Assembly: GCA_950295325.1 (NCBI GenBank)
Contig: OX485805.1
Span: forward strand, 59,091,865 to 59,155,864
Source: Polytrichum commune
Lineage: Eukaryota; Streptophyta; Polytrichopsida; Polytrichales; Polytrichaceae
Direction of reading: 5' to 3'
DNA length: 64,000 bases
The position numbers and the translations under genes were made by a program. Of this stretch, positions 1 through 64,000 are shown in pieces. The notes beneath the pieces are model-generated. The model worked only from the letters and a program-made list of their open reading frames with translations. It ran no database searches and had not been told where the DNA came from. Positions within the stretch are counted from its first letter, which is position 1; the number at the start of each line of letters is the position of its first letter.

Positions 1-1184
1 TTTAAAGTCCTATAGGGTATGGAATAATAGGTAATTTGGAATTATAAGTAATGCAAGCCATTTTTCTATTAACCCAAAGTAGAAATTTACATAATGATAG
101 CATCATTGTGAGAAAAATAAGAGAATTGAAAGTAACACCCCCCCTATAAAATAATGGTTGTTCGCACCTATATCCTTAACTTTTTAACACACTGCCCCCC
201 CCCCCCCCCAAGATACTTATACTTTCCTAGCCTTGTCAACTTGCCTCGCTCCACCCCATTGTCCAATGTTGTATTTCATGAGCAAATGTTTTGTTGTATC
301 CCCATGATCATTCTTCTTAACCGACTTGACATGTGGCACACCTCAATTTCATGATAGTGGACATTTATCTTTATCAACTTTGTGAATCTTCCATATCAAG
401 TTCACACTTTATGGTTTTTTTATTTCTCAAATTCTCGCCGCCTCATTTCGCATTCTTTGCCTTCTCATTGTTTTGTATTTACTTGGAAGCCTCTAGCCTT
501 GATGTCAAATTTTCTTTGGTCTTCATTACACTACCTTGGAGTTAGAAGCAAGCAATGTCATTTTTCCTTTGGTCTTTGATTATTGTACATCAAAGCAAAC
601 AACTCATACCCAACATAGTTGGAGTGCGTAATCTCATGGGTTTGAGAGTGTACGTAGTGTAGTTGGGGGTTTGATTATGGGAAGAGTGTTGGTAGCGTGA
701 GCAAAGCGCATAACATTTTTGGAGTGTAGTGTATAGTTGTGCGGAATAGGGAGCAATTTGTTTACTAGGATAATCCTATACATGATGTAATGTTCTTTGT
801 GAAATAGAGTTATGCATTTCCTAAAATTGATTTTGTGAAGTTTTGAATATGGGTACCAAATCATGAAATTGTTCACAACATGTACTGAAATTGGTTGTTT
901 AAATAATGAACTTGGTTCATATTTCCAATGAAATTGGAAGAACCTATCGCTAAATTGCTTTGTTAAATCATGAATTTGAGTTTGCACTTTTGTGGATTCA
1001 TCTTACCAAAGGAGTATGTGTCACTTTCCTTTATAAACCTCTTGGTTTTGTTCACGACTTTGAAACATTAAACATCAAAACCCTAAGGTCACAATCATGT
1101 ACTTAAGTTATCGAAGATGACCATTGAGAATTATTACATCAAAACATAAAACCTTGAATTTATAATTATGAAGTTAAGTGGACC

Positions 1185-1375
1185 ACCTTTCCCAAACAAT
1201 CTCAACCTTAACCTCAAACTCAACCTAAACCCCGATGGTTCACGGCAGTTTTTTCAAGTTAAGTTATCCAAGATGATTGTTGAACACTCTTCCCAAACAA
1301 CCTCAACCTCATCATCAACGGTTCACAATGGTTTGTGGTGGTTTTATCAAGTTAAGTTATCCAAGATGCCCATTT
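1185..1375 (+). repeat. Diverged ~93-100 bp tandem duplication
   Basis: The 22-base segment at 1254-1275 recurs exactly at 1347-1368, an offset of 93. Upstream, TTCCCAAACAA(T/C)CTCAACCT occurs at about 1189 and again at about 1289, so the copies share more than the core. A third, weaker relative (CTTAAGTTATCGAAGATGA) lies near 1101. The block is a locally duplicated, partly decayed sequence with no visible coding content. Confidence 0.7.
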
Positions 1376-1661
1376 AATAACTTTCTCATGTGACCTCAAA
1401 TTTAGCACCAATGATTCGTGACCATGCCCAGCCTTGTCAACTTGCCACAACCTTGCCTCGCCCACCCCCATTAATAGTATGATATAGGATGTGATGACTC
1501 AATACCTACCTAGACTCCTACTATGACATTATACACAATTTGACAATTCGACCCTTCTCCCAATAGCTCAAGCCTAGGGTTAATCCATCTTTGACTTGAA
1601 AGCGCCACATGTTACAAAATGAATTTGCATGTATTGACTGAAACATGCAAAATGCCACCAA

Positions 1662-1685
1662 AGAGAGAGAGAGAGGGAGAGAGAG
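1662..1685 (+). repeat. GA microsatellite
   Basis: An almost pure (GA)n run interrupted once by GGG. It is a simple sequence repeat with no further context. Confidence 0.9.
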
Positions 1686-1827
1686 TCCATTTTCATGGCA
1701 CCTCTTTGATTTGCACAACCCATTTTTCATCTTTTAGCATCACTTGTCATTCTTATCAATCATGATGTTGGACATGTAGCAACATACCATAGAGTTCCTT
1801 TGCCACAAATATGTGTGTGTGTGGGGG

Positions 1828-1887
1828 TTTAGGGGTTTAGGGTTTAGGGTTTAGGGTTTGGGTTTTAGGGTTTAGGGGGTTTAGGGT
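1828..1887 (+). repeat. Interstitial telomere-like TTTAGGG block
   Basis: About eight tandem heptamer-like units, mostly TTTAGGG with slips to TTTAGGGG, TTTGGG and TTTTAGGG. The Arabidopsis-type telomere heptamer is TTTAGGG, and here the G-rich strand is the + strand. The block ends directly in TTACAAGGGCG, the start of a module of the satellite family (see 2093-2484). The irregular units suggest an old interstitial block and not an active telomere end. Confidence 0.9.
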
Positions 1888-1888
1888 T

Positions 1889-2000
1889 ACAAGGGCGTTC
1901 TTTAGCTTTGGGGGGTCGGCGTTTCGAGCCGAAATTTTGGCAACCCCCCCATTTTCGACCCTTGTGGTCACGATGGTGAAGTCGAAAAGCTTAAGAAGTT
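1889..2000 (+). repeat. Diverged copy of the satellite 5' module (first ~113 bp)
   Basis: It begins ACAAGGGCGTTCTTT and keeps the marks of the satellite monomer start: a G6 run, TCGAGCCG, a run of C7 followed by ATT, and a CGACCCT segment. It carries many substitutions and indels relative to the copies at 2093 and 22272. After about 2000 the sequence stops matching until the next telomere motif at 2081-2090. Confidence 0.8.
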
Positions 2001-2092
2001 TTTAGATTGGTAGATATGAAACCGCAACAATCTAGGGTTGATAAACCCAAGTTTTTTGAATAAGTGGTATTTTAAAATATGGGTTTAGGGTT

Positions 2093-2484
2093 ACAAGGGC
2101 GTTCTTTCAGTTTGGGGGGTGGGAGTCTCGAGCCGAGGTTTTGGCTACCCCCCCATTCTCGACCCTCGCGATCGCGGTGGTGGAGCCGGAAACTGATACA
2201 CGTTTTAGGGTTGGCGGATGCGGGGCCCGCAACGTCGCGGGCCCGCGAGACCCAAGTCTCGCGAGCGACTCATGCTTTAAAATGTTTGGCCCTCACCTCG
2301 TGGGCCCCGTCGAGGGCAACCCGAAATGACCTTGCACTCGACGTTCGGACGTGGGTCGTAGAAGTTGCGAGCGGATGAAGTCATGACGTTGGGCGCTTCA
2401 TCCGTCCGTAGCGCGTGCGTATTCTATCGTCCCGACGACCGCTACGAGAAGTACGGGCACCTGTAAAAATGCGACACGTGGCCT
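2093..2484 (+). repeat. Isolated 392-bp satellite module A
   Basis: This segment aligns without indels to positions 1-392 of the satellite monomer (for example 23538-23929), and I count about 8 substitutions by eye. Most fall in the second half; the first ~210 bases look identical. It is preceded by GGGTTTAGGGTT and followed by AAGGGGTTTAGGGTTACAAGG, so a telomere motif sits on each side. Flanking DNA on both sides is far less similar to the satellite. The long open frame through it comes from high GC and lack of stops, not from coding signals. Confidence 0.9.
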
Positions 2485-2726
2485 AAGGGGTTTAGGGTTA
2501 CAAGGGTGTTCGGCCAAAAATGGCATGGTTATTTTTGGATTTTGAGGTGACCTACCCCCCCATTTTAAGGTATAGGGAATCCAAATCTGCAAAAACATTT
2601 CCCTAATCTATCTTAATTTGGGAGATATAGCACCGTTGACTTTTGGCTAGGTCGGTTGACTTTGACCTATAAAAAGTAAATTTGAAAATTTCAAAGGCCT
2701 ATATGGTTGTCCTTGGGTTTAGGGTT
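2485..2726 (+). repeat. Diverged telomere-capped module with C-tract and TTGACTT motifs
   Basis: It starts with GGGGTTTAGGGTTACAAGG and then carries CCTACCCCCCCATTTT, TTTGGGAGATAT and two TTGACTTT motifs, the same order as in the satellite's 3' half. It is a decayed relative and not a copy. It ends at the next GGGTTTAGGGTTACAAGG at about 2714-2732. Confidence 0.7.
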
Positions 2727-3200
2727 ACAAGGGTGTCCCCAAATTTTGGCCATACTTTTTTTAAGGGTTTTTTGGCCTAGGCCCCCTTTATAAAGGATTG
2801 CCCACCCAATGGTGAAAAAAACCACCTTAACAATATCGCCATTTGTGAGATATAGCAAGTTTGACTTTTTTGGGGTGAGTTGACTTTTGTTATTTTAAGG
2901 TATTTGGAAATTTGGAGGATACCTACCCCCCTATTTCTTAGTATGGTGAATCCAATGGTGCCCTTGGTTTTACAAACTAAGTTAATGCGTAAAAGTTATT
3001 AGCGTTTCAAAAGATGAATAAAAATGGGCTATCTTTGCGAGGTTAGTGAATTTGAGAGATCCGAGGGTACCTACCCCCCCATTATCGAGGGTTGTGAACA
3101 CAATGGAGTAAAAAACCACCTGAACACTATCGCTATTTGTGAGAAACAAGACTTGTTGACTTCCGGCCCTCTATAGTTGACTTTTTGGAAATAGTCGTTT
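2727..3200 (+). repeat. Relic of the satellite 3' half
   Basis: It is collinear with the part of the 1,266-bp monomer from CAGGGTTACATGCGTGTCCCC to the end. Shared landmarks in order are GTGTCCCC, TTTTTGGCC(C/T)AGGCCCCC, the palindrome CTTTATAAAG (2786-2795), TTTGTGAGATAT, GGGGTGAGTTGACTTTT, a TTTGCGAG segment, GGTACCTACCCCCCCATT, CACAATGGAGTAAAAAA and a terminal GTTGACTTTTTG. Identity is clearly much lower than in module A, so this is an old relative of the array. Confidence 0.8.
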
Positions 3201-3339
3201 TTTAAAATTTTGATTTGGATAAGTAGTGGGACTACACCTGGGCATTCCATAATGGTTTGATACTTGGTCCTACCACCTCGTATGCATGAATTATGGATGG
3301 ATGAAGATTTGCTACCTTCAACCGTCATAACTTATTCAT

Positions 3340-6300
3340 ATCTTGTCCGATTGGTAAATATTAATATATTAAACATCCACATTGTAGAGCATATGGATAG
3401 CTATCCAAAATGACCTTGAACTTGAAATTTGAACGTAAATCAAAGAAGTTATGAGTGGATGAAAATCTAAATGTTGATACTTCATCCTTCCATAATTTTT
3501 ATAGAATTAATCATTTCAAGGAATGGTACATGTTTATGGAAAGCTATTTAAATGGACTATGACGTGGAAGTGATTAAATTCATGTTTGGGATAAAATACC
3601 AAGTCACGTTATAATGAATTGCTTTATTGTAGGCTGGTACATATTTTAATATATTTTGGTTATATGATCTTGATATTATGGAAGGCTATCATGAATGTTC
3701 TTAAACTTCATATTTGGACGTAAATATAAGAAGTTATGAATGAATTAAGTTTTTTAATATTTATATTCAATCAATTCATAATTTTTGTTCATTTAATCAT
3801 TTCAAGGAGTGCTACATGTCTTTGGAAAGCTCTTTAAATGGATTATCCCCAAGCCCTTGTGATGCTAATGTGATTGCTAATGGGGAGGCTCATAGAGTTC
3901 TTAGATTTGTGGATATTGAACCGCAGCAGCCGAAGTATGAAGTACGTAAATTTGAAGATTCGAAATGCATGATTTAAAATATTTTGCATCCACGAGGTGG
4001 ACCGTATGGAGGGCGGTCTAAAATGACTTGCATTTGATATTCGGACGTAAATCGGTCAAGTTATAACCTGATGAAGTTCGGTGTTCAGATACCTCATCCA
4101 TCCATAATGCCAACTTACATTATCATCTCAAGGAGTGCTTTGTATGTGTGGGCGGTTTCCAACGTAATAGTGTATTATAGTTGAAATACAAGTTCCAACC
4201 GATGTTTAATGTCGTCCTAGTCAAAATGGTACTTTTCGATACGCATATTTTAAAATGTGTGGGTTGTATCATGTGGACCTTGTTGAGAGCTATCCTATAT
4301 GTCTTTGACTTTGATATTTGGACGTAAATTTAAGAAATAATGATCGGATGAATTTTTGAATGTTGATACTTAATTCATCCATAATTTTTGTTTATTTAAT
4401 CATTTCAATGAGTGCTATCTGTTTATGAGAAACTCGTGAAATAGACTATCCCCAAGTCTTTGTGATGTTAATGTGATCGCTAATGGGAAGGCTCATGGAG
4501 TTCATAGATTTGTGGATATTGAACTGCAGCAGCCAAAGTATGAAGTACTTAAATTTTAGGGTCAAAATGCATGATTTAAAATATTTTACGTCTACGAGGT
4601 GGACCGCATGGAGGGGGGTCAAAAATGACTTTGTGTTAGACATTTGAACGTAAATCGGTGAAGTTATAATCTGATGAAGTTCGGTGCTCTGATACCTCAT
4701 CCATCCATAATATTTGCTTACATTATCATCTCAAGGAGTGCTATGTATGTGTGGGCGGTTTCCAACGTAATAGTGTATTATAGTATTGAAATACAAGTTC
4801 CCAACGATGTTTAATTTCGTCCTAGTCAAAATGGTACTTTTCGATACGCATATTTTAAAATGTGTGGGTTGTATCATGTGGACCTTGTTGAGAAATATCC
4901 TATATGTCTTTCAATTTGATATTTGGACGTGAATAAAAAAATTGGTGATCGGATGTAGTTTGAATGTTGATACTTCATCCATCCATAATTTTTGTTTATT
5001 TAATTATTTTAAGGAATGCTACATGTCTATAAAAAGATCTTTAAATGGACTATTCCCAAGCTCTTGTGATGCCAATGTGATTGAAAGATGTAGTCGTAGA
5101 GTTTTAGGAGTTTTTAGATTTGTGGATATTGAACCGCAGCAGCCAAAGTATGAAGTACGTAAATCTGAGGGTTCGCAATTCATGATTTAAAATATTTTAC
5201 GTATATGAGGTGGACTGCATGGAGGGCGGTCCAAAATGACTTCGCGTTTGATGTTCGGACGTAAATCGGTCAAGTTATAACCTGATGAAGTTCGATGTTC
5301 AGATACCTCATCCATCCATAATGTTTGCTTACATTAGCATATCCAGGAGTGCTACATGTGTGTAACGGATTTCCAACGTAATATTGTATAAGAATGTTGA
5401 AATGCAAGTTCCCAACGATGTTTAAGGTCGTCCTAGTCAAAATGGTGTTTTTCGAAACGCATGTTTTAAAATGTGTGGGTTGTATCATGTGGACCTTCTT
5501 AAGAACCATCCTACATGTTTTTCACCTTGGTATTTGGACGTAAATTTAAGAAATAATGATCGGATGAATTTTTGAGTGTTGATACTTCATTCATCCATAA
5601 TTTTTGTTTAAGGTATCATTTCAAGGAGTGCTACCTATTTATGAAAAGCTCGTGAAATGGACTATTCCCAAGTCCTTCTGATTGGGATCGAAATGTGTAG
5701 TTGAAGGCTCATAAGAGTTCTTAGATGTGTGGATGTTGAACCACAGCAGTCGAAGTATGAAGTACGTAAATTTGAAGGTCACTAAACCCAAAATTTAAAA
5801 TATTTTGCGTCCATGAGGTGGAACGCCTAGAGGGCGGTCCAAAATGACTTTGCATTTGACATTCGGACGTAAATCGATCAAGTTATGATCTGATGAAGTT
5901 CGGTGTTCTCAGACCTCATCCATTCATAATGTTTGCCTACATTATCATCTTCAAAGAGCGCTACATGTGTGCGGGGGGGTTTCCAACGGAATGTGGTTAA
6001 GAGTGTTGAAATGCAAGTTTCCATCGATGTTCAAAGTCTTTCTAGTCAAAATGGATGTTTTCCGGGATGCATGTTTTAAAATGTGTAAGTTGTATCATGT
6101 GGACCTTGTAGAGAGCTATTTTACATGTATTTGAACTTGATATTCGTACGTAAATTTAAGAAGTAATGATCGGATGAAGTTTAGAATGTTGATACTTCAT
6201 CCATCCATAATTTTTGTTTATTTAATCATTTCAAAGAGTGCTACATGTCTATGGAAAGCTCATTGAATGGACTATTCCCAAGTCCTTATGATGCCAATGT

Positions 6301-6521
6301 AATCGAAATATGTAGTTGGAGGCTCATAGGAGCTCTTAAATTTGTGAAAAATGAACCGCAGCACCGAAGTATGAAATACGTAAATTTGAGGATCGCAAAA
6401 TTCATGATTTAAAATATTTTGCGTCCACGAGGTGGACCGCATGGAAGGCGGCCCAAAGTAACTTTGCGTTTGACATTCCGATGTAAATCGGTCAAGTTAT
6501 GACCTGATGAAGTTCAGTGTA
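3340..6521 (+). repeat. Old tandem array: ~305-bp subunits in ~608-bp dimers
   Basis: Two alternating, related subunits repeat. Type B contains ACCTCATCCATCCATAATG (anchors at 4091, 4694, 5305, 5913, with a truncated last copy near 6515). Type A contains ACTTCATCCATCCATAATT (anchors at 4368, 4972, 5584, 6194, with irregular earlier copies near 3479 and 3762). Same-type spacing is 603-612 bp. Both types share TTTAAAAT, a TTCGGACGTAAAT segment, (C/G)GATGAAG, the CATCCATCCATAAT anchor and CAAGGAGTGCTA, so they descend from one ~305-bp unit. No reading frame is conserved among copies. Confidence 0.9.
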
Positions 6522-6885
6522 ACTCAGTCAACGTAACCTTCATAAGAGGGTCTTGACTATAGCTAACTCTACTTCGAGGTTAATTTTGGTTTATAAATGA
6601 GTGTTTCCCGCAATCTGCAAGTGACTAGGGGTTTAGTGTTTCATGGGATTTAGTTTGAGTGGGACCCTACAAACAAGAACAAAATAGTTGCAGCAACTCC
6701 ATGGATACTTTGCTAACCTGGAGGCATTGTAGGATATGTGGGCGACTTTTTAGATTGTAGGCCATGTTTATTTCTCGATTACCTAGTTGTCCTAAGTGGC
6801 GGGCACTGCACTTTAATATCGTAGTTGTTATAACCTACAACAACTGAAACAATATTTGCATTCATACCAATGATTGTAGAGAACC
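6522..6885. other. Unassigned intergenic DNA
   Basis: The ~608-bp array is truncated at the left edge. I find no gene, clear repeat or RNA here. One TTTAGTG/TTTAG stretch near 6634-6655 faintly recalls telomere motifs but is not tandem. Confidence 0.5.
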
Positions 6886-6887
6886 GA

Positions 6888-7042
6888 CAGTTAGTTACAA
6901 ATGAACCGGTTGAATTTGAGAAATAACCGGTCGAAGTTCAAGATTGTAGGAAAATTACCTTCATTTTAGAGGAATTATAGAATATACCTCAATTTCACAA
7001 AAGAAAACCGGAGGATGTCAACATGTAATCCGTTGGACTTCA
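6888..7042 (+). pseudogene. Decayed copy of a recurring coding fragment (copy 1)
   Basis: The + strand reads N-E-P-V-E-F-E-K-stop and then D-C-R-K and L-E-E, parallel to DEPAEFEKEL...DCRKIIDHLEEF at 9263 onward. At DNA level both copies share AGGAAAATTA, TTTAGAGGAAT, GAATATACC, and the end GGATGTCAACATGTAA. Stops and indels show it is dead. The source gene is not recognised. Related pieces lie at 7280-7395, 9186-9405, 15510-15655 and 18146-18250. Confidence 0.6.
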
Positions 7043-7279
7043 TGATTGGAACATCACAATCTTAATCATTTGATATGGTTGTATACATACATATATTTAT
7101 CAAAATCTTGTAAATTACAAGGAGTGGTTATCTGGTAGTAAGAAGTTTAAAAGTGCTGACATGACAGGTCAAAGCAGTTTCACGAACAAGCTTTGGTCGA
7201 TGTCTCCACTCCTTCGTGCCACTATGTCTGCATGAGGTGCTGCTTTCACATATGGAAGGGTCAATAATATGATTTTTGC

Positions 7280-7395
7280 TATTTGCTGTATACTGCAGTC
7301 CTTCCATAATAAGCGGGTGAGAGTCGGTGCTCCCCTTATGATCGGCGAGGACCGGCATTAAGTTACAGATGAGCTGGCTGAGTTTGAGAAAGATT
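7280..7395 (+). repeat. Partial copy of the recurring fragment (copy 2)
   Basis: It matches 9186-9290: CTGCAGTCCTTC, GTGAGAGTCG, ATGATC and GAGGACCGGCATTAAGTTACAG are shared. The copy stops after GAGTTTGAGAAAGA, where AT-rich repeat DNA takes over. The similarity reaches further upstream than the coding-like part, so the duplicated unit includes what may be an intron before the fragment. Confidence 0.7.
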
Positions 7396-7937
7396 CAACG
7401 TTATGTATGACATGTTAAACATATAATATATCAATTAATATCATAATCATATTAAAATTAAACTAATAATATAATGCATAGTATAAAATTACACACTTAA
7501 ATATTTAAAATAAAACATGCTTTAATTTAAGAATACCACACGTTGTAGGACATATAAATAGGAATCTAAAATGATATTGTGGTAAAAATTCGGATGTGAT
7601 ACGAAAAACTTATTAATGGATGAAGTTTTATGAAGATAAGAATTAAATTAAAGCTGAAAGATTTAAATCATGAATCAATATTATAATGTACGACATGTTA
7701 TATATATATTTATTAAAATTATTAAAATTATAATCATATCAAAATTGTGCTAATATCATAATTGGCAGTATTATATAATTACATATTCATTCATCCAGGA
7801 TAAAATATGCTTTACTTTTAAGATATAATTACGTGTTTATAGCATGTGAATTCCAATCCAAAATGACCTTGTGCTAAATTTTTGGACATCATATCAAATA
7901 ATTATGAACGGATGAAGTTTTGTGTTGATAATTTGGT
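7396..7937 (+). repeat. Very AT-rich, decayed copies of the ~305-bp unit
   Basis: Two copies about 290 bp apart keep the same order of marks: AATCTAAAATGA / AATCCAAAATGACCTTGTG, a TTCGGATGT / TTTGGACAT segment, and (T/C)GGATGAAGTTTT (near 7618 and 7909). These match the ~305-bp unit of 3340-6521 and the corresponding part of the satellite monomer. The rest is AT-rich and without genes. Confidence 0.65.
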
Positions 7938-8050
7938 TTAGGGACATGCGGGATGTGCAGACATTGCTTCGCTCCCCTCCATTGCTGATGTGGCCGCCGT
8001 GTGATCCAACCCAATATCACTCGCACGAACTGCTAATCCGTGATCAATCT
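7938..8050 (-). CDS. Possible terminal exon of an unrecognised gene
   Basis: On the minus strand a good acceptor (CTTCTTACAG, 8051-8060) precedes an open segment reading I-D-H-G-L-A-V-R-A-S-D-I-G-L-D and ending at a TAA stop at 7938-7940. GC is higher than in the AT-rich DNA beside it, which is why I list it. No domain is recognised and no upstream exon could be fixed. It may be a gene fragment. Confidence 0.3.
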
Positions 8051-8169
8051 CTGTAAGAAGTGTTAACTTGGATTGAATATTAACCCTGCTCCAACAGAAG
8101 CTTATACTATCATGGAATGAGGACAAATCGCTCAAGAACAGATCACAAGTCAGATCCTGCATGGATATA

Positions 8170-8910
8170 TAAGGGGTCCTGGATAAGTCGAATAGTAAAG
8201 ATATGCCTATTCAGCACAGGAATGTCAAAAATTTCCCAAAAAAATTAAGTACAAATGACTGTATGCCTAGTTGATCATGTTAGGTATTGAAATCTAACCA
8301 GAGCTAGATCTCGGGTGTCAAGCACTGTACTGTAACATGTCCCAACTCAATTCCATGCAAGGATTGTAGAGTTTGAACCCAAGCCTTATAATCTTTCTGC
8401 TAGGGCATTTTCAACTGAAGTGAATGAATACGATAATCGGTCAAAATGGGTGAGAGCAGAAAATTTAGGGCCTCGTGATTGAATTCATAACTACAATTTC
8501 AAAACGAGTGTACAAAAGAGGATATTCATGATATGGCTGACTGTAGCTAATATCAAATCTCAAGGTAACAGGAATAAAGTTGATGCCCTTTCTATCCTTA
8601 GTATCAGGATAGTTGGGAGTGGAGATTGATTGAACAGACTCTTCCCGGCCCCTTGACTCCTCAAATCATTTAGAATCACGGTACTACACTACAGTAGGAA
8701 ACTTATTGAAGGGTTGGATTATGGTTACCTGACAGGGGAGCAAATGAGCCCAATCTTAGGCATCAAGTAAACCTGGCTTTTGATTACTCGATCCTGGACT
8801 AGAAGTCCGGGTGTCACCATGAAGCCAACTTTAGAAGAGAAAAAAAATGAGTTGAAAGGATAGACTGTTAGGACATCCATGTCTCCATAAACTTGGAATT
8901 TCAAGTGGTC
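8170..8910. other. No gene seen
   Basis: Mixed-composition DNA with no long frame, no clear tandem repeat and no recognisable RNA gene. A short segment near 8346-8375 vaguely resembles 6862-6882 (ATTGTAGAG context), too weakly to call. Confidence 0.5.
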
Positions 8911-8916
8911 GAGTCT

Positions 8917-9171
8917 TCACACAGAAGATAGCAGCTGGAGGTTCAGAGGAGAAAGCCAGTTTGTGTGCTTCATTGCCTCCAATAGATCCTCAACCAGACT
9001 TTGAGGCCATTCGTCCCACCACTGTAGTTCATCATGAATTGTTTGGAATCTCCTGTTGCAAAACATATGAAAATAACCTTGGTATACCTTGCCATCCGGA
9101 TCGATTGCATCTGTTGGGCCAAGGAGCGCCAACTTTTGATACTCATCCCTTGTTGACATCCTGTCCGACAA
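8917..9171 (-). CDS. Unrecognised Trp-rich coding fragment
   Basis: A minus-strand frame contains L-L-G-P-T-D-A-I-D-P-D-G-K-V-Y-Q-G-Y and, later, D-E-L-Q-W-W-D-E-W-P-Q-S-L-V-E-D-L-L-E-A, a composition expected of protein and not of noise. Internal GATGGCAAG|GTATACC and TTTGCAACAG|GAG look like donor and acceptor sites, so the frame may span an intron. A second frame over 8970-9060 is also open, so the true reading frame is unsure. No family is recognised. Confidence 0.35.
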   Translation of the reverse strand: MSDRMSTRDEYQKLALLGPTDAIDPDGKVYQGYFHMFCNRRFQTIHDELQWWDEWPQSLVEDLLEAMKHTNWLSPLNLQLLSSV

Positions 9172-9185
9172 GGATGCATCCTAAA

Positions 9186-9405
9186 CTGCAGTCCTTCTAT
9201 AGGAGGCATGTGAGAGTCGTTGCTCACCCTATGATCAGGGAGGACCGGCATTAAGTTACAGATGAGCCGGCTGAGTTTGAGAAAGAACTGGTTAAAGTTC
9301 GAGACTGCAGGAAAATTATCGATCATTTAGAGGAATTTATGGAATATACCCAATTTAAGAAAGGAAAACCAAAGGATGTCAACATGTAACCAGTTGGGCT
9401 TGCAA
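9186..9405 (+). pseudogene. Best-preserved copy of the recurring coding fragment (copy 3)
   Basis: After an acceptor-like TTAAGTTACAG the + strand reads D-E-P-A-E-F-E-K-E-L-V-K-V-R-D-C-R-K, then I-I-D-H-L-E-E-F-M-E-Y-T-Q-F, and ends at CAACAT|GTAACC, which can be a splice donor or an in-frame TAA. The helical, charged composition suggests a true exon. The frame reopens after the stop and reads D-P-M-Q-F-L-K-R-R-R-S-E-D and then a Ser/Pro/Ala-rich stretch to about 9650. Four poorer copies exist in this window. The protein is not recognised. Confidence 0.5.
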
Positions 9406-9752
9406 GCACTGGGATTTCAACTGATTATGCCCGATCATTGTGGTCACCCTCCTGCAGGCTGGACCCAATGCAGTTCCTCAAAAGAAGGAGAAGTGAGGAT
9501 GCAGAAGGAGGTCGGATTCCTGGTTCTCTGTTTCATACCCCTACTCCTGCTGCTGCACAGGAATCATCTTCAGTTCTCAAGAGAATTCCGAAGCAGCAAT
9601 GTAGTCCTCCTGCAGCCGGCCTGGAAGTTAAGTGTAAGGTTAAGGTTGGGAGTCAGTCTTGTGTATGCTCAGGTCTGCAACACTGGGCTGATGAGCACGT
9701 CACGTTAGGAGGATCTGCTCGTTTCTACATTTGCATGCAGTATACAATATAG
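9406..9752 (+). CDS. Possible coding fragment, disordered Ser/Pro/Lys-rich
   Basis: This continues the frame of the preceding fragment: L-F-H-T-P-T-P-A-A-A-Q-E-S-S-S, then L-K-R-I-P-K-Q-Q-C-S-P-P, closing at a TAA near 9750. The composition is like a nuclear-protein linker. A second frame is also open across the same bases, so coding status is uncertain. I found no domain. Confidence 0.3.
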
Positions 9753-9854
9753 CCCAATCCAAAACAAAAAGTATCCAACTTTCTAGCCTTTTAAACCTGT
9801 CATTACATTTGTTCACAATTTTCGTCTGCTGGTGCTAAGTACACGGAGCTGCCA

Positions 9855-10160
9855 ACCTCTTTCTAAAAGTGACTGCAAGTGGTTTCTAAAAGTGACAGTT
9901 TTTTGCTTTATCTGAGGAAATAAGTGGCGGACCCAGTGAATTCACCAGCGATCAGATGTTGCTGCCTGAAGTCCGTAAACTTACTAAAATTTTCACAAAA
10001 TTCAAATTGATCAGGACCATATCAGCAGTCCATACACGAAGGGTGATCATCGGATTTGTTTGCACCTTGGATATCCATGTTTAGGGTTTATTTTAATGCT
10101 AGTAGTGTGCATGTTTGACAAATTACATTTGACTTTCGAGTTCAAATCCAAAGTGTCACG
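9855..10160 (+). repeat. Left copy of an ~300-bp duplication flanking the 78-bp array
   Basis: It is paired with 10680-10990. Shared marks in order are TCTAAAAGTGAC, GAGGAAATA / GCGGAAATA, CCCAGTGAA, GTTGCTGCCTGA, ATCAGCAGTCCATACA, ATGCTAGT and TTTGAC. Identity is moderate with indels. The 78-bp minisatellite lies at the start of the right copy and seems to have expanded from a piece present once here. Confidence 0.75.
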
Positions 10161-10335
10161 TAACATTTTCAGTGAAAATTTTAAAAATAAATACAACTGT
10201 CAGTTGACATCTACAGGTACTTATAAGCTAATCCAAAGATTACTTCATCAATACACCATCTCAAATTGGCTTCTGATCAACTCTGACTTATCTTCTTATT
10301 GGAACTTCCATATAAAATTCCATATATAACATTCT

Positions 10336-10765
10336 AAAATTTTACTTTAACTGCGGAAATAGGGTGCGGACCACTTTCTAAAAGTGACTGCAGATGCATT
10401 CTAAAAGTGACACTAAATTTTACTTTAACTGCGGGAATAGGGAGCGGGCCACTTTCTAAAAGTGACTGCAGATGCATTCTAAAAGTGACACTAAATTTTA
10501 CTTTAACTGCGGAAATAGGGAGCGGGCCACTTTCTAAAAGTGACTGCAGATGCATTCTAAAAGTGACACTAAATTTTACTTTAACTGGGGAAATAGGGTG
10601 CGGACCACTTTCTAAAAGTGACTGCAGATGCATTCTAAAAGTGACAATAAATTTTACTTTAACTGCGGAAATAGGGAGCGGACCACTTTCTAAAAGTGAC
10701 TGCAGATGCATTCTAAAAGTGACACTAAATTTTACTTTAACTGCGGAAATAGGGTGCGGGCCCCA
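10336..10765 (+). repeat. 78-bp minisatellite with internal hairpin
   Basis: TACTTTAACT starts at 10343, 10421, 10499, 10577, 10655 and 10733, an exact 78-bp period, giving about 5.5 copies that differ at a few bases. Each unit holds CACTTTCTAAAAGTG (6-bp stem, 3-nt loop) and two copies of TTCTAAAAGTGAC separated by TGCAGATGCA. Because 78 is divisible by three, both strands show spurious repetitive open frames. Confidence 0.95.
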
Positions 10766-10990
10766 GTGAAAGCAACAGTGATCAGTCGTTGCTGCCTGAT
10801 GTCCCTGAACTTACTGAGAGGGTCACAACATTTTAATCGTTCATGTCCAGATCAGCAGTCCATACAGGGAAGGTAATCATCAGATTTGGTCGCGACTTGA
10901 ATATTCATGAAATTCCTAATATGAATGCTAGTGTGTATGTTTGACATATTTAATCTGACTTTCAACTCCAATTCTGAATTGTCGATGCCC
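10680..10990 (+). repeat. Right copy of the ~300-bp duplication
   Basis: Partner of 9855-10160 (see there). The offset is about 830 bp, part of which is the 78-bp array. Confidence 0.75.
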
Positions 10991-11085
10991 TCTTCTCCTG
11001 GAACTTACTGCTGCAGCTATGTGGTGTGTAGGAAAAGGAAAATAATAAAGAGAACGAGTGTGGGTTTGAGTGAGTTTGTGGACTC

Positions 11086-11190
11086 ACATGAGCGCCTCCA
11101 GGGTGATTGTGCAAGAAGGTGGTGCCATCGTAAACTTCCTCGTCTACTGCTACCCACGCATCCTCGGCGGTTGCTGTGAGCTAAGGGTTC
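11086..11190 (-). pseudogene. Cytochrome b5-like heme-binding domain fragment
   Basis: The minus strand reads E-D-A-W-V-A-V-D-E-E-V-Y-D-G-T-T-F-L and then H-N-H-P-G-G-A. The pattern W-(I/V)-x-V-x(3)-V-Y-D-x-T-x-F-L-x(2)-H-P-G-G is the core of the cytochrome b5 fold; the His of HPGG is an axial heme ligand. Similar domains occur in plant nitrate reductase, desaturases and free cytochrome b5, and I cannot tell which was the source. Just upstream another frame reads F-S-Y-E-E-P-L-A-H-S, which would fit the usual start of the domain after a 1-nt shift, so the copy looks frameshifted. The domain ends at CTCAT|GTGAGT, a donor-like site. The second heme-ligand half is absent. Confidence 0.6.
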
Positions 11191-11198
11191 CTCATAGC

Positions 11199-11415
11199 TA
11201 AACTGCAGGTGACTCAAGTTGTATTCGGGGGCGGTGTCAATTTGAGGGGCCGCGCTCAAATGCTGGCGGGAGTGGGAGCCTCGACATGGTGAAAACCATG
11301 CACGCACGCACACACGCATGCACGCACTGTGATTATTGTCTACGTTGACATCCTGCAACCACACAACCATGCTTATTAGAAAAACTAAGATCAGCAACTG
11401 CAGGCAACCGGAAGC
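11199..11415 (-). repeat. Segmental duplicate, copy 1
   Basis: It matches 13809-14018 in the same orientation: AAACTGCAGGTGACT, GGGCTCAAATGCT-like text, AAAACCATGCACGCACGCAC, GATTATTGTCTACGTTGAC and AACTAAGATCAGCAAC are shared. Copy 1 has an expanded CACGCA/CACACG tract. On the minus strand both copies carry an ATG after GGTTTTC(A/G)CC and an open stretch, so they may derive from the 5' part of a gene. Copy 1 leads into the cytochrome b5-like fragment. Confidence 0.85.
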
Positions 11416-11690
11416 TAATTCCGACGGACACCTGTAGACGGATTTCTAGACAGAAGATGGCACTCGATATTCAACAGGTAAATATGTCCTATATCGATGT
11501 CCACAGAGATTTTTGGGCAAAATCAGTCAAGGTCCAAGTGTTTCCAAATCCAACAGTTACATGTTCATATCTTTCTGGTTTTCTTTATTGATTTCAGGTA
11601 CTTTCTATAGATTCTTCTAAAATGATCAGCGATTTGGCTAAAGTTTTCAACTTGAGCCAGAGACTCCTCAGACTCAACCAACCCATCGTA
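11416..11690. other. No gene seen
   Basis: Between the duplicated segment and the zinc-knuckle exon I see no frame, repeat or RNA to annotate. Confidence 0.5.
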
Positions 11691-11691
11691 A

Positions 11692-11955
11692 CTAGCAGTT
11701 GGATGTAGCTTGTAACTTCTTTTTGTGCTTCACGTCTTCTTCAATGTGAAGGTCTTTGTTAGGGCAGGTGGTTCTCCGGTGGCCTGGTTGCTTACAAAGA
11801 CCACACCGAACTAGATGAAGGTTTTTGACAGAGACCTTTTTCACATACCCAAGCTCAGGGCAGAAATGGCATCGATGACCTTCTTTCCCACAGTGCTTGC
11901 TGAAGAATTTGACTCTTGCAAGACTTTCCGCAGACTTTCTCTGTGCAGTGTTGGC
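11692..11955 (-). CDS. CCHC zinc-knuckle terminal exon
   Basis: After an acceptor-like CAGGCTTTAG the minus strand is open from GCC at 11955 to a TAG at 11692-11694. It reads one degenerate knuckle (C-G-K-E-G-H-R-C-H-F-C-P, first Cys missing) and one perfect C-x2-C-x4-H-x4-C knuckle (C-G-L-C-K-Q-P-G-H-R-R-T-T-C-P), followed by a Lys-rich tail K-H-K-K-K-L-Q. Such knuckles bind nucleic acid in many plant proteins and in transposase-derived genes. The frame does not match the phase left by the upstream zinc-finger exon at 12263-12320, which would instead read G-Q-H-C-T-E-K-V-C and soon stop. It may therefore belong to another gene or be used through a different splice. Confidence 0.6.
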   Translation of the reverse strand, partial: ANTAQRKSAESLARVKFFSKHCGKEGHRCHFCPELGYVKKVSVKNLHLVRCGLCKQPGHRRTTCPNKDLHIEEDVKHKKKLQATSNC

Positions 11956-12262
11956 CTAAAGCCTGTATGGTCATGATATACCTAAACATGAGGTCTGATC
12001 AACAACCACAAAACTAAGAACCAGCTCATGATTAAATAACTTCCACATAGACTCCCGGTTAAGTAACAGTGCATCCACATTATGAAGTAGACGATGTCAA
12101 TCTACAGGGACGTCACCTACAAAAAAGTCCCTTTAATTACCCTACATACATAACCAGAAATACGTAAAGCGCATGAGAAGCAATCTGTCAACCTTAAAAT
12201 ACTTTAAGCTTAAGTGCTGGAGAATAAACTACATATAGAACCCTAAAAGAAGATTGACTCAC

Positions 12263-13401
12263 CTGCATGTCTAGCAAACTGACTTGTCTTGATGGGCTTT
12301 TTACACAAATTGCAAGAAACCTGTCAAAGATTAAATTCACACATCCATGAGAACTCGACATGAGGAGCAGTAACATTTTTATGAAGGACAAACAGGAAAA
12401 AGATAAATTAATCTGGATATCTTCAATAAGTACCAGGCTGAGGGTGTCTGCCAGTGGTTCCGATCAAATACATGCATGTCTGCCAAATTCAAGTGAAACA
12501 GCCTCAGAAACAATGCGCTCCACAAAAGAGTGAACCCAAACATGAAGATACTGCAATGCAACTATCCTGCCAGCTGCCTGCTGTTGTCTCTCAAAGCGTA
12601 TGTCCAAACATGAAGCTTGATAATAAGACAATGTAGACGTCCACACAACTAGCATTTCAGGGTTTAGGGTGCATTTCGATGCATATTCATCTCTTTGAAT
12701 AGGAACTTAGTATAGAAGTGATATAGCCACTTGATTGTTACCATCTTCCTCAAGAAGGTTGGGTTCATCAGCCTCTTCCAGTTCTCTTTGCACAGCTAGT
12801 ATATGTGCTTTCTGCTGGGCTTCTTCCTCTGAAAGCACCACATATAAGCAATCAAGAAATACTTCTACAGGTTCTTTGGACATGGAGAAATGCCAAGAGC
12901 ATAACATTAGCTTGTCCAGAGACTCTTAGTGTTGACTTAAGTGAGTCACACCTGCTGAACCATTGGCAACCAGGCACTACAATGAGGGCACTTCAAGTGA
13001 GAGAGATTGCATCACAGGCAACCAAGCAAATACAATGCATATCATTTAAGATGTCACAGAAATTGGAAATAGCTAAAGACAGCACTGTAGGACTATTTGA
13101 AACGTCAATTCAGAACATTCGAGTGGACTCCACCAGCAATCAATTTTTAATTTTTTCGGTAGCAGCAAACCTTAGCCTCCATAAGTTTGAGTTGTGTATC
13201 AAATTCAGTATCATCTCTTTCCTTTCCACTACATTACCTCCCAAGTGACACCCACGCATTGATTCTGTCACATGGAAAGACATATCTGACTAGAGAAGTT
13301 ATCACAAACCTGCAGATAATTCTGCTGGAGCCCCACTATTAAGGAGTTTTGCCATTAGTGACATCTTTCCTTTCCCGACCTCGATAGGGTTTGTTGGCAA
13401 C
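12263..13401 (-). pseudogene. SGF11/SCA7-like C2HC zinc-finger gene, frameshifted
   Basis: Four minus-strand exons join with consistent splice sites. 13310-13401 reads P-I-E-V-G-K-G-K-M-S-L-M-A-K-L-L. 12742-12828 reads A-V-Q-R-E-L-E-E-A-D-E-P-N-L-L-E-E-D. 12434-12479 starts D-M-H-V-F. 12263-12320 reads V-S-C-N-L-C-K-K-P-I-K-T-S-Q-F-A-R-H-A. The order 'GRMAVMARLL - RELREADEANLL - DMHVFGLKP - CCNACKKP' is, from memory, that of an uncharacterised plant family with a single C-x2-C-x11-H-x(3-4)-C finger like those of SGF11/ataxin-7 in the SAGA deubiquitinase module. Phases fit across the first three junctions, but the third exon is 46 nt where 44 or 47 would keep frame, so a 1-nt deletion breaks the gene unless an error or alternative donor explains it. 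The finger's last Cys would come from 11955 onward. Function is inferred. Confidence 0.65.
12480..12741 (-). other. Intron of the zinc-finger gene
   Basis: It lies between GAAGATG|GTAACA and TTTGGCAG|ACATG and is typical intron length for this gene. A short + strand TTTAGGG motif occurs near 12662. No independent feature is seen. Confidence 0.5.
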
Positions 13402-13808
13402 CTACAATATCAAGAAGAAGGGTCAGCAAAGAGAAAACGTATTGTCAACAATAAGGAGCCAATTTCATCCAGCCAATTTTATGAGACACCATTCAAGACT
13501 ACTTATAAAAAATTAATCAGAATGCATTTCTTGATATCAGGCGGAAGTTAAACTAACGTGTCCACAGACGGCGGGAGTATGCGTGCACATTCGGGAGGCT
13601 ACTTATATTGCCCAAAAATCAACCCAAACAAGAACGTCGAACACTACTCTATTCGAAGACAAAATATGGGTTCCCACAAATTCCTTAAAAGGTAGGCCGC
13701 AAAAATACCACATCCTCCAAAGACAGAGAAGGTGGTCTCCAACGTCTTTTTCAGTGGCTGACATACAAACTACAAGCCAATTTCTAATAAAATTACACAA
13801 ACTCTCAT

Positions 13809-14018
13809 GGAGCAGGGTAAACTGCAGGTGACTGAAGTTGTGGTGGTGGGTGGTGTCATCCGGAAGGGCCGGGCTCAAATGCTCGCGGGAGAGAGGGAGC
13901 CTCAACATGGCGAAAACCATGCACGCACGCACACTGATTATTGTCTACGTTGACTTCCTTCAACCACACCACGCCTATGAGAGAAACTAAGATCAGCAAC
14001 AGCAGGCAACTGGAAGCT
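13809..14018 (-). repeat. Segmental duplicate, copy 2
   Basis: Partner of 11199-11415, offset about 2.6 kb. On the minus strand it reads M-L-R-L-P-L-S-R-E-H-L-S-P-A-L-P and H-N-F-S-H-L-Q-F-T-L, where copy 1 has frame differences. It lies just downstream of a candidate first exon (13949-14097). Confidence 0.85.
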
Positions 14019-14097
14019 CGGAGCAGGCTCCACGATAGATGATTTAGTATGGAGCATGGGCGGCTCCAAGGCACTCAGATCCAACATCGTCGAAGAG
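13949..14097 (-). CDS. Candidate first coding exon (uncertain)
   Basis: A minus-strand ATG at 14095-14097 opens a 49-codon frame reading M-L-D-L-S-A-L-E-P-P-M-L-H-T-K-S-S-I and later F-Q-L-P-A-V-A-D-L-S-F-S-H, ending in TAA at 13948-13950. Upstream (14100-14330) are a possible 5' intron end TGTGTTGCAG and, near 14312 and 14463, TTTAGGG and AAACCCTA motifs typical of plant promoters. It could be the 5' end of the zinc-finger gene at 12263-13401, which lacks a start, but no donor joining them in frame was established. Confidence 0.35.
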
Positions 14098-14229
14098 CTC
14101 ACTAACGACCAATGAGTCGCCGCTGCAACACAATCGATACGGCACGGAGATGATGAAGAAATATCGAACTCAAAAACAATAAACTTTGAAACCTGCTCCC
14201 TAAAACACACACACCAGATGACCCACAAT

Positions 14230-15435
14230 AGAACTGGAAAGGAAGCAAAACCTGGTGAAAAATAACGAGTAAGCTACGTAGCTTGGCGATGCGGTGGGAA
14301 GTCCAGTATTGGGTTTAGGGTATTGTGTGGGACACCCACTGACGAGCGTACGTGCAACCGTAATTCATCTCTGCCTGCAAACAATTCAGGAGGTGTTGCT
14401 CGCGCGGAAGATTTGGTGAACTGGACACCAGCTTTCCATTAGCTTGCAGTGACCACTCATGTAAACCCTACGGGGGTGACTAAATCGACCAGAGAGACAC
14501 GCACAGCAGCGTTGGCCAAGTTGTTTTAGTCAATTAGGTGGTGAAGGGTTTTGGGTTTTAGGGTTGAAATTCTTCCATTGATAAATTTACTGCTGGTTTT
14601 AGGGTGGACTTGGGGATTGGTACTGTAGTTAGAATGGGAGTCCCAGTGCAGGTGCTACTGTATTCGTTGGATAGCATTGCACGATTCTAAATAGGTAGTG
14701 ACACTAATGACAATACTTGCTGTAGTTAACGTACTCCCAGCTTCCTCACCCGCAGTAAATAAATTACCTCTCAACTATTCATGGGTTCCGCATTATTTGT
14801 GGATTTGTTGCTGGTTTAGCTCCTGGACTCTAGATTGACAGTGCAAGTGTATGCCAATAACTAGAGGTTGATATCGAAGACAGAAATATTGCAACGTGTG
14901 TGGAGCAGTGTGGTGATCATGCAAGGGTGTCTAATTGGTATACTTTATTTTCAAGGGAATTGTAAACAGAATACAATCTAGTAAAAGGAAAAAAATCCAG
15001 TAGAATTCCAGGCTTCAGAATGTGCTCACCACACATTGTTCCATGTTGGACGACAATTTACCAAACGTCAATTCATAAGGTTATATCAACCTAAATGCAA
15101 TGTGCATGCACTCTAAAGATCTGCTCCCCCAGTATTGAGCCCTTGTAGTGTTGTAATGCCTCACCCAGCAACCGGCCAAGATATTTTATCGATCAAGTCA
15201 TGAACTGCTTGAGAACATTGAGAGAGGGTAACGAGCATGCAATAAAATCCTGTAAGAGGGTTCATAAAGATTCTAAAATGCTGTCGAATTCCACCTGGGC
15301 ACCCGTGATACTAAATAGGTATCTTTTTCAATATTAGTGGTGAATAACCTCCAACCTGTGGATTACGCTCCTTCTTGGTACTCTTGCCTCTTCACACCCA
15401 CTTGTGATAAACGTCCTTGTTAGACCTACTTCCCT
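14230..15435. other. Intergenic region with telo-box motifs
   Basis: I see no gene. The left part contains GGGTTTAGGG (near 14312), AAACCCTAC (near 14463) and GTTTTAGGG (near 14558), which resemble telo-box promoter elements for the minus-strand exon at 13949-14097. The rest (14600-15430) has no recognisable frame or tandem repeat. Confidence 0.45.
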
Positions 15436-15438
15436 TAA

Positions 15439-15605
15439 AAGAGTTGTTTTCTCGCTAATTGCCATGTTCCTTTGGACTGATATTCTTGGGAAGAGTGCAG
15501 GCTACGAATGGGGAGACCTAACTGCTTGTCACTAATGAGCTGGTTGAGTTTAAGAATTAACCTCTGCAAGTTTGAAGCAAATCGTTGAACATGTAGATTA
15601 TACCT
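15439..15605 (+). repeat. 167-bp exact direct repeat, copy 1
   Basis: It is identical by eye to 18075-18241 (offset 2,636). The copy contains the decayed recurring fragment (AATGAGCTGGTTGAGTTTAAGAA and on), which continues to about 15655 here. Termini are not TG...CA, so it is not a pair of LTRs. Exact identity implies a recent duplication or conversion. Confidence 0.95.
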
Positions 15606-16255
15606 TAGAAAATACCTTGAATCAATAAGCAAAACCGTTAGGTATCAGCATGTAATTGGATAAGACTAGGAAACATTTGGCTCTCGGCCGCTTTTGCTCA
15701 AAATTTTCCCCCACCTCTGAGCAAGGGTTGGTGCCAGATCGTGTCAGCGATTTTTTGGATCCCTTGGTGTCTTTCAAAAAGTTTAAAATTTGCCCCAAGC
15801 ACTAGTCTAAATATTGCATCTAGTGTCAGTCACTATTTGGATTCCCACAATACTGTATCTTTATACTACCGATGTAATTTCCAACTGAGGAAAGATGCTC
15901 TACGATCTTCAAAACGATCAACTGAGGAAAGATGCTCTATGACCTTTGTTGGTGAACAATGAGATGTACAGTAAATAGGCTAGGTAGGAGATAGAGCATT
16001 GTTTAATTCATACTATATTTACATGAAGCTCCATGCCTGACTGTATGTGGCCATCTTTTATTGATGGGATGAAAATTTTAACTCCACTCATTCTCGGGTC
16101 ATACTGCAATGCTCGTGCTCACAGACTACAACCTGTGTCGCAAATGTGTGGTCGAATTGAGTTTTGTTTAAACAAGTTCTTCCATGAAATGCCTAAACTA
16201 CAGTAGAACTACACATTCAAGGCAGAAGCTACACAATCCCACAGGCTCAGGCCAA
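15606..16255. other. No gene seen
   Basis: It contains the tail of the recurring fragment to about 15655 (GGTATCAGCATGTAATTGG parallels GGATGTCAACATGTAACCAG at 9374-9393) and a small tandem echo near 15885-15935 (ACTGAGGAAAGATGCTCTA twice). I see no coding gene. Confidence 0.5.
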
Positions 16256-16281
16256 CACTACACAGAGAAAGTCTGCGGAAA
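16251..16281 (+). repeat. 31-bp inverted copy of the zinc-knuckle exon start
   Basis: GCCAACACT(A)CACAGAGAAAG and the following GTCTGCGGAAA match the minus strand at 11925-11955 with one mismatch. Here it is on the + strand, preceded by CCACAGGCTCAG, which again resembles a splice acceptor. Similarity ends after GGAAA. Confidence 0.75.
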
Positions 16282-16339
16282 ACTTCAGTGTGAATTTGAA
16301 TTGCTACTGAGATATTCAATGATAAACAAGATGGCTTAC

Positions 16340-16432
16340 CTTGATGGCAGCCACCATTTGAGCATGAATTGCAGGGTCCTGATGTTGCTTCTTGGCCCGG
16401 TTACTGATAGCCCCAGTCCGTTTCTCCAGCTC
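16340..16432 (-). CDS. Coiled-coil/charged exon of an unrecognised gene
   Basis: The minus strand has CTTTTGTAG|GAG and ATCAAG|GTAAGC around exactly 31 codons, phase 0 at both ends. It reads E-L-E-K-R-T-G-A-I-S-N-R-A-K-K-Q-H-Q-D-P and then A-I-H-A-Q-M-V-A-A-I-K. This charged helical sequence between strong splice sites is convincing as a real exon or a fresh copy of one. It may belong with the fragment at 16814-16990 upstream on the same strand. The protein is not recognised. Confidence 0.6.
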
Positions 16433-16813
16433 CTACAAAAGTCTACCCCGGCTATATGTAAAGCCTCTCTTTCATAATGCAGTGCATGACGTATTTGGAA
16501 AACAAAATCTCAATAAAAGGTACACAGTATTACACAGCATGCGCAGATGAACGTCCACCACAAACTATTAAAAAGGTAACACTTCCAAGGCTTAAGAAAC
16601 CCAGTATATTCCAGTGTTTGGCTGAAGCTGTGAACATTGTATGCAAATTTAAACACATGCCTGGTTGGTGTGTGGGGTTCAGGTACGCACCTAACCACAA
16701 ATCACTCAAATATAAGTGTCCAGATTTGAGGAATGTTGATTTAACACCGGTCTACCTCAATGTAGTTGGTGTGCTGCAGTTGGCAAGTCACCAATGTAGT
16801 CCTGCTTGCCCCT

Positions 16814-16990
16814 TTCATGTCTCTCATTAGCTGCATTCTCTTCAGCTGCATCTCAATCCTCTCGTAGTCAAACAAAGCGTCTCTTCTCGGAACTGCACCG
16901 TCAGCGCTTTTGATTGTCCGATGTGTGTCTTATTTCTCTCAGTTGGCTTTGCTTTCGAAGAGCTTCTGCTTCAGCCACTGAGCGTCCTCA
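16814..16990 (-). pseudogene. Frameshifted coiled-coil exon
   Basis: After TTTAATCTCTCAG the minus strand is protein-like but switches frame: A-A-E-D-A-Q, then A-E-A-E-A-L-R-K-Q-S-Q-L-R-E-I, then S-A-D-G-A-V-P-R-R-D-A-L-F-D-Y-E-R-I-E and M-Q-L-K-R-M-Q-L-M-R-D. Each part is charged and helical, and two small indels explain the breaks. It is likely an upstream exon of the same source gene as 16340-16432. Family unknown. Confidence 0.55.
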
Positions 16991-17277
16991 GCTGCCTGAG
17001 AGATTAAACAGGGACCAAGTTACTGAAGGTGATTACATGGCCCTAAACCATAAACCTGTTTAACCCCAAACCAATTCATTTCTTTTCAAAATTTCACGAT
17101 GAGACAGAGGTTGCCCTGGTTGGTTGGAGTTACAAAGTGGACTTCTAAATCTGTTTCCTTGGTGAGGATTTACTATACTTGAATAAATTATTTTTTAGGT
17201 GAGTAGGGATACAACTTTTCCTTCTAGGGGTGCCTTCCAGAAGCACTCAGATTTGATAAGGTTTAGTGTTTACATAC

Positions 17278-17675
17278 CCGACACACTCAGTCACGCCCAC
17301 CGGTCATCAGGATATGCAGTGTGGTATGAAGTGCATGGCAATAAACTCCACTCACATGGCCATGGTATGATCGAATGACCTGTACCCAATACCGAAAGAA
17401 AGCTCTTTAAATCAATCAACAACCAGTAATTCATTATAAAACATGTAAACATGAGCCAAAACCCAAGAGTGTATTCAAGTGCAAGAAACCTCTAAAGGAG
17501 ACGCACGTTATTGTATTCAAGATCCCAGTTCAAGGGTTTAGGCTGAGAACAGGGTAGGGATGTCGAGTGCTGGCTGCAAGACCTTACTGTACACCACACT
17601 CACTTTGATCAACATAGTAACTGATAGCAGATTAAATGCAATCGACCGCACCCATCCTAAATGTCCACTTATCAC
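17278..17675 (-). pseudogene. PRL1/PLRG1-like WD40 pseudogene (partial)
   Basis: Three minus-strand pieces match consecutive parts of PRL1/PLRG1, a WD40 protein of the NineTeen spliceosome-activating complex. 17634-17675, after TTTTGTGCAG, reads V-I-S-G-H-L-G-W-V-R-S-I-A-F. 17507-17573 reads T-R-H-P-Y and, after a shift, W-D-L-E-Y-N. 17278-17379, after GGGTACAG and before GTATGT, reads [14 protein letters not shown] and then L-M-T-G-G-R-D-stop-V-C-R. The section between the first two (the SADRTIKIWD repeat in the family) is missing, one stop replaces the Ser after GGRD, and the middle exon is frameshifted. Introns are retained, so it arose by genomic duplication and not through a processed transcript. 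No exons beyond these were found. Confidence 0.85.
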
Positions 17676-18074
17676 CTGCACAAAACCCCAGAAAACAAGT
17701 TTGCAATGAAGTGTCAATTTGAAGATGAGTACAAAGCTTTTTGAAAAGCGGCTACCAGATTAAGATTTAAAGACTTTGCGGCCAACAACTAACAGAATTT
17801 GTACAGAATTTGCAAGGGACAAGAATTTCGCACTGCGGAGCCTGTGGATGCAATACTCACCTCCCTTGCGACAATGCTGATCAATTTGGAACCAAAATAC
17901 AAATCATAAGGATGCTACGATGGAGTTCACTTTGCGGCACTGTGTATCCTTATCCTTCCTGCAGGCTTGCTTGGGCAAACAGGGGAGCTTCTGTTACGGT
18001 AAAGGGTTTAGGCTTCTCCAGATCCCATATATATATCGACACCACAAAGTAAAAGTCATTCTAAAAGCAATACT
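17676..18074. other. Mixed sequence, possible stray splice-like segments
   Basis: On the + strand CTTCCTGCAG (17956-17965) followed by 34 open bases and a GTAAAG donor looks exon-like, and on the minus strand CAAGGGAG|GTGAGT (near 17860-17872) looks like a donor. Neither can be tied to a protein, so I leave the region unassigned. Confidence 0.35.
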
Positions 18075-18241
18075 AAGAGTTGTTTTCTCGCTAATTGCCA
18101 TGTTCCTTTGGACTGATATTCTTGGGAAGAGTGCAGGCTACGAATGGGGAGACCTAACTGCTTGTCACTAATGAGCTGGTTGAGTTTAAGAATTAACCTC
18201 TGCAAGTTTGAAGCAAATCGTTGAACATGTAGATTATACCT
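18075..18241 (+). repeat. 167-bp exact direct repeat, copy 2
   Basis: Partner of 15439-15605. After the shared end (ATTATACC + T) a small indel separates the copies, and they diverge by about 18255. Together the two copies bracket the coiled-coil and PRL1 fragments. Confidence 0.95.
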
Positions 18242-18417
18242 ACAGAAAATACCTATAGAACGTGATAGGGTGGTAACAACACTAAATGCAATCAAACACT
18301 AAATATCATATTTAGGGCGGCTTTATATTAGGGGCCATTTGGCGGCCGGGGCATTTGGAGTAGAGGCAACTTGGACTTGAAGTGGCCCTTATTTTACTCT
18401 AACTTTAGCTCTACTTT

Positions 18418-18567
18418 ACAAAGTGGCCCGTTGAGTGGCCCTTGCAATATAAAGTCCATAGGACCACTTGTAGGGTCCAAATTGGAAATTCCTCTTTAAA
18501 GTTGACCCTAAACCCAAATGGCCTTAGGGACTTTATATTGTAAGGGCCACTCAACGGGCCACTTTGT
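18418..18567. repeat. 40-bp inverted repeat inside the MITE
   Basis: The arms 18418-18457 and 18528-18567 are reverse complements over 40 bases except for one position that would be a G-U pair in RNA. The ~70-base loop contains the short palindrome GGACCACTTGTAGGGTCC. A transcript would form a long, nearly perfect hairpin, the type of precursor that can feed small-RNA pathways. Confidence 0.9.
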
Positions 18568-18596
18568 CTTAAATGAATTATGCCCCTTCTTGAACT

Positions 18597-18652
18597 AAAG
18601 TCATAAAGTCATAAAGTCATAAAACCATAAAGTCATAAAGTCATAAAGTCAT
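18597..18652 (+). repeat. 8-bp minisatellite (AAAGTCAT)7
   Basis: Seven tandem AAAGTCAT units, the fourth changed to AAAACCAT. It sits inside the MITE. Confidence 0.95.
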
Positions 18653-19038
18653 AAATGACTATATGACGGAAGTTGGGTGAAGTGGCCCGTAGATGCGAAG
18701 TGGCTCTCCATAAACCCTCGACCCATTTTTTTTGCCGGCGGGCCACTTTTTTCCCTCCAAAACGCTGCCATGTCACCCGCCACGCAAGCTTTAGGAGAAG
18801 TGGGCCGACTCTCAATATAAAGCCCTCGGGGCCATATTAGGGGCCATTTGGACAATCTAAGCACTCTCATTGGTTGATGCCTAGGGTTTGGAAACGGCCC
18901 CTAGAAATGGCCCCTAATATAAAGCGGCCCTTAGTGTAGTGATGGTAGGAACCGTTCACTAGTGGCCCACACTAGTAAGTGTGGGTGGGCTATAAGTTCC
19001 TCCAGAAGATGGCATGTCTAACATAATAGTCATAGCTA

Positions 19039-19255
19039 CATTGATTATCCCAATTAATGCAAGTTACTATTTGGAGTTATGTAGTGCTATAACTTTGTAA
19101 TGAGAATATAATATTTTACCAAGCAAAGTTATTTATGTTCTATAATGTCGGAACAACCTATTGAACTTTTGTCGATAAATATTGAACTCCTTAGTAAGGT
19201 GTTATTGCACTACGTAACTCCCAATTGTAACATGCATTGATTGGGATAATCAGTG
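19039..19255. mobile_element. 217-bp foldback MITE with 55-bp terminal inverted repeats
   Basis: 19039-19093 and 19201-19255 are inverted copies with about 9 mismatches, starting CA(T/C)TGATTATCCCAAT. TA flanks both ends (19037-19038 and 19256-19257), compatible with a TA target duplication as in Tc1/mariner-type MITEs. The ~107-bp centre is AT-rich and non-coding. The superfamily is uncertain because the ends are not the usual Stowaway sequence. Confidence 0.75.
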
Positions 19256-19431
19256 TAATGGTTCTATTACAGTCCGTACTGCAAGAATACAGTACTGTAT
19301 CTTGTTGATTTGTAGGGCTTGTAGTAACCAAGTACATGCCCAACTCAGAGTATGGTAGATCCCGGGACAGTTTGCCTCATCCATACAGACACGCGTGGAT
19401 GGTGTTTGCCAACCCCGTACGCATAAGATAG

Positions 19432-19465
19432 GGACGGATGATAAATATGAAAACTTCATCCGTCC
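19432..19465. repeat. 9-bp inverted repeat GGACGGATG...CATCCGTCC
   Basis: A perfect 9-bp arm pair with a 16-base loop. It resembles the GGATGAAG...CTTCATCC inverted repeat present in the ~305-bp units and in every satellite monomer, so it is probably a lone relic of that unit. Confidence 0.65.
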
Positions 19466-19655
19466 ATAGCCAGAGCATATGAGTTTAGATATGGGACATC
19501 TTTACATTCTTGGTATACGCATGCAAAGATCTATACCGTGTTTTCTGGGGCTGAATTTATGGATTTTTAATTATATGTATCAAGTTAATATGTGCACGGT
19601 TGAAGAATTTCTAAGGGAATAATAGGTTTGAAAAAAAAAATTAAAAAAATTAAAA

Positions 19656-19677
19656 ATATATATATATATATATATAT
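19656..19677 (+). repeat. (AT)11 microsatellite in AT-rich DNA
   Basis: A pure AT run inside an A-rich stretch (19630-19830). The stretch between here and the gene at 19838 is AT-rich with no further feature. Confidence 0.95.
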
Positions 19678-19837
19678 GAGTAATATGAAAATTTACATAA
19701 GATTAATATTGAAATATATACGTACAAAAAATGCCTAAACCTATGTATATGTATAATCAAAATATATACCTATGGGGTCAATATGAAAAACGCTATACAA
19801 AAAAATAAAAAAACATTCCGAAATTCTAATCAAGGAT

Positions 19838-21193
19838 CTAATGTGTGGATCGAACGTGTTGCCTCCAGGCTGCTCCATATTGGCCAACAAAGTGTCGGGC
19901 TGCGCCTACGCGGTCAGTATAGAGGCCGCGCTGTGGAATGAACCGACCGTCGTCCGTGCTCCTGAGCATCAGCCCAGGCAACGTACGATCTCTCACCCTA
20001 CCAGGCAGGGTCCACTCGGCATTATCCAAAAAATCTTGGATAAGAGGTCGGAGCTCAGGGGCGTCCAACTCTACCCCCGTGTAGGTATATCCTAAGTCCT
20101 CCCCTATTTCCTCCTGTCGTGCTTCTGCCGCCTCTACCACCTCCGCCCAGTCGCGCGCTCGTTGTAGCTGCCGATCCATATACCGCCCGCTCCACCCAAA
20201 TGCCTGGCGCGCGAACGTGAGGGCGCTCACAATCTCCACGGATGGCGCGTGCTCGTTTCTGCCATAGAGGGTCGTTGTCAGGCCTGTAAGGAATTCCAGG
20301 CAGGACTCCAAATGTGTGTCGATGTCGACCTCGCGGGTGTCGAACGCCCCGCCCAACGCATGTTCGAGACCCTGAAGACTGAAGAGGTCGTGCTCACTGC
20401 AGAGTTGTCGTCCCTCAACGACCGACTCCGCCTGGACGGTGAGCTCGATCCTCACTCCGCCCAAACGACCGACTCGCAACTCGCGCGACATTTCGGTCCA
20501 GCGTTGATGTAGATCTTGCAACTGTCTGGCTCTAATACGCACAGTGCGCGTTGTGGCGGGCACATCGTCGAGTGCCCGCCGAGGGATAACTGACAAGATC
20601 TCATGAATGAGCTCTTGGTAGACCTTGACCTTCGACAGGCGAGGGTCAAGCTGCGGCCTACACTCGACGGAGCCGTAACCAGGTTCGTTGCACATCTCGT
20701 GCAACGTGCCCGCCCTGAACCTACGTGCGCGGTGTTGGTCTTCGCTGAACTTGAATAGTTGCAGAACGTCCGTAGAATATCGCGTGCCGTAGTCAAATAC
20801 GTTCCGTCCTGTCGGAACTGAGAATCCCATCTGTGCGCGATATCGTTGTATGAATGTGTCTATCGCCGGCTCGGCGTACAAGATAGACCACTTCATTCCA
20901 AAAAAAGACACCCTGCAAAGACGAGCGCCTATACTGTAAAGAGCCTCGGACATGGCGGAAACAGGTATATTAACTTGGCTCGTTGATAGCGTACAACTGT
21001 TGGAGGCGCAGGTCAACGTGATTCCGAAGTTCGTTCGCAACGTGTCCACAAGGCAGGCCTTAAAAACCTCCCTATGGTTGTCGTTGTCGCCCGCGAACAC
21101 CTTCACGACGATGGGATCGGAGATCACGTGTAGCCAGTCGTCAAATTCTGGAAGATCCCTCACAGGGATTCTGCGACAGGCTGGGCGCGCCAT
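19838..21193 (-). CDS. Intronless 451-codon gene of unknown function
   Basis: This is the only long open frame in the window: ATG at 21191-21193, TAG at 19838-19840. The protein is soluble-looking, with no signal peptide or membrane segment. An N-terminal part (about residues 1-125) includes V-K-V-F-A-G-D-N-D-N-H-R-E-V-F-K and a W-S-I-L-Y-A-E-P strand-like segment. A middle helical part has V-Y-Q-E-L-I-H-E-I-L and Q-D-L-H-Q-R-W-T-E-M-S-R-E-L. The acidic C-terminal part has E-E-I-G-E-D-L-G-Y and ends in H-V-R-S-T-H. I recognise no catalytic motif or family. The gene is visibly GC- and CpG-richer than its AT-rich flanks. Its start lies about 38 bp from a (TTTAGGG)5 block on the upstream side, so a promoter would have to lie in telomere-type and repeat DNA. 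It may be a subtelomeric gene-family member, a cargo gene or a transferred gene; these are guesses. Confidence 0.75.
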   Translation of the reverse strand: MARPACRRIPVRDLPEFDDWLHVISDPIVVKVFAGDNDNHREVFKACLVDTLRTNFGITLTCASNSCTLSTSQVNIPVSAMSEALYSIGARLCRVSFFGMKWSILYAEPAIDTFIQRYRAQMGFSVPTGRNVFDYGTRYSTDVLQLFKFSEDQHRARRFRAGTLHEMCNEPGYGSVECRPQLDPRLSKVKVYQELIHEILSVIPRRALDDVPATTRTVRIRARQLQDLHQRWTEMSRELRVGRLGGVRIELTVQAESVVEGRQLCSEHDLFSLQGLEHALGGAFDTREVDIDTHLESCLEFLTGLTTTLYGRNEHAPSVEIVSALTFARQAFGWSGRYMDRQLQRARDWAEVVEAAEARQEEIGEDLGYTYTGVELDAPELRPLIQDFLDNAEWTLPGRVRDRTLPGLMLRSTDDGRFIPQRGLYTDRVGAARHFVGQYGAAWRQHVRSTH

Positions 21194-21231
21194 GATGCCG
21201 AAGAGGGTTGGAAGATCTAGTGTCAGCAGGG

Positions 21232-21266
21232 TTTAGGGTTTAGGGTTTAGGGTTTAGGGTTTAGGG
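21232..21266 (+). repeat. Perfect (TTTAGGG)5 interstitial telomere block
   Basis: Five uninterrupted Arabidopsis-type heptamers, G-rich on the + strand, followed by GGGTTACAAGG, the standard start of the satellite-family modules. It is the most regular telomere block in the window, which suggests it is younger than the one at 1828. Confidence 0.95.
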
Positions 21267-21271
21267 GGGTT

Positions 21272-21490
21272 ACAAGGCCATCCTATAGATAATTTTGAAA
21301 TTTTGCGTTTTAGGGAAAATTATTATTGCTCCTACCCCCCCGTTTGTGGGGTCTACGATTCCAACGGTGCAAAATTTGATCTATACACTATCACCATTTG
21401 GGAGATATGGAACGTTTGACTTTCTCTCTAATCACGCTTTGACTTTCTCTAAGTGGTTGTTTTTACTAAAAAAAGTAAAGAATTAGGCTT
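21272..21490 (+). repeat. Diverged telomere-capped module
   Basis: It starts ACAAGG after the telomere block and carries CCTACCCCCCCGTTT, CAACGGTGCAAAA, CACTATCACCATTTGGGAGATATGG and TTGACTTT, the order seen in the relics at 2500-3200 and twice in each satellite monomer. It is a diverged family member, not a copy. Confidence 0.75.
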
Positions 21491-21639
21491 TAAGCAAGCG
21501 TTTAGGCTAAATTAATAGAATTTAAGGGGTTAATCAAGATTTTCTTAATTAATTGGAAAATATTGGACTAAAATGGGGACAATAGGCATAAATGTTATAA
21601 GATGTAGGGTTTGGGGTTGCAAATAGTGGACTAATCAAC

Positions 21640-22134
21640 GTTTTTTTCTTAAAACCAAATTTAATTAAAGGGTTAATCGAGTGTTTCAAGTAAGATGTTT
21701 ATATTTATCTAAGATGGCAACAATTAGCCTAATTATATTAGAATTATTCTAATATGATAGTATTAGACTAATAACACAACAATTAAGGTGTTAATTATGT
21801 ATTTAAGTTAAAAATTAAACATTTAAGATGTTAATCAATCAAGTGGTGTAATTTACCGTACGGTTAGGCTAAAAATGCAACAATTAGTTTAATTATGATA
21901 GCATTAGGCTAATAACACTACAATTAGGATGCTAATCATGCATTTAAGATAAAATTGAAGCATTTAAGCGGTTAATCAAACATATGGTATAAGTTAGCGT
22001 TGGGGCATACTAATAACGCAAGAATTAGTCTAAGTATGATAGTATTAAGTTAATAAAGCAATAATTAGGATGCTAATTGTGCATTTGAAATAAAATTAAA
22101 GCATTTAAGCCATTAATGAAGCATATGGTATAAA
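21640..22134 (+). repeat. 141-bp AT-rich tandem repeat, ~3.5 copies
   Basis: ATGATAGTATTA-type starts occur at 21754, 21895 and 22036, exact 141-bp steps, with a partial copy before. Each unit repeats TAATAAC, CAATTAGGATGCTAAT, GCATTTAAG and GTTAATCAA. The copies are diverged by roughly a fifth by eye. No coding content. Confidence 0.9.
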
Positions 22135-22156
22135 TTTAGGGTTTAGGGTTTAGGGG
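22135..22156 (+). repeat. Short (TTTAGGG)3 block capping the array
   Basis: Two perfect heptamers and a TTTAGGGG run directly into TTACAAGGG, the first module of the satellite array. It marks the array's proximal boundary. Confidence 0.95.
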
Positions 22157-22158
22157 TT

Positions 22159-22271
22159 ACAAGGGCGTTCTTTCAGTTTGGGGGGTGGGAGTCTCGAGCC
22201 GAGGTTTTGGCTACCCCCCCATTCTCGACCCTCGCGATCGCGGTGGTGGAGCCGGAAACTGATACACGTTT
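22159..22271 (+). repeat. 113-bp partial monomer at the array edge
   Basis: This segment is identical to the first 113 bases of the next monomer (22272-22384) and then restarts: ...GATACACGTTT joins ACAAGGGCG. It is a truncated copy produced by a local 113-bp duplication or slippage at the array border. Confidence 0.95.
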
Positions 22272-23537
22272 ACAAGGGCGTTCTTTCAGTTTGGGGGGTG
22301 GGAGTCTCGAGCCGAGGTTTTGGCTACCCCCCCATTCTCGACCCTCGCGATCGCGGTGGTGGAGCCGGAAACTGATACACGTTTTAGGGTTGGCGGATGC
22401 GGGGCCCGCAACGTCGCGGGCCCGCGAGACCCAAGTCTCGCGAGCGACTCATGCTTTAAAATGTTTGGCCCTCACCTCGTGGACCCCGTCGAGGGCAACC
22501 CGAAATGACCTTGCACTCGACGTTCGGACGTGGGTCGTAGTAGTTGCGAGCGGATGAAGTCATGACGTTGGGCGCTTCATCCATCCGTAGCGTGTGCGTA
22601 TTCTATCGTCCCCACGACCGCTACGAGAAGTACGGGCACCTGTAAAATTGCGGCACGTGGCCTTCGGGGTTGGCGGTACGAGTGAAAGTAACTTTTAGGG
22701 TTCCGGTAAAATGAAACCCTAGCTTCTAGGGTTTGCAGTAAAGTACACATATAGATTCTAGGGTTTCCAATAAAGTCGAAACCCTAAACCTACAGGGTTA
22801 ACGGTAAAGTAATAGGGTAGCCTCTAGGGTTTACTGTGGCTTTTAGGGTTTGGTGTGCCTTCCGGGGTTCGCCGTACCTGGTGTTAGGGTTTACCGTAGC
22901 GTTCATGGTCAACGGTGACCAGTTGACTTTGACCCCGGGTTGACTTGGACCTCGAGTTTAGGGTTTGACCTTGCGTTGACTATCGCTCGCCTTCGAGTTG
23001 ACTTTTTGCCGTCGTTGACTTCGTGGGCCCCGTGTTGACTCTTCAGGGTTACATGCGTGTCCCCAAAAAATGAGCATATTTATTTTTGAGAGTTTTTGGC
23101 CCAGGCCCCCTTTATAAAGCAAGGCCTATCCTACGGTGCAAGAAAAAGCCCTACAAGTGTCTTCATTTGTGAGATATGACTAGTTTGACTTTTGGGGGGT
23201 GAGTTGACTTTTTCTACTCTTAGGTGATTGGGAATTTGGATATCGTCTTGCCTTCAGGAAGGACACGGTGAATGTAATGATGTCCTTGGATTTTTCATTC
23301 GAGTGAAATTGAGAAAGTTATGGCCTTTTGAAAAAGCGAATGTAAGGGGGCTAACTTTGCGAGATGAATGAATTTGGGTTATCCGAAGGTACCTACCCCC
23401 CCATTTTGAAGGGTTCTAAACACAATGGAGTAAAAAAAAGCCCTACAAGTATCGCGAGTTGTGAGATTTTGAGGGGGTTGACTTTTTGACCACAAGAGTT
23501 GACTTTTTGACCACAAGAGTTGACTTTTTGCATGGTT
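22272..23537 (+). repeat. Variant first monomer
   Basis: It is full length (1,266 bp) but carries A in GAAATGACC (22503-22511), the base also found in the isolated module at 2093-2484, where all other monomers have G. It shares the other bases with the array, so it sits between the isolated copy and the homogenised units, as edge monomers often do. Confidence 0.85.
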
Positions 23538-23611
23538 ACAAGGGCGTTCTTTCAGTTTGGGGGGTGGGAGTCTCGAGCCGAGGTTTTGGCTACCCCCCCA
23601 TTCTCGACCCT

Positions 23612-23708
23612 CGCGATCGCGGTGGTGGAGCCGGAAACTGATACACGTTTTAGGGTTGGCGGATGCGGGGCCCGCAACGTCGCGGGCCCGCGAGACCCAA
23701 GTCTCGCG
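23612..23708 (+). repeat. Palindrome and hairpin cluster in each monomer
   Basis: Given for monomer 2; every monomer has it. CGCGATCGCG (23612-23621) is a perfect palindrome. GCGGGGCCCGC (23665-23675) and GCGGGCCCGCG (23682-23692) are near-palindromes that can pair with each other. CGCGAGAC-CCAA-GTCTCGCG (23689-23708) is a perfect 8-bp stem with a 4-nt loop. The same bases occur unchanged in the isolated module at 2093-2484. Confidence 0.9.
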
Positions 23709-23978
23709 AGCGACTCATGCTTTAAAATGTTTGGCCCTCACCTCGTGGACCCCGTCGAGGGCAACCCGAAATGGCCTTGCACTCGACGTTCGGACGTGGG
23801 TCGTAGTAGTTGCGAGCGGATGAAGTCATGACGTTGGGCGCTTCATCCATCCGTAGCGTGTGCGTATTCTATCGTCCCCACGACCGCTACGAGAAGTACG
23901 GGCACCTGTAAAATTGCGGCACGTGGCCTTCGGGGTTGGCGGTACGAGTGAAAGTAACTTTTAGGGTTCCGGTAAAAT

Positions 23979-24235
23979 GAAACCCTAGCTTCTAGGGTTT
24001 GCAGTAAAGTACACATATAGATTCTAGGGTTTCCAATAAAGTCGAAACCCTAAACCTACAGGGTTAACGGTAAAGTAATAGGGTAGCCTCTAGGGTTTAC
24101 TGTGGCTTTTAGGGTTTGGTGTGCCTTCCGGGGTTCGCCGTACCTGGTGTTAGGGTTTACCGTAGCGTTCATGGTCAACGGTGACCAGTTGACTTTGACC
24201 CCGGGTTGACTTGGACCTCGAGTTTAGGGTTTGAC
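23979..24235 (+). promoter_or_regulatory. Telo-box cluster in each monomer
   Basis: Monomer 2 coordinates. I count six TAGGGTTT and two AAACCCTA motifs within about 260 bp, plus degenerate ones such as CAGGGTTAAC, between recurring GTAAAGT text. In plants the telo-box AAACCCTA is bound by TRB-type Myb proteins and recurs in promoters of translation genes. Here the motifs are scrambled in both orientations, so this is not a simple telomere tract. Any binding is inference. Confidence 0.6.
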
Positions 24236-24320
24236 CTTGCGTTGACTATCGCTCGCCTTCGAGTTGACTTTTTGCCGTCGTTGACTTCGTGGGCCCCGTG
24301 TTGACTCTTCAGGGTTACAT
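24189..24320 (+). promoter_or_regulatory. W-box (TTGACY) cluster in each monomer
   Basis: Monomer 2 coordinates. Eight TTGACT/TTGACC cores occur here on the + strand. With those near 24451, 24470 and the five at 24744-24791 the monomer has about 15, against roughly 0.6 expected by chance per strand. TTGACY is the core bound by plant WRKY factors. Whether anything binds these copies is unknown. Confidence 0.55.
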
Positions 24321-24375
24321 GCGTGTCCCCAAAAAATGAGCATATTTATTTTTGAGAGTTTTTGGCCCAGGCCCC

Positions 24376-24385
24376 CTTTATAAAG
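24376..24385. promoter_or_regulatory. Conserved CTTTATAAAG palindrome
   Basis: Monomer 2 coordinates. It lies after GGCCCAGGCCCCC. The same arrangement, GGCCTAGGCCCCC then CTTTATAAAG, is kept in the old relic at 2775-2795 although the surrounding sequence has diverged. It resembles a TATA element; a promoter role is only a possibility. Confidence 0.4.
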
Positions 24386-24742
24386 CAAGGCCTATCCTAC
24401 GGTGCAAGAAAAAGCCCTACAAGTGTCTTCATTTGTGAGATATGACTAGTTTGACTTTTGGGGGGTGAGTTGACTTTTTCTACTCTTAGGTGATTGGGAA
24501 TTTGGATATCGTCTTGCCTTCAGGAAGGACACGGTGAATGTAATGATGTCCTTGGATTTTTCATTCGAGTGAAATTGAGAAAGTTATGGCCTTTTGAAAA
24601 AGCGAATGTAAGGGGGCTAACTTTGCGAGATGAATGAATTTGGGTTATCCGAAGGTACCTACCCCCCCATTTTGAAGGGTTCTAAACACAATGGAGTAAA
24701 AAAAAGCCCTACAAGTATCGCGAGTTGTGAGATTTTGAGGGG

Positions 24743-24796
24743 GTTGACTTTTTGACCACAAGAGTTGACTTTTTGACCACAAGAGTTGACTTTTTG
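24743..24796 (+). repeat. 21-bp minisatellite at the monomer end
   Basis: Monomer 2 coordinates. GTTGACTTTTTGACCACAAGA occurs twice and is followed by a third partial GTTGACTTTTTG; starts are at 24743, 24764 and 24785. It is the site of the only length change in the array. Confidence 0.95.
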
Positions 24797-27700
24797 CATG
24801 GTTACAAGGGCGTTCTTTCAGTTTGGGGGGTGGGAGTCTCGAGCCGAGGTTTTGGCTACCCCCCCATTCTCGACCCTCGCGATCGCGGTGGTGGAGCCGG
24901 AAACTGATACACGTTTTAGGGTTGGCGGATGCGGGGCCCGCAACGTCGCGGGCCCGCGAGACCCAAGTCTCGCGAGCGACTCATGCTTTAAAATGTTTGG
25001 CCCTCACCTCGTGGACCCCGTCGAGGGCAACCCGAAATGGCCTTGCACTCGACGTTCGGACGTGGGTCGTAGTAGTTGCGAGCGGATGAAGTCATGACGT
25101 TGGGCGCTTCATCCATCCGTAGCGTGTGCGTATTCTATCGTCCCCACGACCGCTACGAGAAGTACGGGCACCTGTAAAATTGCGGCACGTGGCCTTCGGG
25201 GTTGGCGGTACGAGTGAAAGTAACTTTTAGGGTTCCGGTAAAATGAAACCCTAGCTTCTAGGGTTTGCAGTAAAGTACACATATAGATTCTAGGGTTTCC
25301 AATAAAGTCGAAACCCTAAACCTACAGGGTTAACGGTAAAGTAATAGGGTAGCCTCTAGGGTTTACTGTGGCTTTTAGGGTTTGGTGTGCCTTCCGGGGT
25401 TCGCCGTACCTGGTGTTAGGGTTTACCGTAGCGTTCATGGTCAACGGTGACCAGTTGACTTTGACCCCGGGTTGACTTGGACCTCGAGTTTAGGGTTTGA
25501 CCTTGCGTTGACTATCGCTCGCCTTCGAGTTGACTTTTTGCCGTCGTTGACTTCGTGGGCCCCGTGTTGACTCTTCAGGGTTACATGCGTGTCCCCAAAA
25601 AATGAGCATATTTATTTTTGAGAGTTTTTGGCCCAGGCCCCCTTTATAAAGCAAGGCCTATCCTACGGTGCAAGAAAAAGCCCTACAAGTGTCTTCATTT
25701 GTGAGATATGACTAGTTTGACTTTTGGGGGGTGAGTTGACTTTTTCTACTCTTAGGTGATTGGGAATTTGGATATCGTCTTGCCTTCAGGAAGGACACGG
25801 TGAATGTAATGATGTCCTTGGATTTTTCATTCGAGTGAAATTGAGAAAGTTATGGCCTTTTGAAAAAGCGAATGTAAGGGGGCTAACTTTGCGAGATGAA
25901 TGAATTTGGGTTATCCGAAGGTACCTACCCCCCCATTTTGAAGGGTTCTAAACACAATGGAGTAAAAAAAAGCCCTACAAGTATCGCGAGTTGTGAGATT
26001 TTGAGGGGGTTGACTTTTTGACCACAAGAGTTGACTTTTTGACCACAAGAGTTGACTTTTTGCATGGTTACAAGGGCGTTCTTTCAGTTTGGGGGGTGGG
26101 AGTCTCGAGCCGAGGTTTTGGCTACCCCCCCATTCTCGACCCTCGCGATCGCGGTGGTGGAGCCGGAAACTGATACACGTTTTAGGGTTGGCGGATGCGG
26201 GGCCCGCAACGTCGCGGGCCCGCGAGACCCAAGTCTCGCGAGCGACTCATGCTTTAAAATGTTTGGCCCTCACCTCGTGGACCCCGTCGAGGGCAACCCG
26301 AAATGGCCTTGCACTCGACGTTCGGACGTGGGTCGTAGTAGTTGCGAGCGGATGAAGTCATGACGTTGGGCGCTTCATCCATCCGTAGCGTGTGCGTATT
26401 CTATCGTCCCCACGACCGCTACGAGAAGTACGGGCACCTGTAAAATTGCGGCACGTGGCCTTCGGGGTTGGCGGTACGAGTGAAAGTAACTTTTAGGGTT
26501 CCGGTAAAATGAAACCCTAGCTTCTAGGGTTTGCAGTAAAGTACACATATAGATTCTAGGGTTTCCAATAAAGTCGAAACCCTAAACCTACAGGGTTAAC
26601 GGTAAAGTAATAGGGTAGCCTCTAGGGTTTACTGTGGCTTTTAGGGTTTGGTGTGCCTTCCGGGGTTCGCCGTACCTGGTGTTAGGGTTTACCGTAGCGT
26701 TCATGGTCAACGGTGACCAGTTGACTTTGACCCCGGGTTGACTTGGACCTCGAGTTTAGGGTTTGACCTTGCGTTGACTATCGCTCGCCTTCGAGTTGAC
26801 TTTTTGCCGTCGTTGACTTCGTGGGCCCCGTGTTGACTCTTCAGGGTTACATGCGTGTCCCCAAAAAATGAGCATATTTATTTTTGAGAGTTTTTGGCCC
26901 AGGCCCCCTTTATAAAGCAAGGCCTATCCTACGGTGCAAGAAAAAGCCCTACAAGTGTCTTCATTTGTGAGATATGACTAGTTTGACTTTTGGGGGGTGA
27001 GTTGACTTTTTCTACTCTTAGGTGATTGGGAATTTGGATATCGTCTTGCCTTCAGGAAGGACACGGTGAATGTAATGATGTCCTTGGATTTTTCATTCGA
27101 GTGAAATTGAGAAAGTTATGGCCTTTTGAAAAAGCGAATGTAAGGGGGCTAACTTTGCGAGATGAATGAATTTGGGTTATCCGAAGGTACCTACCCCCCC
27201 ATTTTGAAGGGTTCTAAACACAATGGAGTAAAAAAAAGCCCTACAAGTATCGCGAGTTGTGAGATTTTGAGGGGGTTGACTTTTTGACCACAAGAGTTGA
27301 CTTTTTGACCACAAGAGTTGACTTTTTGCATGGTTACAAGGGCGTTCTTTCAGTTTGGGGGGTGGGAGTCTCGAGCCGAGGTTTTGGCTACCCCCCCATT
27401 CTCGACCCTCGCGATCGCGGTGGTGGAGCCGGAAACTGATACACGTTTTAGGGTTGGCGGATGCGGGGCCCGCAACGTCGCGGGCCCGCGAGACCCAAGT
27501 CTCGCGAGCGACTCATGCTTTAAAATGTTTGGCCCTCACCTCGTGGACCCCGTCGAGGGCAACCCGAAATGGCCTTGCACTCGACGTTCGGACGTGGGTC
27601 GTAGTAGTTGCGAGCGGATGAAGTCATGACGTTGGGCGCTTCATCCATCCGTAGCGTGTGCGTATTCTATCGTCCCCACGACCGCTACGAGAAGTACGGG

Positions 27701-30700
27701 CACCTGTAAAATTGCGGCACGTGGCCTTCGGGGTTGGCGGTACGAGTGAAAGTAACTTTTAGGGTTCCGGTAAAATGAAACCCTAGCTTCTAGGGTTTGC
27801 AGTAAAGTACACATATAGATTCTAGGGTTTCCAATAAAGTCGAAACCCTAAACCTACAGGGTTAACGGTAAAGTAATAGGGTAGCCTCTAGGGTTTACTG
27901 TGGCTTTTAGGGTTTGGTGTGCCTTCCGGGGTTCGCCGTACCTGGTGTTAGGGTTTACCGTAGCGTTCATGGTCAACGGTGACCAGTTGACTTTGACCCC
28001 GGGTTGACTTGGACCTCGAGTTTAGGGTTTGACCTTGCGTTGACTATCGCTCGCCTTCGAGTTGACTTTTTGCCGTCGTTGACTTCGTGGGCCCCGTGTT
28101 GACTCTTCAGGGTTACATGCGTGTCCCCAAAAAATGAGCATATTTATTTTTGAGAGTTTTTGGCCCAGGCCCCCTTTATAAAGCAAGGCCTATCCTACGG
28201 TGCAAGAAAAAGCCCTACAAGTGTCTTCATTTGTGAGATATGACTAGTTTGACTTTTGGGGGGTGAGTTGACTTTTTCTACTCTTAGGTGATTGGGAATT
28301 TGGATATCGTCTTGCCTTCAGGAAGGACACGGTGAATGTAATGATGTCCTTGGATTTTTCATTCGAGTGAAATTGAGAAAGTTATGGCCTTTTGAAAAAG
28401 CGAATGTAAGGGGGCTAACTTTGCGAGATGAATGAATTTGGGTTATCCGAAGGTACCTACCCCCCCATTTTGAAGGGTTCTAAACACAATGGAGTAAAAA
28501 AAAGCCCTACAAGTATCGCGAGTTGTGAGATTTTGAGGGGGTTGACTTTTTGACCACAAGAGTTGACTTTTTGACCACAAGAGTTGACTTTTTGCATGGT
28601 TACAAGGGCGTTCTTTCAGTTTGGGGGGTGGGAGTCTCGAGCCGAGGTTTTGGCTACCCCCCCATTCTCGACCCTCGCGATCGCGGTGGTGGAGCCGGAA
28701 ACTGATACACGTTTTAGGGTTGGCGGATGCGGGGCCCGCAACGTCGCGGGCCCGCGAGACCCAAGTCTCGCGAGCGACTCATGCTTTAAAATGTTTGGCC
28801 CTCACCTCGTGGACCCCGTCGAGGGCAACCCGAAATGGCCTTGCACTCGACGTTCGGACGTGGGTCGTAGTAGTTGCGAGCGGATGAAGTCATGACGTTG
28901 GGCGCTTCATCCATCCGTAGCGTGTGCGTATTCTATCGTCCCCACGACCGCTACGAGAAGTACGGGCACCTGTAAAATTGCGGCACGTGGCCTTCGGGGT
29001 TGGCGGTACGAGTGAAAGTAACTTTTAGGGTTCCGGTAAAATGAAACCCTAGCTTCTAGGGTTTGCAGTAAAGTACACATATAGATTCTAGGGTTTCCAA
29101 TAAAGTCGAAACCCTAAACCTACAGGGTTAACGGTAAAGTAATAGGGTAGCCTCTAGGGTTTACTGTGGCTTTTAGGGTTTGGTGTGCCTTCCGGGGTTC
29201 GCCGTACCTGGTGTTAGGGTTTACCGTAGCGTTCATGGTCAACGGTGACCAGTTGACTTTGACCCCGGGTTGACTTGGACCTCGAGTTTAGGGTTTGACC
29301 TTGCGTTGACTATCGCTCGCCTTCGAGTTGACTTTTTGCCGTCGTTGACTTCGTGGGCCCCGTGTTGACTCTTCAGGGTTACATGCGTGTCCCCAAAAAA
29401 TGAGCATATTTATTTTTGAGAGTTTTTGGCCCAGGCCCCCTTTATAAAGCAAGGCCTATCCTACGGTGCAAGAAAAAGCCCTACAAGTGTCTTCATTTGT
29501 GAGATATGACTAGTTTGACTTTTGGGGGGTGAGTTGACTTTTTCTACTCTTAGGTGATTGGGAATTTGGATATCGTCTTGCCTTCAGGAAGGACACGGTG
29601 AATGTAATGATGTCCTTGGATTTTTCATTCGAGTGAAATTGAGAAAGTTATGGCCTTTTGAAAAAGCGAATGTAAGGGGGCTAACTTTGCGAGATGAATG
29701 AATTTGGGTTATCCGAAGGTACCTACCCCCCCATTTTGAAGGGTTCTAAACACAATGGAGTAAAAAAAAGCCCTACAAGTATCGCGAGTTGTGAGATTTT
29801 GAGGGGGTTGACTTTTTGACCACAAGAGTTGACTTTTTGACCACAAGAGTTGACTTTTTGCATGGTTACAAGGGCGTTCTTTCAGTTTGGGGGGTGGGAG
29901 TCTCGAGCCGAGGTTTTGGCTACCCCCCCATTCTCGACCCTCGCGATCGCGGTGGTGGAGCCGGAAACTGATACACGTTTTAGGGTTGGCGGATGCGGGG
30001 CCCGCAACGTCGCGGGCCCGCGAGACCCAAGTCTCGCGAGCGACTCATGCTTTAAAATGTTTGGCCCTCACCTCGTGGACCCCGTCGAGGGCAACCCGAA
30101 ATGGCCTTGCACTCGACGTTCGGACGTGGGTCGTAGTAGTTGCGAGCGGATGAAGTCATGACGTTGGGCGCTTCATCCATCCGTAGCGTGTGCGTATTCT
30201 ATCGTCCCCACGACCGCTACGAGAAGTACGGGCACCTGTAAAATTGCGGCACGTGGCCTTCGGGGTTGGCGGTACGAGTGAAAGTAACTTTTAGGGTTCC
30301 GGTAAAATGAAACCCTAGCTTCTAGGGTTTGCAGTAAAGTACACATATAGATTCTAGGGTTTCCAATAAAGTCGAAACCCTAAACCTACAGGGTTAACGG
30401 TAAAGTAATAGGGTAGCCTCTAGGGTTTACTGTGGCTTTTAGGGTTTGGTGTGCCTTCCGGGGTTCGCCGTACCTGGTGTTAGGGTTTACCGTAGCGTTC
30501 ATGGTCAACGGTGACCAGTTGACTTTGACCCCGGGTTGACTTGGACCTCGAGTTTAGGGTTTGACCTTGCGTTGACTATCGCTCGCCTTCGAGTTGACTT
30601 TTTGCCGTCGTTGACTTCGTGGGCCCCGTGTTGACTCTTCAGGGTTACATGCGTGTCCCCAAAAAATGAGCATATTTATTTTTGAGAGTTTTTGGCCCAG

Positions 30701-33700
30701 GCCCCCTTTATAAAGCAAGGCCTATCCTACGGTGCAAGAAAAAGCCCTACAAGTGTCTTCATTTGTGAGATATGACTAGTTTGACTTTTGGGGGGTGAGT
30801 TGACTTTTTCTACTCTTAGGTGATTGGGAATTTGGATATCGTCTTGCCTTCAGGAAGGACACGGTGAATGTAATGATGTCCTTGGATTTTTCATTCGAGT
30901 GAAATTGAGAAAGTTATGGCCTTTTGAAAAAGCGAATGTAAGGGGGCTAACTTTGCGAGATGAATGAATTTGGGTTATCCGAAGGTACCTACCCCCCCAT
31001 TTTGAAGGGTTCTAAACACAATGGAGTAAAAAAAAGCCCTACAAGTATCGCGAGTTGTGAGATTTTGAGGGGGTTGACTTTTTGACCACAAGAGTTGACT
31101 TTTTGACCACAAGAGTTGACTTTTTGCATGGTTACAAGGGCGTTCTTTCAGTTTGGGGGGTGGGAGTCTCGAGCCGAGGTTTTGGCTACCCCCCCATTCT
31201 CGACCCTCGCGATCGCGGTGGTGGAGCCGGAAACTGATACACGTTTTAGGGTTGGCGGATGCGGGGCCCGCAACGTCGCGGGCCCGCGAGACCCAAGTCT
31301 CGCGAGCGACTCATGCTTTAAAATGTTTGGCCCTCACCTCGTGGACCCCGTCGAGGGCAACCCGAAATGGCCTTGCACTCGACGTTCGGACGTGGGTCGT
31401 AGTAGTTGCGAGCGGATGAAGTCATGACGTTGGGCGCTTCATCCATCCGTAGCGTGTGCGTATTCTATCGTCCCCACGACCGCTACGAGAAGTACGGGCA
31501 CCTGTAAAATTGCGGCACGTGGCCTTCGGGGTTGGCGGTACGAGTGAAAGTAACTTTTAGGGTTCCGGTAAAATGAAACCCTAGCTTCTAGGGTTTGCAG
31601 TAAAGTACACATATAGATTCTAGGGTTTCCAATAAAGTCGAAACCCTAAACCTACAGGGTTAACGGTAAAGTAATAGGGTAGCCTCTAGGGTTTACTGTG
31701 GCTTTTAGGGTTTGGTGTGCCTTCCGGGGTTCGCCGTACCTGGTGTTAGGGTTTACCGTAGCGTTCATGGTCAACGGTGACCAGTTGACTTTGACCCCGG
31801 GTTGACTTGGACCTCGAGTTTAGGGTTTGACCTTGCGTTGACTATCGCTCGCCTTCGAGTTGACTTTTTGCCGTCGTTGACTTCGTGGGCCCCGTGTTGA
31901 CTCTTCAGGGTTACATGCGTGTCCCCAAAAAATGAGCATATTTATTTTTGAGAGTTTTTGGCCCAGGCCCCCTTTATAAAGCAAGGCCTATCCTACGGTG
32001 CAAGAAAAAGCCCTACAAGTGTCTTCATTTGTGAGATATGACTAGTTTGACTTTTGGGGGGTGAGTTGACTTTTTCTACTCTTAGGTGATTGGGAATTTG
32101 GATATCGTCTTGCCTTCAGGAAGGACACGGTGAATGTAATGATGTCCTTGGATTTTTCATTCGAGTGAAATTGAGAAAGTTATGGCCTTTTGAAAAAGCG
32201 AATGTAAGGGGGCTAACTTTGCGAGATGAATGAATTTGGGTTATCCGAAGGTACCTACCCCCCCATTTTGAAGGGTTCTAAACACAATGGAGTAAAAAAA
32301 AGCCCTACAAGTATCGCGAGTTGTGAGATTTTGAGGGGGTTGACTTTTTGACCACAAGAGTTGACTTTTTGACCACAAGAGTTGACTTTTTGCATGGTTA
32401 CAAGGGCGTTCTTTCAGTTTGGGGGGTGGGAGTCTCGAGCCGAGGTTTTGGCTACCCCCCCATTCTCGACCCTCGCGATCGCGGTGGTGGAGCCGGAAAC
32501 TGATACACGTTTTAGGGTTGGCGGATGCGGGGCCCGCAACGTCGCGGGCCCGCGAGACCCAAGTCTCGCGAGCGACTCATGCTTTAAAATGTTTGGCCCT
32601 CACCTCGTGGACCCCGTCGAGGGCAACCCGAAATGGCCTTGCACTCGACGTTCGGACGTGGGTCGTAGTAGTTGCGAGCGGATGAAGTCATGACGTTGGG
32701 CGCTTCATCCATCCGTAGCGTGTGCGTATTCTATCGTCCCCACGACCGCTACGAGAAGTACGGGCACCTGTAAAATTGCGGCACGTGGCCTTCGGGGTTG
32801 GCGGTACGAGTGAAAGTAACTTTTAGGGTTCCGGTAAAATGAAACCCTAGCTTCTAGGGTTTGCAGTAAAGTACACATATAGATTCTAGGGTTTCCAATA
32901 AAGTCGAAACCCTAAACCTACAGGGTTAACGGTAAAGTAATAGGGTAGCCTCTAGGGTTTACTGTGGCTTTTAGGGTTTGGTGTGCCTTCCGGGGTTCGC
33001 CGTACCTGGTGTTAGGGTTTACCGTAGCGTTCATGGTCAACGGTGACCAGTTGACTTTGACCCCGGGTTGACTTGGACCTCGAGTTTAGGGTTTGACCTT
33101 GCGTTGACTATCGCTCGCCTTCGAGTTGACTTTTTGCCGTCGTTGACTTCGTGGGCCCCGTGTTGACTCTTCAGGGTTACATGCGTGTCCCCAAAAAATG
33201 AGCATATTTATTTTTGAGAGTTTTTGGCCCAGGCCCCCTTTATAAAGCAAGGCCTATCCTACGGTGCAAGAAAAAGCCCTACAAGTGTCTTCATTTGTGA
33301 GATATGACTAGTTTGACTTTTGGGGGGTGAGTTGACTTTTTCTACTCTTAGGTGATTGGGAATTTGGATATCGTCTTGCCTTCAGGAAGGACACGGTGAA
33401 TGTAATGATGTCCTTGGATTTTTCATTCGAGTGAAATTGAGAAAGTTATGGCCTTTTGAAAAAGCGAATGTAAGGGGGCTAACTTTGCGAGATGAATGAA
33501 TTTGGGTTATCCGAAGGTACCTACCCCCCCATTTTGAAGGGTTCTAAACACAATGGAGTAAAAAAAAGCCCTACAAGTATCGCGAGTTGTGAGATTTTGA
33601 GGGGGTTGACTTTTTGACCACAAGAGTTGACTTTTTGACCACAAGAGTTGACTTTTTGCATGGTTACAAGGGCGTTCTTTCAGTTTGGGGGGTGGGAGTC

Positions 33701-36700
33701 TCGAGCCGAGGTTTTGGCTACCCCCCCATTCTCGACCCTCGCGATCGCGGTGGTGGAGCCGGAAACTGATACACGTTTTAGGGTTGGCGGATGCGGGGCC
33801 CGCAACGTCGCGGGCCCGCGAGACCCAAGTCTCGCGAGCGACTCATGCTTTAAAATGTTTGGCCCTCACCTCGTGGACCCCGTCGAGGGCAACCCGAAAT
33901 GGCCTTGCACTCGACGTTCGGACGTGGGTCGTAGTAGTTGCGAGCGGATGAAGTCATGACGTTGGGCGCTTCATCCATCCGTAGCGTGTGCGTATTCTAT
34001 CGTCCCCACGACCGCTACGAGAAGTACGGGCACCTGTAAAATTGCGGCACGTGGCCTTCGGGGTTGGCGGTACGAGTGAAAGTAACTTTTAGGGTTCCGG
34101 TAAAATGAAACCCTAGCTTCTAGGGTTTGCAGTAAAGTACACATATAGATTCTAGGGTTTCCAATAAAGTCGAAACCCTAAACCTACAGGGTTAACGGTA
34201 AAGTAATAGGGTAGCCTCTAGGGTTTACTGTGGCTTTTAGGGTTTGGTGTGCCTTCCGGGGTTCGCCGTACCTGGTGTTAGGGTTTACCGTAGCGTTCAT
34301 GGTCAACGGTGACCAGTTGACTTTGACCCCGGGTTGACTTGGACCTCGAGTTTAGGGTTTGACCTTGCGTTGACTATCGCTCGCCTTCGAGTTGACTTTT
34401 TGCCGTCGTTGACTTCGTGGGCCCCGTGTTGACTCTTCAGGGTTACATGCGTGTCCCCAAAAAATGAGCATATTTATTTTTGAGAGTTTTTGGCCCAGGC
34501 CCCCTTTATAAAGCAAGGCCTATCCTACGGTGCAAGAAAAAGCCCTACAAGTGTCTTCATTTGTGAGATATGACTAGTTTGACTTTTGGGGGGTGAGTTG
34601 ACTTTTTCTACTCTTAGGTGATTGGGAATTTGGATATCGTCTTGCCTTCAGGAAGGACACGGTGAATGTAATGATGTCCTTGGATTTTTCATTCGAGTGA
34701 AATTGAGAAAGTTATGGCCTTTTGAAAAAGCGAATGTAAGGGGGCTAACTTTGCGAGATGAATGAATTTGGGTTATCCGAAGGTACCTACCCCCCCATTT
34801 TGAAGGGTTCTAAACACAATGGAGTAAAAAAAAGCCCTACAAGTATCGCGAGTTGTGAGATTTTGAGGGGGTTGACTTTTTGACCACAAGAGTTGACTTT
34901 TTGACCACAAGAGTTGACTTTTTGCATGGTTACAAGGGCGTTCTTTCAGTTTGGGGGGTGGGAGTCTCGAGCCGAGGTTTTGGCTACCCCCCCATTCTCG
35001 ACCCTCGCGATCGCGGTGGTGGAGCCGGAAACTGATACACGTTTTAGGGTTGGCGGATGCGGGGCCCGCAACGTCGCGGGCCCGCGAGACCCAAGTCTCG
35101 CGAGCGACTCATGCTTTAAAATGTTTGGCCCTCACCTCGTGGACCCCGTCGAGGGCAACCCGAAATGGCCTTGCACTCGACGTTCGGACGTGGGTCGTAG
35201 TAGTTGCGAGCGGATGAAGTCATGACGTTGGGCGCTTCATCCATCCGTAGCGTGTGCGTATTCTATCGTCCCCACGACCGCTACGAGAAGTACGGGCACC
35301 TGTAAAATTGCGGCACGTGGCCTTCGGGGTTGGCGGTACGAGTGAAAGTAACTTTTAGGGTTCCGGTAAAATGAAACCCTAGCTTCTAGGGTTTGCAGTA
35401 AAGTACACATATAGATTCTAGGGTTTCCAATAAAGTCGAAACCCTAAACCTACAGGGTTAACGGTAAAGTAATAGGGTAGCCTCTAGGGTTTACTGTGGC
35501 TTTTAGGGTTTGGTGTGCCTTCCGGGGTTCGCCGTACCTGGTGTTAGGGTTTACCGTAGCGTTCATGGTCAACGGTGACCAGTTGACTTTGACCCCGGGT
35601 TGACTTGGACCTCGAGTTTAGGGTTTGACCTTGCGTTGACTATCGCTCGCCTTCGAGTTGACTTTTTGCCGTCGTTGACTTCGTGGGCCCCGTGTTGACT
35701 CTTCAGGGTTACATGCGTGTCCCCAAAAAATGAGCATATTTATTTTTGAGAGTTTTTGGCCCAGGCCCCCTTTATAAAGCAAGGCCTATCCTACGGTGCA
35801 AGAAAAAGCCCTACAAGTGTCTTCATTTGTGAGATATGACTAGTTTGACTTTTGGGGGGTGAGTTGACTTTTTCTACTCTTAGGTGATTGGGAATTTGGA
35901 TATCGTCTTGCCTTCAGGAAGGACACGGTGAATGTAATGATGTCCTTGGATTTTTCATTCGAGTGAAATTGAGAAAGTTATGGCCTTTTGAAAAAGCGAA
36001 TGTAAGGGGGCTAACTTTGCGAGATGAATGAATTTGGGTTATCCGAAGGTACCTACCCCCCCATTTTGAAGGGTTCTAAACACAATGGAGTAAAAAAAAG
36101 CCCTACAAGTATCGCGAGTTGTGAGATTTTGAGGGGGTTGACTTTTTGACCACAAGAGTTGACTTTTTGACCACAAGAGTTGACTTTTTGCATGGTTACA
36201 AGGGCGTTCTTTCAGTTTGGGGGGTGGGAGTCTCGAGCCGAGGTTTTGGCTACCCCCCCATTCTCGACCCTCGCGATCGCGGTGGTGGAGCCGGAAACTG
36301 ATACACGTTTTAGGGTTGGCGGATGCGGGGCCCGCAACGTCGCGGGCCCGCGAGACCCAAGTCTCGCGAGCGACTCATGCTTTAAAATGTTTGGCCCTCA
36401 CCTCGTGGACCCCGTCGAGGGCAACCCGAAATGGCCTTGCACTCGACGTTCGGACGTGGGTCGTAGTAGTTGCGAGCGGATGAAGTCATGACGTTGGGCG
36501 CTTCATCCATCCGTAGCGTGTGCGTATTCTATCGTCCCCACGACCGCTACGAGAAGTACGGGCACCTGTAAAATTGCGGCACGTGGCCTTCGGGGTTGGC
36601 GGTACGAGTGAAAGTAACTTTTAGGGTTCCGGTAAAATGAAACCCTAGCTTCTAGGGTTTGCAGTAAAGTACACATATAGATTCTAGGGTTTCCAATAAA

Positions 36701-39700
36701 GTCGAAACCCTAAACCTACAGGGTTAACGGTAAAGTAATAGGGTAGCCTCTAGGGTTTACTGTGGCTTTTAGGGTTTGGTGTGCCTTCCGGGGTTCGCCG
36801 TACCTGGTGTTAGGGTTTACCGTAGCGTTCATGGTCAACGGTGACCAGTTGACTTTGACCCCGGGTTGACTTGGACCTCGAGTTTAGGGTTTGACCTTGC
36901 GTTGACTATCGCTCGCCTTCGAGTTGACTTTTTGCCGTCGTTGACTTCGTGGGCCCCGTGTTGACTCTTCAGGGTTACATGCGTGTCCCCAAAAAATGAG
37001 CATATTTATTTTTGAGAGTTTTTGGCCCAGGCCCCCTTTATAAAGCAAGGCCTATCCTACGGTGCAAGAAAAAGCCCTACAAGTGTCTTCATTTGTGAGA
37101 TATGACTAGTTTGACTTTTGGGGGGTGAGTTGACTTTTTCTACTCTTAGGTGATTGGGAATTTGGATATCGTCTTGCCTTCAGGAAGGACACGGTGAATG
37201 TAATGATGTCCTTGGATTTTTCATTCGAGTGAAATTGAGAAAGTTATGGCCTTTTGAAAAAGCGAATGTAAGGGGGCTAACTTTGCGAGATGAATGAATT
37301 TGGGTTATCCGAAGGTACCTACCCCCCCATTTTGAAGGGTTCTAAACACAATGGAGTAAAAAAAAGCCCTACAAGTATCGCGAGTTGTGAGATTTTGAGG
37401 GGGTTGACTTTTTGACCACAAGAGTTGACTTTTTGACCACAAGAGTTGACTTTTTGCATGGTTACAAGGGCGTTCTTTCAGTTTGGGGGGTGGGAGTCTC
37501 GAGCCGAGGTTTTGGCTACCCCCCCATTCTCGACCCTCGCGATCGCGGTGGTGGAGCCGGAAACTGATACACGTTTTAGGGTTGGCGGATGCGGGGCCCG
37601 CAACGTCGCGGGCCCGCGAGACCCAAGTCTCGCGAGCGACTCATGCTTTAAAATGTTTGGCCCTCACCTCGTGGACCCCGTCGAGGGCAACCCGAAATGG
37701 CCTTGCACTCGACGTTCGGACGTGGGTCGTAGTAGTTGCGAGCGGATGAAGTCATGACGTTGGGCGCTTCATCCATCCGTAGCGTGTGCGTATTCTATCG
37801 TCCCCACGACCGCTACGAGAAGTACGGGCACCTGTAAAATTGCGGCACGTGGCCTTCGGGGTTGGCGGTACGAGTGAAAGTAACTTTTAGGGTTCCGGTA
37901 AAATGAAACCCTAGCTTCTAGGGTTTGCAGTAAAGTACACATATAGATTCTAGGGTTTCCAATAAAGTCGAAACCCTAAACCTACAGGGTTAACGGTAAA
38001 GTAATAGGGTAGCCTCTAGGGTTTACTGTGGCTTTTAGGGTTTGGTGTGCCTTCCGGGGTTCGCCGTACCTGGTGTTAGGGTTTACCGTAGCGTTCATGG
38101 TCAACGGTGACCAGTTGACTTTGACCCCGGGTTGACTTGGACCTCGAGTTTAGGGTTTGACCTTGCGTTGACTATCGCTCGCCTTCGAGTTGACTTTTTG
38201 CCGTCGTTGACTTCGTGGGCCCCGTGTTGACTCTTCAGGGTTACATGCGTGTCCCCAAAAAATGAGCATATTTATTTTTGAGAGTTTTTGGCCCAGGCCC
38301 CCTTTATAAAGCAAGGCCTATCCTACGGTGCAAGAAAAAGCCCTACAAGTGTCTTCATTTGTGAGATATGACTAGTTTGACTTTTGGGGGGTGAGTTGAC
38401 TTTTTCTACTCTTAGGTGATTGGGAATTTGGATATCGTCTTGCCTTCAGGAAGGACACGGTGAATGTAATGATGTCCTTGGATTTTTCATTCGAGTGAAA
38501 TTGAGAAAGTTATGGCCTTTTGAAAAAGCGAATGTAAGGGGGCTAACTTTGCGAGATGAATGAATTTGGGTTATCCGAAGGTACCTACCCCCCCATTTTG
38601 AAGGGTTCTAAACACAATGGAGTAAAAAAAAGCCCTACAAGTATCGCGAGTTGTGAGATTTTGAGGGGGTTGACTTTTTGACCACAAGAGTTGACTTTTT
38701 GACCACAAGAGTTGACTTTTTGCATGGTTACAAGGGCGTTCTTTCAGTTTGGGGGGTGGGAGTCTCGAGCCGAGGTTTTGGCTACCCCCCCATTCTCGAC
38801 CCTCGCGATCGCGGTGGTGGAGCCGGAAACTGATACACGTTTTAGGGTTGGCGGATGCGGGGCCCGCAACGTCGCGGGCCCGCGAGACCCAAGTCTCGCG
38901 AGCGACTCATGCTTTAAAATGTTTGGCCCTCACCTCGTGGACCCCGTCGAGGGCAACCCGAAATGGCCTTGCACTCGACGTTCGGACGTGGGTCGTAGTA
39001 GTTGCGAGCGGATGAAGTCATGACGTTGGGCGCTTCATCCATCCGTAGCGTGTGCGTATTCTATCGTCCCCACGACCGCTACGAGAAGTACGGGCACCTG
39101 TAAAATTGCGGCACGTGGCCTTCGGGGTTGGCGGTACGAGTGAAAGTAACTTTTAGGGTTCCGGTAAAATGAAACCCTAGCTTCTAGGGTTTGCAGTAAA
39201 GTACACATATAGATTCTAGGGTTTCCAATAAAGTCGAAACCCTAAACCTACAGGGTTAACGGTAAAGTAATAGGGTAGCCTCTAGGGTTTACTGTGGCTT
39301 TTAGGGTTTGGTGTGCCTTCCGGGGTTCGCCGTACCTGGTGTTAGGGTTTACCGTAGCGTTCATGGTCAACGGTGACCAGTTGACTTTGACCCCGGGTTG
39401 ACTTGGACCTCGAGTTTAGGGTTTGACCTTGCGTTGACTATCGCTCGCCTTCGAGTTGACTTTTTGCCGTCGTTGACTTCGTGGGCCCCGTGTTGACTCT
39501 TCAGGGTTACATGCGTGTCCCCAAAAAATGAGCATATTTATTTTTGAGAGTTTTTGGCCCAGGCCCCCTTTATAAAGCAAGGCCTATCCTACGGTGCAAG
39601 AAAAAGCCCTACAAGTGTCTTCATTTGTGAGATATGACTAGTTTGACTTTTGGGGGGTGAGTTGACTTTTTCTACTCTTAGGTGATTGGGAATTTGGATA

Positions 39701-42700
39701 TCGTCTTGCCTTCAGGAAGGACACGGTGAATGTAATGATGTCCTTGGATTTTTCATTCGAGTGAAATTGAGAAAGTTATGGCCTTTTGAAAAAGCGAATG
39801 TAAGGGGGCTAACTTTGCGAGATGAATGAATTTGGGTTATCCGAAGGTACCTACCCCCCCATTTTGAAGGGTTCTAAACACAATGGAGTAAAAAAAAGCC
39901 CTACAAGTATCGCGAGTTGTGAGATTTTGAGGGGGTTGACTTTTTGACCACAAGAGTTGACTTTTTGACCACAAGAGTTGACTTTTTGCATGGTTACAAG
40001 GGCGTTCTTTCAGTTTGGGGGGTGGGAGTCTCGAGCCGAGGTTTTGGCTACCCCCCCATTCTCGACCCTCGCGATCGCGGTGGTGGAGCCGGAAACTGAT
40101 ACACGTTTTAGGGTTGGCGGATGCGGGGCCCGCAACGTCGCGGGCCCGCGAGACCCAAGTCTCGCGAGCGACTCATGCTTTAAAATGTTTGGCCCTCACC
40201 TCGTGGACCCCGTCGAGGGCAACCCGAAATGGCCTTGCACTCGACGTTCGGACGTGGGTCGTAGTAGTTGCGAGCGGATGAAGTCATGACGTTGGGCGCT
40301 TCATCCATCCGTAGCGTGTGCGTATTCTATCGTCCCCACGACCGCTACGAGAAGTACGGGCACCTGTAAAATTGCGGCACGTGGCCTTCGGGGTTGGCGG
40401 TACGAGTGAAAGTAACTTTTAGGGTTCCGGTAAAATGAAACCCTAGCTTCTAGGGTTTGCAGTAAAGTACACATATAGATTCTAGGGTTTCCAATAAAGT
40501 CGAAACCCTAAACCTACAGGGTTAACGGTAAAGTAATAGGGTAGCCTCTAGGGTTTACTGTGGCTTTTAGGGTTTGGTGTGCCTTCCGGGGTTCGCCGTA
40601 CCTGGTGTTAGGGTTTACCGTAGCGTTCATGGTCAACGGTGACCAGTTGACTTTGACCCCGGGTTGACTTGGACCTCGAGTTTAGGGTTTGACCTTGCGT
40701 TGACTATCGCTCGCCTTCGAGTTGACTTTTTGCCGTCGTTGACTTCGTGGGCCCCGTGTTGACTCTTCAGGGTTACATGCGTGTCCCCAAAAAATGAGCA
40801 TATTTATTTTTGAGAGTTTTTGGCCCAGGCCCCCTTTATAAAGCAAGGCCTATCCTACGGTGCAAGAAAAAGCCCTACAAGTGTCTTCATTTGTGAGATA
40901 TGACTAGTTTGACTTTTGGGGGGTGAGTTGACTTTTTCTACTCTTAGGTGATTGGGAATTTGGATATCGTCTTGCCTTCAGGAAGGACACGGTGAATGTA
41001 ATGATGTCCTTGGATTTTTCATTCGAGTGAAATTGAGAAAGTTATGGCCTTTTGAAAAAGCGAATGTAAGGGGGCTAACTTTGCGAGATGAATGAATTTG
41101 GGTTATCCGAAGGTACCTACCCCCCCATTTTGAAGGGTTCTAAACACAATGGAGTAAAAAAAAGCCCTACAAGTATCGCGAGTTGTGAGATTTTGAGGGG
41201 GTTGACTTTTTGACCACAAGAGTTGACTTTTTGACCACAAGAGTTGACTTTTTGCATGGTTACAAGGGCGTTCTTTCAGTTTGGGGGGTGGGAGTCTCGA
41301 GCCGAGGTTTTGGCTACCCCCCCATTCTCGACCCTCGCGATCGCGGTGGTGGAGCCGGAAACTGATACACGTTTTAGGGTTGGCGGATGCGGGGCCCGCA
41401 ACGTCGCGGGCCCGCGAGACCCAAGTCTCGCGAGCGACTCATGCTTTAAAATGTTTGGCCCTCACCTCGTGGACCCCGTCGAGGGCAACCCGAAATGGCC
41501 TTGCACTCGACGTTCGGACGTGGGTCGTAGTAGTTGCGAGCGGATGAAGTCATGACGTTGGGCGCTTCATCCATCCGTAGCGTGTGCGTATTCTATCGTC
41601 CCCACGACCGCTACGAGAAGTACGGGCACCTGTAAAATTGCGGCACGTGGCCTTCGGGGTTGGCGGTACGAGTGAAAGTAACTTTTAGGGTTCCGGTAAA
41701 ATGAAACCCTAGCTTCTAGGGTTTGCAGTAAAGTACACATATAGATTCTAGGGTTTCCAATAAAGTCGAAACCCTAAACCTACAGGGTTAACGGTAAAGT
41801 AATAGGGTAGCCTCTAGGGTTTACTGTGGCTTTTAGGGTTTGGTGTGCCTTCCGGGGTTCGCCGTACCTGGTGTTAGGGTTTACCGTAGCGTTCATGGTC
41901 AACGGTGACCAGTTGACTTTGACCCCGGGTTGACTTGGACCTCGAGTTTAGGGTTTGACCTTGCGTTGACTATCGCTCGCCTTCGAGTTGACTTTTTGCC
42001 GTCGTTGACTTCGTGGGCCCCGTGTTGACTCTTCAGGGTTACATGCGTGTCCCCAAAAAATGAGCATATTTATTTTTGAGAGTTTTTGGCCCAGGCCCCC
42101 TTTATAAAGCAAGGCCTATCCTACGGTGCAAGAAAAAGCCCTACAAGTGTCTTCATTTGTGAGATATGACTAGTTTGACTTTTGGGGGGTGAGTTGACTT
42201 TTTCTACTCTTAGGTGATTGGGAATTTGGATATCGTCTTGCCTTCAGGAAGGACACGGTGAATGTAATGATGTCCTTGGATTTTTCATTCGAGTGAAATT
42301 GAGAAAGTTATGGCCTTTTGAAAAAGCGAATGTAAGGGGGCTAACTTTGCGAGATGAATGAATTTGGGTTATCCGAAGGTACCTACCCCCCCATTTTGAA
42401 GGGTTCTAAACACAATGGAGTAAAAAAAAGCCCTACAAGTATCGCGAGTTGTGAGATTTTGAGGGGGTTGACTTTTTGACCACAAGAGTTGACTTTTTGA
42501 CCACAAGAGTTGACTTTTTGCATGGTTACAAGGGCGTTCTTTCAGTTTGGGGGGTGGGAGTCTCGAGCCGAGGTTTTGGCTACCCCCCCATTCTCGACCC
42601 TCGCGATCGCGGTGGTGGAGCCGGAAACTGATACACGTTTTAGGGTTGGCGGATGCGGGGCCCGCAACGTCGCGGGCCCGCGAGACCCAAGTCTCGCGAG

Positions 42701-45700
42701 CGACTCATGCTTTAAAATGTTTGGCCCTCACCTCGTGGACCCCGTCGAGGGCAACCCGAAATGGCCTTGCACTCGACGTTCGGACGTGGGTCGTAGTAGT
42801 TGCGAGCGGATGAAGTCATGACGTTGGGCGCTTCATCCATCCGTAGCGTGTGCGTATTCTATCGTCCCCACGACCGCTACGAGAAGTACGGGCACCTGTA
42901 AAATTGCGGCACGTGGCCTTCGGGGTTGGCGGTACGAGTGAAAGTAACTTTTAGGGTTCCGGTAAAATGAAACCCTAGCTTCTAGGGTTTGCAGTAAAGT
43001 ACACATATAGATTCTAGGGTTTCCAATAAAGTCGAAACCCTAAACCTACAGGGTTAACGGTAAAGTAATAGGGTAGCCTCTAGGGTTTACTGTGGCTTTT
43101 AGGGTTTGGTGTGCCTTCCGGGGTTCGCCGTACCTGGTGTTAGGGTTTACCGTAGCGTTCATGGTCAACGGTGACCAGTTGACTTTGACCCCGGGTTGAC
43201 TTGGACCTCGAGTTTAGGGTTTGACCTTGCGTTGACTATCGCTCGCCTTCGAGTTGACTTTTTGCCGTCGTTGACTTCGTGGGCCCCGTGTTGACTCTTC
43301 AGGGTTACATGCGTGTCCCCAAAAAATGAGCATATTTATTTTTGAGAGTTTTTGGCCCAGGCCCCCTTTATAAAGCAAGGCCTATCCTACGGTGCAAGAA
43401 AAAGCCCTACAAGTGTCTTCATTTGTGAGATATGACTAGTTTGACTTTTGGGGGGTGAGTTGACTTTTTCTACTCTTAGGTGATTGGGAATTTGGATATC
43501 GTCTTGCCTTCAGGAAGGACACGGTGAATGTAATGATGTCCTTGGATTTTTCATTCGAGTGAAATTGAGAAAGTTATGGCCTTTTGAAAAAGCGAATGTA
43601 AGGGGGCTAACTTTGCGAGATGAATGAATTTGGGTTATCCGAAGGTACCTACCCCCCCATTTTGAAGGGTTCTAAACACAATGGAGTAAAAAAAAGCCCT
43701 ACAAGTATCGCGAGTTGTGAGATTTTGAGGGGGTTGACTTTTTGACCACAAGAGTTGACTTTTTGACCACAAGAGTTGACTTTTTGCATGGTTACAAGGG
43801 CGTTCTTTCAGTTTGGGGGGTGGGAGTCTCGAGCCGAGGTTTTGGCTACCCCCCCATTCTCGACCCTCGCGATCGCGGTGGTGGAGCCGGAAACTGATAC
43901 ACGTTTTAGGGTTGGCGGATGCGGGGCCCGCAACGTCGCGGGCCCGCGAGACCCAAGTCTCGCGAGCGACTCATGCTTTAAAATGTTTGGCCCTCACCTC
44001 GTGGACCCCGTCGAGGGCAACCCGAAATGGCCTTGCACTCGACGTTCGGACGTGGGTCGTAGTAGTTGCGAGCGGATGAAGTCATGACGTTGGGCGCTTC
44101 ATCCATCCGTAGCGTGTGCGTATTCTATCGTCCCCACGACCGCTACGAGAAGTACGGGCACCTGTAAAATTGCGGCACGTGGCCTTCGGGGTTGGCGGTA
44201 CGAGTGAAAGTAACTTTTAGGGTTCCGGTAAAATGAAACCCTAGCTTCTAGGGTTTGCAGTAAAGTACACATATAGATTCTAGGGTTTCCAATAAAGTCG
44301 AAACCCTAAACCTACAGGGTTAACGGTAAAGTAATAGGGTAGCCTCTAGGGTTTACTGTGGCTTTTAGGGTTTGGTGTGCCTTCCGGGGTTCGCCGTACC
44401 TGGTGTTAGGGTTTACCGTAGCGTTCATGGTCAACGGTGACCAGTTGACTTTGACCCCGGGTTGACTTGGACCTCGAGTTTAGGGTTTGACCTTGCGTTG
44501 ACTATCGCTCGCCTTCGAGTTGACTTTTTGCCGTCGTTGACTTCGTGGGCCCCGTGTTGACTCTTCAGGGTTACATGCGTGTCCCCAAAAAATGAGCATA
44601 TTTATTTTTGAGAGTTTTTGGCCCAGGCCCCCTTTATAAAGCAAGGCCTATCCTACGGTGCAAGAAAAAGCCCTACAAGTGTCTTCATTTGTGAGATATG
44701 ACTAGTTTGACTTTTGGGGGGTGAGTTGACTTTTTCTACTCTTAGGTGATTGGGAATTTGGATATCGTCTTGCCTTCAGGAAGGACACGGTGAATGTAAT
44801 GATGTCCTTGGATTTTTCATTCGAGTGAAATTGAGAAAGTTATGGCCTTTTGAAAAAGCGAATGTAAGGGGGCTAACTTTGCGAGATGAATGAATTTGGG
44901 TTATCCGAAGGTACCTACCCCCCCATTTTGAAGGGTTCTAAACACAATGGAGTAAAAAAAAGCCCTACAAGTATCGCGAGTTGTGAGATTTTGAGGGGGT
45001 TGACTTTTTGACCACAAGAGTTGACTTTTTGACCACAAGAGTTGACTTTTTGCATGGTTACAAGGGCGTTCTTTCAGTTTGGGGGGTGGGAGTCTCGAGC
45101 CGAGGTTTTGGCTACCCCCCCATTCTCGACCCTCGCGATCGCGGTGGTGGAGCCGGAAACTGATACACGTTTTAGGGTTGGCGGATGCGGGGCCCGCAAC
45201 GTCGCGGGCCCGCGAGACCCAAGTCTCGCGAGCGACTCATGCTTTAAAATGTTTGGCCCTCACCTCGTGGACCCCGTCGAGGGCAACCCGAAATGGCCTT
45301 GCACTCGACGTTCGGACGTGGGTCGTAGTAGTTGCGAGCGGATGAAGTCATGACGTTGGGCGCTTCATCCATCCGTAGCGTGTGCGTATTCTATCGTCCC
45401 CACGACCGCTACGAGAAGTACGGGCACCTGTAAAATTGCGGCACGTGGCCTTCGGGGTTGGCGGTACGAGTGAAAGTAACTTTTAGGGTTCCGGTAAAAT
45501 GAAACCCTAGCTTCTAGGGTTTGCAGTAAAGTACACATATAGATTCTAGGGTTTCCAATAAAGTCGAAACCCTAAACCTACAGGGTTAACGGTAAAGTAA
45601 TAGGGTAGCCTCTAGGGTTTACTGTGGCTTTTAGGGTTTGGTGTGCCTTCCGGGGTTCGCCGTACCTGGTGTTAGGGTTTACCGTAGCGTTCATGGTCAA

Positions 45701-48700
45701 CGGTGACCAGTTGACTTTGACCCCGGGTTGACTTGGACCTCGAGTTTAGGGTTTGACCTTGCGTTGACTATCGCTCGCCTTCGAGTTGACTTTTTGCCGT
45801 CGTTGACTTCGTGGGCCCCGTGTTGACTCTTCAGGGTTACATGCGTGTCCCCAAAAAATGAGCATATTTATTTTTGAGAGTTTTTGGCCCAGGCCCCCTT
45901 TATAAAGCAAGGCCTATCCTACGGTGCAAGAAAAAGCCCTACAAGTGTCTTCATTTGTGAGATATGACTAGTTTGACTTTTGGGGGGTGAGTTGACTTTT
46001 TCTACTCTTAGGTGATTGGGAATTTGGATATCGTCTTGCCTTCAGGAAGGACACGGTGAATGTAATGATGTCCTTGGATTTTTCATTCGAGTGAAATTGA
46101 GAAAGTTATGGCCTTTTGAAAAAGCGAATGTAAGGGGGCTAACTTTGCGAGATGAATGAATTTGGGTTATCCGAAGGTACCTACCCCCCCATTTTGAAGG
46201 GTTCTAAACACAATGGAGTAAAAAAAAGCCCTACAAGTATCGCGAGTTGTGAGATTTTGAGGGGGTTGACTTTTTGACCACAAGAGTTGACTTTTTGACC
46301 ACAAGAGTTGACTTTTTGCATGGTTACAAGGGCGTTCTTTCAGTTTGGGGGGTGGGAGTCTCGAGCCGAGGTTTTGGCTACCCCCCCATTCTCGACCCTC
46401 GCGATCGCGGTGGTGGAGCCGGAAACTGATACACGTTTTAGGGTTGGCGGATGCGGGGCCCGCAACGTCGCGGGCCCGCGAGACCCAAGTCTCGCGAGCG
46501 ACTCATGCTTTAAAATGTTTGGCCCTCACCTCGTGGACCCCGTCGAGGGCAACCCGAAATGGCCTTGCACTCGACGTTCGGACGTGGGTCGTAGTAGTTG
46601 CGAGCGGATGAAGTCATGACGTTGGGCGCTTCATCCATCCGTAGCGTGTGCGTATTCTATCGTCCCCACGACCGCTACGAGAAGTACGGGCACCTGTAAA
46701 ATTGCGGCACGTGGCCTTCGGGGTTGGCGGTACGAGTGAAAGTAACTTTTAGGGTTCCGGTAAAATGAAACCCTAGCTTCTAGGGTTTGCAGTAAAGTAC
46801 ACATATAGATTCTAGGGTTTCCAATAAAGTCGAAACCCTAAACCTACAGGGTTAACGGTAAAGTAATAGGGTAGCCTCTAGGGTTTACTGTGGCTTTTAG
46901 GGTTTGGTGTGCCTTCCGGGGTTCGCCGTACCTGGTGTTAGGGTTTACCGTAGCGTTCATGGTCAACGGTGACCAGTTGACTTTGACCCCGGGTTGACTT
47001 GGACCTCGAGTTTAGGGTTTGACCTTGCGTTGACTATCGCTCGCCTTCGAGTTGACTTTTTGCCGTCGTTGACTTCGTGGGCCCCGTGTTGACTCTTCAG
47101 GGTTACATGCGTGTCCCCAAAAAATGAGCATATTTATTTTTGAGAGTTTTTGGCCCAGGCCCCCTTTATAAAGCAAGGCCTATCCTACGGTGCAAGAAAA
47201 AGCCCTACAAGTGTCTTCATTTGTGAGATATGACTAGTTTGACTTTTGGGGGGTGAGTTGACTTTTTCTACTCTTAGGTGATTGGGAATTTGGATATCGT
47301 CTTGCCTTCAGGAAGGACACGGTGAATGTAATGATGTCCTTGGATTTTTCATTCGAGTGAAATTGAGAAAGTTATGGCCTTTTGAAAAAGCGAATGTAAG
47401 GGGGCTAACTTTGCGAGATGAATGAATTTGGGTTATCCGAAGGTACCTACCCCCCCATTTTGAAGGGTTCTAAACACAATGGAGTAAAAAAAAGCCCTAC
47501 AAGTATCGCGAGTTGTGAGATTTTGAGGGGGTTGACTTTTTGACCACAAGAGTTGACTTTTTGACCACAAGAGTTGACTTTTTGCATGGTTACAAGGGCG
47601 TTCTTTCAGTTTGGGGGGTGGGAGTCTCGAGCCGAGGTTTTGGCTACCCCCCCATTCTCGACCCTCGCGATCGCGGTGGTGGAGCCGGAAACTGATACAC
47701 GTTTTAGGGTTGGCGGATGCGGGGCCCGCAACGTCGCGGGCCCGCGAGACCCAAGTCTCGCGAGCGACTCATGCTTTAAAATGTTTGGCCCTCACCTCGT
47801 GGACCCCGTCGAGGGCAACCCGAAATGGCCTTGCACTCGACGTTCGGACGTGGGTCGTAGTAGTTGCGAGCGGATGAAGTCATGACGTTGGGCGCTTCAT
47901 CCATCCGTAGCGTGTGCGTATTCTATCGTCCCCACGACCGCTACGAGAAGTACGGGCACCTGTAAAATTGCGGCACGTGGCCTTCGGGGTTGGCGGTACG
48001 AGTGAAAGTAACTTTTAGGGTTCCGGTAAAATGAAACCCTAGCTTCTAGGGTTTGCAGTAAAGTACACATATAGATTCTAGGGTTTCCAATAAAGTCGAA
48101 ACCCTAAACCTACAGGGTTAACGGTAAAGTAATAGGGTAGCCTCTAGGGTTTACTGTGGCTTTTAGGGTTTGGTGTGCCTTCCGGGGTTCGCCGTACCTG
48201 GTGTTAGGGTTTACCGTAGCGTTCATGGTCAACGGTGACCAGTTGACTTTGACCCCGGGTTGACTTGGACCTCGAGTTTAGGGTTTGACCTTGCGTTGAC
48301 TATCGCTCGCCTTCGAGTTGACTTTTTGCCGTCGTTGACTTCGTGGGCCCCGTGTTGACTCTTCAGGGTTACATGCGTGTCCCCAAAAAATGAGCATATT
48401 TATTTTTGAGAGTTTTTGGCCCAGGCCCCCTTTATAAAGCAAGGCCTATCCTACGGTGCAAGAAAAAGCCCTACAAGTGTCTTCATTTGTGAGATATGAC
48501 TAGTTTGACTTTTGGGGGGTGAGTTGACTTTTTCTACTCTTAGGTGATTGGGAATTTGGATATCGTCTTGCCTTCAGGAAGGACACGGTGAATGTAATGA
48601 TGTCCTTGGATTTTTCATTCGAGTGAAATTGAGAAAGTTATGGCCTTTTGAAAAAGCGAATGTAAGGGGGCTAACTTTGCGAGATGAATGAATTTGGGTT

Positions 48701-51700
48701 ATCCGAAGGTACCTACCCCCCCATTTTGAAGGGTTCTAAACACAATGGAGTAAAAAAAAGCCCTACAAGTATCGCGAGTTGTGAGATTTTGAGGGGGTTG
48801 ACTTTTTGACCACAAGAGTTGACTTTTTGACCACAAGAGTTGACTTTTTGCATGGTTACAAGGGCGTTCTTTCAGTTTGGGGGGTGGGAGTCTCGAGCCG
48901 AGGTTTTGGCTACCCCCCCATTCTCGACCCTCGCGATCGCGGTGGTGGAGCCGGAAACTGATACACGTTTTAGGGTTGGCGGATGCGGGGCCCGCAACGT
49001 CGCGGGCCCGCGAGACCCAAGTCTCGCGAGCGACTCATGCTTTAAAATGTTTGGCCCTCACCTCGTGGACCCCGTCGAGGGCAACCCGAAATGGCCTTGC
49101 ACTCGACGTTCGGACGTGGGTCGTAGTAGTTGCGAGCGGATGAAGTCATGACGTTGGGCGCTTCATCCATCCGTAGCGTGTGCGTATTCTATCGTCCCCA
49201 CGACCGCTACGAGAAGTACGGGCACCTGTAAAATTGCGGCACGTGGCCTTCGGGGTTGGCGGTACGAGTGAAAGTAACTTTTAGGGTTCCGGTAAAATGA
49301 AACCCTAGCTTCTAGGGTTTGCAGTAAAGTACACATATAGATTCTAGGGTTTCCAATAAAGTCGAAACCCTAAACCTACAGGGTTAACGGTAAAGTAATA
49401 GGGTAGCCTCTAGGGTTTACTGTGGCTTTTAGGGTTTGGTGTGCCTTCCGGGGTTCGCCGTACCTGGTGTTAGGGTTTACCGTAGCGTTCATGGTCAACG
49501 GTGACCAGTTGACTTTGACCCCGGGTTGACTTGGACCTCGAGTTTAGGGTTTGACCTTGCGTTGACTATCGCTCGCCTTCGAGTTGACTTTTTGCCGTCG
49601 TTGACTTCGTGGGCCCCGTGTTGACTCTTCAGGGTTACATGCGTGTCCCCAAAAAATGAGCATATTTATTTTTGAGAGTTTTTGGCCCAGGCCCCCTTTA
49701 TAAAGCAAGGCCTATCCTACGGTGCAAGAAAAAGCCCTACAAGTGTCTTCATTTGTGAGATATGACTAGTTTGACTTTTGGGGGGTGAGTTGACTTTTTC
49801 TACTCTTAGGTGATTGGGAATTTGGATATCGTCTTGCCTTCAGGAAGGACACGGTGAATGTAATGATGTCCTTGGATTTTTCATTCGAGTGAAATTGAGA
49901 AAGTTATGGCCTTTTGAAAAAGCGAATGTAAGGGGGCTAACTTTGCGAGATGAATGAATTTGGGTTATCCGAAGGTACCTACCCCCCCATTTTGAAGGGT
50001 TCTAAACACAATGGAGTAAAAAAAAGCCCTACAAGTATCGCGAGTTGTGAGATTTTGAGGGGGTTGACTTTTTGACCACAAGAGTTGACTTTTTGACCAC
50101 AAGAGTTGACTTTTTGCATGGTTACAAGGGCGTTCTTTCAGTTTGGGGGGTGGGAGTCTCGAGCCGAGGTTTTGGCTACCCCCCCATTCTCGACCCTCGC
50201 GATCGCGGTGGTGGAGCCGGAAACTGATACACGTTTTAGGGTTGGCGGATGCGGGGCCCGCAACGTCGCGGGCCCGCGAGACCCAAGTCTCGCGAGCGAC
50301 TCATGCTTTAAAATGTTTGGCCCTCACCTCGTGGACCCCGTCGAGGGCAACCCGAAATGGCCTTGCACTCGACGTTCGGACGTGGGTCGTAGTAGTTGCG
50401 AGCGGATGAAGTCATGACGTTGGGCGCTTCATCCATCCGTAGCGTGTGCGTATTCTATCGTCCCCACGACCGCTACGAGAAGTACGGGCACCTGTAAAAT
50501 TGCGGCACGTGGCCTTCGGGGTTGGCGGTACGAGTGAAAGTAACTTTTAGGGTTCCGGTAAAATGAAACCCTAGCTTCTAGGGTTTGCAGTAAAGTACAC
50601 ATATAGATTCTAGGGTTTCCAATAAAGTCGAAACCCTAAACCTACAGGGTTAACGGTAAAGTAATAGGGTAGCCTCTAGGGTTTACTGTGGCTTTTAGGG
50701 TTTGGTGTGCCTTCCGGGGTTCGCCGTACCTGGTGTTAGGGTTTACCGTAGCGTTCATGGTCAACGGTGACCAGTTGACTTTGACCCCGGGTTGACTTGG
50801 ACCTCGAGTTTAGGGTTTGACCTTGCGTTGACTATCGCTCGCCTTCGAGTTGACTTTTTGCCGTCGTTGACTTCGTGGGCCCCGTGTTGACTCTTCAGGG
50901 TTACATGCGTGTCCCCAAAAAATGAGCATATTTATTTTTGAGAGTTTTTGGCCCAGGCCCCCTTTATAAAGCAAGGCCTATCCTACGGTGCAAGAAAAAG
51001 CCCTACAAGTGTCTTCATTTGTGAGATATGACTAGTTTGACTTTTGGGGGGTGAGTTGACTTTTTCTACTCTTAGGTGATTGGGAATTTGGATATCGTCT
51101 TGCCTTCAGGAAGGACACGGTGAATGTAATGATGTCCTTGGATTTTTCATTCGAGTGAAATTGAGAAAGTTATGGCCTTTTGAAAAAGCGAATGTAAGGG
51201 GGCTAACTTTGCGAGATGAATGAATTTGGGTTATCCGAAGGTACCTACCCCCCCATTTTGAAGGGTTCTAAACACAATGGAGTAAAAAAAAGCCCTACAA
51301 GTATCGCGAGTTGTGAGATTTTGAGGGGGTTGACTTTTTGACCACAAGAGTTGACTTTTTGACCACAAGAGTTGACTTTTTGCATGGTTACAAGGGCGTT
51401 CTTTCAGTTTGGGGGGTGGGAGTCTCGAGCCGAGGTTTTGGCTACCCCCCCATTCTCGACCCTCGCGATCGCGGTGGTGGAGCCGGAAACTGATACACGT
51501 TTTAGGGTTGGCGGATGCGGGGCCCGCAACGTCGCGGGCCCGCGAGACCCAAGTCTCGCGAGCGACTCATGCTTTAAAATGTTTGGCCCTCACCTCGTGG
51601 ACCCCGTCGAGGGCAACCCGAAATGGCCTTGCACTCGACGTTCGGACGTGGGTCGTAGTAGTTGCGAGCGGATGAAGTCATGACGTTGGGCGCTTCATCC

Positions 51701-52655
51701 ATCCGTAGCGTGTGCGTATTCTATCGTCCCCACGACCGCTACGAGAAGTACGGGCACCTGTAAAATTGCGGCACGTGGCCTTCGGGGTTGGCGGTACGAG
51801 TGAAAGTAACTTTTAGGGTTCCGGTAAAATGAAACCCTAGCTTCTAGGGTTTGCAGTAAAGTACACATATAGATTCTAGGGTTTCCAATAAAGTCGAAAC
51901 CCTAAACCTACAGGGTTAACGGTAAAGTAATAGGGTAGCCTCTAGGGTTTACTGTGGCTTTTAGGGTTTGGTGTGCCTTCCGGGGTTCGCCGTACCTGGT
52001 GTTAGGGTTTACCGTAGCGTTCATGGTCAACGGTGACCAGTTGACTTTGACCCCGGGTTGACTTGGACCTCGAGTTTAGGGTTTGACCTTGCGTTGACTA
52101 TCGCTCGCCTTCGAGTTGACTTTTTGCCGTCGTTGACTTCGTGGGCCCCGTGTTGACTCTTCAGGGTTACATGCGTGTCCCCAAAAAATGAGCATATTTA
52201 TTTTTGAGAGTTTTTGGCCCAGGCCCCCTTTATAAAGCAAGGCCTATCCTACGGTGCAAGAAAAAGCCCTACAAGTGTCTTCATTTGTGAGATATGACTA
52301 GTTTGACTTTTGGGGGGTGAGTTGACTTTTTCTACTCTTAGGTGATTGGGAATTTGGATATCGTCTTGCCTTCAGGAAGGACACGGTGAATGTAATGATG
52401 TCCTTGGATTTTTCATTCGAGTGAAATTGAGAAAGTTATGGCCTTTTGAAAAAGCGAATGTAAGGGGGCTAACTTTGCGAGATGAATGAATTTGGGTTAT
52501 CCGAAGGTACCTACCCCCCCATTTTGAAGGGTTCTAAACACAATGGAGTAAAAAAAAGCCCTACAAGTATCGCGAGTTGTGAGATTTTGAGGGGGTTGAC
52601 TTTTTGACCACAAGAGTTGACTTTTTGACCACAAGAGTTGACTTTTTGCATGGTT

Positions 52656-53900
52656 ACAAGGGCGTTCTTTCAGTTTGGGGGGTGGGAGTCTCGAGCCGAG
52701 GTTTTGGCTACCCCCCCATTCTCGACCCTCGCGATCGCGGTGGTGGAGCCGGAAACTGATACACGTTTTAGGGTTGGCGGATGCGGGGCCCGCAACGTCG
52801 CGGGCCCGCGAGACCCAAGTCTCGCGAGCGACTCATGCTTTAAAATGTTTGGCCCTCACCTCGTGGACCCCGTCGAGGGCAACCCGAAATGGCCTTGCAC
52901 TCGACGTTCGGACGTGGGTCGTAGTAGTTGCGAGCGGATGAAGTCATGACGTTGGGCGCTTCATCCATCCGTAGCGTGTGCGTATTCTATCGTCCCCACG
53001 ACCGCTACGAGAAGTACGGGCACCTGTAAAATTGCGGCACGTGGCCTTCGGGGTTGGCGGTACGAGTGAAAGTAACTTTTAGGGTTCCGGTAAAATGAAA
53101 CCCTAGCTTCTAGGGTTTGCAGTAAAGTACACATATAGATTCTAGGGTTTCCAATAAAGTCGAAACCCTAAACCTACAGGGTTAACGGTAAAGTAATAGG
53201 GTAGCCTCTAGGGTTTACTGTGGCTTTTAGGGTTTGGTGTGCCTTCCGGGGTTCGCCGTACCTGGTGTTAGGGTTTACCGTAGCGTTCATGGTCAACGGT
53301 GACCAGTTGACTTTGACCCCGGGTTGACTTGGACCTCGAGTTTAGGGTTTGACCTTGCGTTGACTATCGCTCGCCTTCGAGTTGACTTTTTGCCGTCGTT
53401 GACTTCGTGGGCCCCGTGTTGACTCTTCAGGGTTACATGCGTGTCCCCAAAAAATGAGCATATTTATTTTTGAGAGTTTTTGGCCCAGGCCCCCTTTATA
53501 AAGCAAGGCCTATCCTACGGTGCAAGAAAAAGCCCTACAAGTGTCTTCATTTGTGAGATATGACTAGTTTGACTTTTGGGGGGTGAGTTGACTTTTTCTA
53601 CTCTTAGGTGATTGGGAATTTGGATATCGTCTTGCCTTCAGGAAGGACACGGTGAATGTAATGATGTCCTTGGATTTTTCATTCGAGTGAAATTGAGAAA
53701 GTTATGGCCTTTTGAAAAAGCGAATGTAAGGGGGCTAACTTTGCGAGATGAATGAATTTGGGTTATCCGAAGGTACCTACCCCCCCATTTTGAAGGGTTC
53801 TAAACACAATGGAGTAAAAAAAAGCCCTACAAGTATCGCGAGTTGTGAGATTTTGAGGGGGTTGACTTTTTGACCACAAGAGTTGACTTTTTGCATGGTT
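52656..53900 (+). repeat. Short 1,245-bp monomer (minus one 21-bp subrepeat)
   Basis: This monomer has only one GTTGACTTTTTGACCACAAGA unit before the final GTTGACTTTTTG (about 53870-53893); all others have two. The next monomers return to 1,266 bp. It is the only length variant among the 33 and so gives a landmark inside the array. Confidence 0.95.
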
Positions 53901-56900
53901 ACAAGGGCGTTCTTTCAGTTTGGGGGGTGGGAGTCTCGAGCCGAGGTTTTGGCTACCCCCCCATTCTCGACCCTCGCGATCGCGGTGGTGGAGCCGGAAA
54001 CTGATACACGTTTTAGGGTTGGCGGATGCGGGGCCCGCAACGTCGCGGGCCCGCGAGACCCAAGTCTCGCGAGCGACTCATGCTTTAAAATGTTTGGCCC
54101 TCACCTCGTGGACCCCGTCGAGGGCAACCCGAAATGGCCTTGCACTCGACGTTCGGACGTGGGTCGTAGTAGTTGCGAGCGGATGAAGTCATGACGTTGG
54201 GCGCTTCATCCATCCGTAGCGTGTGCGTATTCTATCGTCCCCACGACCGCTACGAGAAGTACGGGCACCTGTAAAATTGCGGCACGTGGCCTTCGGGGTT
54301 GGCGGTACGAGTGAAAGTAACTTTTAGGGTTCCGGTAAAATGAAACCCTAGCTTCTAGGGTTTGCAGTAAAGTACACATATAGATTCTAGGGTTTCCAAT
54401 AAAGTCGAAACCCTAAACCTACAGGGTTAACGGTAAAGTAATAGGGTAGCCTCTAGGGTTTACTGTGGCTTTTAGGGTTTGGTGTGCCTTCCGGGGTTCG
54501 CCGTACCTGGTGTTAGGGTTTACCGTAGCGTTCATGGTCAACGGTGACCAGTTGACTTTGACCCCGGGTTGACTTGGACCTCGAGTTTAGGGTTTGACCT
54601 TGCGTTGACTATCGCTCGCCTTCGAGTTGACTTTTTGCCGTCGTTGACTTCGTGGGCCCCGTGTTGACTCTTCAGGGTTACATGCGTGTCCCCAAAAAAT
54701 GAGCATATTTATTTTTGAGAGTTTTTGGCCCAGGCCCCCTTTATAAAGCAAGGCCTATCCTACGGTGCAAGAAAAAGCCCTACAAGTGTCTTCATTTGTG
54801 AGATATGACTAGTTTGACTTTTGGGGGGTGAGTTGACTTTTTCTACTCTTAGGTGATTGGGAATTTGGATATCGTCTTGCCTTCAGGAAGGACACGGTGA
54901 ATGTAATGATGTCCTTGGATTTTTCATTCGAGTGAAATTGAGAAAGTTATGGCCTTTTGAAAAAGCGAATGTAAGGGGGCTAACTTTGCGAGATGAATGA
55001 ATTTGGGTTATCCGAAGGTACCTACCCCCCCATTTTGAAGGGTTCTAAACACAATGGAGTAAAAAAAAGCCCTACAAGTATCGCGAGTTGTGAGATTTTG
55101 AGGGGGTTGACTTTTTGACCACAAGAGTTGACTTTTTGACCACAAGAGTTGACTTTTTGCATGGTTACAAGGGCGTTCTTTCAGTTTGGGGGGTGGGAGT
55201 CTCGAGCCGAGGTTTTGGCTACCCCCCCATTCTCGACCCTCGCGATCGCGGTGGTGGAGCCGGAAACTGATACACGTTTTAGGGTTGGCGGATGCGGGGC
55301 CCGCAACGTCGCGGGCCCGCGAGACCCAAGTCTCGCGAGCGACTCATGCTTTAAAATGTTTGGCCCTCACCTCGTGGACCCCGTCGAGGGCAACCCGAAA
55401 TGGCCTTGCACTCGACGTTCGGACGTGGGTCGTAGTAGTTGCGAGCGGATGAAGTCATGACGTTGGGCGCTTCATCCATCCGTAGCGTGTGCGTATTCTA
55501 TCGTCCCCACGACCGCTACGAGAAGTACGGGCACCTGTAAAATTGCGGCACGTGGCCTTCGGGGTTGGCGGTACGAGTGAAAGTAACTTTTAGGGTTCCG
55601 GTAAAATGAAACCCTAGCTTCTAGGGTTTGCAGTAAAGTACACATATAGATTCTAGGGTTTCCAATAAAGTCGAAACCCTAAACCTACAGGGTTAACGGT
55701 AAAGTAATAGGGTAGCCTCTAGGGTTTACTGTGGCTTTTAGGGTTTGGTGTGCCTTCCGGGGTTCGCCGTACCTGGTGTTAGGGTTTACCGTAGCGTTCA
55801 TGGTCAACGGTGACCAGTTGACTTTGACCCCGGGTTGACTTGGACCTCGAGTTTAGGGTTTGACCTTGCGTTGACTATCGCTCGCCTTCGAGTTGACTTT
55901 TTGCCGTCGTTGACTTCGTGGGCCCCGTGTTGACTCTTCAGGGTTACATGCGTGTCCCCAAAAAATGAGCATATTTATTTTTGAGAGTTTTTGGCCCAGG
56001 CCCCCTTTATAAAGCAAGGCCTATCCTACGGTGCAAGAAAAAGCCCTACAAGTGTCTTCATTTGTGAGATATGACTAGTTTGACTTTTGGGGGGTGAGTT
56101 GACTTTTTCTACTCTTAGGTGATTGGGAATTTGGATATCGTCTTGCCTTCAGGAAGGACACGGTGAATGTAATGATGTCCTTGGATTTTTCATTCGAGTG
56201 AAATTGAGAAAGTTATGGCCTTTTGAAAAAGCGAATGTAAGGGGGCTAACTTTGCGAGATGAATGAATTTGGGTTATCCGAAGGTACCTACCCCCCCATT
56301 TTGAAGGGTTCTAAACACAATGGAGTAAAAAAAAGCCCTACAAGTATCGCGAGTTGTGAGATTTTGAGGGGGTTGACTTTTTGACCACAAGAGTTGACTT
56401 TTTGACCACAAGAGTTGACTTTTTGCATGGTTACAAGGGCGTTCTTTCAGTTTGGGGGGTGGGAGTCTCGAGCCGAGGTTTTGGCTACCCCCCCATTCTC
56501 GACCCTCGCGATCGCGGTGGTGGAGCCGGAAACTGATACACGTTTTAGGGTTGGCGGATGCGGGGCCCGCAACGTCGCGGGCCCGCGAGACCCAAGTCTC
56601 GCGAGCGACTCATGCTTTAAAATGTTTGGCCCTCACCTCGTGGACCCCGTCGAGGGCAACCCGAAATGGCCTTGCACTCGACGTTCGGACGTGGGTCGTA
56701 GTAGTTGCGAGCGGATGAAGTCATGACGTTGGGCGCTTCATCCATCCGTAGCGTGTGCGTATTCTATCGTCCCCACGACCGCTACGAGAAGTACGGGCAC
56801 CTGTAAAATTGCGGCACGTGGCCTTCGGGGTTGGCGGTACGAGTGAAAGTAACTTTTAGGGTTCCGGTAAAATGAAACCCTAGCTTCTAGGGTTTGCAGT

Positions 56901-59900
56901 AAAGTACACATATAGATTCTAGGGTTTCCAATAAAGTCGAAACCCTAAACCTACAGGGTTAACGGTAAAGTAATAGGGTAGCCTCTAGGGTTTACTGTGG
57001 CTTTTAGGGTTTGGTGTGCCTTCCGGGGTTCGCCGTACCTGGTGTTAGGGTTTACCGTAGCGTTCATGGTCAACGGTGACCAGTTGACTTTGACCCCGGG
57101 TTGACTTGGACCTCGAGTTTAGGGTTTGACCTTGCGTTGACTATCGCTCGCCTTCGAGTTGACTTTTTGCCGTCGTTGACTTCGTGGGCCCCGTGTTGAC
57201 TCTTCAGGGTTACATGCGTGTCCCCAAAAAATGAGCATATTTATTTTTGAGAGTTTTTGGCCCAGGCCCCCTTTATAAAGCAAGGCCTATCCTACGGTGC
57301 AAGAAAAAGCCCTACAAGTGTCTTCATTTGTGAGATATGACTAGTTTGACTTTTGGGGGGTGAGTTGACTTTTTCTACTCTTAGGTGATTGGGAATTTGG
57401 ATATCGTCTTGCCTTCAGGAAGGACACGGTGAATGTAATGATGTCCTTGGATTTTTCATTCGAGTGAAATTGAGAAAGTTATGGCCTTTTGAAAAAGCGA
57501 ATGTAAGGGGGCTAACTTTGCGAGATGAATGAATTTGGGTTATCCGAAGGTACCTACCCCCCCATTTTGAAGGGTTCTAAACACAATGGAGTAAAAAAAA
57601 GCCCTACAAGTATCGCGAGTTGTGAGATTTTGAGGGGGTTGACTTTTTGACCACAAGAGTTGACTTTTTGACCACAAGAGTTGACTTTTTGCATGGTTAC
57701 AAGGGCGTTCTTTCAGTTTGGGGGGTGGGAGTCTCGAGCCGAGGTTTTGGCTACCCCCCCATTCTCGACCCTCGCGATCGCGGTGGTGGAGCCGGAAACT
57801 GATACACGTTTTAGGGTTGGCGGATGCGGGGCCCGCAACGTCGCGGGCCCGCGAGACCCAAGTCTCGCGAGCGACTCATGCTTTAAAATGTTTGGCCCTC
57901 ACCTCGTGGACCCCGTCGAGGGCAACCCGAAATGGCCTTGCACTCGACGTTCGGACGTGGGTCGTAGTAGTTGCGAGCGGATGAAGTCATGACGTTGGGC
58001 GCTTCATCCATCCGTAGCGTGTGCGTATTCTATCGTCCCCACGACCGCTACGAGAAGTACGGGCACCTGTAAAATTGCGGCACGTGGCCTTCGGGGTTGG
58101 CGGTACGAGTGAAAGTAACTTTTAGGGTTCCGGTAAAATGAAACCCTAGCTTCTAGGGTTTGCAGTAAAGTACACATATAGATTCTAGGGTTTCCAATAA
58201 AGTCGAAACCCTAAACCTACAGGGTTAACGGTAAAGTAATAGGGTAGCCTCTAGGGTTTACTGTGGCTTTTAGGGTTTGGTGTGCCTTCCGGGGTTCGCC
58301 GTACCTGGTGTTAGGGTTTACCGTAGCGTTCATGGTCAACGGTGACCAGTTGACTTTGACCCCGGGTTGACTTGGACCTCGAGTTTAGGGTTTGACCTTG
58401 CGTTGACTATCGCTCGCCTTCGAGTTGACTTTTTGCCGTCGTTGACTTCGTGGGCCCCGTGTTGACTCTTCAGGGTTACATGCGTGTCCCCAAAAAATGA
58501 GCATATTTATTTTTGAGAGTTTTTGGCCCAGGCCCCCTTTATAAAGCAAGGCCTATCCTACGGTGCAAGAAAAAGCCCTACAAGTGTCTTCATTTGTGAG
58601 ATATGACTAGTTTGACTTTTGGGGGGTGAGTTGACTTTTTCTACTCTTAGGTGATTGGGAATTTGGATATCGTCTTGCCTTCAGGAAGGACACGGTGAAT
58701 GTAATGATGTCCTTGGATTTTTCATTCGAGTGAAATTGAGAAAGTTATGGCCTTTTGAAAAAGCGAATGTAAGGGGGCTAACTTTGCGAGATGAATGAAT
58801 TTGGGTTATCCGAAGGTACCTACCCCCCCATTTTGAAGGGTTCTAAACACAATGGAGTAAAAAAAAGCCCTACAAGTATCGCGAGTTGTGAGATTTTGAG
58901 GGGGTTGACTTTTTGACCACAAGAGTTGACTTTTTGACCACAAGAGTTGACTTTTTGCATGGTTACAAGGGCGTTCTTTCAGTTTGGGGGGTGGGAGTCT
59001 CGAGCCGAGGTTTTGGCTACCCCCCCATTCTCGACCCTCGCGATCGCGGTGGTGGAGCCGGAAACTGATACACGTTTTAGGGTTGGCGGATGCGGGGCCC
59101 GCAACGTCGCGGGCCCGCGAGACCCAAGTCTCGCGAGCGACTCATGCTTTAAAATGTTTGGCCCTCACCTCGTGGACCCCGTCGAGGGCAACCCGAAATG
59201 GCCTTGCACTCGACGTTCGGACGTGGGTCGTAGTAGTTGCGAGCGGATGAAGTCATGACGTTGGGCGCTTCATCCATCCGTAGCGTGTGCGTATTCTATC
59301 GTCCCCACGACCGCTACGAGAAGTACGGGCACCTGTAAAATTGCGGCACGTGGCCTTCGGGGTTGGCGGTACGAGTGAAAGTAACTTTTAGGGTTCCGGT
59401 AAAATGAAACCCTAGCTTCTAGGGTTTGCAGTAAAGTACACATATAGATTCTAGGGTTTCCAATAAAGTCGAAACCCTAAACCTACAGGGTTAACGGTAA
59501 AGTAATAGGGTAGCCTCTAGGGTTTACTGTGGCTTTTAGGGTTTGGTGTGCCTTCCGGGGTTCGCCGTACCTGGTGTTAGGGTTTACCGTAGCGTTCATG
59601 GTCAACGGTGACCAGTTGACTTTGACCCCGGGTTGACTTGGACCTCGAGTTTAGGGTTTGACCTTGCGTTGACTATCGCTCGCCTTCGAGTTGACTTTTT
59701 GCCGTCGTTGACTTCGTGGGCCCCGTGTTGACTCTTCAGGGTTACATGCGTGTCCCCAAAAAATGAGCATATTTATTTTTGAGAGTTTTTGGCCCAGGCC
59801 CCCTTTATAAAGCAAGGCCTATCCTACGGTGCAAGAAAAAGCCCTACAAGTGTCTTCATTTGTGAGATATGACTAGTTTGACTTTTGGGGGGTGAGTTGA

Positions 59901-62900
59901 CTTTTTCTACTCTTAGGTGATTGGGAATTTGGATATCGTCTTGCCTTCAGGAAGGACACGGTGAATGTAATGATGTCCTTGGATTTTTCATTCGAGTGAA
60001 ATTGAGAAAGTTATGGCCTTTTGAAAAAGCGAATGTAAGGGGGCTAACTTTGCGAGATGAATGAATTTGGGTTATCCGAAGGTACCTACCCCCCCATTTT
60101 GAAGGGTTCTAAACACAATGGAGTAAAAAAAAGCCCTACAAGTATCGCGAGTTGTGAGATTTTGAGGGGGTTGACTTTTTGACCACAAGAGTTGACTTTT
60201 TGACCACAAGAGTTGACTTTTTGCATGGTTACAAGGGCGTTCTTTCAGTTTGGGGGGTGGGAGTCTCGAGCCGAGGTTTTGGCTACCCCCCCATTCTCGA
60301 CCCTCGCGATCGCGGTGGTGGAGCCGGAAACTGATACACGTTTTAGGGTTGGCGGATGCGGGGCCCGCAACGTCGCGGGCCCGCGAGACCCAAGTCTCGC
60401 GAGCGACTCATGCTTTAAAATGTTTGGCCCTCACCTCGTGGACCCCGTCGAGGGCAACCCGAAATGGCCTTGCACTCGACGTTCGGACGTGGGTCGTAGT
60501 AGTTGCGAGCGGATGAAGTCATGACGTTGGGCGCTTCATCCATCCGTAGCGTGTGCGTATTCTATCGTCCCCACGACCGCTACGAGAAGTACGGGCACCT
60601 GTAAAATTGCGGCACGTGGCCTTCGGGGTTGGCGGTACGAGTGAAAGTAACTTTTAGGGTTCCGGTAAAATGAAACCCTAGCTTCTAGGGTTTGCAGTAA
60701 AGTACACATATAGATTCTAGGGTTTCCAATAAAGTCGAAACCCTAAACCTACAGGGTTAACGGTAAAGTAATAGGGTAGCCTCTAGGGTTTACTGTGGCT
60801 TTTAGGGTTTGGTGTGCCTTCCGGGGTTCGCCGTACCTGGTGTTAGGGTTTACCGTAGCGTTCATGGTCAACGGTGACCAGTTGACTTTGACCCCGGGTT
60901 GACTTGGACCTCGAGTTTAGGGTTTGACCTTGCGTTGACTATCGCTCGCCTTCGAGTTGACTTTTTGCCGTCGTTGACTTCGTGGGCCCCGTGTTGACTC
61001 TTCAGGGTTACATGCGTGTCCCCAAAAAATGAGCATATTTATTTTTGAGAGTTTTTGGCCCAGGCCCCCTTTATAAAGCAAGGCCTATCCTACGGTGCAA
61101 GAAAAAGCCCTACAAGTGTCTTCATTTGTGAGATATGACTAGTTTGACTTTTGGGGGGTGAGTTGACTTTTTCTACTCTTAGGTGATTGGGAATTTGGAT
61201 ATCGTCTTGCCTTCAGGAAGGACACGGTGAATGTAATGATGTCCTTGGATTTTTCATTCGAGTGAAATTGAGAAAGTTATGGCCTTTTGAAAAAGCGAAT
61301 GTAAGGGGGCTAACTTTGCGAGATGAATGAATTTGGGTTATCCGAAGGTACCTACCCCCCCATTTTGAAGGGTTCTAAACACAATGGAGTAAAAAAAAGC
61401 CCTACAAGTATCGCGAGTTGTGAGATTTTGAGGGGGTTGACTTTTTGACCACAAGAGTTGACTTTTTGACCACAAGAGTTGACTTTTTGCATGGTTACAA
61501 GGGCGTTCTTTCAGTTTGGGGGGTGGGAGTCTCGAGCCGAGGTTTTGGCTACCCCCCCATTCTCGACCCTCGCGATCGCGGTGGTGGAGCCGGAAACTGA
61601 TACACGTTTTAGGGTTGGCGGATGCGGGGCCCGCAACGTCGCGGGCCCGCGAGACCCAAGTCTCGCGAGCGACTCATGCTTTAAAATGTTTGGCCCTCAC
61701 CTCGTGGACCCCGTCGAGGGCAACCCGAAATGGCCTTGCACTCGACGTTCGGACGTGGGTCGTAGTAGTTGCGAGCGGATGAAGTCATGACGTTGGGCGC
61801 TTCATCCATCCGTAGCGTGTGCGTATTCTATCGTCCCCACGACCGCTACGAGAAGTACGGGCACCTGTAAAATTGCGGCACGTGGCCTTCGGGGTTGGCG
61901 GTACGAGTGAAAGTAACTTTTAGGGTTCCGGTAAAATGAAACCCTAGCTTCTAGGGTTTGCAGTAAAGTACACATATAGATTCTAGGGTTTCCAATAAAG
62001 TCGAAACCCTAAACCTACAGGGTTAACGGTAAAGTAATAGGGTAGCCTCTAGGGTTTACTGTGGCTTTTAGGGTTTGGTGTGCCTTCCGGGGTTCGCCGT
62101 ACCTGGTGTTAGGGTTTACCGTAGCGTTCATGGTCAACGGTGACCAGTTGACTTTGACCCCGGGTTGACTTGGACCTCGAGTTTAGGGTTTGACCTTGCG
62201 TTGACTATCGCTCGCCTTCGAGTTGACTTTTTGCCGTCGTTGACTTCGTGGGCCCCGTGTTGACTCTTCAGGGTTACATGCGTGTCCCCAAAAAATGAGC
62301 ATATTTATTTTTGAGAGTTTTTGGCCCAGGCCCCCTTTATAAAGCAAGGCCTATCCTACGGTGCAAGAAAAAGCCCTACAAGTGTCTTCATTTGTGAGAT
62401 ATGACTAGTTTGACTTTTGGGGGGTGAGTTGACTTTTTCTACTCTTAGGTGATTGGGAATTTGGATATCGTCTTGCCTTCAGGAAGGACACGGTGAATGT
62501 AATGATGTCCTTGGATTTTTCATTCGAGTGAAATTGAGAAAGTTATGGCCTTTTGAAAAAGCGAATGTAAGGGGGCTAACTTTGCGAGATGAATGAATTT
62601 GGGTTATCCGAAGGTACCTACCCCCCCATTTTGAAGGGTTCTAAACACAATGGAGTAAAAAAAAGCCCTACAAGTATCGCGAGTTGTGAGATTTTGAGGG
62701 GGTTGACTTTTTGACCACAAGAGTTGACTTTTTGACCACAAGAGTTGACTTTTTGCATGGTTACAAGGGCGTTCTTTCAGTTTGGGGGGTGGGAGTCTCG
62801 AGCCGAGGTTTTGGCTACCCCCCCATTCTCGACCCTCGCGATCGCGGTGGTGGAGCCGGAAACTGATACACGTTTTAGGGTTGGCGGATGCGGGGCCCGC

Positions 62901-64000
62901 AACGTCGCGGGCCCGCGAGACCCAAGTCTCGCGAGCGACTCATGCTTTAAAATGTTTGGCCCTCACCTCGTGGACCCCGTCGAGGGCAACCCGAAATGGC
63001 CTTGCACTCGACGTTCGGACGTGGGTCGTAGTAGTTGCGAGCGGATGAAGTCATGACGTTGGGCGCTTCATCCATCCGTAGCGTGTGCGTATTCTATCGT
63101 CCCCACGACCGCTACGAGAAGTACGGGCACCTGTAAAATTGCGGCACGTGGCCTTCGGGGTTGGCGGTACGAGTGAAAGTAACTTTTAGGGTTCCGGTAA
63201 AATGAAACCCTAGCTTCTAGGGTTTGCAGTAAAGTACACATATAGATTCTAGGGTTTCCAATAAAGTCGAAACCCTAAACCTACAGGGTTAACGGTAAAG
63301 TAATAGGGTAGCCTCTAGGGTTTACTGTGGCTTTTAGGGTTTGGTGTGCCTTCCGGGGTTCGCCGTACCTGGTGTTAGGGTTTACCGTAGCGTTCATGGT
63401 CAACGGTGACCAGTTGACTTTGACCCCGGGTTGACTTGGACCTCGAGTTTAGGGTTTGACCTTGCGTTGACTATCGCTCGCCTTCGAGTTGACTTTTTGC
63501 CGTCGTTGACTTCGTGGGCCCCGTGTTGACTCTTCAGGGTTACATGCGTGTCCCCAAAAAATGAGCATATTTATTTTTGAGAGTTTTTGGCCCAGGCCCC
63601 CTTTATAAAGCAAGGCCTATCCTACGGTGCAAGAAAAAGCCCTACAAGTGTCTTCATTTGTGAGATATGACTAGTTTGACTTTTGGGGGGTGAGTTGACT
63701 TTTTCTACTCTTAGGTGATTGGGAATTTGGATATCGTCTTGCCTTCAGGAAGGACACGGTGAATGTAATGATGTCCTTGGATTTTTCATTCGAGTGAAAT
63801 TGAGAAAGTTATGGCCTTTTGAAAAAGCGAATGTAAGGGGGCTAACTTTGCGAGATGAATGAATTTGGGTTATCCGAAGGTACCTACCCCCCCATTTTGA
63901 AGGGTTCTAAACACAATGGAGTAAAAAAAAGCCCTACAAGTATCGCGAGTTGTGAGATTTTGAGGGGGTTGACTTTTTGACCACAAGAGTTGACTTTTTG

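Follow-up and report, generated by a model that had tools for sequence, protein, structure and literature searches.

A near-homogeneous 1,266-bp subtelomeric satellite of Polytrichum commune, possibly built from truncated modules joined at telomeric junctions

The right end of contig C3 of Polytrichum commune carries a nearly perfect array of a 1,266-bp satellite, and on balance we favour an origin of this satellite in two steps, in which truncation of chromosome ends, re-capping and the gain of modules was followed by amplification into an array. The window, which is the whole stretch of DNA analysed, comprises the final 64 kb of C3 in a genome of 407.8 Mb with seven large contigs; C3 is 59,155,864 bp long and the window stops at the same point, the contig end. 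Self-identity between 22272 and 64000 is 0.976 at a shift of 1,266 and about 0.33 at shifts of 1,265 and 1,267. Cutting the array at TTACAAGGGCGTTCTTTCAG, by which monomers were delimited, gives a 113-bp partial copy at 22157 and then 33 head-to-tail monomers from 22270. The complete 1,266-bp monomers (n=30) are letter-identical, the edge monomer (22270) differs by a single substitution (position 239, G>A), the monomer at 52654 is the sole complete one of 1,245 bp, and the last (62761) has 1,240 bp, all identical to the unit, before the contig ends. No telomere was found beyond the C3 array, as the contig ends inside a monomer, and the monomer count is at least 33; the near-perfect repeat spans 41.8 kb of assembly. 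The array described in the original prediction is therefore present in the assembly, with 0.976 self-identity and 30 identical complete monomers from which the edge and 1,245-bp monomers differ, but it does not start at 22272 as had been stated: the partial copy starts at 22157 and the first monomer at 22270. The features of the window are as follows.

1825-1886, + strand: interstitial telomeric tract at the foot of an inner module stack
1887-2080, + strand: truncated A'-type module, 93% identical to the C5-left unit over 143 bp
2091-2487, + strand: truncated module A with a GGGTTTAGGG link on either side, 97.5% identity to the array unit across 402 bp
2498-2715, + strand: truncated module, second B-like family, flanked by GGGTTTAGGG links
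2725-3325, + strand: start of a longer relative of module B, 72% identical to unit B, with relatives at C1, C2, C6 and C7
21232-21269, + strand: interstitial telomeric tract abutting the N-terminal side of an ORF and preceding another module start
21270-22134, + strand: module of another family (TTACAAGGCCATCC...), 84% identical to C6 right, with 141-bp tandem subrepeats
22135-22156, + strand: 22-nt telomeric tract adjoining the array, three TTTAGGG units ending in GGGG
22157-22269, + strand: partial copy, unit positions 1-113
22270-23535, + strand: edge monomer, 1,266 bp, position 239 G>A
22270-23048, + strand: edge-monomer module A (unit 1-779), ending in ...CTTCAGGG
23049-23535, + strand: edge-monomer module B (unit 780-1266), the cut-back start of a longer element
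23536-52653, + strand: identical 1,266-bp monomers, n=23
52654-53898, + strand: 1,245-bp monomer with two 21-bp subrepeats instead of three
53899-62760, + strand: identical 1,266-bp monomers, n=7
62761-64000, + strand: final monomer, truncated by the contig end after 1,240 of its 1,266 bp, without telomere

The unit is composed of module A (1-779) and module B (780-1266), which both start with TTACA(A/T)G and are both truncated, with telomere-like junctions. Module B was recognized as a cut piece through a longer relative that shows the cut point, and in the edge monomer it runs into CATGG and then the next A start. Modules mostly have a fixed inner end, usually directly after telomeric repeats, and a variable outer stop, and they point outward at chromosome ends. 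The longer module-B relative at C6 left contains two 21-bp subrepeats, the same as the 1,245-bp monomer, and because both have two, the 1,266-bp length looks, from the sequences compared, like a 21-bp expansion of the 1,245-bp form. One monomer is thus indeed 21 bp shorter, as predicted, but it can be called a deletion only in relative terms. The A at position 239 of the edge monomer is the state found in the C6-left and C7-right units.

Related arrays are found at four of the 14 chromosome ends in three unit lengths (C3 right 1,266, C6 left 1,245, C7 right 1,245 and C5 left 925 bp), and the units differ between ends at fixed sites. The C6-left array has seven identical complete copies and the C5-left array 17 of 17 identical ones, while C7 right has two full and two truncated copies and then telomere; there, GGGTTTAGGG joins a truncated unit to a fresh one, which in turn is cut short and passes into about 0.9 kb of telomere. 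The contig tip at C6 right carries 465 bp of unit, identical to the C3 edge monomer, and then telomere. A 23-mer specific to the unit was matched without mismatch at 49 sites of the readable genome, only at four chromosome ends (C3 right 35, C6 left 9, C6 right 1, C7 right 4) and 0/49 in small contigs, which agrees with the subtelomeric position originally proposed; several chromosome tips are masked or without telomere, and this end survey covers the readable part. Head-to-tail homogeneous arrays thus adjoin the ends of several chromosomes, which is what characterizes subtelomeric satellite DNA. TTTAGGG caps are present at 7 of the 14 ends, and a single telomerase exon, encoding the RNA-binding domain in an open frame, was found in the genome. 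Since divergence within each array is near zero and different ends have different units, the recent amplification or conversion that had been suggested is supported, and some other chromosome ends do carry related arrays, but with end-specific units. The arrays at other ends and the truncation of the C3 array by the contig end were not part of the original prediction.

The evidence for the first step comes from the junctions. In each of the four arrays, a telomeric tract (22 nt at C3 right, 25 at C5 left, 10 at C6 left and 20 at C7 right) is immediately followed by unit position 1, and the tract at 22135-22156 is read as a former healed chromosome end. In the sequences retrieved for the 14 chromosome tips, a TAGG(G) tract lies no more than 12 nt upstream of TTACAWR in 26 of 76 distinct outward-strand contexts, compared with 2 of 32 on the opposite strand. 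Outside C5 left and C6 left, 16 of 21 module-A alignments begin at unit position 1; two of the remaining five begin at 19 and the others at 186, 211 and 451. Among 39 module starts listed by hand, a list that leans towards GG-preceded starts and includes many mutual copies that are not independent, 30 directly follow at least one telomeric unit, and three of the nine others miss it by one changed base. The GGGTTTAGGG links between modules are commonly 10 nt long; the B|A junction on C3 has GG only, without a telomeric tract. Two internal copies on C4 point towards the far arm, and four internal copies begin with intact or slightly changed telomeric tracts.

According to the two-step origin, chromosome ends would lose sequence and be re-capped by a short telomeric tract, to which a new module would be joined via its fixed inner end TTACAWGGG, and repetition of this process would produce module stacks in which the position of the outer cut varies. 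Some ends may in this way have acquired the order A-B-A, and recombination between the two A copies could have turned the A+B pair into a homogeneous array whose unit is specific to the end, either through an excised A+B circle and rolling replication from a short telomere or through unequal sister exchange; afterwards, recombination between ends may have spread pieces. The first step we infer from many junctions, and likewise we infer the order of the steps, the A-B-A intermediate and the circle. A single clean rolling-circle event would be insufficient, because the ancestral base persists in the edge monomer, which is the outcome expected of simple unequal exchange. The array, if functional at all, would be an expendable, recombination-prone buffer under the telomere, and it is probably not essential because a telomerase gene appears to be present.

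How the modules were attached is a more doubtful matter. They may be 5'-truncated 3' ends of a telomere-attaching retroelement, like the EN-deficient Penelope-like elements (Terminons), a reading we hold only tentatively. With a similar degree of doubt, its RNA, read from the minus strand, might end in a fold and then CCCTAAACCC, pair with the G-rich overhang and be reverse-transcribed onto the chromosome end, and the 3' ends of this RNA would possibly lie at ...TTGTAACCCTAAACCC. A fixed end beside telomeric repeats, a variable opposite cut and outward polarity at chromosome ends are consistent with such an element, as are the short links and the telomeric starts of the internal copies. Start nucleotides 8-14, counted from 8 because the first seven are the search pattern, show 0.63 identity between five families, compared with 0.26 when five tract-free TTACAWR sites are grouped (0/2000 groups reach 0.63) and 0.30 on average over 27 later blocks, but block 57-63, one of the later ones, is conserved to the same degree (0.64). 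In the A family, 5 of 12 pairs of the terminal stem are changed on both sides, the whole structure has 16 both-side-changed cells versus a shuffled mean of 6.8, and RNAalifold recovers the stem unprompted; however, further pair types show no excess (8 versus 8.4 in shuffles), and the structure was drawn from one of the compared sequences, with changes that largely separate two groups. The B-family stem has weaker support and is not recovered by RNAalifold. Furthermore, Rfam gave no hammerhead match in window 1-27000 (E<=1) or at eight loci (E<=0.5), and Pfam gave no reverse transcriptase match in window 2100-21990, read in the minus-strand frames, or in the sequence upstream of the C2 copy of a 464-aa ORF associated with modules; a genome-wide RVT_1 search returned 2620 candidates, of which 150 were scored. 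This ORF (19841-21232) was rejected as the enzyme of the element, as it has no Pfam match, and its AlphaFold model is unusable (mean pLDDT 38.3). Copies of the ORF are found on the outward side of module-B starts in the window, at C2 left and at C4 3.87 Mb and C1 18.5 Mb. At C2 13.36 Mb, however, the 1.2 kb downstream of a long copy show no match to a module, and the association is therefore a candidate link only. The full proposal is natural recombination- or retroelement-driven end extension in a land plant retaining its telomerase gene: the elements would have a structured, conserved terminus, carry their own 1.5-repeat telomere template (CCCTAAACCC) and be added to cut-back ends, and pairs of them would then be rolled into end-specific arrays. 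As a whole, this appears rather unlikely to us.

Ordinary satellite evolution, in which unequal sister-chromatid exchange and gene conversion homogenize a local duplication and the telomeric junctions are old and uninvolved, would account for the identical or nearly identical monomers inside each array, the edge-monomer variant expected at array borders and the 21-bp slippage variant; but alone it leaves unexplained the common start position after a telomeric tract in all four arrays and the fresh unit placed on a truncated unit at C7 right, and we regard it as a possible but not a probable explanation. An assembly artefact, in which an array of lesser length or uniformity was over-extended or over-polished where the contig ends, is improbable: perfect repeats exceeding common read lengths are hard to assemble and the C3 contig breaks off within a monomer without telomere, but the C7-right units end in telomere, unit differences by end fall at fixed sites, the internal 1,245-bp monomer was kept, and none of the 49 unit 23-mer matches lies in small contigs.

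Plant subtelomeric satellites are arranged head-to-tail near chromosome ends and are homogeneous; compared with these, the present satellite has a longer monomer, internal telomere-like junctions and end-specific units. In the amplification of yeast Y' elements in type I survivors, subtelomeric blocks with short internal telomeric tracts are stacked at chromosome ends, and stacking with telomeric tracts is common to both systems, but Y' is a long coding element and the unit here is 0.9-1.3 kb. Terminons carry reverse-complement telomeric repeats at their 3' ends, are 5'-truncated by short telomeric stretches and form head-to-tail arrays (PMC6431247). Telomeric repeats at one element end (here the putative RNA 3' end, judged from sequence) and head-to-tail stacking of copies whose opposite end is cut off by telomeric repeats are thus shared features (PMC6431247). 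Terminons have a hammerhead by the 3' telomeric stretch, and none was seen here in window 1-27000 or at eight loci; their full-length copies have a Penelope-clade reverse transcriptase, and none was linked in the stretches searched; and the repeated unit here is a two-module composite without telling ORFs. In TALT in telomerase-deleted Caenorhabditis elegans (PMC4595603) and in mouse ES cells (PMC7889907), a telomere-bordered block is likewise multiplied at chromosome ends. A TALT system would be expected to lack telomerase and to have one unit at all or most ends, whereas here there are a telomerase exon, TTTAGGG caps and arrays at 4 of 14 ends in three lengths. The roll-and-spread telomeres of Kluyveromyces lactis are likewise homogeneous terminal arrays, consistent with copying from a single source at all ends (PMC3486848); the units here differ by end, and the circle would be a presumed one. 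A literature search revealed no description recognized as this satellite. Chromosome ends of P. commune keep a readable record resembling truncation, re-capping and regrowth beside normal telomeres, which, if true, would offer a plant system for studying module addition and terminal array amplification without deleting telomerase, and stacked telomere-joined fragments illustrate a possible origin of long-monomer satellites.

The make-up of the monomer from two truncated modules joined at telomere-like junctions is absent from the original prediction. A coding repeat was rejected, as the 15 ORFs of at least 50 aa that overlap window 22000-26000 reach 116 aa at most. A structured-RNA repeat was rejected because Rfam gave no hit at E<=1 for the array portion of window 1-27000, and a tRNA repeat because ARAGORN predicted no gene in the window. 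TTGAC occurs 15 times on the plus strand of the monomer and once on the minus strand (shuffle mean 2.15 on plus), and TAGGGTTT six times on the plus strand (shuffle mean 0.06). The predicted motifs are present, but they derive from the parent modules, and GTTGACTTT-like stretches are also present in module-B relatives elsewhere in the genome.

The tandem array at the right end of contig C3 is a real subtelomeric satellite, recently homogenised, and composite and telomere-joined in origin. When it was cut at TTACAAGGGCGTTCTTTCAG, it yielded a 113-bp partial copy at window position 22157 and then 33 monomers, the number originally predicted: the edge monomer (the innermost full copy, with one substitution), 23 identical monomers, one of 1,245 bp, 7 identical monomers, and a last partial one, which is identical over 1,240 bp and ended by the contig stop. 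The predicted homogeneity likewise holds, as shown by the runs of 23 and 7 identical monomers and by an identity of 0.976 at a shift of 1266 over window 22272-64000. The C3 right end as assembled has no telomere, and the assembled array is either a lower bound or distorted by how the contig ended.

The assembly comprises 407.8 Mb in 64 contigs, of which the large seven (C1 to C7) measure 77.9, 70.3, 59.2, 59.1, 52.9, 44.7, and 42.1 Mb. The tips of all seven (14 ends) were fetched and then searched with the monomer. The telomere repeat found at contig tips is TTTAGGG, and telomeric runs are present at 7 of the 14 ends, namely both ends of C1 and C7 plus C2 left, C4 left, and C6 right. N occurs at three tips (C3 left, C5 left, C6 left), and N blocks lie within the fetched stretches of C2 right, C4 right, and C5 right; these six ends were given no weight on this point. 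We also found that C2 right, C4 right, C5 right, C3 left, and C7 left have another repeat in common (long pieces, 93-99% identity); masked blocks adjoin it at four of these five ends, and C7 left is also telomere-bearing. The subtelomeric placement of the satellite is confirmed by a unit-specific 23-mer, whose 49 exact matches genome-wide all (49/49) lie at four chromosome ends, C3 right, C6 left, C6 right, and C7 right.

Arrays and copies of the unit and its relatives at chromosome ends
C3:59091865-59155864, the window, final 64 kb of the 59.16-Mb contig
C6 left, 1,245-bp unit in tandem, the 7 complete copies within readable sequence all identical
C5 left, 925-bp unit, 79% to the first 793 bp of the monomer, 18 starts, 17/17 complete units identical
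C7 right, two complete 1,245-bp units that differ by one substitution, two truncated ones (near 588 and near 627), then telomere (about 0.9 kb)
C6 right, 465 bp of the unit, telomere next

At fixed unit positions 239, 269, and 604, the C3 array has G, T, and C, C7 has A, T, and T, and C6 left has A, C, and T; thus, each array is uniform internally and distinct from the others. With A239 where the C3 array has G239, the C3 edge monomer is an intermediate.

The length of the monomer is explained by its being two modules: GGTTACA(A/T)G occurs twice per monomer, at position 1 (module A) and at position 780 (module B). The junctions and the end-specific arrays are more interesting than the monomer length. 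The motifs pointed out in the original prediction, such as telomere motifs and W-box cores, are real, but they are inherited from the modules and give no evidence of regulation. Free-standing relatives of module B (69-93% identity) are found at C1, C2, C3, C4, C6, and C7, some of them deep inside chromosomes. A longer relative at C6 left, which has two 21-bp subrepeats only, runs on past the stop of unit B, indicating that unit B was cut back. At C5 left, the second module after module A differs from B.

The modules are joined to telomeric tracts in a polar manner. With the 14 tips turned end-rightward and identical 80-nt contexts collapsed, a tract (TAGG(G) within 12 nt upstream of TTACAWR) was found at 26 of 76 sites on the outward strand versus 2 of 32 on the opposite strand; in six further pieces, made up of four internal copies of B, the A copies inside C4, and one small contig, whose orientation was partly chosen by match, the corresponding values were 7/20 and 0/14. 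Among 39 module starts listed by hand, a list biased to GG-preceded starts and including related copies, 30 come immediately after one or more telomeric units (exactly one in 15 cases, often GGGTTTAGGG); nine have no such unit before them, and three of these nine follow a telomeric tract in which a single base is altered. Inner ends are mostly constant: when C5 left and C6 left are set aside, 16 of 21 module-A alignments start at unit position 1 (the remainder at 19 twice and at 186, 211, and 451 once each). The four arrays all start at unit position 1, immediately after a telomeric tract of 22 nt in C3, 25 nt in C5, 10 nt in C6 left, and 20 nt in C7; in C3 the tract adjoins the 113-bp partial copy, and the first full monomer comes next without a tract of its own. 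The outer end is variable, with alignments stopping near unit 54, 102-118, 157, 266, 354, 402, 465, 510, 588, 592, and 627. Outward polarity at chromosome ends and telomere-capped copies are seen as well. Two sites within C4 (3.87 and 6.87 Mb) face the far arm, contrary to the chromosome-end pattern. At C4:6872376-6873410, deep in the left part of C4, three relatives of module A are oriented outward-right and may mark an old chromosome end relocated by fusion or inversion. Internal B relatives at C1 18.51 Mb, C1 36.26 Mb, C6 14.17 Mb, and C4 3.87 Mb each have a telomeric tract before them, intact or slightly changed, and are either old insertions or remnants of earlier chromosome ends.

Conservation extends beyond nucleotides 1-7 of the start, which are the search pattern and were left out of the score. 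Nucleotides 8-14 have a mean identity of 0.63 across five families, using five of eight representatives, compared with 0.26 for groups of five from 62 tract-less TTACAWR sites, of which 0 of 2000 reach 0.63; the 27 later 7-nt blocks average 0.30, one of them (57-63, around a C-rich motif) reaching 0.64. For the A family, 10 of 15 ends were compared; in the outer stem, 5 of 12 pairs have both sides changed in at least one sequence, and the whole structure, drawn by hand from one of the sequences, has 16 both-side-changed cells versus a shuffled mean of 6.8 and at most 5 in slid versions, a signal that mostly separates two groups and thus reflects few independent events. Further pair types in this structure (8) are not above shuffles (8.4). 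RNAalifold recovers the A-family stem unprompted; the stem proposed for the B family, for which 12 of 18 ends were compared, is weaker and is not recovered by it.

The satellite combines homogeneity, end-specific units, and inner ends mostly fixed at telomeric tracts. We propose that chromosome ends would lose sequence and then get a short telomeric cap, at which a module could be gained; stacking of modules would produce A-B-A, and recombination between A copies might then multiply A+B, either through a circle rolled out from a short telomere or through unequal exchange between sisters. The ancestral state of the edge monomer is consistent with unequal exchange and the constant array phase at the telomeric tract with terminal growth; both may be at work.

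Terminons are described as carrying reverse-complement telomeric repeats at the 3' end, as truncated on the 5' side by stretches of telomeric sequence, and as forming head-to-tail arrays (PMC6431247), and the present arrangement agrees with them on telomeric 3' repeats, truncation, and head-to-tail stacking. However, no hammerhead was found by Rfam scans of window 1-27000 and eight loci, and no reverse transcriptase by Pfam in the minus-strand frames of window 2100-21990 and upstream of the C2 ORF copy, so the modules are not classed as Terminons. TALT, a block bordered by telomere-like sequence that serves at chromosome ends under ALT, resembles the present arrays in architecture, but it goes with a lack of telomerase and with presence at most ends, neither of which applies here (PMC4595603, PMC7889907). 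The nearest model for the A+B multiplication step is roll-and-spread (PMC3486848). The genome contains an open-frame exon for a telomerase RNA-binding domain, so chromosome-end upkeep probably does not depend on the arrays alone.

Light-harvesting genes are numerous in the genome, with 14 matches of equal score within about 95 kb at C5:1751760-1846160. The PDB matches of one of these genes are chlorophyll a-b binding chains; among the top three chains, 8htu and 7xqp are from moss structures.

Other features of the window
2720-17980, long subtelomeric pieces common to C2 left and C3 right, the longest with 88-98% identity
10337-10759, 78-bp tandem repeat, 5.4 copies, 96% matches, both strands open
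19035-19259, inverted repeat, 34 bits to MIR6217 (gathering threshold 110)
19841-21232, minus strand, 464-aa open frame, N-terminal side adjoining a telomeric tract

The 464-aa frame, which has no Pfam family, has at least 89 matches genome-wide, and its fuller copies (C2 13.36 Mb, C5 52.37 Mb) have an acidic N-terminal part. The inverted repeat is probably a small inverted-repeat transposon.
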